A stretch of DNA of 64,000 nucleotides from contig NZ_BJDI01000013.1 of assembly GCF_005405065.1 (NCBI RefSeq), positions 1 through 64,000 on the forward strand, written 5' to 3'. Numbering within the stretch: the first letter of the stretch is position 1; every line of letters starts with the position of its first letter. The translations under genes and the position numbers were made by a program. This DNA comes from Lactiplantibacillus nangangensis. Lineage in GTDB: Bacteria; Bacillota; Bacilli; Lactobacillales; Lactobacillaceae. The notes below the pieces were generated by a model that made no database searches, was not told where the DNA came from, and saw nothing but the letters and a program-made list of their open reading frames with translations. Of this stretch, positions 1-64,000 are shown piece by piece.

Positions 1-1470
1 ACCATTATCAATCACGAGAAAAATCACTCAAGCAAGTTGATTGCGGGTAGTGAATTCAGCTTGCTTGATCAAAGTACTGGTAAACAAGTTGGTGACAAAT
101 TAGTCACCGATAAGGACGGACAAATTGTTCAAAGCAATTTGCCAGCGGGCGACTATCAACTGAAACAAGTTGCGGTTCCAACTGGATATGTGTTGAATAC
201 TGAGACGCAAACAATTACGATTTCAAAGAATACGCCTAAGGTTACGGCTAAGTTTGAAAATGAAGCTAAACCGGTAACGCCTGTGCCAGTTAAAGGTCAA
301 TTGACGATTGTTAATCACGAGAAAGGTCAACCATCCAAGTTGATTGCTGGCAGTGAATTCAATTTGTTTGATCAGAAAACTGGTAAACAAGTTGGCAGCA
401 AGTTAGTCACTGATAAGAATGGTCAAATTGTGCAAAGTAATTTGCCAGCGGGCGACTATCAGTTGAAACAAGTTGCTGTGCCAACCGGATATGTGTTGAA
501 TACTAAGACACAGACGGTGACGATTTCCAAAGACAATCCCCAAGTTACGGCTAAGTTTGAAAATGAGGCTAAGTCAGTGACACCAGTACCAATCAAAGGT
601 CAATTGACAATCATCAATCATGAAAAGAATCACTCAAACAAGTTGATTGCTGGTAGTGAATTCAAATTGATTAATTCCGAAACTGGTAAACAAGTTGCTG
701 GCAAGTTAGTCACCGACAAGGACGGACGGATTGTTCAAAAAGATTTGGCAGCCGGTGCCTATCAGTTGAAGCAAGTTTCCGTACCAGCTGGCTATGTGTT
801 GAATACTGAGACGCAAATAGTTCAGATTTCTAAGGATAGCCCAACCACAGCCGAGTTTGAAAATGAGGCTAAGTCAGTGACACCAGTACCAATCAAAGGT
901 CAATTGACAATCATCAATCATGTGAAGAATCAGCCAACCAAGTTGATTAGTGGTAGTGAGTTTGTATTGATTGATCAAAGTACTGGTAAACAGATTTTCG
1001 GCAAGTTAACTACCGATAAAAATGGTCAAATCGTGCAAAAAGCCTTGCCAGTGGGTGCCTATCGAATTAAACAAGTTTCGGTATCATCAGGTTATTTACT
1101 GAATTCTGAGACACAATTTATTAAAGTCTCTGAAGCGACGCCAACGGTGAACATCAAATTTGTCAATGACGTTAAACCAACTGTTTCCAAACCGGATGTT
1201 GCGAAACCACAGCAGCCAACTACCAAGCCAAATACTGAGTCGTCATCGGCGGCGGATGCCATTCAGTCGACGAAACCAACGGCTAGTTCGAAGTCGAAAG
1301 GAATAGCTAGTTCGAAAGCTAAATCAGCAGCAGCTACAAGTAAATCGAAGACCAAAAATTTACCACAATCAAATGAACAATTATCGATTGGCTTAATAAC
1401 TTTAGGTGTTTTGTTGTTAGTGTTGGTTTTAGCTTACGCTTGGAAAAAGGCAAAAGTTTCAAAACATTAA
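1..1470 (+). CDS. Cna_B-repeat LPxTG-type surface protein, 3' end (5' end outside window)
   Basis: The reading frame is open from base 1, so the true start lies upstream; the TTG at 37 is internal. Four tandem repeats of about 100 residues are visible (period about 300 bp, each later one opening with GQLTI and NHEK or NHVK near 295, 598 and 898). Each carries AGSEF, TGKQ, an LPAGDYQLKQV-like strand and GYVLN, as in Cna_B/SpaA-type domains. A Ser/Lys/Thr-rich wall-spanning segment follows, then LPQSNE, a hydrophobic stretch and the basic tail KKAKVSKH, matching the LPQTxE-like sortase signal of L. plantarum. Infer a sortase-anchored stalk or adhesin; the ligand-binding end is not in the window. 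Repeat DNA is very similar between copies, so copy number may vary between strains. Confidence 0.85.
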   Translation, partial: TIINHEKNHSSKLIAGSEFSLLDQSTGKQVGDKLVTDKDGQIVQSNLPAGDYQLKQVAVPTGYVLNTETQTITISKNTPKVTAKFENEAKPVTPVPVKGQLTIVNHEKGQPSKLIAGSEFNLFDQKTGKQVGSKLVTDKNGQIVQSNLPAGDYQLKQVAVPTGYVLNTKTQTVTISKDNPQVTAKFENEAKSVTPVPIKGQLTIINHEKNHSNKLIAGSEFKLINSETGKQVAGKLVTDKDGRIVQKDLAAGAYQLKQVSVPAGYVLNTETQIVQISKDSPTTAEFENEAKSVTPVPIKGQLTIINHVKNQPTKLISGSEFVLIDQSTGKQIFGKLTTDKNGQIVQKALPVGAYRIKQVSVSSGYLLNSETQFIKVSEATPTVNIKFVNDVKPTVSKPDVAKPQQPTTKPNTESSSAADAIQSTKPTASSKSKGIASSKAKSAAATSKSKTKNLPQSNEQLSIGLITLGVLLLVLVLAYAWKKAKVSKH

Positions 1471-1493
1471 GTTAGTCATGCTTCTGAATCAAG

Positions 1494-1528
1494 AAAACGC
1501 ACTCGTCTAGTTTGGCGAGCGCGTTTTT
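1494..1528 (+). terminator. Terminator of the surface-protein gene
   Basis: AAAACGC and GCGTTTT arms with an inner CTCG/CGAG pairing, ending in a T-run, 24 bp after the stop codon. It also faces the convergent gene at 1557-1973. Confidence 0.7.
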
Positions 1529-1556
1529 GTGTGTCTAGTGAAAGATGGACAATTAT

Positions 1557-1973
1557 TTAGCCTAGCGTAATCAGCCGTTTCAAAACAATCAAATTCGCGC
1601 CAAATAAACAGGCACAGATCATCAAGGCCACGATTAGTTGTTGTAAGAGCCGCCAATTTGGACCGCCAGCGAATAATAGCAGGGTAGCATAACCAAATGT
1701 CAGTAGTAGCGCCAAAAGAATTGCTAAGTTAGCCAAGGTCGAGTCTAATGTGATCGGCAATTTAGTCTTAAGTGAATGTTTACGCTTACATTTAATTAAA
1801 TGTACTAAACCCCATTGTGCGTATGAAGCGAGGACGATTAAACGCATCGTTCTGGTCCAAGTGACACTGAAAGCTAGTCCCAAGTAGAGCAGGCTAGTCG
1901 CACCGAAGAACCAGCGATTGAACGGTTGTATGAAATTTTGAGAGGTCAAGGCTTGTTTAAAGTTGAGGGGCAT
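1557..1973 (-). CDS. Small integral membrane protein of unknown function
   Basis: 138 residues with about four hydrophobic segments (near residues 24-36, 44-58, 82-104 and 110-130) and a basic loop (KCKRKHSLKTK) between the second and third. I recognise no family. The start ATG at 1973 follows a GGAGG-like site (cattggaggaatcatc on the minus strand). It is convergent with the surface-protein gene and divergent from the manganese transporter operon, so it is probably a single-gene unit. It is a genuine gene by codon use and ribosome site; function unknown. Confidence 0.6.
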   Translation of the reverse strand: MPLNFKQALTSQNFIQPFNRWFFGATSLLYLGLAFSVTWTRTMRLIVLASYAQWGLVHLIKCKRKHSLKTKLPITLDSTLANLAILLALLLTFGYATLLLFAGGPNWRLLQQLIVALMICACLFGANLIVLKRLITLG

Positions 1974-2174
1974 GATGATTCCTCCAATTGATTTTTTCTA
2001 TAGTTTAGCAAGAAATTATCGTATAATGCCAACATTTACGAATGCAATCAGTTTGAGGGGCCCAATTACCCACAAAAAGTAATGCCAACTAATTTACTTA
2101 AAGCTGATTATAAGTTGATAATCACGCTAAAATTATTACCGATTATAAATAAAGTCAACACTACCTAACAATTA

Positions 2175-2204
2175 TTTACATAACTGTTAATTATCCGTTA
2201 GAAT
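2175..2204 (+). promoter_or_regulatory. Candidate promoter and operator of the mtsCBA operon
   Basis: TTTACA at 2175, an 18-nt spacer and TAGAAT at 2199, 47 bp before mtsC. Inverted arms TAACA and TGTTA (14 nt apart, about 2166-2189) overlap the -35 box and spacer, where a metal-sensing repressor could bind. It does not match the AdcR consensus exactly; an MntR-type regulator is an inference only. Confidence 0.4.
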
Positions 2205-2250
2205 GGCAGTTAAGATGGTAAGTAACCGACAATCAACGGAGGGCTCAAAA

Positions 2251-2994
2251 ATGTTAAACATTCAGAACCTGACCGTGGCTTACGATGACACACCAGTTTT
2301 AACTGATGTTGCCGTTCACTTTAACGCCAGCAAGATTACTGGAATCATTGGACCCAACGGTGCGGGTAAATCAACCTTGATCAAAGCCATGCTTGGCTTG
2401 ATCAAATCACAATCCGGTACAACGACTTATAACGATCGTCCGATTAAACAATTGCAGCGCCAGCTGGCGTACGTTGAACAGCGTAAAGACTTAGACCTCA
2501 CCTTTCCAATCACCGTTTTTGAGGTTGTTCTGACTGGCACATACGGTAAGTTGGGGCTGTTTCATCGCCCAGGGAAGGCCGAGCGCAAGGCAAGTTTAGC
2601 CGCCTTAGCACAAGTGGGACTGGAAAAGTTTGCCGACCGCCAAATTGGCGCGCTTTCCGGTGGTCAATTGCAGCGAGTCTTCGTGGCGCGGGCCATCGTT
2701 CAACAAGCAGAAATCATTATTTTGGATGAACCGTTTGTCGGGATTGACCTTCAAAGCGAGACTGCCATTATGACGATTTTGAAGCAGTGGCGTGATGCTG
2801 GGAAGACTATCATTGTGGTCCACCATGATTTGAACAAGGTGTCACATTATTTCGATGACTTAGTGATTCTCAATCACGGAATCGTGGATGCGGGCACAGT
2901 CGCCGACGTTTATCGGCCAGCGAATATTGCGAAAACGTTTAGCCAGGATCTTTCCAATGTCTTATTTAGCGGTGCGGAGGGGGTAGCGTTATGA
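2251..2994 (+). CDS. mtsC: Manganese ABC transporter, ATP-binding subunit
   Basis: 247-residue ATPase that powers metal uptake with MtsB and MtsA. Walker A GPNGAGKS at residues 34-41, signature LSGGQ at 135-139, Walker B IIILDEP ending near 161 and the H-loop histidine at about 191 (VVHHD) are all intact. I start it at ATG 2251 because CGGAGGG lies 8 bp upstream; the in-frame ATG at 2203 has no ribosome site and overlaps the promoter -10 box. The stop overlaps mtsB by 4 bp, so translation is coupled. Manganese rather than zinc is inferred from MtsA. L. plantarum group bacteria accumulate high manganese as a superoxide scavenger. Confidence 0.9.
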   Translation: MLNIQNLTVAYDDTPVLTDVAVHFNASKITGIIGPNGAGKSTLIKAMLGLIKSQSGTTTYNDRPIKQLQRQLAYVEQRKDLDLTFPITVFEVVLTGTYGKLGLFHRPGKAERKASLAALAQVGLEKFADRQIGALSGGQLQRVFVARAIVQQAEIIILDEPFVGIDLQSETAIMTILKQWRDAGKTIIVVHHDLNKVSHYFDDLVILNHGIVDAGTVADVYRPANIAKTFSQDLSNVLFSGAEGVAL

Positions 2995-3851
2995 CCTCAA
3001 TTACAGCATTTATCACGGCGCTTGGCCGTTACGATTTTTTACAAAGCGCGCTGATCACGGCAATCATGGTCGGGGTCATGTCCGGCATTATTGGCTGTTT
3101 CATCATTTTACGCGGCATGTCGATGATGGGTGACGCAATCTCCCATGCGGTTTTACCGGGAGTGGCCGTCGCCTATATGTTAGGAATAAATGTGTTGATT
3201 GGTGCTTCAGTTTTTGGCCTCCTAGCAGCCGGCCTGATTGGGTTTGTGGCTAGTCATAGTAAGTTAAAAACAGATACGTCAATTGGCATCGTGTTCTCCG
3301 CATTTTATGCCTTAGGGTTCATCCTGATTTCAATGGCGGAAAGTGCGACGAACTTACATCACATTTTATTCGGGAACATTTTAGCAGTCAGCGATACCGA
3401 TATCATGACGACGGCGGTCGTGCTCGGTCTAGTCATTCTCTTCGTCGTCTTTTTCTACAAGGAATTATTGGTGACGTCCTTTGATGCCACGTTCGCTAGA
3501 ACCTATGGCTTAAAAGCCCAATTATTGCACTATGCCCTAATGCTGGTTTTAACGCTCGTCACGGTTTCAGCCTTACAGACGGTCGGTATTATTCTAGTCG
3601 TCGCAATGTTGATTACGCCGGCAGCAACGGCGTTCCTATGGACAGATAAGCTCGGGACCATGTTAGTGTTGGCAGCGACGATTGGTGCAGTGTCATCAGT
3701 GGTCGGCCTATACTTTAGTTACAGCTTGAATTGGGCTTCGGGTCCGGCAATTGTGTTGATTGCAGCAATTATTTTTGGGGTGTCATTCTTGATTTCACCA
3801 AAACAAGCGCTGTTCACCAATTTACGGCGGCCAAGGCAGGTGCCAGCATGA
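2991..3851 (+). CDS. mtsB: Manganese ABC transporter, membrane permease
   Basis: 286-residue ABC-3 family permease with about eight membrane segments. The typical GDAISHAVLPGVAVAYMLG region sits near residue 46, as in MntB/SitC/ZnuB permeases. The ATG overlaps the mtsC stop and the stop TGA overlaps the ATG of mtsA, so the three genes form one tightly coupled operon. It forms the channel through the cytoplasmic membrane, taking ions from MtsA and energy from MtsC. Confidence 0.9.
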   Translation: MTSITAFITALGRYDFLQSALITAIMVGVMSGIIGCFIILRGMSMMGDAISHAVLPGVAVAYMLGINVLIGASVFGLLAAGLIGFVASHSKLKTDTSIGIVFSAFYALGFILISMAESATNLHHILFGNILAVSDTDIMTTAVVLGLVILFVVFFYKELLVTSFDATFARTYGLKAQLLHYALMLVLTLVTVSALQTVGIILVVAMLITPAATAFLWTDKLGTMLVLAATIGAVSSVVGLYFSYSLNWASGPAIVLIAAIIFGVSFLISPKQALFTNLRRPRQVPA

Positions 3852-4792
3852 AGAAAAATTTCGTTGCCGTTTTAGCGGTAGTTGCCATGATTACAGGGGT
3901 AGCGCTGTTTCTGCAGCAACGGCAACAAGTTGACGCAGAAACGACTCGGCGTCCTGGCAAATTACGTGTTGTTAGTACGAATTCGATTTTAGATGATCTG
4001 GTTCGGCAGGTTGGTGGGGATAAAGTTGATGCTTATTCGATCGTAAAGCGGGGAACTGATCCGCACGAATATGACCCACAACCAACGGATATTACCGCAA
4101 CGGCGGATGCTGATGTCGTATTTTACAACGGTTTACAGTTGGAAACGGGCGGGAATGGCTGGTTTAAGAAACTGGTCAAAGCGTCAAGGAAGAACTTTAA
4201 TGAAGACGTCTTTGCGGCCAGTCAAGGTGTGCCGGTCCGTTATTTAACGACCAATCGGCATGAGCCGGATCCCCACGCTTGGTTGGATTTGGCCAATGGT
4301 CAACAGTACGTCGCAACGATCAGCCGGATCTTACAGCAAAAAGATCCCGCAAACGCTAAGTTTTACGAACGGAATGCTACGGCTTATCAAGCCAAATTAC
4401 AACGATTACATCAGACGTCACAAGCCAAGTTTGCGACGTTACCGGCTAATCGACGTTTATTGGTGACTTCCGAAGGGGCATTCAAGTATTTTGCGGCGGC
4501 GTACGGCATTCAGGCGGCCTACATTTGGGAAGTGAACACGGAATCTCAAGGGACACCAGAACAAATGCAGGCCGTCGTTAAGCAGATTCGTCAGTCGAAT
4601 GTGCAAAATCTATTTGTGGAAACGTCAGTCTCACCGAAATCAATGCAAAAGCTCGCTCAGGAAACTAAGTTACCAATCAAAGCGACTTTATATACCGACT
4701 CGCTAGGCGCAGCCGGCTCGACTGGTGCGACTTATTATCAGATGATGAATTGGAACCTGACGCAAATTTATCAAGGTCTATCGGCCTCATAA
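3848..4792 (+). CDS. mtsA: Manganese-binding protein of ABC transporter, without lipobox
   Basis: 314-residue cluster A-I (PsaA-like) solute-binding protein. Expected metal ligands are present: H73 (in DPHEYDP), H143 (in DPHAWLD), E209 (in TSEGAFKYF) and D284 (in TDSLG). The segments EVNTESQGTPEQM and YYQMMNWNL also resemble PsaA, supporting Mn(II). ATG 3848 overlaps the mtsB stop; an upstream in-frame start at 3731 would lie inside mtsB. The N-terminus is a hydrophobic segment (about residues 5-22) followed by QQRQQVDAE. There is no cysteine, so it cannot be a classical lipoprotein; it is either held by an uncleaved signal anchor or cleaved and released. Confidence 0.88.
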   Translation: MKKNFVAVLAVVAMITGVALFLQQRQQVDAETTRRPGKLRVVSTNSILDDLVRQVGGDKVDAYSIVKRGTDPHEYDPQPTDITATADADVVFYNGLQLETGGNGWFKKLVKASRKNFNEDVFAASQGVPVRYLTTNRHEPDPHAWLDLANGQQYVATISRILQQKDPANAKFYERNATAYQAKLQRLHQTSQAKFATLPANRRLLVTSEGAFKYFAAAYGIQAAYIWEVNTESQGTPEQMQAVVKQIRQSNVQNLFVETSVSPKSMQKLAQETKLPIKATLYTDSLGAAGSTGATYYQMMNWNLTQIYQGLSAS

Positions 4793-4796
4793 GTTT

Positions 4797-4846
4797 AAAC
4801 GTGCGATCCAAGACAAGATGAGCTGCCTTGAGTCGCACGTTTTGAT
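4797..4846 (+). terminator. Terminator of the mtsCBA operon
   Basis: AAACGTGCGA pairs with TCGCACGTTT, with inner CAAG/CTTG, followed by TTTTG. It begins 5 bp after the mtsA stop. Confidence 0.7.
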
Positions 4847-4865
4847 GTTCGTGATTCGGCGCAAC

Positions 4866-4895
4866 AAAAAGCTCCCCATCAAATGATGAGGAGCT
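4866..4895 (-). terminator. Terminator of the 148-residue gene
   Basis: On the minus strand, AGCTCCTCATC and GATGGGGAGCT enclose a short loop and end in TTTTT, 8 bp beyond the stop codon at 4903. Confidence 0.75.
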
Positions 4896-4902
4896 GGCGA
4901 TC

Positions 4903-5349
4903 CTACTGCGCCAAACGATGGGCGGTAATGAGCGCTAATAATTGCTGAAACTCGGGTGGTACGGTACCTTTTCCACTACGATGAACATAGTCGGTGGCGT
5001 GCCGCAGGGTCCCATTTGAAACTTGCTGACTGCTTCGATACTGGCTTTCAAGTGACAAGCCAATTTCCCATTCAATCTTGGCTTTAGTCGACTGGCCCAA
5101 AGGCTCACTATAAGTCGGCCAAGGTTGTACCACGCCCATCAGCTCTTTAACGAGAGCTGGGAGGGTGTCACGCTCGATTGAGAAATGGGTATGCCAGTAA
5201 TTGGCTGAAAACCAATGCTTGAAATTGGGCCAGCGGGTTTCATGAACGATGAAGCGCTGCGGGCCAGTTTCACACCGAAGTTGATAGTAACCGTCATCAT
5301 TTCGCAACTTAAAGTACAGAGTTGCCACTGCTACCGGTTGGTTAGACAT
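4903..5349 (-). CDS. Conserved hypothetical cytoplasmic protein
   Basis: 148 residues, no membrane segment or signal peptide, rich in Trp/Tyr/His (HETRWPNFKHWFSANYWHTHFSIERD). I cannot assign a family. The ATG at 5349 follows a good CAGGAG ribosome site with about 8 bp spacing. It is a single-gene unit with its own terminator, convergent with mtsA. Confidence 0.6.
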   Translation of the reverse strand: MSNQPVAVATLYFKLRNDDGYYQLRCETGPQRFIVHETRWPNFKHWFSANYWHTHFSIERDTLPALVKELMGVVQPWPTYSEPLGQSTKAKIEWEIGLSLESQYRSSQQVSNGTLRHATDYVHRSGKGTVPPEFQQLLALITAHRLAQ

Positions 5350-5483
5350 GTTTCATTCTCCTGAGTAAAGATTTCCAAATTGGTGCATACCAGTATTATG
5401 GACGCAGTTTGTCGTTTACACAAGTAATTTTTACCTGAAAAGGGTAACTTTATATGAATGCTATCAGTTTAAGAACCGTACTT

Positions 5484-5526
5484 AAAAACAAACCGCGTCT
5501 GGAACGCAATCCAGGCGCGGTTTGTT
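5484..5526 (-). terminator. Terminator of the 104-residue gene
   Basis: CAAACCGCG...TGG pairs with CCA...CGCGGTTTG; read on the minus strand it ends in TTTTTA, 8 bp beyond the stop at 5534. Confidence 0.8.
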
Positions 5527-5533
5527 GTGTTAA

Positions 5534-5848
5534 TTAGTCGTCTTCTTGTTCGAAGGAGAGTTCGGTCATTGACAGTTCTAAGTCATCCAAAACATCATTT
5601 TCGCTGAGAAAGGCCGCCCAAGCTTTCGGCGTTTGTTCACGTGTGTGGGGAACGATCTTGCCGCGAATGTTCTCAATCACTTCATCCAACATTTTGTCGG
5701 CTTGGCGGTTGATTTCTGCTTCGTTGAATCGTCGTGCGGGTAAACGGTCCATATTTTGTTTATTTAAGTAATCGGTACATTTGTCCATGAAAATACTGAT
5801 GACCTGCGAGTTGTCAGCAAGGTAAGCTTTTAATGTCTCGTTATCCAA
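5534..5848 (-). CDS. Small acidic hypothetical protein, TTG start
   Basis: 104 residues beginning LDNETLKAYL and ending in the acidic tail SFEQEDD. The frame is open to 6073, but the start is set by a perfect AGGAGG six bases before the TTG at 5848. The upstream extension would translate across the palindromic element BE1 (5926-6086) and is not credible. No domain recognised; the content is helical and charged, consistent with a small soluble protein. Downstream hairpin gives it its own terminator. Confidence 0.6.
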   Translation of the reverse strand: MDNETLKAYLADNSQVISIFMDKCTDYLNKQNMDRLPARRFNEAEINRQADKMLDEVIENIRGKIVPHTREQTPKAWAAFLSENDVLDDLELSMTELSFEQEDD

Positions 5849-5925
5849 ATTTTTTCCTCCTAATAATCCGGCTAAACGCCTAAAACTACTATAACACAGG
5901 GACTCGTGCTTGGTGCTAGTTGAAA

Positions 5926-6086
5926 TTGCCGCCTGCCGGTTGGCTGCTAAAATGCTGGAACGCCATGGGCCATTTTGAAGCCAAAAGGCGGTCTTCAAAA
6001 CTGGCCTTGGCCTAAGTCCGAGCAGTCCACTCGCACTAAGGCCAACGACATGGCTGAGCATTTTAGCAACCAACCTCTCGGCTAAA
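5926..6086 (+). repeat. Branched palindromic element BE1
   Basis: Ends TTGCCG and CGGCTAA. Outer arms: GGTTGGCTGCTAAAATGCT (5939 on) and AGCATTTTAGCAACCAACC, interrupted by a conserved asymmetric internal loop (GGAACG opposite CTGAG). Inside are two hairpins: TTTTGAAG / CTTCAAAA with loop CCAAAAGGCGGT, and a GGCC-rich stem with loop GCAGTCCAC. Same architecture as BE2 to BE9. Confidence 0.8.
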
Positions 6087-6146
6087 TAATTGAACTAAAA
6101 ATAATCAATCATTAATTTTTTTAATAGCCGTTAATTAACGTCGGGC

Positions 6147-6273
6147 GGGCCAGAATTGGCTCAGTGGTGAAGTTTATCTTAGACGGTGATTTTCCGTCTT
6201 AGATAAAGCCCGGCTTGGAAGACCGCTCTTTGGCTTCCAAACGCGGCCACCACGTTCCAGCCAATTTTGGCCC
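6147..6273 (-). repeat. Branched palindromic element BE2 (core)
   Basis: Read on the minus strand: arms GGGCCAAAATTGGCT / AGCCAATTCTGGCCC, internal loop GGAACG / CTGAG, hairpin TTGGAAG / CTTCCAA with loop CCAAAGAGCGGT, and a long second hairpin around CGGAAAATCACCG. Same plan as BE1 with different stem sequence, and opposite orientation to it, 61 bp away. Lies just beyond the mleR stop codon. Confidence 0.8.
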
Positions 6274-6320
6274 AACCAGAGTGGTAATTTAAACCAACTT
6301 GCACCAAACGTAGGGACTCG

Positions 6321-7208
6321 TTAATCGGTTTCTAAGGCGCTGTGTAAAATTTCTAATAGTTTCAATTGGGTCGGCGTGAGAATATGTGATGTCCGATAGA
6401 CGATACTCGTAATAAATTCAGGTTGTTCATCATCGAGTAACTCTAACCGGACAACATTATCGTTGTAATGATCAACGACCGTAGTTAAAAAGCCAATCCC
6501 GACGTTTTCCGCAATCAGTTTCATTAAGACGTGGGTATCGTTAGAACGAAAGACGATATTGGGGCGAAAATGATTGCGCCGGGTGAGTTTATTAAAAGCA
6601 GTATTATGCACAAAGTTACTATTAAAGAATACAAAGTCTTCGTGACGTAATTCGCTGAAGTAGATTCGTTTGCGTTTGGCCAACGGATGATCACGTGACA
6701 CGAAAATGCTAAACGGCTGGCGGTCGAATTCTTCAGCCAACAACGTTTGATAGGAGAGGGGTTCAACGGATCCCAATAAGGCCATATCGACGCGACCATT
6801 ACGAACGGCTTCTCGTAAGGCGATTGAGCCACCTTCGATGGTCTGAATAGTTGCCAACATGTCGGCGGCCGATAATTTGGCCGCAATTTGTGGAAAATAG
6901 TGGTTTTCGATAATTGGGGGCAACCCTAAGACAATTTGCTGCTGGGTTAAATTCGTGATTTCTTGATGGGCAATCTTGAGTTGCCGCAAGATAATTTCGG
7001 CGTGTTCGGCGAGTTGTTCGCCGCTGGCAGTTGGCGTCAGGGCATTATGGACCCGGTCGCGGATAATTAATTTTGTATTGAATTCAGTTTCTAGTCGTTT
7101 AACGGCCGTGGTAATGGTCGGCTGACTGACTTTAAAAAAAGTCGCAACTTTTGAAAAACTTTTTTGCAAAATTAATTGATGAAAATAGTCTAAGTCTTTT
7201 GTATTCAT
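6321..7208 (-). CDS. mleR: LysR-family regulator of the malolactic genes
   Basis: 295 residues. N-terminal winged helix-turn-helix (about residues 1-60; FFKVSQPTITTAVKRLE) followed by a LysR substrate-binding domain of normal length. It is divergent from mleS with 219 bp between start codons, the classic layout of a LysR activator next to its target, hence MleR. By family knowledge it senses malate and activates mleS-mleP; that is inferred from context. AT-rich dyads in the shared intergenic region are the likely binding sites. Confidence 0.82.
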   Translation of the reverse strand: MNTKDLDYFHQLILQKSFSKVATFFKVSQPTITTAVKRLETEFNTKLIIRDRVHNALTPTASGEQLAEHAEIILRQLKIAHQEITNLTQQQIVLGLPPIIENHYFPQIAAKLSAADMLATIQTIEGGSIALREAVRNGRVDMALLGSVEPLSYQTLLAEEFDRQPFSIFVSRDHPLAKRKRIYFSELRHEDFVFFNSNFVHNTAFNKLTRRNHFRPNIVFRSNDTHVLMKLIAENVGIGFLTTVVDHYNDNVVRLELLDDEQPEFITSIVYRTSHILTPTQLKLLEILHSALETD

Positions 7209-7244
7209 TTTAACTCCTTTAAAACCAACGTTTGTTAGTACCTT

Positions 7245-7259
7245 ATAAATAATATTTAT
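7245..7259. promoter_or_regulatory. Candidate MleR operator
   Basis: ATAAAT and ATTTAT separated by AAT, a 15-bp dyad of the length typical of LysR sites, between the divergent mleR and mleS. Binding is not shown. Confidence 0.35.
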
Positions 7260-7427
7260 ATCATAGCACAGATTTGACTATAAGATTTGCTCGGCGCTAA
7301 ACTGTTGTTTGTCAATTGATAAGCGCAAGGCTTTGACCGAATGATGAGTCATACGATAGGGTATAGCCTGTTGGAGATTCAATTCGTTCACTTAACTTAT
7401 TAAACAAAAAATGGAGGAATTATAAAT

Positions 7428-9059
7428 ATGACTCAAACCGCTGATACAATTTTAAATAACCCATTTTTAAATAAAGGGACGGCGTTTACGAAAGCTGAAC
7501 GCCAACAATTAGGCTTAACTGGGACCTTACCAGCTGCCGTACAAACGATTGAAGAACAAACGACCCAAGCTTACGGTCAATTCCAAAGCAAGGCGACTCG
7601 GTTAGAAAAACGGATTTTCTTAATGAACTTGTTTAATGAAAACCGGACACTTTTCTACCACTTGATGGATCAACACGTGGTTGAATTCATGCCAATCGTT
7701 TATGATCCAGTGGTTGCTGATTCAATCGAACAATACAATCAATTATTCTTAGACCCACAAAACGCTGCGTTTGTTTCAGTTGATGCGCCTGAAGACGTAG
7801 AAGCAACCTTGAAGAACGCTGCTGAAGGCCGCGACATTCGCTTAGTCGTTGTGACTGATGCTGAAGGTATCTTAGGTATGGGCGACTGGGGTGTTAACGG
7901 GGTCGATATCGCCGTTGGTAAGCTGATGGTTTATACCGCTGCTGCGGGGATTGATCCTTCACAAGTCCTACCAGTTAGCATTGATGCTGGGACCAACAAC
8001 CAAAAATTATTGGACGACCCAATGTATCTTGGTAACCGTCACAAACGGGTTTATGGTGATCAATACTACGATGTCATCGACAAGTTTGTTGAAGCAGAAC
8101 AAAAGTTGTTCCCAGAATCACTTTTACATTGGGAAGACTTTGGTCGTTCAAACGCACAAGTTATTTTAGATAAATATAAAGATAAAATTGCGACCTTCAA
8201 TGATGATATCCAAGGGACTGGGATGGTCGTTTTGGCCGGAATCTTAGGCGCCTTGAACATCTCTAAGGAAAGCATCAAGGACCAAAAAATCTTATCATTC
8301 GGTGCTGGGACTGCCGGCATGGGGATCGCCAATCAAATTATGGATGAACTCATGCAAGCTGGTTTGACCGAAGCTGAAGCCAAACAACATTTCTATGCCG
8401 TTGACAAGCAAGGCTTGCTTTTCGATGATACCGAAGACTTGACGCCAGCTCAAAAAGAATTCACGCGTTCACGGAGCGAATTTAGCAATGCGGATGAGTT
8501 GACGAACTTGGAAGCCGTTGTCAAGGCTGTTCATCCAACTGTCATGATTGGGACCTCAACTCAACCAGGGACCTTTACAGAAAGCATCATCAAAGAAATG
8601 GCTGCCCATACTGATCGTCCAATCATTTTCCCATTATCAAATCCAACCAAATTAGCAGAAGCTAAAGCGGAAGATTTGATCAAATGGACTGATGGCCGGG
8701 CCTTAGTTGCGACTGGGATCCCTGCTGACGACGTTGAATACAATGGCGTCACTTATCAAATCGGGCAAGGTAACAATGCCCTCATGTACCCAGGACTTGG
8801 TTTTGGCTTGATTGCCTCAACCGCTAAAGTCTTAAACAGTGAAACGTTATCTGCGGCTTGCCATGCTTTAGGTGGCATCGTGGATACATCGAAGCCTGGT
8901 GCGGCAGTCTTACCACCAGTTTCAAAAATCACTGAATTTTCACAAAAATTAGCTGAAGTCGTCGCACAAAGTGTCCTCGACCAAAAGCTGAACAAAGAAC
9001 CAATCACGAGTGCCAAGCAAGCTGTTGCTGACATGAAGTGGGTTCCTGAATATAAATAA
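7428..9059 (+). CDS. mleS: Malolactic enzyme (L-malate to L-lactate and CO2)
   Basis: 543-residue malic-enzyme-family protein. Malate-site tyrosine segment MPIVYDPVV near residue 93, the lysine segment [13 protein letters not shown] near 165, acidic metal-ligand segment [11 protein letters not shown] near 258 and the NAD Rossmann motif GAGTAGMG near 291 are all present. GGAGG precedes the ATG by 10 bp. Length and the adjacent LysR gene and AEC transporter favour malolactic enzyme over a true NAD-malic enzyme; sequence alone cannot fully separate them. It decarboxylates malate in the cytoplasm, consuming a proton and sustaining pH and proton motive force together with MleP. Confidence 0.9.
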
Positions 9060-9124
9060 TTAGTGGTCGCCTGAGAGAAGCGATTTGGTTAATTAAAAAA
9101 AGTTGAAAGTGGGAATAAAAACTC

Positions 9125-10096
9125 ATGGCTGTTTTATGGAATTCGATCCAAAGCGTACTTGTGGTCGTTTTGATCATGGTGCTTGGATTCATCTTACGTC
9201 GTACTGGCTGGTTCGCAGATAGTTTTGCGGGAAATATTTCAAAATTTATTAAGAATATTGCTTTGCCAGCGTCAATCTTTGTGTCAGTATTAAGTCGTCT
9301 CACACGGGGACAATTAGGATCATTTTCAGGCTACTTAGCCTATGCTTTCATCGCCGTCATTATCGGTTACTTGATTGCCTTTGCTTTAGTTAAGATTATG
9401 AAGATTCGTCCCGGCCGTAAAGGGATCTTTATCAACGCGGTCGTCAACGCCAACACGATTTTCATCGGGTTACCTTTGAACATCGCATTATTCGGCGAAA
9501 AGAGTATGACTTACTTCTTAGTTTATTATATTGTGAATACCGTTTCGACTTGGGCATTTGGGGTCTTCTTGATTTCTAACGATGATCCAACGAAGCCAAA
9601 GGGTAAAACGCACAATAAGATCGACTGGAAGAAAGTTATCCCAATGCCATTAGTTGGGTTCTTAGTTGCCTTAGTCTTCTTATTGTTGAACATTCCAATC
9701 TTGAAGATTTCGTTCATTAACTCAACGTTAACCTACGTGGGTAACTTGGTCACACCACTCTCATTGATCTATATTGGGATCGTGTTAGCGGATGCCGGGT
9801 TAGGCAGTATCAAGTTTGATCGTGATACAGTCGTTGCATTGATTGGCCGTTTCATCCTGTCACCAATCGTCATGATCGCCGTGATCATGGTCGCTGGCAA
9901 CGTTGGGGCTAGCTTCCCAACCATGGCTTCACAAACGTTGATCGTGCAATCCGCAACGCCAATGTTGGCTGTCTTGCCGATTTTGGCGAACGAAGCGCAT
10001 GGAGATGTTGAATACGCGACAAACGTTGTGACAACGAGTACCGTGTTATTCATCATCGTTGTACCAATCTTGATGTCATTAATTCAATTTATCTAA
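9125..10096 (+). CDS. mleP: Malate/lactate transporter of the auxin efflux carrier family
   Basis: 323 residues, about ten membrane segments, AEC family. N-terminal half contains NANTIFIGLPLN and the C-terminal half QSATPMLAVLPILA, both typical of the discontinuous helices of this fold. It starts 65 bp after mleS with an AAAGTGGGA ribosome site and is followed by a terminator, so mleS-mleP form an operon. Expected role: malate uptake, possibly exchanged for lactate. The substrate is inferred from the neighbouring enzyme. Confidence 0.88.
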   Translation: MAVLWNSIQSVLVVVLIMVLGFILRRTGWFADSFAGNISKFIKNIALPASIFVSVLSRLTRGQLGSFSGYLAYAFIAVIIGYLIAFALVKIMKIRPGRKGIFINAVVNANTIFIGLPLNIALFGEKSMTYFLVYYIVNTVSTWAFGVFLISNDDPTKPKGKTHNKIDWKKVIPMPLVGFLVALVFLLLNIPILKISFINSTLTYVGNLVTPLSLIYIGIVLADAGLGSIKFDRDTVVALIGRFILSPIVMIAVIMVAGNVGASFPTMASQTLIVQSATPMLAVLPILANEAHGDVEYATNVVTTSTVLFIIVVPILMSLIQFI

Positions 10097-10110
10097 AATT
10101 AAAAAATTAT

Positions 10111-10148
10111 GAAAAAGGGCTTGCCGTTGAGTGGTGAGTCCTTTTTTG
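10111..10148 (+). terminator. Terminator of mleS-mleP
   Basis: AAAAAGGGCT / AGTCCTTTTTT stem-loop ending in a T-run, 14 bp after the mleP stop. Confidence 0.75.
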
Positions 10149-10334
10149 TTTCCAATTGGATTATTAGTTAAGAATTTTTGTTCAAAATAACTAATGATCG
10201 TTGAATCGCATAAGAACCCGCTTACAACCGCACTATTTTGAAATAATCGTTGGATTTGCTTGACTAATGGGCTGAAAATCAATAAAATTAACAACGTTGC
10301 ATTAATAAGAATTCAATTAGGAGGCCCTCATTTG

Positions 10335-11759
10335 ATGAAAGCATCACAGCGGTTACTGGTTAAGAAACCAGTTGACCCAGCAAACTTTAATAAAGGCGGT
10401 TTGGCAAAGTCTCTAGATGCCTTCAGCTTGACCATGATGGGCGTGGGCGCGATTGTTGGTTCTGGGATCTTTATCACTCCTGGGATTATTGCGGCCAAGT
10501 ACGCTGGGCCCGCGGCGATGCTGTCATTCGTGATTGCGGCCGTCGTTTGTTCGTTGGCGGCTTTATGCTATGCGGAATTTGCGTCCACGATTCCGTTAGC
10601 GGGGAGTGCCTATACTTATGTTTATACGGTTTTCGGCGAATTTTTGGCTTGGATCTTAGGCTGGTCGTTGATCTCGGAATATTTGTTTGCCGTTTCTTCG
10701 GTGGCAGTCAGTTGGTCCTCATATTTTCAAAATTTACTGAGTGGCTTTGGTATTAAGTTGCCGGAATTTTTATCGGCAGCTGCTGGAACTGCCGGTGTAC
10801 TGCATGCCGGTTTTAATTTAATTGCCTTTGTCGTTGTTTTAGCCATTTCATTATTATTAGTCGGTGGGGTTCAGGAGTCGACGAGAGTTAACTCGATTAT
10901 GGTCGTGGTCAAGATCATGGTGATTGTGCTATTTATTGGTGTTGCCATCTTCTTCGTTAAACCAGCTAATTTCCACCCATTTATGCCACATGGCTTTCAT
11001 GGACTAGTTAAAGGGGCGTCATTAGCGTTTTACGCTTATATTGGTTTTGACGCGGTCTCAACGGCTTCAGAAGAAGTTAAGAATCCTAAACGGGATATGC
11101 CGATTGGGATCATTGGGTCGTTGATTGTTGCTTCGATTCTGTACGTCGCCATGGCAGCAGTTTTGGTTGGGGTGGTTCATTACACGAAATTAAACGTTGG
11201 CGATCCAGTCGCCTATGCTTTGGCTGTGATTCACCAAAATTGGGCAGCTGGAATCGTCTCATTAGGGGCGGTCGTTGGGATGACTACCGTGCTCATCGTG
11301 ATGTTATATGGTGGGACGCGGTTACTCTTTGCGATTAGTCGTGATGGGCTATTACCAAAGGCCTTTCGTAGTTTGAGCCCACGCACTAAAGTTCCAGTCA
11401 AAAGTACTTGGATCTTTGGGATCATTGCCAGCGTCTTTGCGGCGGTTATTCCGTTGGATAAAATTGCCGAACTGGTCAATATTGGGACGTTATTTGCATT
11501 TGCGATGGTTTCAATTGGGGTTGTTTTTTTGCGTAAGCATGAAACGCTCCAGCAGATCAACAGCTCGTTCAAAGTGCCATTTTATCCAGTGCTACCAATC
11601 GTGTCATTCTTGGCATGTATTTACTTGATGTTAAACTTGCAGATCTTTACTTGGAAGATGTTTGGCATCTGGATCACGATTGGAATTATCATTTATTTTG
11701 TTTATAGTTATCGTCATTCACGGATTCGCGCACGCTTACGTGATGAAGAAGTTAAATAG
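10335..11759 (+). CDS. Amino-acid permease, APC superfamily
   Basis: 474 residues with about 12 membrane segments. The N-terminal motif GVGAIVGSGIFITPG is the unwound helix-1 substrate site of APC transporters, and GFDAVSTASEEVKNP is the helix-6 region, most like the cationic amino-acid transporter branch (YfnA-like). AGGAGG at 10319-10324 sets the start: ATG 10335, or possibly TTG 10332; the ATG-less extension to 10260 is not used. A 238-bp upstream gap carries an inverted repeat (TTCAAAATA / TATTTTGAA) but no T-box signature. Substrate not determined. Confidence 0.8.
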   Translation: MKASQRLLVKKPVDPANFNKGGLAKSLDAFSLTMMGVGAIVGSGIFITPGIIAAKYAGPAAMLSFVIAAVVCSLAALCYAEFASTIPLAGSAYTYVYTVFGEFLAWILGWSLISEYLFAVSSVAVSWSSYFQNLLSGFGIKLPEFLSAAAGTAGVLHAGFNLIAFVVVLAISLLLVGGVQESTRVNSIMVVVKIMVIVLFIGVAIFFVKPANFHPFMPHGFHGLVKGASLAFYAYIGFDAVSTASEEVKNPKRDMPIGIIGSLIVASILYVAMAAVLVGVVHYTKLNVGDPVAYALAVIHQNWAAGIVSLGAVVGMTTVLIVMLYGGTRLLFAISRDGLLPKAFRSLSPRTKVPVKSTWIFGIIASVFAAVIPLDKIAELVNIGTLFAFAMVSIGVVFLRKHETLQQINSSFKVPFYPVLPIVSFLACIYLMLNLQIFTWKMFGIWITIGIIIYFVYSYRHSRIRARLRDEEVK

Positions 11760-11767
11760 CGTACTGA

Positions 11768-11794
11768 AACGAGTCTTGCGGGGCTCGTTTTTTG
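11768..11794 (+). terminator. Terminator of the amino-acid permease gene
   Basis: AAACGAG / CTCGTTTTTT stem-loop, 8 bp after the stop. Confidence 0.75.
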
Positions 11795-11814
11795 GTGTTT
11801 CAACTTTCTCGACA

Positions 11815-11823
11815 TGCTATAAT
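11815..11823 (+). promoter_or_regulatory. Extended -10 promoter of the ECF S-component gene
   Basis: TGCTATAAT, a perfect extended -10 element, 40 bp before the start codon; no clear -35 box. Confidence 0.5.
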
Positions 11824-11862
11824 GAGTTCTATTCTTAACGGCGAATCCATGGAGGTGTGCGG

Positions 11863-12453
11863 ATGCAACGACGGTCAAAGGCTTATCATATTAGTATTTT
11901 AGCGGTATTGATTGCGATTGTGATCAGTCAAAATGTGGTGCCATTTTTCGGATATATTCCAATTCTTGGACTGAGTTTAACCACGATTCATGTGACGGTG
12001 ATCATTGCTGCGGTTGTCCTCGGACCCAAAGATGGGGCCATCGTCGGCGGTGCTTGGGGGCTAATTGACTGGGCGCGGGCGTTTATCGCGCCGACAAGTG
12101 CCTTAGCGCCACTAGTCTTCACGAATCCCTTAGTCTCAGTGTTACCGCGAATCTTGATTGGCGTGGTCGCCGGCTGGCTTTTTATTGCATTGAAGCAACG
12201 CGCTAAACCAGCTGTGGGGTTGACTCTCGCTGGTGTTGCCGGGTCACTGACAAATACGGTTCTGGTACTCGGGCTGATTGGCACGCTATATCGCCATGCG
12301 GCGGCTGGCTTTTACCAAGTTGATTTGAGCAAATTAATGCCATACTTACTGACAGTGGTGGGGACAAATGGGATTCCAGAAGCAATCTTGGCTGGAATTG
12401 TCGTTCCATTGATTGGGGTACCATTATTACGTTATCGACAGCGCAAAGGGTAA
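11863..12453 (+). CDS. ECF transporter S-component, probably vitamin uptake
   Basis: 196-residue membrane protein with about five or six helices, resembling substrate-specificity subunits of energy-coupling factor transporters. The stretch LSLTTIHVTVIIAAVVLGPKDGAIVGG and NPLVSVLPRILIGVVAG resemble PanT-type (pantothenate) S-components, though the vitamin is an inference. Start at ATG 11863, six bases after GGAGGT; the GTG at 11857 directly abuts that site and is unlikely. No EcfA or EcfT genes are nearby, so it would share a common ECF module encoded elsewhere. Confidence 0.75.
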   Translation: MQRRSKAYHISILAVLIAIVISQNVVPFFGYIPILGLSLTTIHVTVIIAAVVLGPKDGAIVGGAWGLIDWARAFIAPTSALAPLVFTNPLVSVLPRILIGVVAGWLFIALKQRAKPAVGLTLAGVAGSLTNTVLVLGLIGTLYRHAAAGFYQVDLSKLMPYLLTVVGTNGIPEAILAGIVVPLIGVPLLRYRQRKG

Positions 12454-12478
12454 TTTTTCAGAAAAATAATGAGACACT

Positions 12479-12526
12479 AAAAAGGTCGGTCATTACTTGT
12501 GATTATAAAGTAATGACCGACCTTTT
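12479..12526. terminator. Bidirectional terminator
   Basis: AAAAGGTCGGTCATTACTT pairs perfectly with AAGTAATGACCGACCTTTT, a 19-bp stem. It ends the S-component gene on one strand and the small gene at 12560-12733 on the other. Confidence 0.9.
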
Positions 12527-12559
12527 GATTAAATTCAGGTGATTGCAAACGTTGAGACA

Positions 12560-12733
12560 TTAAACCGGTTGGACTTGTTTTTGACTGATGACAACTCTGT
12601 CATGATACTTATCCACAATTTCTGGATCAGTACTTTCAAAGGTGATCAGATAAGAATTTGTGTAGGCTTTTGCAATTTCGCCAGTGAAGGACTGTCCTTC
12701 AAGTGTAAATGTCACTTTAGTGCCGATTTCCAT
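12560..12733 (-). CDS. Small DUF2187/YkvS-like protein
   Basis: 57 residues: MEIGTKVTFTLEGQSFTGEI, then AKAYTNSYLITFESTD and a polar tail ending QVQPV. The pattern of a start 'GxKVxF', a 'TGEI' turn and 'YxNSxLI' matches small DUF2187 (YkvS-like) beta-barrel proteins as I remember them. A modest GAAGAGG site lies 8 bp before the ATG at 12733. It ends 34 bp before a perfect shared terminator, which supports a real transcription unit. Function unknown. Confidence 0.65.
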   Translation of the reverse strand: MEIGTKVTFTLEGQSFTGEIAKAYTNSYLITFESTDPEIVDKYHDRVVISQKQVQPV

Positions 12734-13298
12734 GCGTTAGCCTCTTCTCTAGTTAATTCAGTTAAATATAGCACGGATTAACAGAATGTCAACTAATGTC
12801 GGCGTAGCCCCATGAAGAGGCCCACCTACAACTAGGTCGTTTTACGGCAGGTTGCGTGCTATATGCAACTCTTTTAAGCGTTAGTGATGGGTGTGTTAAA
12901 TGTCAACAGGGATGAGTTTAACACCATCCCAGTAATTACCTGGATTAAACACATTTAAAATGTGTGGTGTTGAAACGCTTTAGAATAAATTGATTTATTT
13001 TCTGAGATGACTCGATATGACGACTATTATTTAGAGGAAGAGTCACTAAATCACTGGTTTTCGACGACTGGAATGAGTAAAGACTCAGTAAATAGAATAG
13101 TTATTAGCTGGCGGATAGATCAATGGATGTGGACAAAAGACTTGTAATCGTTTTGTGCGATGTTAGACATGCTGTAGTCAGTGTCGCCATTAAACTCGAG
13201 TACATGGTGAGTATGTCAACTAACAAACCGATTTTTGGCCTAACGTGGGTTTAATAATTAGTGAGTTTGACTATTTTTAGAATAAAAGTTGAGATTGA
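12734..13298. other. Gene-poor stretch upstream of cydA
   Basis: No convincing gene in 565 bp. It holds inverted repeats around 12880-12990 (for example GTGTTAAA.. and ..TTTAACAC, and TTAAACACATTT / AAATGTGT), possibly decayed sequence, and a 46-codon frame at 13007-13147 without a ribosome site. A regulator site for cyd could lie here but I see no clear Rex or CcpA match. Confidence 0.4.
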
Positions 13299-13327
13299 TT
13301 GAATTTTCACTTATCAGTTGATATGAT
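13299..13327 (+). promoter_or_regulatory. Promoter of the cydABCD operon
   Basis: TTGAAT at 13299-13304, a 17-nt spacer and TATGAT at 13322-13327, leaving a leader of about 60 nt before the cydA start. Confidence 0.6.
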
Positions 13328-13393
13328 TAGGGTGAATTGATTGGTTCCGCTTACTTAGGTGAACCAAATCGTTTAATAAAAGGGGGGACCTTT

Positions 13394-14833
13394 ATGAATC
13401 TCGGATTAAGCATTTTATCCTTGGCGCGTTTTCAATTCGCAATGACAACGGTGTTTCATTTCTTCTTTGTGCCATTATCAATTGGGTTAGCACTGGTTGT
13501 TGCGATTATGGAAACCGTCTATGTTGTCAAGAAAGACGTGCTTTATAAGCATATGGCACAATTTTGGGGACGGATCTTCTTACTTAGCTTCGCCGTTGGG
13601 GTTGTGACAGGGATTATTCAAGAATTTCAATTTGGGATGAACTGGTCTGATTATTCACGTTTTATGGGTGACATTTTTGGGGCGCCACTTGCAATTGAAG
13701 CGTTAGTGGCGTTCTTTATGGAATCCACGTTTATTGGGCTTTGGATGTTTGGTTGGGATCGGTTTAATGCTAAATTGCACTGTGCGTTCATCTGGTTGAC
13801 GTCGATTGGGACGATGATCTCGGCGATGTGGATTTTAGCGGCAAACAGTTTCATGCAAAATCCAGTTGGTTTCATGATCAACGCTAAGACTGGTCGGGCA
13901 CAAATGACGAGCTTTAGCGCGGTGATTAAGAATCCGCAACTTTGGAACGAATTGCCTCATGTTTTGTTTGGTGCGTTCGTGACCGGGTCATTCGTGGTTG
14001 CTGGAATGGCTGCATTTGCCTTACTCAAAGGTAAAAATGTTAACTTCTTCCGGAAATCACTTAAAGTTAGTTTGATTGTTGGCTTGGTTGCCACGATTGG
14101 GGTTGTCGCAGTTGGTGATGTGCAGACACGTTACATCATTAAAGAACAACCAATGAAGTTTGCGGCGACTGAAGGGCTTTATAAGGACTCTGGCTCGCCA
14201 GCGGCATGGTCCGTTGTTTCCAGCATGGATACCAAGAATCACAAAACGAATTGGTCCATTGAAGTTCCTTACGTGCTGGATATCTTGAGTTACCATAAAT
14301 TGTCTGGGAATGTTAAGGGTCAAAATACGTTGAATAAGGAATTCCATGCTAAGTATGATAAGAAGTTTGGCAAGAACATGAATTACTATGTACCAACTAA
14401 GACGTTGTTCTGGAGTTTCCGGGTCATGACAATTGCCGGTGGCTTGTTTGCCTTGATTGCCATTATTGGACTCTTCTTTAACCGCGCAGGGACTAATCTG
14501 ATCCTTAGCCAACGCTGGTTCTTATGGGTCTTAGGGATTTGTACCTTCTTACCATTTGCTGCCAATACGGCTGGTTGGTTGATCACTGAATTGGGTCGTT
14601 ATCCATGGGTCGTTTATGGTCTCTTGACAATTGCCGATGCGGTTTCACCGAATGTCAGTGTGGCGTCCTTGTTGATTTCAAACATTGTTTACTTCTGTGT
14701 CTTCAGTGGGTTAGGGGTCGTCATGATTGTCTTATCACGGCGTGCTTTGCATCATGGCCCAGACGACTTGTTACAGGCAACTGATGACGCACCATACGAT
14801 CCTTACGGTAAGGGGGCGTTCAGTCATGAGTAA
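13394..14833 (+). CDS. cydA: Cytochrome bd quinol oxidase subunit I
   Basis: 479 residues, about nine membrane helices, the short Q-loop type usual in Gram-positives. Haem ligands by position relative to E. coli: H22 (ARFQFAMTTVFH, haem b595), H189 (ELPHVLFG, haem b558) and M345 (FWSFRVM, haem b558). The quinol-side GRYPW motif is present. Start is ATG 13394, with GGGGGGAC 4 to 9 bp upstream; the earlier in-frame ATG at 13337 has none. It oxidises menaquinol and reduces O2 to water in the membrane with CydB. Haem must come from outside in lactobacilli. Confidence 0.93.
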   Translation: MNLGLSILSLARFQFAMTTVFHFFFVPLSIGLALVVAIMETVYVVKKDVLYKHMAQFWGRIFLLSFAVGVVTGIIQEFQFGMNWSDYSRFMGDIFGAPLAIEALVAFFMESTFIGLWMFGWDRFNAKLHCAFIWLTSIGTMISAMWILAANSFMQNPVGFMINAKTGRAQMTSFSAVIKNPQLWNELPHVLFGAFVTGSFVVAGMAAFALLKGKNVNFFRKSLKVSLIVGLVATIGVVAVGDVQTRYIIKEQPMKFAATEGLYKDSGSPAAWSVVSSMDTKNHKTNWSIEVPYVLDILSYHKLSGNVKGQNTLNKEFHAKYDKKFGKNMNYYVPTKTLFWSFRVMTIAGGLFALIAIIGLFFNRAGTNLILSQRWFLWVLGICTFLPFAANTAGWLITELGRYPWVVYGLLTIADAVSPNVSVASLLISNIVYFCVFSGLGVVMIVLSRRALHHGPDDLLQATDDAPYDPYGKGAFSHE

Positions 14834-15821
14834 CTTACAATTATTATGGTTCATTTTAGTTGGCGTCTTATTTAGTGGGTTCTTCTTCCTTGAAGGGTTT
14901 GACTTCGGGGTCGGAATGACGATTAAGAGCTTGGCACAAACCCGAGCGGAACGCGATGTGGTCATTCACACGATCGGTCCTCACTGGGATGCCAATGAAG
15001 TTTGGTTGATCACTGCTGGTGGGGCAATGTTTGCCTCATTCCCAATGTGGTACGCAACCTTATTCTCAGGCTTTTATCTGATTCTGTTGTTGATTCTGGT
15101 GGCGTTGATCATGCGTGGGGTTTCGTTTGAATTCCGAAGCCGCATGGAAAGTGATGCTGGTCGGAATTTCTGGGAATGGGCAGCCGCACTGGGTAGTTTC
15201 TTTGCGGCCTTCCTATTTGGGATGATGTTTACAGCGATGGTCAAAGGGATGCCAATCAATGCGCATGGCGATATGACTGCCCACTTCACTGACTACGTTA
15301 ACTTGTTCTCAATTGTTGGTGGGGTCGCAGTCACCTTACTCTGCTACTTACACGGCTTGAACTTTATTCGGCTCAAGACGACTGGAACACTACGGACGCG
15401 TGCCTTACAATGGGCAAAACCGCTATACTGGGTGCTCTTTGCGGGTGAAGTGGTCTTTGCCATTCTCTTGTACTTCAACACTGACTTCTTTGCCAAGAAA
15501 CCAATCTCAACATTGATTTTGGTGGTCGCTCTAGTTGTCTTAACTTGTTTAGCAACTTGGGGTGTCTATGGTAATCATGAATGGCTATCATTTATTAGCA
15601 GTGGTTTGTCCTTGATCGACGTGGTCGTCCTCTTATTTAATGGGCTGTTCCCACGGGTCATGGTCGCGAATAATGCGGTTAATAGTATCCTCATTAAGGA
15701 TGCTTCAAATTCGCCTTATACGTTGCATTTGATGACGGTGATTGCTTTAAGCGTCTTGCCAATTATGCTGGTTTACTTCATTTGGAGTTACTGGGTCTTT
15801 TACAAGCGCTTGGCGTCCTAA
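14826..15821 (+). CDS. cydB: Cytochrome bd quinol oxidase subunit II
   Basis: 331 residues, about eight to nine helices. N-terminal GFFFLEGFDFGVGM and the GPHWDANEVWLITAGGAMFASFP block are diagnostic of CydB. The start at 14826 overlaps cydA by 8 bp; the longer frame from 14727 lies within cydA and is not used. It forms the oxidase heterodimer with CydA. Confidence 0.93.
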   Translation: MSNLQLLWFILVGVLFSGFFFLEGFDFGVGMTIKSLAQTRAERDVVIHTIGPHWDANEVWLITAGGAMFASFPMWYATLFSGFYLILLLILVALIMRGVSFEFRSRMESDAGRNFWEWAAALGSFFAAFLFGMMFTAMVKGMPINAHGDMTAHFTDYVNLFSIVGGVAVTLLCYLHGLNFIRLKTTGTLRTRALQWAKPLYWVLFAGEVVFAILLYFNTDFFAKKPISTLILVVALVVLTCLATWGVYGNHEWLSFISSGLSLIDVVVLLFNGLFPRVMVANNAVNSILIKDASNSPYTLHLMTVIALSVLPIMLVYFIWSYWVFYKRLAS

Positions 15822-15876
15822 ACGAGTTTTAACCACCAAATAGTTAAAGCGGTGGTACAATTAAATTGCACGGATC

Positions 15877-15914
15877 GGGTCGTGACTTGGCCAAGTGCCA
15901 AGTCGCGGCCTTTT
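15877..15914 (+). terminator. Hairpin with short U-run inside the cyd operon
   Basis: GGTCGTGACTTGGC and GCCAAGTCGCGGCC form a strong stem followed by TTTTAAT, between cydB and cydC. It may partially terminate or stabilise the cydAB message, giving less CydCD than CydAB. Confidence 0.6.
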
Positions 15915-15939
15915 AATATTTTAAGCGGGGGTGACGGAG

Positions 15940-17673
15940 ATGTTTGATCCGGCGCTATTCAAACTCCCTGGGATGCGACGGTTAACGGTGATCTTAGCGC
16001 TGTTAGCGGTCGTGGAGGGAATCTGTATTATTATTCAGGCCCAGTTTTTGTCAGTTGCGATCGTGGGGTTATGGCATTTAAAGTCGTTAGCCACGATACT
16101 GCAACCCATGCTGATCTTTGCAATTGCGTGGACGGGACGCCAATTGTTAGTTGTCTTTAAAAACTGGTTGATGTATCCCATCGTTGAAAAAACTAGCGGC
16201 AAAATGCGGCGACAAGTGATGCAAAAACTGTATCAATTAGGACCGAGTTATGTCGCAAAAACTGGGACTGGGAATGTGGTTACGACTGCCTTGGAAGGTA
16301 TTGACAAGGTTCAGACTTATTTGATGCTAGTCGTCATCAAAGTCATTGATATGATGGTGATTCCGTGGGTTATTCTTGTTTATATTGCCTGGTTGCGTTG
16401 GCGTGAAGCACTATTCTTATTAGCTATTTTTCCGTTAATTATTTTATTTATGATTATTTTAGGCTACGCTGCTCAAGCTAAGGCCGATAAACAATACGTT
16501 GGTTATCAGCGGCTCTCAAATCACTTCGTGGATACGCTACGGGGGTTGCCAACCTTAAAGCAACTTGGACTCAGCAAGCAGTATGCGCATAATGTTTATC
16601 AGGTCAGTGAAGGTTATCGCAAGCAAACGATGGCAGTCATTAAAGTCGCAATGTTATCAACCTTTGCGTTGGATTTCTTTACGACGCTGTCAATTGCGGT
16701 CGTCGCAGTCTTCTTAGGGTTTGGGCTGATCAATGGCACCATTACCCTATTACCGGCACTAGTGATTTTAGTATTGTCTCCAGATTATTTCTTACCACTC
16801 CGTACGTTTGCAAGTGATTATCATGCCACCTTAAATGGAAAAAATGCTTTCGCTGACGTGCAAAAAATGTTAGCGCTGCCGGTCCCAACTGATCGTGATC
16901 AATTGGGCGAACAACCGTTAGCTTGGCAGGCAGATAGTACGCTTAGCCTGAAACAGGTGGACTTTAGTTACGATGACCAGCAACCGGCTTTAAAACAGTT
17001 GGATCTGGTTGCTAAAGGGTACCAACGAATCGGCATTATTGGGGCGTCTGGTTCCGGAAAATCGACGTTGATCAATTTGTTAGGTGGTTTCTTAAGCCCG
17101 ATGCCCGGTCACGGGACGATTGAAGTTAACGGTCAACCAGTGTCACATTTAGGTCAAACGGCTTGGCAGCAAAGTTTCTTCTATATTCCACAAAATCCGT
17201 ATTTATTCCATGCGTCCTTGGCAGAAAATATTGCCTTTTATCAACCGCAAGCGGGCCTCAGCGCCATCGGTCAAGCCGCAGAAAAAGCGGGCTTAACGGC
17301 CTGGATCAAAACGCTGCCAGATGGGTTGAACACCCAGATTGGTGAAGGTGCACGCGGTGTCAGTGGCGGGCAAGCGCAACGAATCGCTTTAGCGCGAGCC
17401 TTTCTTGATGATTCGCGGAAGATTCTCTTGTTTGATGAACCGACTGCGCATTTGGACATTGAAACCGAGGCCGAATTGAAGCAAACGATTTTGCCGGTCT
17501 TTGAGCATCATTTGGTTTTCTTTGCGACGCATCGGTTGCACTGGATCAATCAAATGGATTATGTGCTCGTCATGGACCACGGCGCCATCGTGGAACAAGG
17601 GACGCCAGCGGAATTGGCCGCCCACAATGGGGCTTATGGCCATTTACGTGATGAAATGGTAGGTGCAATCTGA
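15940..17673 (+). CDS. cydC: Heterodimeric ABC exporter needed for cytochrome bd assembly, subunit CydC
   Basis: 577 residues: six-helix exporter membrane domain (about 1-320) and a C-terminal ATPase with Walker A GASGSGKST, signature VSGGQ and Walker B LLFDEP. ATG 15940 follows GGGGGTG with 8 bp spacing; the GTG at 15931 is too close to it. CydCD exports cysteine/glutathione or handles haem and is needed to assemble cytochrome bd; substrate is debated in the literature. C and D are assigned by gene order. Confidence 0.88.
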   Translation: MFDPALFKLPGMRRLTVILALLAVVEGICIIIQAQFLSVAIVGLWHLKSLATILQPMLIFAIAWTGRQLLVVFKNWLMYPIVEKTSGKMRRQVMQKLYQLGPSYVAKTGTGNVVTTALEGIDKVQTYLMLVVIKVIDMMVIPWVILVYIAWLRWREALFLLAIFPLIILFMIILGYAAQAKADKQYVGYQRLSNHFVDTLRGLPTLKQLGLSKQYAHNVYQVSEGYRKQTMAVIKVAMLSTFALDFFTTLSIAVVAVFLGFGLINGTITLLPALVILVLSPDYFLPLRTFASDYHATLNGKNAFADVQKMLALPVPTDRDQLGEQPLAWQADSTLSLKQVDFSYDDQQPALKQLDLVAKGYQRIGIIGASGSGKSTLINLLGGFLSPMPGHGTIEVNGQPVSHLGQTAWQQSFFYIPQNPYLFHASLAENIAFYQPQAGLSAIGQAAEKAGLTAWIKTLPDGLNTQIGEGARGVSGGQAQRIALARAFLDDSRKILLFDEPTAHLDIETEAELKQTILPVFEHHLVFFATHRLHWINQMDYVLVMDHGAIVEQGTPAELAAHNGAYGHLRDEMVGAI

Positions 17674-19421
17674 TGAAAGCCTTTTTTGAAACATTTAAAC
17701 ATGATACTTGGGTCATGCCCTATCTGCGTAAGTATAAAAAGTTGTTAGCCTTGACGCTGTTCTTGGGCTTGATGACCTTTTTCTGTGGGTCAGCGTTAAT
17801 GTTTAACTCGGGTTATTTAATTAGTAAAGCCGCGCGGCATCCGTACAACATTTTGATGATTTACGTGCCGATTGTGTTGACCAGAGCGTTCGGGATTGGT
17901 CGCCCAGCTTTTCGGTATGCTGAACGGATCACGAGTCATAACTGGGTGCTACGTATCGTTTCAGATTTTCGCAAAAAGCTCTACCAAGCGGTTGCGAAGC
18001 ACGCTGTAGCGATTCGTCAGAATTTTCAAACGGGTGATGTGCTCAGTATTTTAGCGGATGATATTGACCATATCGAAAATCTTTATTTGCGGACGGTATT
18101 TCCAACGGTCATTGCCTGGCTCATGTATTTGATGATTGTGATTGCACTGGGTTATTTTAGCTGGTGGTTTGGCCTATTGATGTTGTTGATGTTAGGCCTG
18201 ATCATCATTGCAATGCCATTATGGTCCGTTTTGATCAACGGGGCTCGTGAATCACAAAGTCGCAAAATCCAACAGACATTCTATACGCAGCTAACGGATG
18301 CGGTGATGGGCCTAGGTGATTGGCTGATTTCTGGCCGCAAAACCGACTTTTATGACCGTCAGACGGCGCCAATTGATGAAATTGCGCGTCTACGTCGAGC
18401 CGACCACCGTTTTCAGTGGTGGCGGGATTTCACGATCCAATTGTTGTTCGGCATCATCTGTCTTGCGTTGCTAATTTGGAGTAGTTTCTATTGGACGACG
18501 AATCAGGCGAGCGCCAATTGGATTGCGGCCTTCGTACTCTCTGTTTTTCCGCTAGTCGATGCCTTTCAATCGGTCAGCCAAGGGGTCAGTGAATGGCCAA
18601 GTTACCAACGGTCGATTCGGCGCGTGAATGCCTTAGACACAACACCGGTGGATGAAACGGATCAAACCGTGTTAACCGAACAGTTTAGTGGCTTGCGGGT
18701 CGCTGATTTGGATTTCCAATACGAAGCCGGCACGCGGCCAATTTTCAAAAAGTTAAATTTAAGTTTGGCAGCTGGTGAAAAGTTAGCCCTTTTAGGACCG
18801 TCTGGAACGGGTAAAAGTACTTTGTTGAAGCTAATTCTGGGCGATTTAACCCCGACCAGTGGGAGCATTCAGTTAAATGATGTGCCAATCAGTCGTTTAC
18901 AGAACGAACGAGCCAAGTTGTTTGGTGTGCTGGATCAACAACCGTATCTCTTCAATACGTCAATTATGAATAACGTGCGGATGGGGAACCCCGATGCGAC
19001 GGATGCGCAGGTCAAAGCGGCGTTAAAGGCCGTCGAATTGGCACCACTGATCGAAGGTTTACCGGATCAATATGAAACGGTCGTCGAAGAAGGCGGGGCA
19101 CGTTTTTCTGGTGGCGAACGGCAACGAATCGCCTTGGCGCGGATCTTACTACAAGATGCGCCGATTATTATTTTGGACGAGCCTACGGTCAGTTTGGACC
19201 CAATTACGGAGTCGCATTTGTTGGCCACGGTTTTCCGGGTTTTACAAGATAAAACGATTTTGTGGGTCACGCACCATTTGGCTGGCATCAACTATGTCGA
19301 TCAGGTTCGGTTCCTTGAAGCGGGCGCGTTCGATATGGCTGGCACGCCGCAAGAACTCTATGCGACGGCACCGCGGTTTAAACGGTTATACGATTTAGAT
19401 CAAGGTCATGATGAAGTATGA
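17673..19421 (+). CDS. cydD: Heterodimeric ABC exporter needed for cytochrome bd assembly, subunit CydD
   Basis: 582 residues: exporter membrane domain then ATPase with Walker A GPSGTGKST, signature FSGGE, Walker B IILDEP and H-loop VTHH. The start codon shares one base with the cydC stop (TGATG), so the pair is translationally coupled at equal stoichiometry, as a heterodimer requires. Last gene of the cyd operon; an unusual nested hairpin follows at 19435-19547. Confidence 0.88.
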   Translation: MKAFFETFKHDTWVMPYLRKYKKLLALTLFLGLMTFFCGSALMFNSGYLISKAARHPYNILMIYVPIVLTRAFGIGRPAFRYAERITSHNWVLRIVSDFRKKLYQAVAKHAVAIRQNFQTGDVLSILADDIDHIENLYLRTVFPTVIAWLMYLMIVIALGYFSWWFGLLMLLMLGLIIIAMPLWSVLINGARESQSRKIQQTFYTQLTDAVMGLGDWLISGRKTDFYDRQTAPIDEIARLRRADHRFQWWRDFTIQLLFGIICLALLIWSSFYWTTNQASANWIAAFVLSVFPLVDAFQSVSQGVSEWPSYQRSIRRVNALDTTPVDETDQTVLTEQFSGLRVADLDFQYEAGTRPIFKKLNLSLAAGEKLALLGPSGTGKSTLLKLILGDLTPTSGSIQLNDVPISRLQNERAKLFGVLDQQPYLFNTSIMNNVRMGNPDATDAQVKAALKAVELAPLIEGLPDQYETVVEEGGARFSGGERQRIALARILLQDAPIIILDEPTVSLDPITESHLLATVFRVLQDKTILWVTHHLAGINYVDQVRFLEAGAFDMAGTPQELYATAPRFKRLYDLDQGHDEV

Positions 19422-19434
19422 GTTTAAAATCAGA

Positions 19435-19547
19435 GTGCGACAACAAACTGTTAATTTGTGAGTGTTAACGTAGAAACAGCGACTATTCCGGGGTTTGGAA
19501 TAGTCGCTGTTTCTGGGTTAAGCGGAGAAAATTGTCTGTTGTCGCAC
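19435..19547 (+). other. Nested perfect hairpins downstream of cydD
   Basis: Outer arms GTGCGACAACA (19435-19445) and TGTTGTCGCAC (19537-19547) pair over 11 bp. Inside, AGAAACAGCGACTATTCC (19472-19489) and GGAATAGTCGCTGTTTCT (19497-19514) pair perfectly over 18 bp with a 7-nt loop. No U-run follows either stem, so it is not a standard terminator. Confidence 0.7.
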
Positions 19548-19619
19548 GTGTCGACCATCATAATAGTAAGCTAACTGCTCAGAAATACTGATTGTTCTTG
19601 ACTGATGAAGTGAACTTAA

Positions 19620-19778
19620 TTGCCGCCTACCGGTCGGTTCGTTTAGGGCTGGAACGCTGTGAATCGTTTTCGAGCCAAAATGCGGTCTCGAAAATCGATT
19701 TTTGACTAACCGCGGCAGTTCACCGCGCTAAGTCAAATGCCACGGCTGAGCCCTAACCGAACCGACCTCACGGCTAAA
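19620..19778 (+). repeat. Branched palindromic element BE3
   Basis: Ends TTGCCG and CGGCTAA. Arms GGTCGGTTCGTTTAGGGCT / AGCCCTAACCGAACCGACC with internal loop GGAACG / CTGAG; hairpin TTTTCGAG / CTCGAAAA with loop CCAAAATGCGGT; second hairpin CGCGG CAGTTCAC CGCG. Arm sequence differs almost entirely from BE1 but stays paired. Sits between the convergent cydD and SWIM genes. Confidence 0.8.
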
Positions 19779-19893
19779 TTATGTGCTAAAACTGAACTTA
19801 GTTATGCGTTAAAATAAAATTTTTACTTGAATTCGATAACTAACACTTGTCGTTGAATTGAGGCAGAGATGGCCTGAATATTGCACCTGGGTC

Positions 19894-20003
19894 ACTTGTC
19901 GTTGATAGCATCGGCCGTGTAGGTGGCGTCCGGCGATTTTCCGGGCGAAGGGCAAGACGGCCCTCAGACGCATGTTATCAACAGCAACCGGAAGCAGCAA
20001 TTA
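19894..20003 (-). repeat. Branched palindromic element BE4, shortened copy
   Basis: On the minus strand it starts TTGCTGCTTCCGGTTGC and ends with GATGCTATCAACGACAAG, the same arms as BE5 to BE9. The middle is only about 50 nt, holding GAGGGC..GCCCTTC and a CCGGAAAATCGCCGG hairpin, so about 85 bp of interior is missing. A 13-bp direct repeat (CACTTGTCGTTGA) occurs at its edge and about 47 bp further out. Confidence 0.7.
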
Positions 20004-20039
20004 TTAATTGTCTTTTATTGTCTTCTAACTAGCCGTGGC

Positions 20040-21689
20040 TTAATTGATTTGGTCAAAGCGGTTGAGTTCGTCCATCATGGCTGAACGGCGTGCATAGCGT
20101 TTGCGCCAACCAGCGATGAGCTCTGTTGCTAGCTGGCGACCATTAGGATAGCGTTTCATTTGATTTAAAACTGCGACTAATTCGCGGTAATGTTCACGGG
20201 ATCCAGTCGTGGTTGCCATTGCTTCAACAGTTGTGGCAAGCTTTTGGCAGAGTTGATCAGAAAATTTAGCTTTTAGAATCGGACCGTAAGTCTCGACACC
20301 CGTTAGGCCATCTTCTGCTAAAACCGCGGTTAATAACCGATGGTAGAGATGGTCTTCAGCGTAGAGCGGTTCTAGATTGGTTCGAGGGCGCATTGAGTTA
20401 AATAATTTTTCCCGTTCAGTTAGCCAGTTATCCGGTGAAAAGCAGTGTTTTAACTCGCGGTAATCGGCTAGCTCGACAGTTGTTTGATGGGTCAGTAGCG
20501 ACCACAATTCTTGTTGATAATGCGTTTGATCACCAAGCCGCTGATAAAGCGTTTTGAGTTGGCGACTGTAGTCTTCGGAAGCGCCAAGTGAATGCTGGTC
20601 TTGTTTTTTACCAGCAACTAGTAATTGAATCGCCTGCGCGTCATTTTTTTGAGCTATGCAAAAGTCAATGTAATATTGACGGACTTGGTGGTAACTGAGA
20701 TTAGCCTCACAAAATGCGGTGATCGTTGCAGGTGATGCCGATTGCGCGTCGAGGACTTGCAAATGATAGCCCGCCCATTTGGAACCGTTGATTTCCCGTT
20801 CCCAATCATCAGTGATAGTGCTAGCTTGGTTTAGCATTGTTTCAGTTAGAGCAAGCTTACGAGTTAAAAAGCTGGCGTCTTGGAAATTATTGAAGAGCAA
20901 GTCTTCAATAATATTGTCAAAAAGGTCGTTGGAATCTGCTAGTTTTTGTTGGAACCAAGCAAACGCCTGTTGTTTAAGTGGCAGGTCAGCCTGACTAAGA
21001 ATTTGTTGCCAAGCGTCTGAACAGGCGCGAGTCAGGATAAAAAGTTCACCATTAGAGTCATCGATGTCTAAGTTTTCCAGGTTAACAAAGGTTGTTTCAA
21101 CAAGGCTTAAAGCCATTGAAAGCTGCTTTTGAGCAATCATCGGCTGAATCACAGTCTTGAAAAAAGTTGATAACTCACTTTCAAAATCCCCAGCATCTTC
21201 ATAATCAATAAAATCATCTTGATCTAAGTAGTCATCAAAAATACTATCAAGTTCATCTTCGTAAACGCGTTGATCAGTTTCTGAGAGCGTTTTGGTGACC
21301 ATTAACTTAAACTGGCTAGTCAACTGTGGATCCTGTTGGAGTAAAGTTGTTAAAAAATCACGAACTTGTTGTTCAGTTGCTTGAGCAACGAGCGTGGCCA
21401 CTTGTTGAGTTTGCTGAGTGATTTTTGGCGCAGTGAACGGCTTGTCGTTGTAAAGCAAGACTGCCGCCATATGTTTACAATAATTGCCTTCAGCGGCGTA
21501 AGGACAGTCACAGAGTGCATGCTGAATCTTATCATGTCGAAAGGTGATTGCAACGTCGTAAAGCTGTGAGCCTTCGACGGTGGCTTCAACGCCATCACCA
21601 GTCGATTTGAATTCTGTCACTAGTCCACGCTGATAATAATCGACGCCACGGGCGAGAATTTGGGGTTGAAAAAGGGATTGCCAAGCCAT
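20040..21689 (-). CDS. SWIM zinc-finger protein
   Basis: 549 residues. Near the N-terminus C60-x-C62 and C71-x-H73 (CDCPYAAEGNYCKH) form the SWIM zinc-binding motif (CxCx8CxH here), within a typical 'LARGVDYYQRG' context. The rest is helical without recognised catalytic motifs. Start is ATG 21689 with GGAGGT 7 bp upstream; the ATG at 21749 adds 20 residues without a ribosome site. SWIM domains bind DNA or proteins and often sit near SNF2 helicases, but none is encoded here. Function unknown. Confidence 0.75.
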   Translation of the reverse strand: MAWQSLFQPQILARGVDYYQRGLVTEFKSTGDGVEATVEGSQLYDVAITFRHDKIQHALCDCPYAAEGNYCKHMAAVLLYNDKPFTAPKITQQTQQVATLVAQATEQQVRDFLTTLLQQDPQLTSQFKLMVTKTLSETDQRVYEDELDSIFDDYLDQDDFIDYEDAGDFESELSTFFKTVIQPMIAQKQLSMALSLVETTFVNLENLDIDDSNGELFILTRACSDAWQQILSQADLPLKQQAFAWFQQKLADSNDLFDNIIEDLLFNNFQDASFLTRKLALTETMLNQASTITDDWEREINGSKWAGYHLQVLDAQSASPATITAFCEANLSYHQVRQYYIDFCIAQKNDAQAIQLLVAGKKQDQHSLGASEDYSRQLKTLYQRLGDQTHYQQELWSLLTHQTTVELADYRELKHCFSPDNWLTEREKLFNSMRPRTNLEPLYAEDHLYHRLLTAVLAEDGLTGVETYGPILKAKFSDQLCQKLATTVEAMATTTGSREHYRELVAVLNQMKRYPNGRQLATELIAGWRKRYARRSAMMDELNRFDQIN

Positions 21690-21797
21690 CTGTGTGACCT
21701 CCAATTTCTGAGTTGAGTTAGCCTTACTATAGCAAAATTGTGTCAACAAGCCAATACTGAAGATGTCTCATCTCGAATCGTCATTGTCTCGAAATAT

Positions 21798-21839
21798 AAA
21801 GCGGCAATCACACTGAATTGTCAGGTGGTTGCCGCTTTG
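21798..21839 (-). terminator. Terminator of the polyprenyl synthase gene
   Basis: AAAGCGGCAA.CAC / GTG.TTGCCGCTTT stem-loop between the stop at 21853 and the next minus-strand gene. Confidence 0.7.
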
Positions 21840-21852
21840 AAATTTGGAATGA

Positions 21853-22830
21853 TTAGTGATTACGAACGAGTAATTGGGTCACCAGGCGTCGAATGGTTTG
21901 TTGCGTGGCGCCGGCTGGCAAGTCGTTGATCAAACTAAGCGCTTGTTGCGTATATTGGGTCGCAAGCTGTTGGGCGCGGGTGACGCCACCTAACACAATG
22001 ACTTGATCACGAATAGTCAAGAGTTGTTCGTTGGTGACAGTCGCACCCGGCATGGGTAGTTGTCGCGCCAAACTTGGGTCAGTTTGTAGGGCATAGATGA
22101 GTGGTAGTGAGTAAACGCCATCTTTCAAATCACTCAAAATTGGTTTGTGGGTGAGTTTTTCATCGCCAGCATAATCCAGAATATCATCGAGCATTTGATA
22201 GGCAATCCCAAGTTGTTGGCCAATTTGTTGCGCTAACTGAACGATTTCCGTAGGGGCTTTAGCGAGATGAGCGCCTTGCTCGCAGCTTAGGCTAAATAAG
22301 CGGGCGGTTTTACCGGCAGCCACGGCCAAATAATCCGTTAGTGTGGTCGTGGGGTTAAAATTGTGCGCCATCTGATCGAGTTCCCCTTGCAAAATACCGC
22401 GCATGGCTGCGGTATTTCGTTTAACATCTTCCCGGCTTAAGGCGGCTAACAAAACTTGGTCAAAATAGCAGGTGAACAACAAATCCCCGGCGTAAATCGC
22501 ATTGCGTTGACCGTAATCTTGGTGAATTGTCGTGATGTGTCGCCGCTCCTTGGCTTCATCGATCACATCATCATGGATTAAAGTGGCGACGTGTAAAAGT
22601 TCCATTGCCGCTGCGCCAGCTTGTAAACGTGCTGGTTCTTGGTCAGTCCCAAATTGGCTGAATAAATAGAAGAAACCAGGACGTAAAAATTTACCCCCGG
22701 CCGCCAAAAGTTCGTGGACGCGTTGATCAATGGCCGGATTATTAATTTGGACTTGAGCCAAAAGATAAGGCTTTAGCGCCTTTAATTGTTGATGTACTGG
22801 TGTATTTGGTTGCCAAATCGTCTGAATCAT
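21853..22830 (-). CDS. All-trans polyprenyl diphosphate synthase (menaquinone side chain)
   Basis: 325 residues, trans-prenyltransferase fold. First Asp-rich motif DDVID at residues 87-91 and second motif DDILD near residue 215 bind the Mg-diphosphate; GGKFLRP at 45-51 is the IPP-binding lysine/arginine region. Resembles the catalytic component (HepT/HepB type). No partner subunit (component I) is adjacent. GGGGTGA lies 8 bp before the ATG. It is divergent from menA with 119 bp between, so the two are probably co-regulated in menaquinone formation from imported or salvaged precursor. Confidence 0.85.
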   Translation of the reverse strand: MIQTIWQPNTPVHQQLKALKPYLLAQVQINNPAIDQRVHELLAAGGKFLRPGFFYLFSQFGTDQEPARLQAGAAAMELLHVATLIHDDVIDEAKERRHITTIHQDYGQRNAIYAGDLLFTCYFDQVLLAALSREDVKRNTAAMRGILQGELDQMAHNFNPTTTLTDYLAVAAGKTARLFSLSCEQGAHLAKAPTEIVQLAQQIGQQLGIAYQMLDDILDYAGDEKLTHKPILSDLKDGVYSLPLIYALQTDPSLARQLPMPGATVTNEQLLTIRDQVIVLGGVTRAQQLATQYTQQALSLINDLPAGATQQTIRRLVTQLLVRNH

Positions 22831-22949
22831 GCTTGTTCACCCCGTCAGTGGGGTGTGTCAAAACTTGCAGCCCCACGCATTCTAAAATACAATCTAACTT
22901 AAAGGTACAAAACGCGCTAATACTTGTCAAATAAAAGGGGAGTCAATTT

Positions 22950-23864
22950 TTGAAACCAAAAGTATTTTTGGAATTCGTTGAAATAAAATCACTTATTGCC
23001 AGCGTGCTGCCGTTTGTCCTGGGGAGTTTGTACGCTGTCTATAATTATCATCAGGTCCATCTAGGCTATTTATTATTATTCTTTGTAGCGTCTTCCTTAT
23101 TTCATATGGCGACGAACGCGAACGACAACTATCAAGATTTCTTACATGCCCCACGCGACGCGGCTAATCAGGAGTTTTTGGAAGCAACCAACGTGGTGGG
23201 TGTCAATCAAATTTCCATTCGACAAGCACGCACACTAACTTTTGGTTTGGGTGGAATCTCATTGATCCTCGGTCTCTGGTTAGTGACTCAGACCGGGTTG
23301 CCGTTACTTTGGATGGGGATTTATTCCTATGCGGTCGGTTATTTTTATGCTGGCGGACCGAAGCCAATTTCATCAGGACCGTTTGGAGAATTTTTCTCTG
23401 GTTTCACGATGGGATTCATGATTTTCTGGATCTCGGTTTATATCAACACGTATGATGTCGCACCAATTACTTGGCACGGGACTTTCAACGTCATGATTTC
23501 AGCTGGTCTAGCTATTTTTGCAATTTCTAATATTATGTTGGCAAATAATATTTGTGATATGGATGAAGACATTGCCTTAGGGCGGCATACGATTGTTTCT
23601 TATTTGGGTAAGCCGGTGATGTTACAAGTCTTTGCATGGAGCTATATTGTTGGCTATATCTGTCTGATGGTGGCGGTTTGGATTGGTGTTTTACCAAAGC
23701 TAAGTTTGTTGACCTTACTAAGCGTCATCCCGGTCCTGAAAAATACGCGCCAATTTATGCGGAAACAAGTCAAACGGGAAACGTTTATTTTAGCCATCAA
23801 GAATGCCAGCATCATCTGCTTGACGTTCGTGGTTTGCATGGGTTTGGGGTTGATTTTTAATTAG
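22950..23864 (+). CDS. menA: 1,4-dihydroxy-2-naphthoate prenyltransferase
   Basis: 304 residues, UbiA-family membrane prenyltransferase with about eight helices. First Asp motif NANDNYQDF (D59, D63) and second NNICDMDEDIALGRHT (near 198) are those of MenA. TTG start at 22950 follows GGGGAG with 9 bp spacing; no better start exists. It joins the polyprenyl chain to the naphthoate ring at the membrane. No other men genes are in the window, as expected for lactobacilli that respire only when quinone (or precursor) and haem are supplied. Confidence 0.85.
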   Translation: MKPKVFLEFVEIKSLIASVLPFVLGSLYAVYNYHQVHLGYLLLFFVASSLFHMATNANDNYQDFLHAPRDAANQEFLEATNVVGVNQISIRQARTLTFGLGGISLILGLWLVTQTGLPLLWMGIYSYAVGYFYAGGPKPISSGPFGEFFSGFTMGFMIFWISVYINTYDVAPITWHGTFNVMISAGLAIFAISNIMLANNICDMDEDIALGRHTIVSYLGKPVMLQVFAWSYIVGYICLMVAVWIGVLPKLSLLTLLSVIPVLKNTRQFMRKQVKRETFILAIKNASIICLTFVVCMGLGLIFN

Positions 23865-23991
23865 GCCGACTTGATTGGCAAAGTGATGGCTGCCAAAGTG
23901 ATTTTTGACCGTTCAGCCGAACAACTGGGGTTACTTATACGGTAATGATTGTTACAATATAACCCATAGGTGAAAGTGAGGTGAACGACAC

Positions 23992-24468
23992 ATGTTAGTA
24001 TTAAATGGTATTTTGGCTTTTATTGTCATTCGCAACATTGGCGTTGAATCACAACTGGAAATTCGGTCTAAGTATCGCTGGGGTCAACTAGTTGTGGCTG
24101 GTTTACTTGTGATATGGGGTGCTGGTAGCTATGGTGGTTTAACGAGCTTTTCAGATTTACTATTCTGGACCTTGTTCTTCATGGTCAACATCATGATGGG
24201 AACGGGTGGCTTGGCGACGCATCGGCTAGTTTTACCAGGGGCGTGGTTCCGACGCACGATTAAATTTGAAGAGATTGCTGGTATTGAAATTGCGGCAATT
24301 CCTGCGATTCCAGCGATAGAAAAGAAGACCCGTGTAATCGTGAAGTTCATCTTAAATTCACATCGGGAAATCAGTATGGTTTTCAATGGGACTGTTACGA
24401 CCGTAAAAACGGCGTTGCAGGCTAAGTTGGGTCAGCAAGTGGCCATTGAAATTTCAAAATTCGAATAA
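23992..24468 (+). CDS. Membrane protein of unknown function
   Basis: 158 residues: a hydrophobic N-terminus (about 4-16), two further membrane segments (about 32-48 and 52-70) and a C-terminal cytoplasmic half with alternating beta pattern (KTRVIVKFILNSHREISMVFNG) reminiscent of a PH-like domain. No family name is secure. GTGAGGTG lies 9 bp before the ATG. A terminator follows directly, so it is monocistronic. Confidence 0.6.
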   Translation: MLVLNGILAFIVIRNIGVESQLEIRSKYRWGQLVVAGLLVIWGAGSYGGLTSFSDLLFWTLFFMVNIMMGTGGLATHRLVLPGAWFRRTIKFEEIAGIEIAAIPAIPAIEKKTRVIVKFILNSHREISMVFNGTVTTVKTALQAKLGQQVAIEISKFE

Positions 24469-24476
24469 GACTAACA

Positions 24477-24513
24477 AGGTATGCTGATCAATTTGGTTGG
24501 AATACCTTTTTTT
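24477..24513 (+). terminator. Terminator after the 158-residue gene
   Basis: AAGGTAT / ATACCTTTTTTT stem-loop with a strong U-run. Confidence 0.75.
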
Positions 24514-24532
24514 GACGTCTTATATGCCAATC

Positions 24533-24560
24533 AAAAAAGCCCAGCATTTGCCGGACTTTG
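24533..24560 (-). terminator. Terminator of the Gfo/Idh gene
   Basis: On the minus strand, AGTCCGGCA and TGCTGGGCT pair and are followed by TTTTTTG. Confidence 0.7.
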
Positions 24561-24570
24561 GATTGCGTAA

Positions 24571-25545
24571 TTATTTTTCAAATGGGTAGCGGTAATCCCA
24601 CTGATCACGAGCCGCCGTCATGACATCCATGACATCGGTGGTCTTAACCAAACTCGTATTGGCCAGTTGCCCCGCAATCATTTTTTGCATATCTGCAATT
24701 TCATAATTCATCGCTTGCTTGCTGTCACCAGCTTTAACGATTTCCGTTTTGCCGGTTGAGTCAGTGAACAAGGCTTGTTCAGCGCGCGGATAACTGTCAA
24801 TCGTGAAGTAGCCATTTTCGTAGGCCACGATGCCTTGTTTCGGCATCTTTGCCCGGAAAGTCAGGGCTACAGTTGCCAGTTCATCATTAGCCGTCCGTAA
24901 ACTGATCGTCTCGGATTCATCCACGCCACTGCTGAAACGATGCATCGTCGTCCCGGTGATATAAGGTTTAGCCGTTAAGAATTCACGCACAAAGGCTAGC
25001 GCATAGACCCCAATATCCAACAAGGCACCACCAGCTAAATCGGGATTGAAGAAGCGGTTAGTGACATCCGGTTCCTTATAGCTACCGAAGCTTGCTTGAA
25101 CCATTTTTAAGGCGCCAAGTTTGCGTTCGATGGCGAAATCATGCAATTTTTGATAAAGTGGCATGTGGTAAAGCGTCATGGCTTCGGCCAAAATGAGCTG
25201 TTTCTCAGCTGCGACAGTTTTGGCGGCCGTGAGTTGAGCACTCGACATGGTAATCGCTTTTTCACTGAAAACGTGTTTCCCAGCCTTTAGGGCAGGCATA
25301 ATTGTATCGAGATGGTAATTGTGGGGAGTTGCCACGTAGACGATATCGACCTGGCCATCAGCTAATAAGTCGTCTAAGTTACCATATGCTTTAGGGATGC
25401 CGTGTTCCTGTGCAAAAGCATCAGCCTTAGCTTGTGATCGTGAACAGACCGCGTAGATTTCACCGTCTGGTTGGTCAAAATATTTAACAAAACTGTGGGC
25501 AATGTTGCCGAGACCGACAATCGCCCAACGATAAGTTTTTGGCAT
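24571..25545 (-). CDS. Gfo/Idh/MocA-family NAD(P)-dependent oxidoreductase
   Basis: 324 residues. Rossmann motif GLGNIAHSF near residue 11 and a C-terminal Gfo/Idh alpha-beta domain. The usual EKP catalytic lysine motif appears as SEKAITM, lysine kept but proline replaced. GGAGGA precedes the ATG at 25545. Family members oxidise or reduce sugars, inositols and dihydrodiols; the substrate cannot be told. Monocistronic with its own terminator. A second family member is at 56801-57811. Confidence 0.8.
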   Translation of the reverse strand: MPKTYRWAIVGLGNIAHSFVKYFDQPDGEIYAVCSRSQAKADAFAQEHGIPKAYGNLDDLLADGQVDIVYVATPHNYHLDTIMPALKAGKHVFSEKAITMSSAQLTAAKTVAAEKQLILAEAMTLYHMPLYQKLHDFAIERKLGALKMVQASFGSYKEPDVTNRFFNPDLAGGALLDIGVYALAFVREFLTAKPYITGTTMHRFSSGVDESETISLRTANDELATVALTFRAKMPKQGIVAYENGYFTIDSYPRAEQALFTDSTGKTEIVKAGDSKQAMNYEIADMQKMIAGQLANTSLVKTTDVMDVMTAARDQWDYRYPFEK

Positions 25546-25677
25546 GAAAAATCCTCCTCAACGCAATTTTGAAACTGACTTCATTTTAGCAGAAAAGCGA
25601 CTTGATTAACGTTTTAATTTACATGGAAAGCCGGTAGAATAGAAGATAATCACGTTAGGTAGAAAGGATTCGCAAGT

Positions 25678-26313
25678 ATGTCCAAAAAGAAGCGCCGCTC
25701 AGCCGGTTTTATTGTGAAAAAAGGTCGCATCCAGTGGCTTAATCTGATCATTGTGCTGGTCGTGCTTGGCGGGTTGGGGTGGACGGTCAAGCATAAGTTG
25801 GCGGCCTCGGCCGCTCCAACCACGCAGCAGTCGGCTTCAGCGACCCTTTCACATGCTGAATTCATTCAAAAATTAGTGCCAGATGCCCAGAAGATGCAAA
25901 CAAAATATCATGTTTTGGCGAGTATTAGTTTAAGCCAAGCTATTTTGGAATCCGATTGGGGCCGCAGTGCCAATGCGCAACAGAACAATAATTTATTTGG
26001 GGTTAAAGCGGGTACTGGCGAAAAGGGGAAGCTGATGGCGACTCAAGAATACCATGACGGTGCGTATCACAATGAAAAGCACCGTTTTCGCGTCTATGCG
26101 AGCTGGCATGACTCAATGGTTGGGCACGCACGTAAGCTGGCCGATGGGACGACTTGGAACCCGCAACTTTATCAAGGCGTGATTCAAGCGCAGAATTATC
26201 GGACGGCAGCTGTGGCTTTAAGCAATGCTGGTTACGCGACCGATCCGAGTTATGCGCAAAAATTAATTAATATTATTCAAAAATATGACTTACAACGGTA
26301 TGATAAGAAGTAA
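25678..26313 (+). CDS. Membrane-anchored GH73 peptidoglycan hydrolase
   Basis: 211 residues: basic N-terminus (SKKKRRS), one membrane segment (about 21-37), a short Ala/Ser/Thr linker and a GH73 (FlgJ/AcmA-like) domain from about 60. The catalytic glutamate is in SQAILESDWGRSANA and NNLFGVKAG, FRVYASWHDSM and YATDPSYAQKLI follow, as usual. No SH3 or LysM wall-binding repeats. Expected to cleave the glycan chain (N-acetylglucosaminidase or muramidase) on the outer face of the membrane. GAAAGGA ribosome site. Confidence 0.85.
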   Translation: MSKKKRRSAGFIVKKGRIQWLNLIIVLVVLGGLGWTVKHKLAASAAPTTQQSASATLSHAEFIQKLVPDAQKMQTKYHVLASISLSQAILESDWGRSANAQQNNNLFGVKAGTGEKGKLMATQEYHDGAYHNEKHRFRVYASWHDSMVGHARKLADGTTWNPQLYQGVIQAQNYRTAAVALSNAGYATDPSYAQKLINIIQKYDLQRYDKK

Positions 26314-26328
26314 GTTCTTTATAATTAA

Positions 26329-26940
<612 letters not shown>

Positions 26941-26962
26941 TTAAGCGAAAGTTGGTGGTAGA

Positions 26963-27508
26963 ATGCACGTTGATATTGGAATGTTAGCACTCATTTTTGT
27001 GATTAATTTTGCTTATATTACGTTGAACACCCTCCGTTTCTTACTAGTGATGCGTGGGTATCGCTATTTTGCGGCGTTTATGTCCGTGTTAGAAATCACC
27101 ATCTATGTGCTTGGATTATCGTTAGTTTTGAATCGGTTGGATAAGCCGATTAATTTAGTGGTTTATGCCTTAGGGTATGGCGTTGGCGTCTACGTTGGCA
27201 TGGTGCTTGAGGATAAATTAGCACTAGGTTATACGATGATTTCAGTGATTTTACCAGATCCCAAATCGCCCTTGCCAGGAGTCTTACGCAGTAATGGCTT
27301 CGGAGTGACACAGCACGTCGCCTATGGTTTAGACGGTGAACGGTTAGCTTTAGAAATTTTAGCCCCTCGTAAGAATGAACGGCGGTTGTATGATTTGATC
27401 AAAACAACCGCACCAAACGCCTTTATCATTGCCTATGAGCCTCGCTATATTTCTGGTGGCTTTTGGTTAAAACGAGTCAAACGGCGCAACGGCCAGCGAA
27501 AAAAGTAA
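26963..27508 (+). CDS. UPF0316 / DUF2179 membrane protein
   Basis: 181 residues: three membrane segments in the first 85 residues (the first NFAYITLNTLRFLLVMRGYR is characteristic) followed by a C-terminal DUF2179-like domain (GFGVTQHVAYG, ERLALEILAPRKNE). Family resembles YebE/YpjP-type proteins of unknown role. GTTGGTGG site before the ATG, 22 bp after xpt, so likely cotranscribed. Confidence 0.75.
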   Translation: MHVDIGMLALIFVINFAYITLNTLRFLLVMRGYRYFAAFMSVLEITIYVLGLSLVLNRLDKPINLVVYALGYGVGVYVGMVLEDKLALGYTMISVILPDPKSPLPGVLRSNGFGVTQHVAYGLDGERLALEILAPRKNERRLYDLIKTTAPNAFIIAYEPRYISGGFWLKRVKRRNGQRKK

Positions 27509-27608
27509 GCTGGGGCTTGCAACCACGCGGTCGGGAACGTATGATTATAAACGAATAAGAATTTCGGTAAATTGAATTTATTTTAATGTGAAGAAAGTAG
27601 GGACGGAT

Positions 27609-28781
27609 GTGGACAACTCGGTTTTAAATCCAGGCGATACTTTAGGCATCATTGGCAATAGTACCAACGGTGTTGGATTGGTAATTGCCGCGCGTAATGC
27701 TGGCATTAATGTCGGAGTTTACGGTGATGACGAAAATACTGAGACCATGGAACTGGCAGATTTTCGGGTTGTCGGAGCCCTAAATGATCAGCAACAGTTA
27801 CAAAATTTTGCGGAACGTTGCGATGTTGTGACGTATGAATCGGAAACGGTCGATGCGTCAGTCGTGAACTTTTTAGCGGCACACACCAAAGTTCCCCAAG
27901 GTGCGGATGCGCTTGAAATTATGCAAGACCGTTCGTTGGAACGCGCTTTCTTTAGCCAGTTAAACTTAAACGTGGCGCCATCTGCGACGATTGTTAGTTT
28001 GGATGATGTTTATCAGGCCATCGGGTCAATTGGCTATCCAAGTATTTTGAAGCCAATTCAAAAAGGCCTTGGTCAGAATCGCCAATTAGAAATTAAGACG
28101 CAAACGGATATCGTTAAGGCGGCGGATTTGCTGGATTGGGGGACTTATTTGCTGGAATCCTTGATTCCTTACGATAAGGAACTTTCAGTCGTGGTAGCCA
28201 AGACAGCTACCGAAACGGCATACTTTCCAATTGTCGAAAATCGTTATCGCAATCATGAGTTAGTTGCGACGATTGTCCCAGCTCAAATTGAGAGTGCCGT
28301 CAACGATGAAATCTTACGGATCACTAAAGAAATTAGTGCCAATCTCAGTTATACCGGTATCTTTGAGGTCGCTTTCTTCTTGACTAAGAGTGGTAACTTG
28401 TACGTCAAGCGAGTTGTACCAGCGATGCATCAATCTGGTTATGTTTTTGAACGAGCGACCAACATCAGTATGGCTGAACAACATTTGCGGGCCATTGCTG
28501 GGTTGCCGCTCATGCCGATTAAACAGTTGATGCCAGTTGTTGCGGTTTACTTTACCACGGCGCAAGTCCACGGGATTCGGACCCAGTGGCAGATCAAGCC
28601 AAATTGGTTCTTCAACTTTTATCATCGAACCACGTTACAAGCCGAAAAAACGGTTGTTGCGGGTCACGTTTTAGTGGAAGCTGATACGGTCAAGGAAGCC
28701 CTCGACCAAATCGATGATACAGCCATCTGGCGGGTCAATACGCCAACTAACATCAATGATGCTACGCCTACAAGTGACTAA
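27609..28781 (+). CDS. PurK-like ATP-grasp protein with altered active site
   Basis: 390 residues in the N5-carboxyaminoimidazole ribonucleotide synthetase (PurK) fold: Rossmann start GIIGNSTNGVG, CDVVTYESETVD, ATP-grasp centre and the end EQHLRAIAGLPLMPI. Several PurK hallmarks are changed: the glycine loop reads LKPIQKGLGQNRQ, and the usual NEIAPRPHNSGH stretch reads KRVVPAMHQSGY, losing an expected acidic metal ligand. It may have a different substrate or be inactive. I start at GTG 27609 because AAAGTAGGGA lies just upstream; GTG 27588 has no site. No purE or pur operon adjoins it. Confidence 0.7.
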   Translation: MDNSVLNPGDTLGIIGNSTNGVGLVIAARNAGINVGVYGDDENTETMELADFRVVGALNDQQQLQNFAERCDVVTYESETVDASVVNFLAAHTKVPQGADALEIMQDRSLERAFFSQLNLNVAPSATIVSLDDVYQAIGSIGYPSILKPIQKGLGQNRQLEIKTQTDIVKAADLLDWGTYLLESLIPYDKELSVVVAKTATETAYFPIVENRYRNHELVATIVPAQIESAVNDEILRITKEISANLSYTGIFEVAFFLTKSGNLYVKRVVPAMHQSGYVFERATNISMAEQHLRAIAGLPLMPIKQLMPVVAVYFTTAQVHGIRTQWQIKPNWFFNFYHRTTLQAEKTVVAGHVLVEADTVKEALDQIDDTAIWRVNTPTNINDATPTSD

Positions 28782-28796
28782 AATTTAATAATTTTT

Positions 28797-28835
28797 GATA
28801 GTCGTTGAACCTGCGAAGGTTGGCGGCTATTTTTA
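28797..28835 (+). terminator. Terminator of the xpt to purK-like unit
   Basis: ATAGTCG..AACCT / AGGTT..CGGCTAT followed by TTTT, 16 bp after the PurK-like stop. Confidence 0.75.
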
Positions 28836-28860
28836 GTATCAATTTATGAATTGGTCATCT

Positions 28861-29057
28861 TTGCCGTCTCCGGTCGCCACTGATGGCATGCGGTCGTGGG
28901 ACCGGAGTGAGCCTTAGGAGCGGTCTCACTCCTCGCCCGAAACAGTTGCAAAAACCGCAATTGTCCCGGCCGGTCCGTGGCGTAAGGCTGGCTAACGCCA
29001 ACCAAACGCCACCATCACGACCGATGCCATCAGCGGCGACCTCCGACTAGATAACTG
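28861..29057 (+). repeat. Branched palindromic element BE5
   Basis: Arms GGTCGCCACTGATGGCAT and ATGCCATCAGCGGCGACC enclose three hairpins: GGAGTGAG / CTCACTCC with loop CCTTAGGAGCGGT; ACAGTTGC / GCAATTGT; and a GTGGCGT / ACGCCAC stem. GGACCGG and CCGGTCC close the first two. Confidence 0.8.
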
Positions 29058-29122
29058 ATTTAGTTGAAAATTGCTGGTCCCATCCCGCTGTGATTAATCA
29101 TCATATGAAAGATAGTTGATAG

Positions 29123-29320
29123 TTGCCGCTTCCGGTTGTTGTTGATAACATGCGGGCGAAGGATCGGAGTGAGCCTGAAGAGCGGTCTTACTCCTCGCCC
29201 AGAACAATTGCAAGAACCGCAATTGTCCTGGCCGGTCCGTGGTGTAAGACCGGAAAATCGCCGGTCTTACACCACCCACACGCCCGATGCTATCAACAAC
29301 AACCTGCAGCTCGTTAACTG
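29123..29320 (+). repeat. Branched palindromic element BE6
   Basis: Starts TTGCCGCTTCCGG, ends CTGCAGCTCGTTAACTG. Arms GGTTGTTGTTGATAACAT / ATGCTATCAACAACAACC; hairpins GGAGTGAG / CTTACTCC (loop CCTGAAGAGCGGT), ACAATTGC / GCAATTGT, and the 13-bp perfect GGTGTAAGACCGG / CCGGTCTTACACC with loop AAAATCG. Best-preserved copy; 65 bp after BE5. Confidence 0.85.
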
Positions 29321-29883
29321 TTTTGAGCGATTGGTCAGTTGTTTTAGATTTAGCAGAGTTAGTCAAAACTGGTATGTAGTGTCTACATGATTTATCGACT
29401 AAGCTTGTTGGACAATTCAACGACTCGGTTTGCTGGCTTTGAATTACCGTGTAAGACCATACTTGTTTTTCATATAGGCACCGATTCTGACCTAATGGGA
29501 GACACTGTTATTAGTCTCATGATGACGGTAGCTTAAAACTTGTTTCTGAGTTTAGCCATTAAATGTCGAAAATCATACCAGTACAAAACTATGGTTTGTA
29601 ATTTCAACATAGTCTACAAAATCTGATTACACACGGAAATCAGATGATGTAGGCGACGTATTTTGTTTGAGGATATCAGATTGTTGCTGATTGATTGAGG
29701 TTTAAAGATCAATTGAAAAAAGACACTCATTTGGACAACGTAAGTTCATGAGATTGTCATAATTAACTTAGGTTTGGTTGAAGGTGTCAATGAGAAAACA
29801 GCGATGGCTCTGAAGTTAGTGGTTAAGTTTTTTGAACTGACTAGCTAGAAATTTAACTAAAATTTGCAGAGTGGGCAAACATA
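29321..29883. other. Non-coding stretch between BE6 and BE7
   Basis: No open frame of note on either strand and no ribosome site. One modest hairpin near 29618-29660 (AATCTGATT / AATCAGAT). It looks like decayed sequence between repeats. Confidence 0.4.
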
Positions 29884-30042
29884 GCCTAGAGGTTGGGTCC
29901 CGTTAATGCTCAGTGGTGAAATTTTACTTGGTTGGCGGTGATTTACCGGCGACCTAGTAAAAGGCCGGCTTACGAGACCGGGCTGTGGCTCGTAACCGTG
30001 CCCACCACGTTCCAGCGCTAACGGGACCCGACCGGCGGGCTG
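29884..30042 (-). repeat. Branched palindromic element BE7
   Basis: On the minus strand: arms GGGTCCCGTTAGCGCT / GCATTAACGGGACCC with internal loop GGAACG / CTGAG; hairpin TTACGAG / CTCGTAA with loop CCACAGCCCGGT; second hairpin around CCGGTAAATCACCG. Flanks GCCGGTCGG and AACCTCTAGGC resemble the ends of BE1. Confidence 0.8.
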
Positions 30043-30140
30043 AATTGGGTGCGATTGGGGCTTGAACCGTTTTTGACTCTGAGCCTCAATGGGACAGCAG
30101 CAGGTTGATCGAAACTTGAGTGTTTTTAACCTAGTGAGTC

Positions 30141-30257
30141 GAAACGTGTAAAAATCGGCCGACCACTCCGCTTGCTACGCCAAGTCACGAATGCTTAACC
30201 CGCATTAGTGATTTGGCTAGGCAATGCTCATAGTCGAAACGCCGGTTTTTACACTCT
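30141..30257 (-). repeat. Structured element D3
   Basis: On the minus strand it begins AGAGTG and ends CACGTTTC. Closing stem GTGTAAAAACCGGC with GGCCGATTTTTACAC; conserved TGAGCATTGCCTAGC and GCGTAGCAAGCG flank a hairpin AATCACTAATGCG / GCATTCGTGACTT. Same plan as D1 and D2, opposite orientation, directly before the pcrA promoter. Confidence 0.8.
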
Positions 30258-30283
30258 CTAACCGAGCATTAACGCCTAAAATT

Positions 30284-30292
30284 TGCTATAAT
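30284..30292 (+). promoter_or_regulatory. Extended -10 promoter of the pcrA unit
   Basis: TGCTATAAT, 38 bp before the pcrA start, in an otherwise gene-free region. Confidence 0.55.
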
Positions 30293-30329
30293 ATTTGTTG
30301 ACTGATTTTTAGAAAGGGTGGCGAACAGC

Positions 30330-32588
30330 GTGTCGAAAGAAAGCCTATTGGCAGGAATGAATGACAAGCAGCAAGAAGCCGTATTAGACACTGAAGGACC
30401 GCTACTAATTATGGCCGGTGCGGGCTCTGGGAAGACCCGAGTTTTAACGCATCGAGTAGCCTATTTAATTGAAGAAAAAGGGGTTAATCCCTGGAATGTT
30501 TTAGCGATTACATTTACGAATAAAGCCGCGCGCGAAATGCGTGAACGGGTCGGTAAATTGTTGGGTGAATCCGCTCGCGATGTTTGGGTCTCCACGTTCC
30601 ATGCCTTGTGTGTCCGAATCTTGCGTCGTGACATTGATCAAATTGGGTATAACCGGGCGTTTACGATTGCCGGGACGAGCGAACAACGGACGTTAGTCAA
30701 GCGAATTTTAAATGATCAAAATATTGATTCTAAGAAGTTCGATCCACGGTCGATCTTGTCGGCAATTTCGAATGCCAAGAATGATTTACAAACGCCGGCA
30801 ATGTATAAAGAATCGGCCGCAAGTCCCTTCGAAAGTATCGTCGCAGATGTCTATGACCAATACCAACATGAATTGGCTGCGGATCAAGCGGTCGATTTTG
30901 ATGACTTGATCATGCTAACGATTCAATTGTTTAGGAGCCACCCAGAAACGTTGGGGTGGTACCAAGATAAATTCCATTATATTCACGTGGATGAATATCA
31001 AGATACCAACAATGCCCAGTATACATTGGTCAACCTATTGGCTGAAAAGTATAAAAATCTTTGTGTTGTTGGTGACGCGGACCAGTCAATTTATGGTTGG
31101 CGGGGCGCGAATATGGAAAATATTCTTGATTTTGAACAAGATTATCCGCAAGCCGATAGTGTCATGTTGGAACAAAATTACCGTTCAACGAAGACAATCT
31201 TGGCCGCGGCTAACAAAGTGATCAACAATAACACGACTCGTCGGCCAAAGAAATTGTGGACTGAAAATGACGAGGGTGACCAGATTTCTTATTATCGTGG
31301 TCAAAGTGAAAATGATGAAACGCATTATGTCATTTCAAAGATTCAAGAAGAGATGGCTGAAAATAAATTTAATTATGGTGACTTTGCCATTTTGTATCGG
31401 ACTAATGCCCAATCGCGTGTGATGGAAGAGTCACTCGTCAAAGCCAATGTGCCATACACGATGGTTGGCGGTAACAAATTCTACGACCGTAAGGAAATTC
31501 GGGATGTACTCTCCTATTTGACTTTAATCGTGAATGACCAAGATTCGATCAACTTTGAACGGGTCGTCAATGAACCAAAACGTGGTATCGGTCAAACGAG
31601 TGTTGATAAACTGCGCGCCTTTGCGGATGAAGCGGGATACTCGATGTTAGAAGCCGCTAGCAACGTTGATATGGCGAACGGTATTTCCACGCGGGCCAAG
31701 GGTGGCATTGCCAAGTTTGCGGCCACGATGAATGAATTACGGGCCATGCGGGAATACTTATCGGTCACGGATTTAACCGAAGAAATTTTGAAACGGTCCG
31801 GCTATATGAAAGCCTTAAAAGATGCCAAAGTTGCCAAACCGTTGGAATCTCAAACGCGGATCGAAAACATTGAAGAATTCTTATCGGTTACGAAACAGTT
31901 TGATGATAGTTACGAGCCAGAAGACGAAGAGAGCGACAAGTTCGTCGACTTCTTAGCCGACTTGGCGTTAGTTTCCGATGTAGACAATGTCGAAGAAGAA
32001 CCTCAAGCTGTCACGTTGATGACCTTGCATGCTGCTAAGGGGCTAGAATTCCCAGTGGTCTTTATGATTGGGATGGAAGAAGGTATCTTCCCATTGTCAC
32101 GCGCGATGATGGATGAAGATGAACTCGAAGAAGAACGCCGCTTGGCTTACGTGGGGATTACGCGGGCCGAAAAGAAGCTGTATTTGACCAATGCCTACTC
32201 ACGGATGTTGTACGGCCGCCGTCAAAGTAACCAAGCATCGCGTTTCGTTGAAGAAATTGATCAGAGTTTGATTAAAAATGACAATCAATTGGAAGGCGGC
32301 ATGACGAGTGGTCCAGAGGTGCCGTTTGCAACGAAGAAAGCCTTGACGCCGCGCTATAAAAAGAACCCAGTTGGGACGCGGCCAACGGTTAAGAAAGCTA
32401 GTGGCACTGGCGCTGATAAGAATAGTTGGCGCATCGGTGACAAGGTCAAGCATCGCAAGTGGGGCACCGGGACTGTGGTTAAAGTCACGGGTGCCGGTGA
32501 AGATGCCGAGTTGGATATTGCTTTCAAGTCTGAAGGTATCAAGCGTTTATTAGCAGCCTTTGCACCAATTCAAAAAGTTCAAGATTAA
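30330..32588 (+). CDS. pcrA: ATP-dependent DNA helicase PcrA (UvrD family)
   Basis: 752 residues, superfamily 1A 3'-5' helicase. Walker A AGAGSGKT near 29-36, motif II DEYQDTN near 224, GDADQSIYGWRGA (motif III), QNYRST (motif IV), TLHAAKGLEFPVVF (motif V) and AYVGITRAEKKLYL (motif VI). The C-terminal tail is Lys-rich and ends in a Tudor-like RNAP-binding segment (WRIGDKVKHRKWGTGTVVKV). I start at GTG 30330, 8 bp after AGAAAGGGTGG; GTG 30318 abuts that site. Acts in repair and in clearing replication-transcription conflicts. First gene of a run with ligA and camS. Confidence 0.93.
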   Translation: MSKESLLAGMNDKQQEAVLDTEGPLLIMAGAGSGKTRVLTHRVAYLIEEKGVNPWNVLAITFTNKAAREMRERVGKLLGESARDVWVSTFHALCVRILRRDIDQIGYNRAFTIAGTSEQRTLVKRILNDQNIDSKKFDPRSILSAISNAKNDLQTPAMYKESAASPFESIVADVYDQYQHELAADQAVDFDDLIMLTIQLFRSHPETLGWYQDKFHYIHVDEYQDTNNAQYTLVNLLAEKYKNLCVVGDADQSIYGWRGANMENILDFEQDYPQADSVMLEQNYRSTKTILAAANKVINNNTTRRPKKLWTENDEGDQISYYRGQSENDETHYVISKIQEEMAENKFNYGDFAILYRTNAQSRVMEESLVKANVPYTMVGGNKFYDRKEIRDVLSYLTLIVNDQDSINFERVVNEPKRGIGQTSVDKLRAFADEAGYSMLEAASNVDMANGISTRAKGGIAKFAATMNELRAMREYLSVTDLTEEILKRSGYMKALKDAKVAKPLESQTRIENIEEFLSVTKQFDDSYEPEDEESDKFVDFLADLALVSDVDNVEEEPQAVTLMTLHAAKGLEFPVVFMIGMEEGIFPLSRAMMDEDELEEERRLAYVGITRAEKKLYLTNAYSRMLYGRRQSNQASRFVEEIDQSLIKNDNQLEGGMTSGPEVPFATKKALTPRYKKNPVGTRPTVKKASGTGADKNSWRIGDKVKHRKWGTGTVVKVTGAGEDAELDIAFKSEGIKRLLAAFAPIQKVQD

Positions 32589-35824
<3,236 letters not shown>

Positions 35825-35852
35825 TTAAGCAAGATAGAAAGAAGGAAATTTG

Positions 35853-36167
35853 ATGGCTGAAGAACGCATTAATGCTGAACAAGTCGCCCATGTTGCTAGT
35901 TTGGCGAAACTTGAATTCACGCCGGACCAATTAGGGACTTTTACCGGTCAGCTTGAAAAAATTATTGGCATGTTCGAAGAATTAAGCACAGTTGATACGG
36001 ACGGGGTTCCCGTAACGTCCAGAGTGACTGATCGACACAACGCTTTACGTGAAGATGTTGCGGTCAAGAGTGACGAACGGGCAGCCTTATTAGCCAATGC
36101 ACCAGAAACGGCGAATGGCTTAATTAAAGTGCCAGCAATTATTGATGAAAGTGGGGACGGCGAATAA
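35853..36167 (+). CDS. gatC: Asp/Glu-tRNA amidotransferase subunit C
   Basis: 104 residues, normal for GatC. Contains [13 protein letters not shown] and [12 protein letters not shown], the usual belt that wraps GatA and GatB. ATG 35853 follows GAAGGA with 7 bp spacing; the TTG at 35850 is less likely. Its stop overlaps the gatA start by one base. Confidence 0.93.
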
Positions 36168-37630
36168 TGGACTTTTTCAACCAAGATTTAACCAGCCTGC
36201 ACGCTGACCTAGTAAATAAGAAGCTGAGTGCTGAAGAATTAACCAAAGCAACGTTTGAAAATTTAAAGCAAACGGATGCGAAAATCGATTCCTTCTTGAA
36301 TTTAAATGAAGATGCCGCCTTAGCAACGGCGAAAGCCTTAGATGCAAAAGGCATCAACGCTGACAATGTGTTAGCTGGGATTCCAGTAGGGGTCAAAGAC
36401 AACATCGTGACCAAGGACTTAACGACCACGGCCGCTTCTAAGATGCTTGAAAACTTTGTGCCAGTTTATAACGCAACGGTTGTCGATAAGATGACCCAAA
36501 ACGACATGATCATTGTCGGTAAAACAAACATGGATGAATTTGCCATGGGTGGGTCGACTGAAAATTCGGCTTTCAAAGTGACCAAGAACCCTTGGGACGT
36601 CAGTCGCGTTCCTGGTGGGTCTTCTGGTGGCTCAGCTGCTGCCGTCGCTGCCGGAATTGTGCCGGTTGCGTATGGTTCTGATACTGGTGGTTCAATTCGT
36701 CAACCATCATCCTTTAATGGGATCGTTGGGATGAAACCTACTTATGGTCGGGTTTCACGTTGGGGCTTAATCGCGTTTGGGTCCTCATTAGACCAAATCG
36801 GCCCAATGACGCGGACGGTTAAAGACAATGCGGCGGCCTTGAATTTGATTGCCGGCAACGATGTGCATGATGGCACTTCTTCAGAACGTGAAGTGCCTGA
36901 TTTTACCGCTGGCTTAGACGGTGATATCAAAGGCATGAAGATCGCGTTACCTAAAGAATATATGGATGAAGGGATTGACCCTAAGGTTCGCGAAGTCATC
37001 AAAGCTGCCGTTAAACAGTTTGAAGCATTGGGTGCGACGGTTGAAGAAGTCTCATTACCACATAGTCGGTATGGCGTTTCAGCTTACTACATCATTGCCT
37101 CATCTGAAGCTTCATCAAACTTACAACGGTTTGACGGGATTCGTTATGGCTTCCGAGCACAAGATGTTAAAAACTTGGAAGACGTTTATGTTCGCAGTCG
37201 TTCTGAAGGTTTCGGTGATGAAGTTAAACGCCGAATCATGTTAGGGACATTCTCCTTATCTGCTGGGTATTACGACGCCTACTTCCACAAAGCTGGTCAA
37301 GTTCGGACGTTGATCATCAATGATTTCAATAAGGTCTTTGAAGATTACGATTTAATCATTGGACCAACTGCGCCAACCCCAGCCTTTAAGATTGGTGACG
37401 AAATCTCTGACCCAATCACGATGTATATGAATGATGTTTTGACGATTCCGGTAAACTTAGCTGGCTTACCAGGGATGTCAATTCCAGCTGGTTTTGCCGA
37501 TGGCATGCCAGTTGGCTTACAATTAATCGGTAAATCATTTGATGAAAGCACGCTTTATAAGGCAGGTTATGCCTTTGAACAAGCCACTGATTTTCATCAA
37601 GCCACCCCAGATTTAGGAGGTCAGCATTAA
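36167..37630 (+). CDS. gatA: Asp/Glu-tRNA amidotransferase subunit A (glutaminase)
   Basis: 487-residue amidase. Catalytic triad by position: K77 (GVKDNI), cis-Ser S152 (GGSSGGSA) and nucleophile S176 ([11 protein letters not shown]). Hydrolyses glutamine and passes ammonia through the GatB channel to misacylated tRNA. One-base overlaps with both gatC and gatB couple translation of the complex. Confidence 0.95.
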
Positions 37631-39054
37631 TGAATTTTGAAACAACTATTGGGCTTGAAGTCCACGTTGAATTAAAAACGAATTCAAAAATCTTTAGTCC
37701 TTCACCCGTACAATTTGGTGCTGAATCAAATGCCAATACGAACGTGATCGATTGGGGCTATCCTGGGGTCTTACCAACGGCGAATAAGGGTGTTGTTGAA
37801 GCCGGTATCAAGGCAGCAACAGCATTACATGCGGAAATTGAGCACGAAACTTATTTTGACCGGAAGAACTACTTCTATCCTGATAACCCGAAAGCTTATC
37901 AAATTACGCAGCATGAAAAACCAATTGCGCATGATGGCTGGATCGAAATTGAAGTCGACGGTCAGAAGAAAAAAGTCGGTATCGAAGAAATGCATATTGA
38001 AGAAGATGCAGGTAAAAACACTCATGAAAATGATTATTCTTATGTCGATTTAAACCGGCAAGGGACACCATTGATTGAAATCGTGTCGAAGCCTGAAATC
38101 AATTCACCTGCAGAAGCTTATGCTTACTGTGAAGCATTGCGTCAACGGATTCAATTTACGGGCGTTTCAGACGTTAAGATGGAAGAAGGCTCAATGCGGG
38201 TCGATGTTAACATTTCAATTCGACCAGCTGGTTCTGACAAGTACGGTGTTAAAACTGAAATGAAGAACTTAAACTCTTTCAACTATGTGAAGCGATCACT
38301 TGAATTTGAAGAACAACGGCAACAACGCGTTTTAATGTCTGGCGGCCAAGTCCAACAAGAAACTCGCCGTTTTGACGAAGCTTCTGGGCAAACAATTTTG
38401 ATGCGGGTCAAGGAAGGTAGCGATGATTACCGTTACTTCCCAGAACCAGATGTGCCGGCGGTTTCAATCAGTGATGATTGGATCAAGGACGTTCAAAAGA
38501 CGATCCCAGAAATGCCAGGTTCTCGTCGTGATCGTTATGTAAATGAGTTTGGTTTGACGGCTTATGATGCTGGCGTTTTGACGCAGACCAAGGAAATGTC
38601 AGACTTCTTTGACGCAACTGTCAAAGAAGGGGCAGATCCTAAGTTGACGTCAAACTACTTGCAAGGGGACGTGAATGCGTTCTTGAACGAAAATAAAGTC
38701 GACTTGCAAGATACGAAGTTAACGCCAGCTAACTTAGCGGGCATGATCAAGATGATTTCTGACGAAACGATTTCAAGCAAGATCGCGAAGAAAGTCTTCA
38801 AGGCTATCATGCAAGGCACTGAACCCGTTAAATGGGTCAATGACAAAGGGTTGATTCAATTATCAGACCCTGCTAAGTTACAACCAATTATTGATAATGT
38901 CTTAGAAAACAATCAACAATCAATTGATGACTTTAAGAATGGTAAAGATCGGGCAGTTGGCTACTTAGTTGGTCAGATCATGAAAAAAACCCACGGCCAA
39001 GCCAACCCTAAAGTGGTTAATAAGTTGTTGATGACATCATTAAAAGCACGGTAA
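37630..39054 (+). CDS. gatB: Asp/Glu-tRNA amidotransferase subunit B
   Basis: 474 residues. N-terminal kinase-like domain with [30 protein letters not shown] and [11 protein letters not shown], then helical and YqeY-like tail domains (about 330 and 405 on). Phosphorylates Glu/Asp-tRNA and amidates it with ammonia from GatA. AGGAGG in the end of gatA supplies its ribosome site. The operon ends here; D1 follows. Confidence 0.95.
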
Positions 39055-39059
39055 TCAAA

Positions 39060-39177
39060 AGAGTGTGTTGATGGGCGGGAGCTGCTGAGCATTGCCTAGC
39101 TACTAGTGACCTGCGTTCTTCGCAGGTGGCTAGTGGCGTAGCAAGCGCAGGCAGCTGCCCATCATAAGCACGTTTCG
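39060..39177 (+). repeat. Structured element D1
   Basis: Begins AGAGTG, ends CACGTTTC. Closing stems TGATGGGC / GCCCATCA and AGCTGC / GCAGCT; conserved TGAGCATTGCCTAGC and GCGTAGCAAGCG; apical hairpin ACTAGTGACCTGCG / CGCAGGTGGCTAGT. Lies between gatB and dagK, ending 59 nt before the dagK start. Confidence 0.8.
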
Positions 39178-39236
39178 GCTATCAGGCTAGAAACGTGGGG
39201 CACAATTGTTACTGCAAGACGCGGAGGAAAAGAAAC

Positions 39237-40247
39237 ATGCGTAAACGGGCACGGATCATTTATAACCCGACATCGGGGCGTGAAGCATTGGCACACGACC
39301 TCGTTGAAATTCTTGGGATTTTTGAACAAGCAGGGTACGAAACGAGTACCTATGCGACAACGCCAGCGCCTAATTCAGCGGCTGATGAAGCGCGTCGGTG
39401 TGCCAAAGACGGGTTTGAGTTACTCGTAGCGGCCGGTGGTGATGGGACCATCAATCAAGTTGTGAACGGTATCGCTGGATTAAAGCGGCGGCCACGGATG
39501 GCAATCATCCCAGCTGGGACGACCAATGATTATGCCCGTGCCTTACGCATTCCGCGTAATGACCCGGTGGCAGCGGCGAAAGTCGTTTTGAAGAATCAAA
39601 CGGTCAATATGGATATTGGTCAGGCCGGTGAGCAATACTTTATTAATATTGCGGCTGGCGGGCTTTTGACGGAGCTCACTTATGATGTGCCGTCACAACT
39701 GAAATCCATTTTCGGTTATGCCGCTTATTTGGCGAAGGGTGCCGAATTGTTGCCACGGGTCAAACCCGTTCAGATGGACCTTAAGTATGATGGGGGCCAT
39801 TTCACGGGCAAGGCGTCGATGTTTTTCTTAGCCCTGACGAATTCAGTCGGTGGCTTCGAACAAATCGTGCCCGATGCGTCATTAGACGACGGCAAATTTA
39901 CCATGATTATTGTAAAAACCAGTAACGTGGCGAAGATGTTGCATTTGATGACGTTGGTCTTGAACGGTGGGAAACACATTAACGATCCAAGCATCATCTA
40001 CGTGAAAACACGGAAGGTCGTTGCGCGGGCGTTGGATAATCGTTTGATGATCAACATTGATGGCGAATATGGCGGCGATGCGCCGATGACATTCCGTGAT
40101 TTGAAGCAACATATTGAAATGTATGCGGACACGGATCGGATTCCGGACGATGCCATCACCGACCCTGAACTTCAAAACGCTGAACGCAATTTTGTGTCGG
40201 CCGTCGATCAATTACCAGAAGCGAAAGCTGATTCAGAAACTGAATAA
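39237..40247 (+). CDS. dagK: Soluble diacylglycerol kinase (lipid kinase)
   Basis: 336 residues, DAGK catalytic fold. Nucleotide motif GGDGT at residues 67-71, ending in INQVVNG, then AIIPAGTTNDYARALRIPR. GGAGG lies 9 bp before ATG 39237; the upstream frame to 39195 overlaps non-coding sequence. Expected to phosphorylate diacylglycerol released in lipoteichoic acid synthesis (DgkB-like), returning it to phospholipid. The acidic C-terminus is extended by about 20 residues. Confidence 0.88.
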   Translation: MRKRARIIYNPTSGREALAHDLVEILGIFEQAGYETSTYATTPAPNSAADEARRCAKDGFELLVAAGGDGTINQVVNGIAGLKRRPRMAIIPAGTTNDYARALRIPRNDPVAAAKVVLKNQTVNMDIGQAGEQYFINIAAGGLLTELTYDVPSQLKSIFGYAAYLAKGAELLPRVKPVQMDLKYDGGHFTGKASMFFLALTNSVGGFEQIVPDASLDDGKFTMIIVKTSNVAKMLHLMTLVLNGGKHINDPSIIYVKTRKVVARALDNRLMINIDGEYGGDAPMTFRDLKQHIEMYADTDRIPDDAITDPELQNAERNFVSAVDQLPEAKADSETE

Positions 40248-40256
40248 CTTGCTTAA

Positions 40257-40296
40257 ATTACCGTTTACCGATACAATGGTGAACGGTAATTTTTTT
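40257..40296 (+). terminator. Terminator of dagK
   Basis: AAATTACCGTTTACC / GGTGAACGGTAATTTTTTT; strong stem and U-run immediately followed by D2. Confidence 0.85.
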
Positions 40297-40413
40297 AGAG
40301 TGGGCGGGAAGGCGCTCAGCTGATGAGCATTGCCTAGCCAGTGATTTAATGCGGTTTTCGCATTAGGTCACTAGCGTAGCAAGCGGAATCCGCTGCCTTC
40401 ACGGGCACGTTTC
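40297..40413 (+). repeat. Structured element D2
   Basis: Begins AGAGTG, ends CACGTTTC. Closing stem GAAGGC..AGC / GCTGCCTTC; conserved TGAGCATTGCCTAGC and GCGTAGCAAGCG; apical hairpin AGTGATTTAATGCG / CGCATTAGGTCACT. Ends 53 nt before rlmD, the same spacing as D1 to dagK within a few bases, and lies beyond a strong terminator, so it is not simply a dagK 3' end. Confidence 0.8.
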
Positions 40414-40466
40414 AAAAAATAAAACAGTTCGCGTCACCAAAGAAAGTAAAAAGAGGAAACCAATAC

Positions 40467-41837
40467 ATGAAAGTTGATTTACCAGTATATAAAGGCGAAG
40501 TCTTAGATGTCACAATCATGGACTTAACTTATCAAGGCATGGGCGTTGCCAAAGTGGACAACTACCCAATCTTTATTGAAAATGCGTTGCCTGAAGAAAA
40601 AATCTCAGTGAAAGTGACTAAAACGACTAAGAACTTTGCATTCGGCGAAGTTGAAAAGATCGAACAAGTTAGTCCTCATCGGGTCAACCCTAAAGGCCGT
40701 GTTTACCGTCAGACCGGGATTGCACCGTTACAACATTTGGAATATTCAGAACAATTGAAGTTCAAGCAACATCAAATCGCTGAATTATTTGCCAAGGTTC
40801 ATATGGATGATGTTGAGGTCTTACCAACCATTGGGATGGCAAACCCAACCCAATATCGGAATAAGGCACAAGTACCTGTTCGCCAAGTGCAAGGCAAGTT
40901 GACGACTGGGTTCTTTAAGAAGAGCAGCCACCAATTGATGCCGATTGAAGACTACTATATTCAAGATCCAGCCATTGATCATGCCATTGTTGTTGTGCGC
41001 GATATTTTGCGTAAATATCATGAAGCCGCTTTTGATGAATTTCATCATAGCGGGACGATTCGGACGATTATGGTTCGTCGGGGCTATTACAGTCATGAAA
41101 TGATGATCGTTATCGTCACACGGACAAAACATTTGCCAATGGCTGATGTCGTTGTAGAAGAGATTCAGGCCGCTTTACCAGAAGTTGTCTCCATCATCCA
41201 GAACGTCAACCAAAAGCGGACTAACGTCATCTTAGGACCGGTTAACAATGTGTTAGCTGGTAAGTCAACCATTGATGACCAATTATTAGGCTTAACCTTT
41301 GCCATTTCAGCCCCATCTTTCTACCAAGTTAATCCACAACAGACCGAAAAGCTTTATCAATTAGCTATCGATCAAGCCGGTTTAACTGGCAATGAAACGG
41401 TGATTGATGCTTATTCTGGGATTGGGACGATTTCTTTGACAATGGCGCAACATGCTAAGCAAGTTTATGGCGTGGATATCGTGCCAGCAGCCATTGACAA
41501 TGCCCGTCAAAATGCCGACAAGAATGGGATCAAAAATGCCAAGTTTGTGCTGGACAGTGCTGAAAAGGCCATGGCTAAATGGGCTGAAGAAGGCATCAAA
41601 CCAGATGTTGTCGTTGTTGATCCACCACGTAAAGGGTTGGATGAAGCCTTTATCGAAAGTGCTGCCGAAATGGGACCAAAGCGCGTGGTTTACATTAGTT
41701 GTAACCCATCAACGTTAGTTCGTGATGTGCAACGCTTCGGTGAACACGGTTATCATATTGCCGCACCCGTTCAACCAGTAGATCAATTCCCACAAACCCC
41801 ACATATTGAAAGTGTGACGGTTTTAGTTAAAGACTAA
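40467..41837 (+). CDS. rlmD: 23S rRNA (uracil-5-)-methyltransferase
   Basis: 456 residues. N-terminal TRAM domain (about 1-60), central domain and C-terminal SAM-dependent methyltransferase with QVNPQQTEKLY, VIDAYSGIGTISL, VVVDPPRKGLD and the nucleophile Cys412 in ISCNPSTL. No [4Fe-4S] cysteine cluster, as in Gram-positive RlmCD. Methylates uridines of 23S rRNA (U747 and/or U1939 in E. coli numbering). AGAGGAAAC ribosome site. Confidence 0.9.
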   Translation: MKVDLPVYKGEVLDVTIMDLTYQGMGVAKVDNYPIFIENALPEEKISVKVTKTTKNFAFGEVEKIEQVSPHRVNPKGRVYRQTGIAPLQHLEYSEQLKFKQHQIAELFAKVHMDDVEVLPTIGMANPTQYRNKAQVPVRQVQGKLTTGFFKKSSHQLMPIEDYYIQDPAIDHAIVVVRDILRKYHEAAFDEFHHSGTIRTIMVRRGYYSHEMMIVIVTRTKHLPMADVVVEEIQAALPEVVSIIQNVNQKRTNVILGPVNNVLAGKSTIDDQLLGLTFAISAPSFYQVNPQQTEKLYQLAIDQAGLTGNETVIDAYSGIGTISLTMAQHAKQVYGVDIVPAAIDNARQNADKNGIKNAKFVLDSAEKAMAKWAEEGIKPDVVVVDPPRKGLDEAFIESAAEMGPKRVVYISCNPSTLVRDVQRFGEHGYHIAAPVQPVDQFPQTPHIESVTVLVKD

Positions 41838-41847
41838 AGTTAATTTA

Positions 41848-41886
41848 AAAGCAGCGTGAAAATCAAGTCGATTTTCACGCTGCTTT
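41848..41886 (+). terminator. Terminator of rlmD
   Basis: AAAGCAGCGTGAAAATC and GATTTTCACGCTGCTTT, 17-bp perfect stem with a 5-nt loop, 10 bp after the stop. Confidence 0.85.
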
Positions 41887-41914
41887 GCTATTTTTAACGG
41901 TTGATAGTTGATAA

Positions 41915-42111
41915 TTGCCACTTCCGGTTGTTGTTGATGACATGCGGGCGAGGGACCGGGGCAAGCCTAAGAAACGTCTTGCCCCTCGGCCGGAAGCCTT
42001 GCACAAACCGCAAATCTCCCGGCCGGTCCGTGGTGTAAGACCGAAAAATCGCCGGTCAAACGCCACCAACACGCCCGATGCCATCAACAACAACCTCCAG
42101 CTAGTCAACTG
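41915..42111 (+). repeat. Branched palindromic element BE8
   Basis: Starts TTGCCACTTCCGG, ends CTCCAGCTAGTCAACTG. Arms GGTTGTTGTTGATGACAT / ATGCCATCAACAACAACC; hairpin GGGGCAAG / CTTGCCCC with loop CCTAAGAAACGT; GCAAATC-region second hairpin; third hairpin around CCGAAAAATCGCCGG. Its right end is 8 bp from the stop of a truncated toxin fragment. Confidence 0.85.
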
Positions 42112-42119
42112 TGAGTTGT

Positions 42120-42218
42120 CTATGACGCTAGCAGTGATTGTTTTGCCAAATAATCTTTGAGATGCAAAAGATCTTGTCTTGCTTCTTCAGAATAGTTAAT
42201 ATGCCAGTTTGTAGCCAT
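42120..42218 (-). pseudogene. Truncated RelE/ParE-type toxin fragment
   Basis: A 32-codon frame encoding MATNWHINYSEEARQDLLHL then KDYLAKQSLLAS. The pattern W-x-I-x-YS-x-EA-x-x-DL-x-x-L-x-DYL is the usual N-terminus of RelE/ParE toxins, which are about 90-100 residues long. No ribosome site and no antitoxin gene upstream. The frame stops 8 bp from BE8, as if the element had replaced the rest. Could be coincidence in so short a frame. Confidence 0.45.
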
Positions 42219-42251
42219 ATTGTTCTTGGGCTGCTGGATAGGGTGGCAGTA

Positions 42252-42296
42252 CTAAAAAGACCATCAACTCGATTCGGAGTTGATGGTCTTTTTAGA
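42252..42296 (-). terminator. Terminator of the MFS-DUF4811 operon
   Basis: CTAAAAAGACCATCAACTC and GAGTTGATGGTCTTTTTAG form a perfect 19-bp stem abutting the stop codon; U-runs on both strands. Confidence 0.9.
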
Positions 42297-43046
42297 TTAA
42301 TGAATTGAGCGAGCTTGCGCTTGTTTGATCAGTTTTGCAATAAGTGCTGGTGCCTGTTTTTTAGCATCTTTCTGCGCAGCTTGTGTCACCGCTTTAGTTA
42401 AGGTGGCAAGTTGAGTCGCTGAAAGTGTCGGATCAGCAGTTTTCACAGCGGTTACTTTAGCAGTCACGGCTGCTTTGAGTGCCGTCTTGGCTTTAGCATT
42501 TTCGGCTTTGGCTTGCGTTTCAAGCCACTTGGCCTGGCTGATGCTCAAAGTTGCCCAAGTCTTGGGTAGGATGAAAGTATTCTCCCGTTTGACGAGGGTG
42601 GTGTGGGTGCCAGTGTCGGCGTATAGCCAGCGCCAAAATTGATTGTCATAAGTCCAACGCGTGGTTTTGGTCGTCAACTTGGCAGTCGTGACATTAGCAG
42701 TGGTAGCCTGATTGTGCGTGGTTAAACTGACCGCCGTATTTTGACGCTTTTTGCTATCAGTTGTCCGATAAACGTACACTTTTTCGGTGTTCGATTTTTT
42801 GACGGGTTCGAAAAGTAATAGCTTCACGTACGGATTCGCAACGGCGGAGGTTAATTGGGTCGTTTTAGTGGTGGTTGTTTGGTGCATGCCCCAATGGTTG
42901 TTATCGTTGCCAATCATCAAGACGGCGGCACTGATTAATAAAACTAGTCCCAAGTCGCCAACAAGATGGCGTTGCCAGCCCTTTTTGAAAGCTAAATAGC
43001 CGACAATGAACCCAATTAGTCCCAAGCTTAAAATAATGAGAATCAT
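42297..43046 (-). CDS. DUF4811 membrane protein, partner of the drug exporter
   Basis: 249 residues: two N-terminal membrane segments (about 1-18 and 29-46), an extracellular beta-rich region and a C-terminal Ala/Lys/Thr-rich helical tail that could form a coiled coil (AKAENAKAKTALKAAVTAK). Matches lactobacillal DUF4811 as I remember it, usually encoded beside an MFS exporter. It overlaps the exporter gene by 4 bp, so it is translated with it; an accessory role is inferred. Confidence 0.7.
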   Translation of the reverse strand: MILIILSLGLIGFIVGYLAFKKGWQRHLVGDLGLVLLISAAVLMIGNDNNHWGMHQTTTTKTTQLTSAVANPYVKLLLFEPVKKSNTEKVYVYRTTDSKKRQNTAVSLTTHNQATTANVTTAKLTTKTTRWTYDNQFWRWLYADTGTHTTLVKRENTFILPKTWATLSISQAKWLETQAKAENAKAKTALKAAVTAKVTAVKTADPTLSATQLATLTKAVTQAAQKDAKKQAPALIAKLIKQAQARSIH

Positions 43047-44485
43047 TGGATATCACCAGCTTTCGGAGTACGTTTGACCATTAGTGCAAAAATCATGCCT
43101 AAAATTCCCATGGCCGTCGCAACTAAAAAGGCGGCATGGAACCCTTGCATGGCGGCAGCATAGCTCTGGTCACGGTAGGCCAAAGGTGCGGTCGTCAGTA
43201 GGGCTTTGGCTGGTTTGGCGTTGGCCATCACATTTGCGAGGACACTGCCAAGAATTGCGGTCCCCATGGAAGTCATGATTTGACGCATCGTGCTGTTAAT
43301 GGCGGTCCCGTGGCTGAGCTGGAGTCCAGTTAAGTCGACGGAGCTAGCGGCTGTTAATGGCATGGCCACTAAGGCGACACCACTCATCAAGACGATGTAT
43401 TCCATGATGATATACAGGTACGGCGTGTGTTGCGTGAGCATGGCAAACGGTAACGTCCCAAGCGTTAATAAGAAAGTTCCCATCAAGGCTAAACGGCGAC
43501 CACCAATATGATCGTAGGCCCGGCCGCTGATCAGACTGATGACACCATATAATAAAGCGCCTGGCAAAATCATGAGTCCGGAATCTAGCGGTGATAGGCC
43601 ACGAACATTTTGCAAATACATTGGTAAGACCACTTGAATCCCAATCATGGCCGTGTTTGCAAGGGCGGTGATCAGTGAGGCAATCGTAAATGACGGAATT
43701 TTGAGTAATCGAATATTTAATAGGGGCTCAGCTTGAGGCCATTCGCGATGAACAAATAAGCCGATAAAGACAAGTCCAATCAAAATGCTAATGAGCACGA
43801 TTGGTGAAGACCAGCCATCATTACCGACGGATGAAAAGCCATAGAGTAGGCTCCCAAAACCAATCGTCGACCAGGCAATTGCCCAAGCATCAATGGCAGA
43901 TTTCTTCAGTGGAATGACGGGCCGCACCGTGTAGCAAGCGAGGGCTAACACAATCGCGACCGGTGGAATCATTAGGCCAAAAAGGTCTCGCCAACTCGCA
44001 TTGTCTAAGATCCACCCTGAAACAGTTGGACCGAGCGCTGGCGCCAACCCAATCACGATACCGCCAAGACCAAGCATCGTGCCCCGTTTTTCGGGAGGAT
44101 AAATGACGAGCAAAACCGTTTGAATCGTTGGAAAGGTGATCCCAATACCGACGGCTTGTACTAGGCGCCCAATTAAGATCAATTGGAAGTTGCTAGCGGT
44201 ATAACTGACGATTAGGCCAATCAAAAAACAACTTAGTGCAGCCGTATAGATAAGGCGTAAACTGAAATTGTTTAATAACCAGGCGCTTACTGGAATCATG
44301 ATACCCATGACTAGTAAGGAACCGGTCGTGAGCCATTGAACCGTGGCACTTGAAATTGAAAAACGGTTCATCATCGTTGGGTAAGCCGTCACTAACATGT
44401 TTGTTGTGAGGGCCGTACAGAACGTTCCTAAAACTAATGTAATCGTTAGCCATAATTGACTATAACGTTTACCATTCGTATCCAT
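43043..44485 (-). CDS. MFS multidrug exporter, DHA2 (14-helix) family
   Basis: 480 residues with about 14 helices, EmrB/QacA type. Antiporter motif C appears as LAPALGPTVSGWILD; motif A region GRAYDHIGGRR sits in the second half. TGAGG lies 10 bp before the ATG. Divergent from a TetR regulator with a large palindrome between them, the standard layout of a substrate-induced efflux pump. Substrates unknown. Confidence 0.85.
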   Translation of the reverse strand: MDTNGKRYSQLWLTITLVLGTFCTALTTNMLVTAYPTMMNRFSISSATVQWLTTGSLLVMGIMIPVSAWLLNNFSLRLIYTAALSCFLIGLIVSYTASNFQLILIGRLVQAVGIGITFPTIQTVLLVIYPPEKRGTMLGLGGIVIGLAPALGPTVSGWILDNASWRDLFGLMIPPVAIVLALACYTVRPVIPLKKSAIDAWAIAWSTIGFGSLLYGFSSVGNDGWSSPIVLISILIGLVFIGLFVHREWPQAEPLLNIRLLKIPSFTIASLITALANTAMIGIQVVLPMYLQNVRGLSPLDSGLMILPGALLYGVISLISGRAYDHIGGRRLALMGTFLLTLGTLPFAMLTQHTPYLYIIMEYIVLMSGVALVAMPLTAASSVDLTGLQLSHGTAINSTMRQIMTSMGTAILGSVLANVMANAKPAKALLTTAPLAYRDQSYAAAMQGFHAAFLVATAMGILGMIFALMVKRTPKAGDIQ

Positions 44486-44508
44486 TATTTTTAAGCCTCA
44501 TTTAGCGA

Positions 44509-44541
44509 TAGTTTTAAACTGACTAAATCAGTTTAAAACTA
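44509..44541. promoter_or_regulatory. Operator palindrome between MFS and TetR genes
   Basis: TAGTTTTAAACTGA (44509-44522) and TCAGTTTAAAACTA (44528-44541) are perfect 14-bp inverted arms around CTAAA, 24 bp upstream of the exporter ATG. Size and position fit a TetR dimer-pair operator that would shut the exporter promoter. Confidence 0.7.
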
Positions 44542-44652
44542 TTATAGGCTTTTTTTCGAAAAAAACAAACTGATGGGTGACGTTTACCCTAACTAACTTA
44601 ATAAAATAGGTTATAATAAGGTTTGAATGAATTTTGAGGGTGGGGAAATAAC

Positions 44653-45210
44653 ATGGTTAAAAGAAGAACGTTAACTCAAGCGAAGGTGTTGGCAACAGCC
44701 AACCAATTAATTGAAGCAAATGGCTTGAACGGGTTAACTATCCGTGACTTGGCCGTGGCCTTAGATGTCCGGCCACAGTCAATTTATAATTATGTTGATA
44801 GTTTAAGCGATTTGTTGGATCAAGTTGGCTTACAATTTGTTCAAGGGGTTTCAGATCGCTTAACAGAGCAATTAAACAATGCAAGTAAAGAAGAAAAGCT
44901 GATGGTCTTTGCGCAAGAATTTCGTGATGCCTGCAAACGGCATGTGGGGTTAGCCCCACTATTACTGAGTTTGACAGATTCAGTTAAGAGTCCGAAAACG
45001 CAAAAAGCCTTGATCAAGTTATATCAAGATATGTTTAGACCATTACAGTTAGATGATAGCTCACGGGTTGAAAACACGTTGTATCGGTCAACCTTATTCG
45101 GGTTTATTATTCAGGAGATTGGCGGTTTCTTCACGTTGTCGCCAGCAGAACTGGATACTCGGTTTACCCAAGTGATGCAGCTTGCAATCGATCAAGAAAA
45201 TGTGAAATAG
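44653..45210 (+). CDS. TetR-family repressor of the adjacent exporter
   Basis: 185 residues. N-terminal helix-turn-helix (about 10-55: GLTIRDLAVALDVRPQSIYNYVDSLSDLLDQ) and a C-terminal helical ligand domain (GFIIQEIGGF) like the WHG/TetR_C subfamily. GAGGGTGGGG ribosome site. Expected to repress the divergent MFS-DUF4811 operon via the palindrome at 44509-44541 until a substrate binds. Confidence 0.85.
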   Translation: MVKRRTLTQAKVLATANQLIEANGLNGLTIRDLAVALDVRPQSIYNYVDSLSDLLDQVGLQFVQGVSDRLTEQLNNASKEEKLMVFAQEFRDACKRHVGLAPLLLSLTDSVKSPKTQKALIKLYQDMFRPLQLDDSSRVENTLYRSTLFGFIIQEIGGFFTLSPAELDTRFTQVMQLAIDQENVK

Positions 45211-45215
45211 TGCTT

Positions 45216-45260
45216 AAAAGGAATCGAAACACCATTTTGTGGTATTTCGATTCCTTTTTG
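45216..45260. terminator. Bidirectional terminator
   Basis: AAAAGGAATCGAAA / TTTCGATTCCTTTTT, shared by the tetR gene and the tiny gene on the other strand. Confidence 0.85.
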
Positions 45261-45267
45261 GTCAATG

Positions 45268-45393
45268 CTAATTGTGATGTTTGTGATAATAATGATAAAC
45301 GAGGATTAACAAAATTCCGATTACGCAGACGCGAATCAGCCAGACCGTCAATAGCAAAGTAAAAATGAATTTTAACCAGATAATTAGTCTCAT
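45268..45393 (-). CDS. 41-residue single-pass membrane peptide
   Basis: Begins MRLIIWLKFIFTLLL and continues TVWLIRVCVIGILLILVYHY, ending YHKHHN: one long hydrophobic helix with a short basic/His tail. AAAGG lies about 10 bp before the ATG and a perfect shared terminator lies 8 bp past the stop, which together support expression. No family recognised; it resembles small hydrophobic regulatory or toxin-like peptides only in general character. Confidence 0.45.
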   Translation of the reverse strand: MRLIIWLKFIFTLLLTVWLIRVCVIGILLILVYHYYHKHHN

Positions 45394-45425
45394 GGCTAAC
45401 TAACCTTTCTGAAAGAGAGTTTGAA

Positions 45426-46268
45426 ATGATGATTGATGAAGCAACTTTTCTATCCAAACTTGGAGTAACGCTTAGACAGAGCCGAAAAGCTAAAAGACTA
45501 ACACAGAAACAGGTTGCTGAAGGGATTTGTGTACAGTCACTGATCAGTGCAATTGAGCATGGTCAATATTTGCCCAATGCGATGGTCTTTGCCCAGATTT
45601 GTCAGCGGCTGGGCCTATCGATGGATCAAGCGGTGCTGGCGCGCTATCCGAAGATTGAGGCGCAGCAGACATTAAATAATGAAATTGAACGACTTTGTAA
45701 CCAGCATGCTTACCGTGCATTAGCAACTTATTTATCACAACCAGCGTTGCAAGACCAGTTATTGACAGATCATGACTTGGCCATTTTTTATTATTATCGT
45801 GGTGTTGCCAACTTTCAGACACGGCAATTCGCTGAGGCCCAAAAAGATTTGAGGTTGAGTTTAGACTTAGTGGCCGCCGATGATTCGCTACGACCATTAA
45901 TTTTAAGCGCCAGTGGTTGCTTGAATGCCCAAAAAGATTACTGGCGACTCGCGCTGAGGCAGTTTGAGCAAGCACAAACTTTAGTATCTGTTTTACCGTA
46001 TGATGAAAATTTCAATTGTGTGGCCTATCAACTTGGGCTATGTCAGTTTAAAGCAGGCCAATATGTCGCGGCAAAACAGACATTACAAGCCGGCGTCCAA
46101 TTAATCACAACACAGCAGTCTCATTACTTGTTGGCAGACACCCTAGTTTTGTTAGCAGCATGTCTGGATCAACTAGGGGATCACGCAACTGCCAAAAATG
46201 TTCAAGCAGAGGGACAGATGTTGGCGACACTGTTTAAATTACAGTTGTATCAATTTGACGAGGAATAG
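45426..46268 (+). CDS. XRE-TPR transcriptional regulator
   Basis: 280 residues. N-terminal Xre helix-turn-helix (about 10-65: LRQSRKAKRLTQKQVAEGI, then SAIEHGQYLPNAM) followed by TPR-like helical repeats (about 95-280), the layout of Rgg/PlcR-type regulators that read short peptides. No obvious peptide gene precedes it, though the 41-residue membrane peptide gene is divergent 33 bp away. Its 3' end overlaps the 3' end of the convergent dehydrogenase gene by 19 bp. Confidence 0.75.
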   Translation: MMIDEATFLSKLGVTLRQSRKAKRLTQKQVAEGICVQSLISAIEHGQYLPNAMVFAQICQRLGLSMDQAVLARYPKIEAQQTLNNEIERLCNQHAYRALATYLSQPALQDQLLTDHDLAIFYYYRGVANFQTRQFAEAQKDLRLSLDLVAADDSLRPLILSASGCLNAQKDYWRLALRQFEQAQTLVSVLPYDENFNCVAYQLGLCQFKAGQYVAAKQTLQAGVQLITTQQSHYLLADTLVLLAACLDQLGDHATAKNVQAEGQMLATLFKLQLYQFDEE

Positions 46269-47179
46269 GCCAATAGGGTTCGCCCACGCCGTCCAGGTAA
46301 TTGTGCTGTGTGATAGGCTTGGCGGACGTCATGGAAATTGACGGTTTCAGCGATGGCCGCTTTAAGTTCACCAGTGGCGAGTTGGTCGAGCAATTGCCGA
46401 TAAGTTCTTGGCCAAATTGGACCACTGATGAAGTGGAAACTTTGCGTCGTGAGTAATGGTTGCCATTGGGGCAGTGCCAGCGAATAAACTTGAAGTTGTG
46501 GTCGATTGGCTGCGAGACGATTCAATAAGTCGGGGTTACCAACGGTGTCTAATAAGCGAGTGTCGTTTGGAATAGTCGTCAATTGTGGCGTCAAAGCTGT
46601 TGTATAGTCAATAGTTGCTGTCGCACCAAGTTCTTGAAGCCAAGTACGATTGCTTGGTCGCGTTAAGGCAATGACATTAGCGCCGAGCTGGTGGCTTAAC
46701 TGGACGAGGTAGGTGCCGACACCACCCGCAGCTCCAGTGATAATCACAGTCATTCCGGGCCGAATGTGCGCGGCTGAGATGAGTTTAATTGCAGCATCAG
46801 CGCCTCCAATTAGCGTGGTTGCGGCGGCGAGTGAAACTCGTTTTGGAATTGGTAAGAGTAATGGGGAAGGTCTCAAAAGGTTTTGTTCACGAGCAGATCC
46901 GTGAAAATTGACAGTCAAGACGCGTTGACCAATCAAAGATTGCTGACGAAGGCGACCAGCATCAGTAACGATTCCAGTCAATCCATAGCTGGGTACATAT
47001 GGTGGTCTTGCGGGGTTGAGACTGGTCAAATTACCCGTTGCACTGCGCCAATCCCAAGGCAGAACTGGAGTATAAGCAGTTTGGATTTTAATTTCGGTTG
47101 CGGTTGGTTGTTGTTGTGGCAGATTAGCGATTTCAAGTCCACTAATGCCAGTAAAAGACGTTTGTCGAATGACTTGCAT
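46250..47179 (-). CDS. Zinc-independent quinone-oxidoreductase-like MDR protein
   Basis: 309 residues, medium-chain dehydrogenase/reductase. GroES-like N-terminal domain and Rossmann domain with ITGAAGGVGTYLVQL near residue 147; no catalytic zinc cysteine set, as in QOR-type NADPH quinone reductases. ATG 47179 follows GGAGG with 8 bp spacing; the frame runs further up to 47314 without a site. Tail-to-tail overlap with the XRE-TPR gene means mutual antisense of the 3' ends. Confidence 0.8.
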   Translation of the reverse strand: MQVIRQTSFTGISGLEIANLPQQQPTATEIKIQTAYTPVLPWDWRSATGNLTSLNPARPPYVPSYGLTGIVTDAGRLRQQSLIGQRVLTVNFHGSAREQNLLRPSPLLLPIPKRVSLAAATTLIGGADAAIKLISAAHIRPGMTVIITGAAGGVGTYLVQLSHQLGANVIALTRPSNRTWLQELGATATIDYTTALTPQLTTIPNDTRLLDTVGNPDLLNRLAANRPQLQVYSLALPQWQPLLTTQSFHFISGPIWPRTYRQLLDQLATGELKAAIAETVNFHDVRQAYHTAQLPGRRGRTLLAYSSSN

Positions 47180-47352
47180 GTGATGGCCTCCTGTAGTTGA
47201 TGTCTTATAGGATAGCGGTCTAAGTTCAAATGATAAAATCAGAATACTGATAATTGGCGAAGCCTCAAATTTTAGCAATTTTGAGGCTTTTTTACGACAA
47301 TTACTTTGACACACACAGTAATTGGTGGTAAATTATGGTTATTGAAATTACT

Positions 47353-47363
47353 ATGTGACACAT
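47353..47363. promoter_or_regulatory. Candidate PadR operator
   Basis: ATGTGACACAT, a perfect 11-bp palindrome carrying the ATGT/ACAT half-sites usual for PadR regulators, 27 bp before the padR-like start. Suggests autoregulation. Confidence 0.5.
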
Positions 47364-47390
47364 AATACTTAATTTGAAAGGAAGGTCAGC

Positions 47391-47750
47391 ATGCAACCAG
47401 AGATTTCGAAAGAAACGATCCGCGGCCATACGACAACCATCGTTTTGAATATCCTGAATCAGGGCGACAGTTATGGTTATGCCATTGCGAAGACCATTAA
47501 GACCCTGAGTCAGGGGGCTTATGAAATTAATGAAGCGACGTTGTACACGGTCTTTCGCCGACTTGAGAAAAATGGCGAGATTACAAGTTATTGGGGCAAT
47601 GAAACGCAGGGTGGCCGGCGCAAATATTATCAAATTTCGGCGCAAGGTCAAAAAACGTTAGCTCATAATATCGAAGAATGGCATTTTGCCAAGCAAGTGA
47701 TTGATGATTTGATTTTAGGGAGGATTGACGCAGATGTCAGAAAAAATTGA
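47391..47750 (+). CDS. PadR-family transcriptional regulator
   Basis: 119 residues, the short PadR form. Winged helix with YGYAIAKTIKTLS, INEATLYTVFRRLEKNGEI and GGRRKYYQISAQGQ. AAAGGAAGG ribosome site 5 to 8 bp before ATG 47391. Overlaps the following DUF4097 gene by 17 bp; such PadR plus membrane/adhesin-like pairs are common in Firmicutes and the regulator probably controls its own operon. Confidence 0.85.
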   Translation: MQPEISKETIRGHTTTIVLNILNQGDSYGYAIAKTIKTLSQGAYEINEATLYTVFRRLEKNGEITSYWGNETQGGRRKYYQISAQGQKTLAHNIEEWHFAKQVIDDLILGRIDADVRKN

Positions 47751-49056
47751 ACAATTAGTGGCCATGCGGCTGAATACTTATTTTAAAACGCAAACGATGA
47801 CGCCAGCTTTAACTGAATTAAAAACTGAATTGGCGACAGATCTAAATGAGGCTGCTAATGACAAGGCCACTAACGGACTGGATTCTGAAGCGGCGGTCGC
47901 GGAAGCTTTTAGTGATTTTGGTGACATTAATGCGTTGATCCAGCAAATCAATACGGAAAATGGTAATGAAACCAACTTGCATGCCCATCATGTTGTGATG
48001 GATGATGAGGGGATTGAGATTGATGGTGGTGAGACGTTAAAAGTCAATTCTGATGGGATTTCAATCAACAATGGTGCGATTAAAGCCGACCATGATGGAC
48101 TTAAACTGGGAAAGTTGGTCATCAATGGCGATGGCATTAATCTTAACGATCAACCAGTACCAGCACCGGACTTTGGCACTCCCAGCCAACCGTTAAATTT
48201 AGCAGGGGAATACCATGATAGTTTGAATTTAGTGAATGAAAAACGTATTGCCGTAGCCGACATCACAGATTTATCGATCAGCTATCGGTCTGCCCGTGTT
48301 AAGGTATTGCCGACGGTTGGCGGCGAAGATGAAATTATTGTGCGTGAATATATGAATCACAATAACGCGTCGTATAATGCGACGGTGACGCAACAAGGCT
48401 CAGCGCTAAGTATTGAGCAGGGTAAGGTGCCATTTCTCATCCCTTTACGGGTTCATGTTCAAGTGCTGGTGCCAGCTAATTATGCCGGCAATTTGAAATT
48501 AGCAAGTAGTTCGGGAACCGTTCTGATGGCTGGCTTGGCTCAGTTGGGAGTCGTTAATATCCGAATTACAAGTGGTAGTTCTAAATTAGACAGTTTGCAG
48601 GCGCAAGCGCTCAGTGCGGATGTCGTTTCAGGAAACTTAGTGATGACCCAAGTTCAAGTTGCTGAACAACTTGGGATGCTTGTCAAAAGTGGTCGGTTAA
48701 AGTTATCGGCGGTGCAAGCTGGCCAATATACGGTGACAGTCACTAGTGGCAGTATTCAAGGCGTGCAATTAATTGGCGGTGGTAGTTGGACGGCTAAATC
48801 GGGGACGATGAAGCTCGCATTTTCGAAATTGACTAGTGATTTGAATCTAAGCGATAAGAGTGGCTCGATTAAATTTAGCTTGCCACGGGATGCTAGTTAT
48901 CGCTATGAACTGGAAGCACGAAGTGGACGCGTCGTAGCGCCCAACAACGCACAACCGGAACACATTGCGGATGGGTATCAAACGGGACAAGTTGGTACGA
49001 CGCCGACCTATACGGTTCAAGGGCGGACGACTTCTGGCTCAATTTATCTTTATTAA
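47734..49056 (+). CDS. DUF4097 beta-helix protein with N-terminal helical domain
   Basis: 440 residues. Residues 1-75 are a helical HAAS/DUF1700-like segment (EAAVAEAFSDFGDINALIQQI), about 85-145 contain repeats of 'DxxGIxIxxG', and about 170-440 form a long beta-repeat (DUF4097-type; TSGSSKLDSLQAQ, SGRLKLSAVQ, SGSIKFSL). No signal peptide or membrane helix is evident, so it may act in the cytoplasm or at the membrane through partners. GGGAGG precedes ATG 47734. Role unknown; envelope-stress sensing is a guess from PadR context. Confidence 0.7.
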   Translation: MSEKIEQLVAMRLNTYFKTQTMTPALTELKTELATDLNEAANDKATNGLDSEAAVAEAFSDFGDINALIQQINTENGNETNLHAHHVVMDDEGIEIDGGETLKVNSDGISINNGAIKADHDGLKLGKLVINGDGINLNDQPVPAPDFGTPSQPLNLAGEYHDSLNLVNEKRIAVADITDLSISYRSARVKVLPTVGGEDEIIVREYMNHNNASYNATVTQQGSALSIEQGKVPFLIPLRVHVQVLVPANYAGNLKLASSSGTVLMAGLAQLGVVNIRITSGSSKLDSLQAQALSADVVSGNLVMTQVQVAEQLGMLVKSGRLKLSAVQAGQYTVTVTSGSIQGVQLIGGGSWTAKSGTMKLAFSKLTSDLNLSDKSGSIKFSLPRDASYRYELEARSGRVVAPNNAQPEHIADGYQTGQVGTTPTYTVQGRTTSGSIYLY

Positions 49057-49059
49057 ACT

Positions 49060-49106
49060 CAATCGCGTTGCAGAAATTGACTGAAATTTCCGCAACGCGA
49101 TTTTTC
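49060..49106 (+). terminator. Terminator of the PadR-DUF4097 operon
   Basis: AATCGCGTTGC..AAATT / AATTT..GCAACGCGATTTTT, just after the stop. Confidence 0.85.
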
Positions 49107-49194
49107 TGAAAATAACCGTGAGTAATTCTTTTCCGTCACTGTGCTAAAAGGCTATAATCAAAATAACAGCTAAACGGAGATTGGGGATCTTGAA

Positions 49195-50520
49195 ATGGGG
49201 ATTAGTGAACAACAATTGATTAACCGCCTAGTACCTGCACTTTTACGGATACGGCAAACGAAAATTTATCGCGTGATCCAACGAACAGTGATGCTCACTT
49301 TTCCGTTTGTCTTGATTGGGAGTTTCAGTCAAATCATTCAAGTGACATTACTGACGAAAACGGGGTTTTTAGCCAGTATTTTTCATTTATCAACTTGGGT
49401 ACCGTACTATAAATATTTACATTATCCGTTTGATAACTTGACTAATTTGACATTGGATAGTGTGGCAATTGTTGCGGCATTTGGGGCGGCTAAGTATTAT
49501 GCCAAAGCTTATCACCGTGATGATCAGTTGGCGGGCATCAGTGGGGCAATTGCGCTGCTACTAGTGGCGTATCAATATCCAGATCAAACGCAAGTTGACT
49601 TTAATCCGGTCTTGTTGGGGACGAATGGCCTAACGAGTGCCATTTTGATTGGGGTTGTGATTGGCATCCTGTTTCGCTGGTTTGGTCGACCTGCTGATGT
49701 GCCGCGTCAATCACACACGACCCAGATTTTAGACCGAACGTTTGCGTCTTTGTTACCGATGACAATCGGCTTTTTACTCGCAGTTGGCGTGGGCTTAGTC
49801 TTAAATTGGTTCATGTTATTCGATTATTCAGAACAGACTTTGGATCAATTGCAAAAAATTGCCACGTCGAGCCACAACGGCTTGATGACATTTGCAATGG
49901 CTGGCTTGACGCTGCTCATGGAATTACTTGGGTTGGCTGGACCGTTTCAACAACGTTTGCTGGCGAATACCCCTTCGATGACAACTAATTTGAATTATGC
50001 GCTCAGTCACCATTCAGCTTACCATGTGCCATATCCTTACACGTCCCATACGTTGTACGACGCTTTTGGGACTTTCGGCGGCACTGGGATGCTACTGGCA
50101 CTAATCATTACAATCATTATTAGCAGTCATAACCATAATTATCATGTCGTGGCGCGTTGGAGCCTCGTTCCAGCATTATTCAATAGTAATGGCCCAATGA
50201 TGACCGGATTACCAGTCTTATATAACCCAATTTATGCGATTCCGTTCATTTTAGCGCCACTCGTGAATATGTCGGTGGCGGCATTCGCCATCTGGTTAAA
50301 GTGGTTGCCGCCAATGGTTTATCCGGTACCGTTGGGGACACCAGGGCCTTTGATTGCTTTCATTGGGACAAATGGTAATCTGGTAGCGTTGTTGATTGGG
50401 TCGTTGGATCTGGTCATTTCGGTATTGATTTATTTGCCATTCATGCGGTTAGCGGAAGCTACTTTACATGCTGCTCATGAACAGAGTTTACGATTGGAGA
50501 TGACCGGCGATGATGCATAA
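49195..50520 (+). CDS. Orphan PTS EIIC component (lactose/cellobiose type)
   Basis: 441 residues with about ten helices, EIIC fold of the glucose/cellobiose superfamily. Characteristic stretches are RTVMLTFPFVLIGSF near residue 28, SLVPALFNSNGPMMTGLPVL near 325 and a PxxxPVPLGTPGP region near 385. No EIIA or EIIB domain and no such gene nearby, so it needs partners encoded elsewhere or has a non-transport role. Overlaps the following DUF915 gene by 11 bp. A homologue begins at 62785. Confidence 0.8.
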   Translation: MGISEQQLINRLVPALLRIRQTKIYRVIQRTVMLTFPFVLIGSFSQIIQVTLLTKTGFLASIFHLSTWVPYYKYLHYPFDNLTNLTLDSVAIVAAFGAAKYYAKAYHRDDQLAGISGAIALLLVAYQYPDQTQVDFNPVLLGTNGLTSAILIGVVIGILFRWFGRPADVPRQSHTTQILDRTFASLLPMTIGFLLAVGVGLVLNWFMLFDYSEQTLDQLQKIATSSHNGLMTFAMAGLTLLMELLGLAGPFQQRLLANTPSMTTNLNYALSHHSAYHVPYPYTSHTLYDAFGTFGGTGMLLALIITIIISSHNHNYHVVARWSLVPALFNSNGPMMTGLPVLYNPIYAIPFILAPLVNMSVAAFAIWLKWLPPMVYPVPLGTPGPLIAFIGTNGNLVALLIGSLDLVISVLIYLPFMRLAEATLHAAHEQSLRLEMTGDDA

Positions 50521-51388
50521 TTTGTTAAAACGTCGGCGTCGCAATAGTTTAGGGGTCCTTATCTTGGTTGGCCTGTTTCTGGTTGCCTTGATTTGGCCAG
50601 CTTATCAGTGGACGCAGGCAAATGTAAAATCGATGGCTGGCCGGCATGATTCGCGACTGTCACCGGTGATCTTAATTCCAGGCAGTAGCGCCACGCAGAA
50701 CCGGTTTGACCGGCTGGTGACGCAATTAAATAAAGCCGACAAACAGCGCCATAGCTTGATCAAATTAACAGTCAAAACGGATGGTACGATCAAGTCTTCG
50801 GGAACCCTACGACCACGTGATAATGAACCTTTTATTGTCGTGGGTTTTGAAAATAATAAAGATGGTTATAGCAATATTCAAAAACAAGCCCGCTGGTTTT
50901 CCTTGGCCTTTAAACAATTAGCGCACCGCTATCAATTTAATAATTTCAAGGCGATAGGACATTCAAATGGTGGCCTGGTTTATACTTATTTCTTTGAACA
51001 TTATTTCACGCGTGAGGATATTACGGTCAAAAAATTAATGACGATTGGGTCACCATATAACTTTTCAGAGGCCAATCTCAGTCACAAAACGCAAATGCTA
51101 GCAGATTTCATCAAGTATCGTGACCGATTACCGAAAAAGTTAGCTGTGTTCTCGGTCGCTGGCACCGAAAATTATGATTCTGATGGGCTTGTCCCAGCGC
51201 GCAGTGTGGAGGCTGGCAAGTACGTTTATCAAGGTCAGGTGAAGCATTACACGGAAGTGACGGTTACGGGGGATAACGCCCAACACTCTGATTTGCCGCA
51301 GAATAAGCAAATTGTCAGTCTGATTCAGGAGTACATCTTGGATAGTAAGAAGAAGACCCCGACGAAAGCGTTGATGGGTGCTAATTAA
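50510..51388 (+). CDS. Membrane-anchored DUF915 alpha/beta hydrolase
   Basis: 292 residues: basic N-terminus (KRRRRN), one signal-anchor helix (about 13-30) and an alpha/beta hydrolase domain. Nucleophile S152 in GHSNGG, oxyanion region ILIPGSS near 55, aspartate in YDSDGLVP and histidine in NAQHSDLP complete a plausible triad. Family DUF915 members are cell-surface esterases or lipases of uncertain substrate. Coupled by overlap to the EIIC gene, suggesting surface hydrolysis linked to transport. Confidence 0.8.
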   Translation: MMHNLLKRRRRNSLGVLILVGLFLVALIWPAYQWTQANVKSMAGRHDSRLSPVILIPGSSATQNRFDRLVTQLNKADKQRHSLIKLTVKTDGTIKSSGTLRPRDNEPFIVVGFENNKDGYSNIQKQARWFSLAFKQLAHRYQFNNFKAIGHSNGGLVYTYFFEHYFTREDITVKKLMTIGSPYNFSEANLSHKTQMLADFIKYRDRLPKKLAVFSVAGTENYDSDGLVPARSVEAGKYVYQGQVKHYTEVTVTGDNAQHSDLPQNKQIVSLIQEYILDSKKKTPTKALMGAN

Positions 51389-51418
51389 GATGGGTTAGTA
51401 ATTAAGGATAGGCGATGA

Positions 51419-51610
51419 TTGCCGCTTCCGGTCGTTGTTGATAACATGCGGCCGAGGGACCGGGTCAAGCCTGAAGAACGTCTTGACCCTCGCCCGGAAG
51501 CCTTGCATAGCCCACAAGTCTCCCGGCCGGTCCGTGGTGTAAGACCGGAAAAGCACCGGTCAAACGCCACCATCACGGCCGATGCTATCCACAACGACCT
51601 ACAGCTAGTC
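51419..51610 (+). repeat. Branched palindromic element BE9
   Basis: Starts TTGCCGCTTCCGG, ends CTACAGCTAGTC. Arms GGTCGTTGTTGATAACAT / ATGCTATCCACAACGACC; hairpin GGGTCAAG / CTTGACCC with loop CCTGAAGAACGT; third hairpin ACCGGAAAAGCACCGGT. Between the convergent DUF915 and gluconokinase genes. Confidence 0.85.
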
Positions 51611-51737
51611 AGTAATTCTGAATGATTGTTTAGATTTAGGGGAAGCCGCATGAGGCCATTTTTAGCATAACCAACGCGTGTATTACGGGATTTACGACAA
51701 GGTTGGTATTTTCAACGCTTAGTCACTAGAATATTAA

Positions 51738-51771
51738 AACGAGCCTGGGAAAATTATCCAGACTCGTTTGC
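51738..51771 (-). terminator. Terminator of gntK
   Basis: On the minus strand AAACGAGTCTGG pairs with CCAGGCTCGTTTT and a short U-run, 10 bp after the stop. Confidence 0.75.
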
Positions 51772-51780
51772 GTTATATGA

Positions 51781-53292
51781 CTACTTGAATTTACTTAACT
51801 GGTTGAAAATTGGTTGATAGGCCGCAATCAATTGTTCATAGATCGGATAAAGTTCTTGATAATTTTGGACGTTCGTTGGATTGGGATGTTGCTGCCGTGT
51901 TGACTCAATCATTGTTTTGACGGCGGTTAGGTTGGAAATCTGGCCCAAACTTTCAAGCCCTAAAATAGCAGCGCCTAAACTTGAACTGGCCATGCTATCT
52001 GGAATTGTGACGGTCGTGTCAAAAATATCAGCTAAAATGCCAAGCCAAGTCTCAGAACGGGTGAAGCCGCCAGTGGCTTGTAATTGGGTGAATGGACCAG
52101 TCAACGCTTGGACCATTTTTGCCACATGGGCAAGGTTGAAGCAGATGCCTTCAAGCGCCGCACGGGTCATCTCTGACCGTGAATGTCGTGCGGTCAAGCC
52201 AAAGTAGGCACCGCGGGCAGTCGCTTCCCAAAGTGGGGCCCGTTCACCGTTCAAATACGGATGCATGAGTAGCCCATGACTGCCAGCTGGGACCTTAGCA
52301 GCTAACGCGAGCATCATTTCAATGGTTGAACGGTCGGTTCCCTCATTGACGGCCTTTTCGGCAGAGAACAGGGTGTCCTCGACCCACCGTAAGACATTAC
52401 CGCCGTTATTGACCGGGCCACCGACGACCCAGCGATGCGGCGCCAAGTAGTAACAGAAGAGGCGGCCATGGGGGTCTAATTTTGGTGCGTCGGTAACGAC
52501 CCGAATGGCGCCAGAAGTGCCAATTGTGATAGCGGCAACACCAGGTTCGATGGCATTTACACCTAAATTGGCGAGACAACCATCACTTGCACCGACAATC
52601 AGTGGAGTTGTGGGTGAGAGCTTTAATTTAGTAGCAACGGTTTCGTTTAAGCCGATGAGTTGGGTGGTCGTATCGACCAGTTGTGGCAGTTGTGTTGCTG
52701 TAATTTGAGCCAATTTTAAGGCTTGCGGGTCCCAATCAAAGGTATGCAAGTTAAATAGGCCGGTTGCATTGGCTATCGAGTAATCGGTGACGAGTTGACC
52801 GCACAGTCGTTGTAAGAGATACGCTTTAATGTCAACGAACCAACGGGCCTGCTGATGTAATTTAGGCTTGGTTTGCGCGAGCCAAACGAGCTTGGCCAAC
52901 GGTGTCATTGGATGCAAGGGTGTCCCCGTGTTAGCGTACAGGTCATGGGCGTTCGGCAGGGCTCGCAATTGTTCGGCGGCCGCTGCGGCGCGGTTATCCG
53001 CCCAAGTCAACATGCGGGTCAGGGGTTGGAACTGGTCATCAAGCAAAATCAAGCTATGCATCGCTGCTGAAAAACTAATGCCAGCAACTGGCTGGGTCGC
53101 TTTTTCAGTGACCTCAGCGATGCCTGCAACGACTGCGTCATAAATTTCAGCCGGACTTTCTTCGGCCATCTCTGGTTCGGTTTGATAGAGCGGGTAGCCA
53201 TGATTGGCACTGGCGATCGCGGTGCCGGCCTGGTCGTAGAGCACAACTTTGGTACTGGTGGTGCCGACATCGACGCCGATAATTTCTGTCAT
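51781..53292 (-). CDS. gntK: Gluconokinase, FGGY family
   Basis: 503 residues. Phosphate-1 loop GVDVGTTSTKVVL at residue 5, adenosine-site GATGGFTRSETW-like stretch (LQATGGFTRSETWLGILADI) near 405. The segment SAAMHSLILLD, then LTWADNRA and TGTPLHPMTPLAKL match Bacillus-type GntK rather than xylulokinase or glycerol kinase. GAAAGGA ribosome site. It phosphorylates gluconate to 6-phosphogluconate for the pentose phosphate/phosphoketolase route. No permease adjoins it. Divergent from an RpiR regulator. Confidence 0.8.
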   Translation of the reverse strand: MTEIIGVDVGTTSTKVVLYDQAGTAIASANHGYPLYQTEPEMAEESPAEIYDAVVAGIAEVTEKATQPVAGISFSAAMHSLILLDDQFQPLTRMLTWADNRAAAAAEQLRALPNAHDLYANTGTPLHPMTPLAKLVWLAQTKPKLHQQARWFVDIKAYLLQRLCGQLVTDYSIANATGLFNLHTFDWDPQALKLAQITATQLPQLVDTTTQLIGLNETVATKLKLSPTTPLIVGASDGCLANLGVNAIEPGVAAITIGTSGAIRVVTDAPKLDPHGRLFCYYLAPHRWVVGGPVNNGGNVLRWVEDTLFSAEKAVNEGTDRSTIEMMLALAAKVPAGSHGLLMHPYLNGERAPLWEATARGAYFGLTARHSRSEMTRAALEGICFNLAHVAKMVQALTGPFTQLQATGGFTRSETWLGILADIFDTTVTIPDSMASSSLGAAILGLESLGQISNLTAVKTMIESTRQQHPNPTNVQNYQELYPIYEQLIAAYQPIFNQLSKFK

Positions 53293-53413
53293 AAACTTAG
53301 TCCTTTCAAAATTATAATTATCCTTAGTTTAGTCAACTTTGGTAGCGGTCGCAATGAGAAATTATTGGTGCGTTGCTAAACTGTGGTAAAATTTGGTCAT
53401 GGAGGTGGGCAGC

Positions 53414-54289
53414 GTGTCTGCAAAAGCCACACATCGTAACCGCGTTTTGACCTTGATTCGGTCGTACTATCCTAACTTGAGTCACACCGATCGCAAAATT
53501 GCGGATTATATTATTCAGGACCCCGTGAAGACGGCGGCCCAATCAATTTCAGATCTAGCCGCCGCGGTGGGCGTTTCGACAGCCACGGTCTCACGCTTCG
53601 TGAAACGGATCAGTTTTAACAGCTTCCGGGACTTTTCACGTGAACTGACCGCTGCGGAACCGTTGGAACAGACGACTGCCGAAGCCTTTCAAGATGTTGA
53701 AAAACAGACGACGTTGAAAGGAATCGCGGATTCGACCTTTAGCAGTATTCGAAGTTCCTTAGACCAAACGAGCCAAGTGATGACCGAAGCTGAATTGAAG
53801 AAAGCGGTTCGGCTGTTGACCCAAGCACGAAGTATCGCGTTTTACGGTCTGGGTGGGTCTTCAGTGGCCGCTCTGGATGGCTATCACAAGTTTGTGCGGA
53901 CCGGGATTCCTTGTGCGCAGAATAGCGACTATGATATGCAACTGATGCAAGCCGCACAGATGTCGGGCCAAGATGTTGCCGTCGTGATTTCACATACTGG
54001 CCGTAACCAACAAACTTTACAAATCTTAGCAACTTTGAAAAAACAACGGGTCCCAGTAATCGCACTCACGAGTTTCGGTAATTCGCCGTTAGCTCAGGCG
54101 AGTGATGTGGCGTTTATTTCGGTTGCGGAAGAAGTAAATTATCGTTCAGAGGGCTTGACCTCGTTAATTGCGCAAATGAGTATTATTGATAGTTTATTTT
54201 TGATGACGGCGGTTCATGGTAACGTTAAAATGGCCGCCAGCCTTAGTCGTGTTCGTGAGGCAATTAGCCAAACACGGACTGAATTATAA
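53414..54289 (+). CDS. RpiR-family regulator (HTH plus SIS domain)
   Basis: 291 residues: N-terminal HTH_6 (about 1-77: ADYIIQDPVKTAAQSISDLA, then GVSTATVSRFVKRI) and C-terminal sugar-isomerase (SIS) domain (about 120-255: IAFYGLGGSSVAA, VVISHTGRNQQ). GTG 53414 is set by GGAGGTGGG 7 bp upstream. 121 bp from the divergent gntK start; expected to sense a phosphosugar such as 6-phosphogluconate and control gntK. Confidence 0.82.
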   Translation: MSAKATHRNRVLTLIRSYYPNLSHTDRKIADYIIQDPVKTAAQSISDLAAAVGVSTATVSRFVKRISFNSFRDFSRELTAAEPLEQTTAEAFQDVEKQTTLKGIADSTFSSIRSSLDQTSQVMTEAELKKAVRLLTQARSIAFYGLGGSSVAALDGYHKFVRTGIPCAQNSDYDMQLMQAAQMSGQDVAVVISHTGRNQQTLQILATLKKQRVPVIALTSFGNSPLAQASDVAFISVAEEVNYRSEGLTSLIAQMSIIDSLFLMTAVHGNVKMAASLSRVREAISQTRTEL

Positions 54290-54311
54290 GGTGGATTTTT
54301 TGTAAGATGGG

Positions 54312-55097
54312 ATGGATGGCATGACGAAACGACAACATTTCCGGCCGGTATATGCCAAGACTCGCGGCGCAAGTTGGCGGCGCAGGCTCAGCTGGCTGTT
54401 CATTTTGTTGCTAATTGCTGGGTTGATTTGGGGCGGCTTACAATGGGTACAACAGCGTCGTGCGGCCGTTGTGGCGGGCTTTAATGTCCGCGGCATTGCG
54501 GTCACTCAAAATGATGGCTATTTGGATTTTGCCGCCTTGGAAAATGACGGTTTAAAATTTGTTTATCTTAAAGCGACCCAGGGTGCGAGTTATACAGATG
54601 ATAACTTTTCAAGCAATTATTCGCGTGTCCTGGGCACTAATTTAGGTGTCGGTGTCTCGCATGTTTTCAGCTTTTCAAGTTCAGGCAAGGCGCAAGCGGC
54701 CTATTTTGAAAGGGTCGTTGGACACAATATCGGTAATCTACCGATTGCGATTCAGGTGCAGTATTATGGCGACTATACGGCCGATACGGTCAACGTGAAG
54801 CGTGCTCAGACACAATTACGCACGATGGTTTTAAAGTTAACAAACCATTATGATCGTAATTGTGTGGTCTGGTCAACGCCATCTGTTGCTAATAAGCTTG
54901 TCAAACCGGTCATTAAGCAATCTCCGTTATGGTTGAATACCACAAATACCCATCACCGAGACAAGCGCATCATTTTTATGCATTATTCGAATCGGGCTGT
55001 CTATCGGCAAAATGGGACCAGTCAAGAATTCAGTGGGATTATTTTTAATGGCAATAACGATGCCTATCAAAACTTAGTCTCAGCTGGCCTAAATTAA
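54312..55097 (+). CDS. GH25-like membrane-anchored protein lacking catalytic acids
   Basis: 261 residues: basic N-terminus, one membrane helix (about 28-46), then a GH25 (lysozyme-like) domain. Landmarks are recognisable but the acids are gone: the usual G-x-D-V-S start reads GFNVR (N58), KATEG reads KATQG (Q90), and the catalytic D-x-E reads QVQ (Q148, Q150) in NLPIAIQVQYYGD. Probably a pseudoenzyme that may bind peptidoglycan without cutting it. Start ATG 54312 or 54321; neither has a strong site. Possibly read through from the RpiR gene 22 bp upstream. Confidence 0.7.
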   Translation: MDGMTKRQHFRPVYAKTRGASWRRRLSWLFILLLIAGLIWGGLQWVQQRRAAVVAGFNVRGIAVTQNDGYLDFAALENDGLKFVYLKATQGASYTDDNFSSNYSRVLGTNLGVGVSHVFSFSSSGKAQAAYFERVVGHNIGNLPIAIQVQYYGDYTADTVNVKRAQTQLRTMVLKLTNHYDRNCVVWSTPSVANKLVKPVIKQSPLWLNTTNTHHRDKRIIFMHYSNRAVYRQNGTSQEFSGIIFNGNNDAYQNLVSAGLN

Positions 55098-55105
55098 AGT
55101 GACTA

Positions 55106-55141
55106 AAAAAATTGCGACCCGTTTGATGGTCGCAATTTTTT
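55106..55141. terminator. Bidirectional terminator
   Basis: AAAAAATTGCGACC / GGTCGCAATTTTTT, 14-bp perfect stem between the convergent GH25-like and DUF4828-like genes. Confidence 0.9.
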
Positions 55142-55523
55142 AGTTAGCAGCTTCGTTTAGTGCGCCGGGCGAGAGAATCACGTAGTTTCGATTATCTGCC
55201 TCGTCAAACAAGCTGACTGGACGCTGTTCATTTGCTTTGACTTCTAAATGAAAGCCATATTTGTCGAGTAAGACGAGCTCGCTCGATGAAATTGATTCGA
55301 CCGTCGCCGGCATTGGCCGGCCATCGATGCGAATGATCATGTTTGGATCGATTTCAAGCTTGTGATCGCGGTGATGTTCTTCGTCGCGATAGGTCCATGT
55401 CCCTGCATAAAAAACTGCCAAGTCACCACTTGCGTTTTTGGTAGGGTGTTGCTTGCGTAATAAGGTACTTGAGAGTCCTGCCAGTAATGATAAGCCAAAT
55501 AAAATGGCGCCACGTCGCTTCAC
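55140..55523 (-). CDS. DUF4828-like exported or membrane-anchored protein
   Basis: 127 residues: short hydrophobic N-terminus (RRGAILFGLSLLAGLSSTL) followed by a small beta-rich domain with GTWTYRDEEHH and LEIDPNMIIRIDGRPMPATV. I recall this as DUF4828 of lactobacilli, with modest confidence. AAGGTTG ribosome site. Monocistronic; function unknown. Confidence 0.6.
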   Translation of the reverse strand: MKRRGAILFGLSLLAGLSSTLLRKQHPTKNASGDLAVFYAGTWTYRDEEHHRDHKLEIDPNMIIRIDGRPMPATVESISSSELVLLDKYGFHLEVKANEQRPVSLFDEADNRNYVILSPGALNEAAN

Positions 55524-55826
55524 CGGATCAACCTTCTTTCATTAAGTTTACCCTTAAAATATACCACTAATGAAAGGCATTCGTCACGCAATAACCTGAT
55601 TCTTAGCAAAGCTTTTAGACCCCTGTTACCTGTTAGTAATGAAAGTAATATTTTGTAAAATTGATGATGAAATTTAACATCTTTTTGATAACATTTTATT
55701 TTTCAAATTTTAAATCAAAACAGCTTTTTAGACAGAAGTTGAGTGTCGTGAGAGGTGGGTATGAGTCGTTTTGCATAAAAAAATCAATAATGTGGCTGTG
55801 TAAAGTTAACACTGTGATTTAATTTC
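55524..55826. other. AT-rich intergenic region
   Basis: About 300 bp with no gene and no BE or D element. Long A/T tracts (55640-55730) are typical of an upstream-promoter or curved DNA region serving the toxin-antitoxin promoter, but nothing specific is seen. Confidence 0.4.
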
Positions 55827-55855
55827 TTTACAAGTATGGTAAAAGCCCCTATACT
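55827..55855 (+). promoter_or_regulatory. Strong promoter of the GNAT toxin-antitoxin pair
   Basis: TTTACA at 55827, 17-nt spacer, TATACT at 55850; leader of about 45 nt to the antitoxin start. Confidence 0.65.
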
Positions 55856-55907
55856 TAGGAAACCAAACATAGTTAGTGAAGATGATATTTGTGAAGGAGA
55901 AATCAAA

Positions 55908-56099
55908 ATGGCAGTCACTGATCCCCAAAATAGTGTTAAACATACAATTACAGTTAAGAGTCCACAAGAATTTAATCAGCTGATGACAATTTTGATGCCT
56001 GACCATGATGTGAAACAATCGTCAGCGTTTAAAGCAGATATTGAACGTGCCAAACGTGCATTAGTTAAGCCAGTGGATATTATTGATCGAGCGAAGTAG
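55908..56099 (+). CDS. Putative antitoxin of a GNAT toxin-antitoxin pair
   Basis: 63 residues, MAVTDPQNSVKHTITVKSPQ, then a central segment with EFNQLMTILMPDHD and a basic C-terminus (IERAKRALVKPVDIIDRAK). The beta-like KHTITVKSPQ followed by a helix could be a ribbon-helix-helix variant, but it lacks the DUF1778 pattern seen in AtaR/TacA antitoxins. GAAGGAGA lies 7 bp before ATG 55908; the longer frame from 55836 overlaps the promoter. Overlaps the acetyltransferase by 17 bp. Antitoxin role is inferred from size, order and coupling. Confidence 0.6.
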   Translation: MAVTDPQNSVKHTITVKSPQEFNQLMTILMPDHDVKQSSAFKADIERAKRALVKPVDIIDRAK

Positions 56100-56643
56100 T
56101 TTAAGGTATATCACTTCGCAGCGTATTTTAAGGCAGTTTGATTGTGGCAATGATCAAGTAAATCAATATTTATGGCATCAAGCCATTCAGGATGAAAAAC
56201 ATCATACACGTTCGACGACGATTTACCTAGATGGTGATAGAATCGTTGCGTATTATACAATCTCAACGGGTGTGATTGATGTAAAAACCGGGTACGATCG
56301 TTTGATTTTTAATCGATTACGGGCGTTACCAAGTGACAATAACCAACAAATCAATTTGCCTGTTGTTGAAATCTCATGGCTGGGAGTTGATACGCGCTGG
56401 CAACGGCAACATCTGGGCGCAAAGCTGATCTATGATTGTTTTGACAGTGTGTTGAAATTACGGTTTGATTTAAATATTGGCACTATTGGTATTGTGGTCA
56501 GTTCGTTATCTGCTGCACTGGATTTTTATAAACAATATGCTTTCAAATATCTACATTATGATTATGATAACCAAGCAATGTTTCCAAAAACTTATCCGTT
56601 ATTTGTGAGTACGGAAAGTTTAAAGTTAATGATGACCGAGTAG
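56083..56643 (+). CDS. GNAT acetyltransferase, probable tRNA-acetylating toxin
   Basis: 186 residues of GNAT fold: FDCGNDQVNQYLWHQAIQDE near residue 19, AYYTISTGVID near 58, LPVVEISWLGVDTRWQRQHL near 92 with acetyl-CoA loop QRQHLGA, and LDFYKQYAFKYL near 146. This matches TacT/AtaT-type toxins (CG-x-x-x-x-x-YL, YYTLS, P-x-x-x-L-x-x-L-x-VD-x-x-x-Q-x-x-x-LG). TTG 56083 is the only workable start, inside the antitoxin gene. Such toxins acetylate aminoacyl-tRNA and stop translation. A non-toxin GNAT enzyme remains possible. Confidence 0.7.
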   Translation: MIERSSLRYITSQRILRQFDCGNDQVNQYLWHQAIQDEKHHTRSTTIYLDGDRIVAYYTISTGVIDVKTGYDRLIFNRLRALPSDNNQQINLPVVEISWLGVDTRWQRQHLGAKLIYDCFDSVLKLRFDLNIGTIGIVVSSLSAALDFYKQYAFKYLHYDYDNQAMFPKTYPLFVSTESLKLMMTE

Positions 56644-56649
56644 TTGTGT

Positions 56650-56687
56650 ATTGGTACTGTCTAATTGAGGCAGCACCAATTTTTTTA
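56650..56687 (+). terminator. Terminator of the GNAT pair
   Basis: ATTGGT.CTG / CAG.ACCAATTTTTTT stem-loop, 7 bp after the stop. Confidence 0.75.
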
Positions 56688-56800
56688 TGTCCCAGGTAGA
56701 ATTACGGCAAGTCAGCGCATAAAACTGTTAAAATAGATTTATGACTTAATTGATTATCAGAAAATTAAACCGGTTACATTAACTTGAAGGGAGCTCGAGT

Positions 56801-57811
56801 ATGTTAAAATTAGGAATCATCGGCACAAATTGGATCACGCAGCAATTTATTGATGCTGCCCATGAATCTGGTGAGTGGCAGTTGACGACGGTCTATTCGC
56901 GACATTTAGCACGGGCGCGGGAGTTTGCGACACTGAACCACGCGACGGAAACTTTTGACGACCTTGACCAATTTTACAGTCAAGGGAGTTTTGATGCAGT
57001 TTATATTGCCTCACCAAACAGTTTGCACTTTGAGCAGGCCAAACTAGCCTTAGCTCATGAGAAACACGTGATTGTTGAGAAACCGGCTGTCGCAAATCAA
57101 GCTGAGTTCGAGCAACTCGATGAATGCTTACGACAACATCCTGATTGTCTGCTGTTTGAGGCAGCTCGTCAGATTCACGAGGTAAATTTCAAACGGATTC
57201 AAGCACAGTTAGCGAAAATGCCGCGAATTCAAGGCGCCACATTGACCTATATGAAATATTCTTCGCGTTATGATGCCGTTTTAGCTGGTGAAGAACCTAA
57301 TATTTTTTCACTCAAGTTCGCCGGTGGGGCACTCCAAGATTTAGGCGTCTATCTCGCGTATGATGCGGTTGGTTGGTTCGGCATGCCGGATGAAGTTGCG
57401 TATTACCCGACCTTGATTCGCACCAAGGTCGATGGCAAAGGGGTGGCGGTTTTACGTTACCCTAGTTTTACCGTGACCTTGAATGTTGGTAAGACGAGTA
57501 ATTCGTTTTTACCGTCTGAAATCAATGGGTTGCGCGACACTATCGTGATGGATAATGCCGCCGAACTCGGTCAAGTCAGCTATCATGATGATCAAGGAAC
57601 GGTCCAATCTATTGGGGTTAAACCGGACAAGAATCCGATGTTGGCGGAAGCGCGTGACTTTGCCGCGGTGATCAATGATCCAGCCGGTCATCGAAGTGAG
57701 TATCAAAGCTGGCGCCAACTTAGTCGCAATGTTAATAAACTATTATTTAATTTACGGCAATCCGGACACATTTATTTTAATGATGCTGAACGGAATCAGC
57801 CTGATAAATAG
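56801..57811 (+). CDS. Gfo/Idh/MocA-family oxidoreductase
   Basis: 336 residues. Rossmann motif GIIGTNWITQQF near residue 5, DAVYIASPNSLHFEQA near 67, VIVEKPAVAN (catalytic lysine) near 90, and a C-terminal domain with GGALQDLGVYLAYDAVGWFG near 168. GGGAGC ribosome site before the ATG. Only 12 bp separate it from the DEAD-box helicase gene, so they are probably cotranscribed, an odd pairing. Substrate unknown. Confidence 0.8.
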   Translation: MLKLGIIGTNWITQQFIDAAHESGEWQLTTVYSRHLARAREFATLNHATETFDDLDQFYSQGSFDAVYIASPNSLHFEQAKLALAHEKHVIVEKPAVANQAEFEQLDECLRQHPDCLLFEAARQIHEVNFKRIQAQLAKMPRIQGATLTYMKYSSRYDAVLAGEEPNIFSLKFAGGALQDLGVYLAYDAVGWFGMPDEVAYYPTLIRTKVDGKGVAVLRYPSFTVTLNVGKTSNSFLPSEINGLRDTIVMDNAAELGQVSYHDDQGTVQSIGVKPDKNPMLAEARDFAAVINDPAGHRSEYQSWRQLSRNVNKLLFNLRQSGHIYFNDAERNQPDK

Positions 57812-57823
57812 AAACGAGGAACT

Positions 57824-59173
57824 ATGTTAGACGTATTTAAAGAAAAATTCGCTGCGGCGGGGTTTACTGAACTCTCGCCGATTCAAACAGCGGTCGCCAC
57901 ACCAATGGCTGAAGGCACATCCGTGTTAGGCTTAGCACCAACCGGTTCGGGGAAGACCTTAGCCTTTACTTGGCCAATGCTCGAAAGTATTCGGGTCGGT
58001 GAGGGGACACAAGCCATGATTTTGGCGCCTTCACAAGAATTAGCCATGCAAACGACCAACGTGGTCCGTGATTGGGCTAAGTTGATCGATGCAAAAGTGT
58101 TAGCCATTACTGGTGGCGCTAACGTTAAACGCCAAACTGAGAAGTTGAAAAAGCATCCCGAAATTGTGGTTGGGACGCCTGGTCGAATGACGAACATGAT
58201 TGCGGATGGCAAGCTTAAACTGGGCCATTTGAAATTAATGATCGTTGATGAAGCGGATGAGTTATTGACGGATGAAACCTTGGATCAAATCCGTGAAATT
58301 TTGGATGCAACCTTTGCAGAAACGTTACAATTAGGTTTCTTCTCGGCAACAGAAACTAAAATTCTGGATGAATTACCCCGTTGGTTTGGGCAAAAAGTTG
58401 AGAAGATTGATGTGCGGGCAATTGATCAAACGCAAGGCGTTGTTCGGCATCGGACGATGGAAGTTGGCAATCGTAACCGCGTTGATTTGTTGAAGCGAAT
58501 CAGTCGGGTTGATCGATTACGGGCACTGGTTTTCTTTAACAAGATGCAAGAATTACAACACGTCTCACTCGAATTGCGTCACCAGCACGTGAGTTATGTC
58601 GCTTTAACTAGTAATCAACGGCAAGTTGAACGTGAAAAGGCCTTGCGCTTATTCCGGCAAGGTAAGGTCGAATTGTTATTGACGACTGACTTGGCTGCGC
58701 GTGGCTTAGATGTGCCAGAGTTGCCAGCAGTGATCAATTATCAGTTACCGAAAGATGTCACGACTTATATTCACCGTAGTGGTCGAACCGGTCGGATGGG
58801 CGCTGAAGGTTTAGTCTTAACACTTGGTGATGATCATGATATTCGTGACTTCAAGAAAATGATGAAGTCCACGGAATATGAAATCAAGCCAGGTTACTTG
58901 GTTGACTATAAGATTGTGGATACGAAACCGGCTAAAGTTAAGCCAACTTTGACGTTTGATCACCCAAGTAGCGTTGAAGAAGCGACGAATGGTCGTCATC
59001 GTGTCGAAGGTGCTGGGCATCCCGACACTGTCAAGCGTGGGGCGAAACCAAGTCGTGCTGTTCCCGTGAAAGCCGATACCTTCAGTGCACCGAAGAAGCA
59101 TAAAGGGCACAATAAACATTCCAAGAAAAAGGGCATGCGTAAAAAGAATCGGGATCGTTTTTCTAAATCCTAA
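57824..59173 (+). CDS. DEAD-box RNA helicase
   Basis: 449 residues. Q motif (FTELSPIQTAVATPM), Walker A APTGSGKT, DEAD box IVDEADELL, FFSATE (motif III), VINYQLPKDVTTYIHRSGRTGR (motif VI). The C-terminal tail is strongly basic (KKHKGHNKHSKKKGMRKKNRDR), suited to RNA binding. Resembles Firmicute CshB/YfmL-type helicases involved in ribosome assembly or cold growth; the exact subtype is not certain. Confidence 0.88.
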   Translation: MLDVFKEKFAAAGFTELSPIQTAVATPMAEGTSVLGLAPTGSGKTLAFTWPMLESIRVGEGTQAMILAPSQELAMQTTNVVRDWAKLIDAKVLAITGGANVKRQTEKLKKHPEIVVGTPGRMTNMIADGKLKLGHLKLMIVDEADELLTDETLDQIREILDATFAETLQLGFFSATETKILDELPRWFGQKVEKIDVRAIDQTQGVVRHRTMEVGNRNRVDLLKRISRVDRLRALVFFNKMQELQHVSLELRHQHVSYVALTSNQRQVEREKALRLFRQGKVELLLTTDLAARGLDVPELPAVINYQLPKDVTTYIHRSGRTGRMGAEGLVLTLGDDHDIRDFKKMMKSTEYEIKPGYLVDYKIVDTKPAKVKPTLTFDHPSSVEEATNGRHRVEGAGHPDTVKRGAKPSRAVPVKADTFSAPKKHKGHNKHSKKKGMRKKNRDRFSKS

Positions 59174-59220
59174 TTGAAAAATTTTTCAATCCGTGAGATG
59201 ATATTTTACGGATTGAGTTT

Positions 59221-59293
59221 GGCCCCATAGCACAACTGGATAGGGCACCCGCCTCCTAAGCGGTTGATTCCGGTTCAAGTCCGGATGGGGTCA
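59221..59293 (+). tRNA. tRNA-Arg (anticodon CCU)
   Basis: 73-nt cloverleaf: acceptor GGCCCCA / TGGGGTC with discriminator A, D arm GCAC..GGGC, anticodon loop CTCCTAA (anticodon CCT, reading AGG), T arm TCCGG TTCAAGT CCGGA. CCA is not encoded. Two non-canonical pairs are apparent, A12/G23 in the D stem and C27/U43 at the base of the anticodon stem. Confidence 0.88.
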
Positions 59294-59310
59294 TCGAGTG
59301 GTTTACAAAA

Positions 59311-59356
59311 TCGCGACACAGCAACTTTTGATAGCTGCTGTGTCGCGACTTTTTTT
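59311..59356 (+). terminator. Terminator of the tRNA-Arg gene
   Basis: TCGCGACACAGCA / TGCTGTGTCGCGA, 13-bp perfect stem, then CTTTTTTT. Confidence 0.9.
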
Positions 59357-59500
59357 ATAGTGTGTTTTTAGAAAAGTTATCTTCGTGTCTTGTTGGAATT
59401 TAGGTTATACTTTAAAAGTAGTCATGAGTTACAGAGGCAAGTTAATGTAAAACAGCTGGTTCTCGAAAATTGGATGCCGTCATATCAACGTTTTCTTAGT
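59357..59500 (+). promoter_or_regulatory. Presumed CRISPR leader
   Basis: About 144 nt, AT-rich and gene-free, between the tRNA terminator and the first repeat. The array degenerates at its far end, so new spacers should enter here. A TATACT box near 59408 may be part of the array promoter. Confidence 0.55.
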
Positions 59501-62093
59501 GTATTCCCCGTGCATACGGGGGTGATCCTATTGGAGGATTGAACATGTTTGAAGATTATTTGTATTCCCCGTGCATACGGGGGTGATCCTAATACTAATA
59601 AGAACGATATTAGCCAGCTAAAGTATTCCCCGTGCATACGGGGGTGATCCCACTGTTTAAAATGTCACCAAAGAAGCCAGTACGTATTCCCCGTGCATAC
59701 GGGGGTGATCCTAGCAAGAGCAAATAAGGCAATTGCCAGCGCAAGTATTCCCCGTGCATACGGGGGTGATCCTACTTCCAACGCTTGTCATTACTTTTAG
59801 ATGTGGTATTCCCCGTGCATACGGGGGTGATCCTTAACCAGCCGGACGCTTTAAAGCTTTTCATCAGTATTCCCCGTGCATACGGGGGTGATCCTCCAGG
59901 TACTCGCCCATAGCCAGCAAACGATCCGTATTCCCCGTGCATACGGGGGTGATCCCCCCCGGACTAAGCTTGGGATAATCAGTTGACCGTATTCCCCGTG
60001 CATACGGGGGTGATCCTATTTGAACCATTATGCTGTCCCCTTTGCTGATGTATTCCCCGTGCATACGGGGGTGATCCTAGTTGACTGTGTAAAAAGTTCA
60101 ATAGACTATAAGTATTCCCCGTGCATACGGGGGTGATCCTCCTCAACGCCATTCTTTTGGGCGTATCGGGTTGTATTCCCCGTGCATACGGGGGTGATCC
60201 TAATTGGCATATTTTAGACTAAAATCGGTAAAAGTATTCCCCGTGCATACGGGGGTGATCCTTGTTGGTGAAGCGGCGCGGGTAGTGATGTCAAGTATTC
60301 CCCGTGCATACGGGGGTGATCCTTCAGGGATTCGTTTCCCAAAATGGTTAGCAAAGTATTCCCCGTGCATACGGGGGTGATCCTTATTTTCAGTTAAATT
60401 GTTAAAATTATTTAAGGTATTCCCCGTGCATACGGGGGTGATCCCGTGTAAGGCTTATAGCTATAATACATAGGGGTGGTATTCCCCGTGCATACGGGGG
60501 TGATCCTATTAATATTTACGTCCGCGCCGACCAACCCGGGTATTCCCCGTGCATACGGGGGTGATCCTGTTTGGCGCGACTGCCTATCGGAAGTGTGAGT
60601 GTATTCCCCGTGCATACGGGGGTGATCCTTTTTTTCGACTGGAAGTCTTTTATCGAAAAGTGTATTCCCCGTGCATACGGGGGTGATCCCACATCCTGCG
60701 TAATGGTGAGCTCATCATCTTTGTATTCCCCGTGCATACGGGGGTGATCCTCATGGTCGCGTCTTGACAAGTAAATAATTGATGTATTCCCCGTGCATAC
60801 GGGGGTGATCCTTTGTCCTAGCATTTGTTAACCTCCAATTGTTTGTATTCCCCGTGCATACGGGGGTGATCCCATGATTGGACGGCATTAATGATTACAG
60901 ATATTGTATTCCCCGTGCATACGGGGGTGATCCCAGGGGGGTGGAACGTACACAATATCCAAGGAAATATTCCCCGTGCATACGGGGGTGATCCTAGCCC
61001 CGGCAGCCTGCCCAGTGGCACCGAATAGTATTCCCCGTGCATACGGGGGTGATCCTATGAGGTTGTTTTTGGACTAAAGGTGATTAAAGTATTCCCCGTG
61101 CATACGGGGGTGATCCCGTGATCTAGCCACGTCTTAGCCCAGCCGACACGTATTCCCCGTGCATACGGGGGTGATCCTATGTTAGTGGCTACTATCATTA
61201 AGAATGGTGAGTATTCCCCGTGCATACGGGGGTGATCCTGATGGTGCTTCACACCAAAATCCTTAAACATCGTATTCCCCGTGCATACGGGGGTGATCCT
61301 AGATTTATCACAAACCGATAACCCATATTATTGTATTCCCCGTGCATACGGGGGTGATCCCAAGAAAGCACCAAGTGATCTAAGTGTTGATGTGTATTCC
61401 CCGTGCATACGGGGGTGATCCCCAATTCGTGCCGTTGCCTGACTTAATTAATTTGTATTCCCCGTGCATACGGGGGTGATCCTAGATGCGTAACGTCGGC
61501 ACTTGTCCCTGTCAGGTATTCCCCGTGCATACGGGGGTGATCCCTAACTTCGAATTCGCAAGGATATCGGCCGTGTGTATTCCCCGTGCATACGGGGGTG
61601 ATCCTCCAAGTCGCTATTTTGGCATGATTGCTGAAGAGTATTCCCCGTGCATACGGGGGTGATCCTATAAATGGACGGAAGCAATGAGATAGAAAGGCGG
61701 TATTCCCCGTGCATACGGGGGTGATCCCGGCCGCAAGGCTTCACCGAGCAGACTCATATAGTATTCCCCGTGCATACGGGGGTGATCCTTAAAGCGATTG
61801 GACCAGCGCATTTTAGCGTATGTATTCCCCGTGCATACGGGGGTGATCCTACATTTATCGCGCCACCCGTGGCAATGGGAAAGTATTCCCCGTGCATACG
61901 GGGGTGATCCCTTATCAGGGTCGTCACGGCTAAACTTAAAGATGTATTCCCCGTGCATACGGGGGTGATCCTTTCAATACGACGATGAAATTAGAAAAGT
62001 TATTGTATTCCCCGTGCATATGGGGGTGATCCTTCGTCAGGGTCTGCTTTCGCTTTCCGTTCCATGTATTCCCTGTGTATACGGGGTTGACTC
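59501..62093 (+). CRISPR. Type I-E CRISPR array, 43 repeats and 42 spacers
   Basis: A 28-nt repeat, starting GTATTCCCC, with palindrome CCCCGT GCAT ACGGGG and ending GGTGATCC, recurs 43 times. Thirty-nine spacers are 33 nt and three (numbers 10, 16 and 36) are 34 nt. Variants: repeat 25 begins with A (60967), repeat 42 has C17T (62021), and repeat 43 (62066-62093) carries five changes, marking the leader-distal end. The repeat resembles lactobacillal type I-E (Cas6e-processed) repeats. No cas gene lies in the window. I found no duplicated spacer by eye. Confidence 0.97.
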
Positions 62094-62131
62094 TTTTTAA
62101 TCCAGAGAACTTATTAGAAATAGTTATATTT

Positions 62132-62183
62132 GAAAATGAGCCTCTAATGTTGGACAACAATCCAACGTTGGCGGCTCATTTTC
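62132..62183. terminator. Large hairpin between CRISPR array and usp gene
   Basis: GAAAATGAGCC and GGCTCATTTTC close a long stem with inner GTTGGA / TCCAAC. Probably ends the usp transcript, and perhaps the array transcript, though U-runs are poor. Confidence 0.55.
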
Positions 62184-62206
62184 GACTAACTAAAGGCGTT
62201 TATTTA

Positions 62207-62647
62207 TTAACGAATCACAATCACGTTACAAGGTGCATGATCAACAACATAGCTGGTCGTTGAACCGACGGCTACTCGGTTTGGCGAGTCTTTACCAGTT
62301 GCCCCAAGGACAATCAAATCAATTTCAGGATGTTGTTTGGCAAAAGCTTCAATAAGTCGTTTGGGATTACCGTAAGCTACTTCGGTTTTGAAATGGGTCA
62401 CGGTAGTAGTCTGGACGAATTGGCGACGGTCTGCCATGTCAGCTTCAGCGTGGGCGGCTTCAGCATCCAGTAGTTCGTGCAACACTGGATCTAGTGCGGG
62501 TGCATGGTAAGCACTGTCGTCGACGACATACAGCGCGGTCAAATTAGCTTGATGGCGTTGTGCAATATTGACGGCTTCATTAAAGGCTGCTTGTGCCGCG
62601 GCCGAACTATCTACGGGCGCTAGGATGTGCTGGTAAGTATTTGGCAT
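62207..62647 (-). CDS. Universal stress protein (UspA family)
   Basis: 146 residues. Begins MPNTYQHILAPVDSS; ATP-binding motif GATGKDSPNRVAVGST (G-2x-G-9x-G-S) near residue 118 and the final strand CNVIVIR are intact. ATG 62647 follows GGAGGTGG; the upstream ATG at 62662 overlaps that site. Converges on the CRISPR array. Small ATP-binding stress proteins of this kind are numerous in lactobacilli; specific role unknown. Confidence 0.88.
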   Translation of the reverse strand: MPNTYQHILAPVDSSAAAQAAFNEAVNIAQRHQANLTALYVVDDSAYHAPALDPVLHELLDAEAAHAEADMADRRQFVQTTTVTHFKTEVAYGNPKRLIEAFAKQHPEIDLIVLGATGKDSPNRVAVGSTTSYVVDHAPCNVIVIR

Positions 62648-62784
62648 ATTGACCACCTCCATTAAGTTGGTCTAATCATAACGGATTCCGGCACGTTAAG
62701 GAAGCGAAATGCATCTTTAAGGTAGGTCTGATGGCCGGATGATAGTTGAGCGTGTATATTATAAGTAATATTGAGCGTGAGAGG

Positions 62785-64000
62785 ATGAGTATCATCAAAA
62801 AAGTGGCGCAGACGTTGTTATCTTGGGAGGATTGGCTAAATAAACGACGCTATTATCACGCGTTACGCGAGACATTGACGCTGCTGTTTCCATTTGTCCT
62901 AATTGGGGCGTTTATTAGTGTTTTCAACCAAGCCTGTTTCCAGAAAAATGGCTTTCTGAATCAAATTTATCGTTTAAGCCACTGGGTACCGGGATTTTCA
63001 CAATTTGGCATTTATACGGGAATGCTTAGTCAAACGGTCAACGGTGTGATTGCGGTGGTGGCTGCGTTTGCTGCAGCTAACTTTGCGGTGCGCGCATCAC
63101 GCCGCGATAATTTGCTAGCTGGGTTAACCGCGGCACTTAGCTTTTGTCTACTGAATTTTGACTATCGGAACACTGCGAAGATGGGGCAGGTGACGGCATC
63201 TCAATTTTTAACGCCTAACTTAGGATCACAGGGGATCTTTCTTGCTTTGCTAGTAGGTCTCATCACCGGCTGGTTGTTCAATCATTTGGCGACTAAACCA
63301 CACAATCATCAATTGATCGAGACGCAGCATCACTTACTGAGTCGGGCAAAGGATAATTGGCTGCCAATTGCGGTGACGCTGGTCTTATTTAGCCTAATCA
63401 GTTATGGTGTGAGCTTTATGAGTAAAAATGGACTCAATGGGTTGTTTTACCTCGTCTTTCAGTTGCCATTTTCAAATCTCAGTGGGGTGTTAATTCCAAT
63501 TTTTAGTGCCACGCTGCTAAGTAACCTTTTCTGGGTGATCGGTATTATTGGACCGATTGATTTTAGTGGCAATAGTTCAGTCAGCACGGTTCAAAATTTA
63601 GAGTATGCTTTGCAACATGGTTCCGCTTGGGGCGCACCAAATCCGATTACCTTGCACACGGTCTTTGACAGTTTTGCCAATGTCGGTGGGCCGGGAATGA
63701 CGTTGGCGCTAGTTATTGCGATTCTCTGGCGCTCGCGCAATCAAGACTTACGAACGGTCGCTAAAGCGAGCTGGTTCCCCAGTTTATTTAATTTTAACCA
63801 GCCGTTGCTAGTGGGGTTACCAATTATGTTTAGTCCAATTTTGGCCATCCCATTCCTATTGGCACCGTTAGCGAGCCTGATTATCACTTGGACGGCGCTA
63901 AAACTACAATTGATGCCCCCAGTTGTTTATCCGGTTAGCCGGACGATGCCTGGATTTTTAATCGGCTGGCTGGGTACCGGTGGTGACTGGCGGGCGTTGT
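62785..64000 (+). CDS. Orphan PTS EIIC component, 3' end outside window
   Basis: 405 codons are visible and the frame is still open at the window edge. Same fold and landmarks as the EIIC at 49195: LRETLTLLFPFVLIGAF near residue 32, HWVPGFSQFG, SWFPSLFNFNQPLLVGLPIM near 330 and PVVYPVSRTMPGF near 377. The start is uncertain: AGAGG directly abuts ATG 62785. No EIIA or EIIB in view. Confidence 0.75.
   Translation, partial: MSIIKKVAQTLLSWEDWLNKRRYYHALRETLTLLFPFVLIGAFISVFNQACFQKNGFLNQIYRLSHWVPGFSQFGIYTGMLSQTVNGVIAVVAAFAAANFAVRASRRDNLLAGLTAALSFCLLNFDYRNTAKMGQVTASQFLTPNLGSQGIFLALLVGLITGWLFNHLATKPHNHQLIETQHHLLSRAKDNWLPIAVTLVLFSLISYGVSFMSKNGLNGLFYLVFQLPFSNLSGVLIPIFSATLLSNLFWVIGIIGPIDFSGNSSVSTVQNLEYALQHGSAWGAPNPITLHTVFDSFANVGGPGMTLALVIAILWRSRNQDLRTVAKASWFPSLFNFNQPLLVGLPIMFSPILAIPFLLAPLASLIITWTALKLQLMPPVVYPVSRTMPGFLIGWLGTGGDWRAL

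Follow-up and report, generated by a model that had tools for sequence, protein, structure and literature searches.

In an ordinary MITE it is the end repeats that are conserved, RUP is moved in trans by an insertion sequence (IS), and BOX is composed of boxA, boxB and boxC units. REP/BIME sequences have been read as DNA hairpins, REPs going with a Y1 transposase, while ERIC and EFAR of Enterococcus faecalis are palindromic intergenic repeats of 100-200 bp, single palindromes without a paired-module design. HEARO, the IscB-associated RNA, occurs as structured copies without an ORF, in high number.

For the stretch of 64,000 nucleotides of Lactiplantibacillus nangangensis analysed here (the window), an earlier note had claimed nine intergenic palindromic elements. 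We found all nine, with ends (model limits) within about 15 bases of those it gave, and neither of our two models found a further copy in the window. The elements split into two families of sequence and fold, A (193 positions) and B (161 positions), the A copies being matched by the B model as well (E 1e-18 to 1e-10). Two of the B modules belong to a type-2 MITE, in the order left end GCTTGGTGCTAGTTGAAA, B (+), 47-bp A/T-rich spacer, B' (-) and right end TTTAAACCAACTTGCACCAAACGT. Bit scores below are from the B model (R1) or the A model (R2).

5898..5907, no strand: target-site duplication, left copy, 10 bp, AGGGACTCGT
5908..6311, no strand: type-2 MITE, 404 bp, two facing B modules between end repeats
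5926..6086, + strand: B module, R1 181.7 bits
6134..6287, - strand: B' module, convergent partner of 5926, R1 114.8 bits
6312..6321, no strand: target-site duplication, right copy, 10 bp, AGGGACTCGT
19620..19778, + strand: B module, R1 160.8 bits
19886..20000, - strand: shortened A module, convergent partner of 19620, R2 40.1 bits, E 1.5e-6
28861..29051, + strand: A module, R2 207.7 bits
29123..29314, + strand: A module with type-1-like sequence upstream (by eye), R2 201.8 bits
29880..30045, - strand: B module, R1 138.3 bits
41915..42105, + strand: single A module, R2 206.7 bits
51419..51609, + strand: single A module, R2 209.3 bits

The AGCC...GTCT hairpin loop, claimed for all but the shortened copy, is seen in 8 of 9, and GGAACG with CTGAG, claimed for four, is present in exactly 5926, 6134, 19620 and 29880. 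The same type-2 element stands at other places in the genome, for example C3:69082, C8:101806, C14:55111 and C17:2125.

That no named family fits agrees with our searches, as Rfam at gathering score gave one tRNA only for the whole window and, at E up to 1, no match for three module loci. The modules are palindromic and intergenic like ERIC and EFAR, from which they differ by being paired and are set apart by description; they share with HEARO the high number of structured copies that lack an ORF but, unlike it, have no Rfam match and no RNA-like wobble tolerance. As far as the accessible part of PMC10969869 describes IS-derived MITEs, the units resemble them in being short, intergenic and without a transposase gene, in their end repeats and target duplications, and in a type-1 end repeat common to autonomous IS4-family ISs, but differ in that two large branched modules recur in several genera and in element types that differ in their ends. 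Like pneumococcal BOX, RUP and SPRITE, in the accessible part of PMC3049150, they are small interspersed repeats present in many copies in a Lactobacillales genome; they are set apart from these by description, the B model having matched only its own family in the order search. Intergenic palindromes in inverted pairs are a likeness to REP/BIME with RAYT (PMC3733652, in part), although REPs measure 20-40 bp there and these modules are far longer (A 193, B 161 positions). In the accessible portions of the open-access literature on Lactobacillus MITEs, palindromic or intergenic repeats, IS4, EFAR and BOX we found no description of them; in the accessible part of PMC2267715 the one mention of Lactobacillus is L. 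johnsonii, in a table.

Facing modules in MITE-like units

In the 2.9-Mb genome we retained 179 places, 90 and 89 from the two models, eight of them weak (45 bits or less), which at model length amount to 31.7 kb or about 1.1% of the genome; these were kept by hand from 112 R1 and 122 R2 rows after removal of opposite-strand shadows and A/B cross-hits. The opposed pairs pointed out earlier for several copies turned out to be an instance of a genome-wide rule. Neighbours within 1 kb comprised 46 +/-, 0 -/+, 2 +/+ and 2 -/- arrangements, opposed neighbours at this distance converging in 46/46 (p 3e-14), and at 1-2 kb there were one +/-, one +/+ and one -/+. Among the matches listed for other genomes, 14 pairs, belonging to other genera or to further species of the genus, were convergent, as were three weaker ones, and none under 1 kb was divergent. 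Parvovirus-like hairpin transfer was considered only: it would flip modules, and divergent pairs under 1 kb were not seen in the genome. We rejected pairing of a unit's two modules with each other, the two same-unit pairs compared (81.9 and 86.8% identity) being not clearly above other B pairs (77.8-86.3%).

The B model matches 66 of 251 Lactobacillaceae genomes, in 13 of 40 genera (up to 11 candidates scored per genome, strict filters), and 20 of 345 genomes in the order-level search, all within its own family (up to 8 candidates, strict filters). An A-model match is absent in 6/21 species of the genus, three of which have B-model matches. Plasmids of L. plantarum, L. pentosus and L. salivarius carry modules, with no gene listed under them in a plasmid gene table that is incomplete; the window MITE had no plasmid match and the G015 unit no phage match. 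Among viral contigs, 27 fit the type-2 end pattern. A core pattern was fitted by 23 viral contigs, none with a B module at E 0.001.

The suggestion of a dispersed, MITE-like element is borne out by end repeats, target duplications and the absence of units in relatives. The type-1 unit, about 540 bp, has the end repeats AAAGGTTGAAA in common with an IS4-family IS, and the repeats of both ends were found in 17 of the 19 copies examined in genome G001. Seventeen type-1 units measure 332-540 bp between repeats and are, like the 404-bp type-2 unit of the window, too short for a transposase gene. Flanking words of at least 8 bp are shared in 10/17 type-1 units against 0/272 mismatched pairings (a shared word of 8 bp being absent in 7/17), and in 4/9 type-2 units against 0/72 controls (absent in 5/9). 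Type-2 end repeats occur at 9 places, two being deletion derivatives; internal-deletion derivatives without modules exist, and in long-spacer units the end repeats are faint (by eye), duplications being seen in types 1 and 2 only.

In G001 the same type-1 repeat bounds an IS of about 1.56 kb, flanked by AGATAGGAG, whose transposase (457 aa) matches NCBIfam NF049925, IS4 family, at 460 bits against a cut-off of 250; a second such IS, in G004, has flanks that share only 5 bases. These two genomes hold the known autonomous ISs with a matching end repeat, all for type 1. IS4_4 was found in only 5 of the 21 genomes in the genus and is missing from that of the window, which counts against it as the mover of most units today. 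Three IS loci were searched for modules and had none, so its transposase can do without one. REP/RAYT-like mobility, raised as an option before, is not supported: the Y1 transposase PF01797 has 0 matches in this genome and was found in 5 of 14 control genomes.

On balance we lean slightly towards reading the nine elements as modules of MITE-like non-autonomous transposons, with the modules acting as folded DNA. A unit would consist of an end repeat, a folding module, a spacer, a second module facing the first and another end repeat, and transposases encoded at other places would copy it or move it in trans; for type 1 the end repeat is that of an IS4-family IS present in sister species, and copies carry target duplications.

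Covariation and the wobble test

The claim that stem pairing is kept despite sequence change held for both families, in alignments of chosen loci (not all 179 places) that were fitted to the model structure and hence lean towards it. For B (72 modules) 96.2% of 3901 cells pair, both sides have changed in 41 of 55 pairs, and covariation scores 0.512, compared with 0.144 after shuffling and at most 0.077 in slid controls; for A (73 distinct modules) the corresponding values are 96.0%, 35 of 64 pairs, and 0.224 against 0.099 shuffled and at most 0.051 slid. In neither family did any of 500 shuffles reach the score. Copies from other genomes keep GGAACG in 37/42 and AGCC..GTCT in 36/42; the fold is shared across genera, and the shape of a module is conserved far better than its sequence.

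Strong covariation and conserved loops would suit a structured RNA of the + strand, riboswitch-like or non-coding, which we nevertheless hold to be extremely improbable: the modules face each other regardless of the direction of neighbouring genes, the three loci searched at E up to 1 lack an Rfam match, and G.T is not clearly commoner than A.C in any of the four alignments on the reported strand. The G.T:A.C cells number 38:77, 56:102, 145:139 and 35:81, against 24:0 in 20 tRNAs of the same genome, and events mapped on trees give G.T 171 vs A.C 239. G.T-majority columns were excluded (1 in alignment A3, 2 in A4, 0 in A5, 1 in A7), and A7 holds the first 42 of 48 rows, other species of the genus included. 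Own-genome tRNAs were taken as control because a set of 60 named loci had yielded just 4 tRNAs; the control uses 20 of 30 loci (33 tRNAs found), 9 being unparsed, 8 of them near contig ends, and 1 low-scoring, and its anchor score slightly favours G.T.

An RNA of the - strand, for example a structured leader of outward transcripts starting in the spacer, would be in keeping with the excess of A.C over G.T on the + strand, about 2:1 in 3/4 sets, which equals G.U over A.C on the - strand, and with B modules facing a gene start in 44/74 cases. We regard it as quite unlikely, given that the ratio is far from the 24:0 of tRNA (p 1e-7 to 6e-4, rough values as the cells share ancestry) and is 139:145 in one set, wobble being favoured on that strand by at most 2.3:1, that outward promoters are not enriched (34 spacers, 68 directions, mean percentile 0.53), and that single-stranded - strand DNA could yield the same weak bias. 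Hairpin-templated strand switching, a mutational process that would keep palindromes perfect without selection, is to our judgement very unlikely. The missing RNA-like strand preference and the B tree, with 231 double against 128 single changes, agree with it, but in A the relation is reversed (90 vs 187 and 150 vs 262), and such switching would erase the internal loops and the loop mismatch, yet GGAACG and AGCC..GTCT are kept at the frequencies given above (37/42 and 36/42).

The modules show no RNA-like tolerance of G.U, and their fold is apparently kept as DNA, not RNA; where the earlier note had proposed RNA or single-stranded DNA, the RNA part is not supported and folded single-stranded or extruded DNA is the better fit. 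If the modules belong to MITE-like transposons, as we favour, they may be kept because they act as folded DNA, as one-strand hairpins or cruciforms, and the GGAAC/TG internal loop, the bulged G and the AGCC/GTCT loop could be contact points for a putative fold-reading protein, which would belong to the transposition machinery or to the host.

Matching sites in related species

Occupied and empty sites, whose comparison had been advised for strains, could be compared between species, and some matching sites lack the whole unit. At six places of the genome, picked for the much shorter stretch found there in relatives, modules are missing in L. pingfangensis or L. xiangfangensis, cleanly at two, and the genome of the window in turn lacks one type-1-like unit that L. 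pingfangensis has. The scan of genome contigs gave at least 90 stretches, of which 69 were used and 10 unused, while 11 from unrelated bacteria, without an A module, were excluded from the comparison.

The convergent A..B arrangement at 28861 also occurs at that site in L. pingfangensis (L264 5395-5585 +, 6031-6198 -), where the orthologue of B 29880 has 85.5% identity over aligned columns (rank 1 of 10), the counterpart of A 28861 comes only 12th among 50 by similarity, and A 29123 has no counterpart. Three B orthologues are 84.4-88.6% identical, each rank 1 of 10, with 3-5 double-compensated pairs in a folding comparison that cannot count A.C, as folding leaves such columns unpaired. The C20 spacer pieces have a similarity score near the shuffled level, but between B 29880 and the gene that follows some similarity to L264 remains (score 5 vs -23 ± 8 shuffled). 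B modules persist at three orthologous sites, with most similarity gone from the DNA beside them. A modules at sites that seem to match rank 12, 30, 33 and 10 of 50 and are not each other's closest relatives, so that constraint in place is seen for B only.

Conservation of B modules in place between species, with the spacer not conserved, would also be expected of a BIME-like site serving the host, its paired hairpins kept for supercoiling, as a boundary or for the nucleoid, and only spread by transposition. Gene context points the same way: A is turned towards the 3' end of a co-directional gene in 56/67 cases, and 12/21 AB units stand between two genes of one direction, A beside the end of the leading gene and B beside the start of the following one, the reverse order occurring in 0/21. 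This position bias may, however, only mirror tolerated insertion sites, and patchy presence speaks for dispensability, with an A-model match absent in 6/21 species of the genus, a B-model match absent in 185/251 family genomes (strict filters) and units absent at matching sites in relatives; we consider a host site unlikely. Read as parts of MITE-like transposons, units with B modules could stay long at one site, the modules being conserved while the spacer changes freely.

We put forward only tentatively, and with some doubt, that the Lactobacillaceae possess an undescribed machinery, of transposon or host, which would read facing branched DNA hairpins, one per strand, in at least 13 genera, and would maintain selection on the fold in MITE types whose ends are unrelated. 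The usual inference from covariation to RNA seems to fail for these modules, and the repeat is a clear test case for separating RNA-level from DNA-level covariation. If a protein reading the folded DNA exists, it would represent a new kind of folded-DNA recognition, and would then be of practical interest for genome stability and for the engineering of food lactobacilli.

Fold and covariation of the modules

A DNA search of the genome under study (2.90 Mb in 39 contigs), with one copy of each type as query, found 43 places for module family A and 37 for family B. Covariance models built from 24 (A) and 20 (B) copies returned 122 and 112 rows, respectively, from which opposite-strand shadows and A/B cross-hits were taken out by hand, leaving 90 (B) + 89 (A) = 179 module places, 8 of which score 45 bits or less. 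The model places in the window are exactly the nine elements listed in the earlier note.

The outer pairs of the B fold are TTGCCG/CGGCTA. Inside them come a long stem whose sequence varies freely, an internal loop with GGAAC facing TG, a short stem and finally two hairpins, of which the first ends in AGCC..GTCT. The A fold has the same outer pairs, followed by a long stem with a single bulged G and three hairpins. Pairing was found in 96.2% of cells among 72 B copies, with double changes in 41 of 55 pairs, and in 96.0% of cells among 73 distinct A copies, with double changes in 35 of 64 pairs; these pairing figures were matched by 0/500 shuffles, and the signal was lost when partners were slid by 1-3 columns. 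This bears out the earlier proposal that stem pairing is kept despite sequence change. When mapped on trees, double changes exceed single ones in B (231:128) and are fewer than single ones in A (90:187 and 150:262). A purely mutational origin of the pairing is argued against by the preservation of loops and mismatches as well as stems.

A strand selected as RNA is expected to tolerate G.U and not A.C. On the + strand, once columns with a G.T majority are excluded, the G.T:A.C cell counts are 38:77 for B, 56:102 for A, 145:139 for A copies from named loci and 35:81 for other genomes, and tree-mapped changes from a standard pair gave 25:58, 55:84 and 91:97 (pooled 171:239, p 0.0009). The structured RNA that had been offered as an option is thus disfavoured, since none of the four alignments has the RNA-like G.T excess seen in 20 tRNAs of the same genome (24:0). 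The opposite strand reaches a ratio of at most 2.3:1, which again differs from tRNA. The pairing is therefore maintained in the DNA itself, or else on behalf of a - strand that is weakly preferred. We infer that the modules function as folded DNA.

Mobile units and their arrangement

Units of type 1 (about 540 bp, IS4-family ends) and type 2 (404 bp) are MITEs by design, and for both the mobile-unit reading is well shown: the MITE-like element suggested earlier is upheld by end repeats, shared flanking words and the absence of units at some of the relatives' sites. In genome G001, 17 of 19 copies examined sit in a 332-540 bp unit bounded by AAAGGTTGAAA repeats, and full-length units hold an A module and a facing module of a third type. 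Their flanks share words of at least 8 bp in 10/17 units vs 0/272 mismatched pairings. The same repeat bounds an IS of about 1.56 kb in G001, with a 457-aa transposase of the IS4 family (NCBIfam NF049925), and another IS in G004; no module was found at the G001 and G004 IS loci searched. Just inside the left end of the G001 element (L312:1927-3494, = G001:C1:64426-65993), a putative strong intrinsic terminator faces incoming transcription. The strand split of A modules also seemed uneven between the halves of the large contig G001:C1.

The type-2 unit at window 5908-6311 has other ends, holds two B modules and is flanked by a perfect 10-bp duplication, AGGGACTCGT. Internal-deletion derivatives of type 2, with most of both modules gone, occur at L064:231-359 (about 130 bp), which retains a perfect 10-bp duplication ATAACAGACT, and at L004:1345-1430 (about 90 bp).

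Of the 50 neighbours within 1 kb in the genome under study, 46 converge, 2 are ++ and 2 --, and there is no divergent case; 14 chosen pairs from other genomes, and 3 weaker ones from the same listing, are likewise convergent. The spacers are either 24-47 bp long or, for the most part, 190-430 bp; lengths of 107, 565 and 861 bp occur once each, and the gap in type-1 units can be 15-25 bp. In L. pingfangensis, an A module lies inside the spacer of a B-B unit (L251:2921-3114), and window 29123-29314 shows similar nesting.

Enough flank was available for 145 of the 179 modules. Among the 67 A modules with a called upstream gene, 56 face the end of a co-directional gene; among B modules, 44 of 74 face the start of a gene. 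In 12 of the 21 AB units the neighbouring genes are co-directional and A sits at the end of the first one; another 6 units have convergent neighbours and 3 have divergent ones, and the reverse order occurs in 0/21. By eye, many copies lie 12-40 nt behind a terminator.

Occupied and empty sites in relatives

Stretches of the genome were set against 8-kb loci from L. pingfangensis, L. xiangfangensis and one MAG. The proposed comparison of occupied and empty sites found modules missing in the relative at six places (five pairs, one single B), selected because the corresponding stretch in the relative is far shorter. Two absences are clean: C8:118123-118654, and C22:13243-13864, where the flanking genes are separated by 25 nt in L. 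pingfangensis and by 681 nt in this genome. The other four sites (L228, L238, L242, L272) hold 86-148 bp of unrelated DNA in the relatives, a pattern that precise absence, excision and later turnover would fit equally. Conversely, L. pingfangensis has a type-1-like unit that this genome lacks.

At C20:22455-23081 both B modules occupy the same positions in L. pingfangensis (84.4 and 88.6% identity, each rank 1 of 10), where an A module lies within the spacer; the two spacer pieces nevertheless score near the shuffled level (-159 vs -160 +- 5 and -14 vs -32 +- 10 for shuffles). The window B module at 29880 has an orthologue 85.5% identical (rank 1 of 10), and some similarity persists in the stretch from this module to the next gene (score 5 vs -23 +- 8 for shuffles). 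A modules at sites occupied in both species rank 12, 30, 33 and 10 of 50, so the A copies probably arrived later or inserted anew.

Distribution across the family

The A model matches in 15 of 21 genus genomes and the B model in 66 of 251 family genomes (13/40 genera); in an order sample, B matched 20 of 345 genomes, every one in this family. IS4_4, the transposase of type-1 ends, was found in 5 of the 21 genus genomes, 4 above the cut-off, and in that search not in the genome under study. Among plasmids, 25 records match the unit of genome G015, and the B model finds a module in 4/4 of those examined; no listed gene lies beneath these four.

Plasmid modules found by the B model
L352:3040-3213, L. 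salivarius UCC118 pSF118-44
L353:2569-2731, L. plantarum PC520
L354:2534-2709, L. plantarum TMW 1.277
L355:2521-2682, L. pentosus BGM48

The unusual part is the interior of the units, where facing branched modules occur in units with different ends, across genera, and retain their fold while the sequence changes, in a DNA-like manner.
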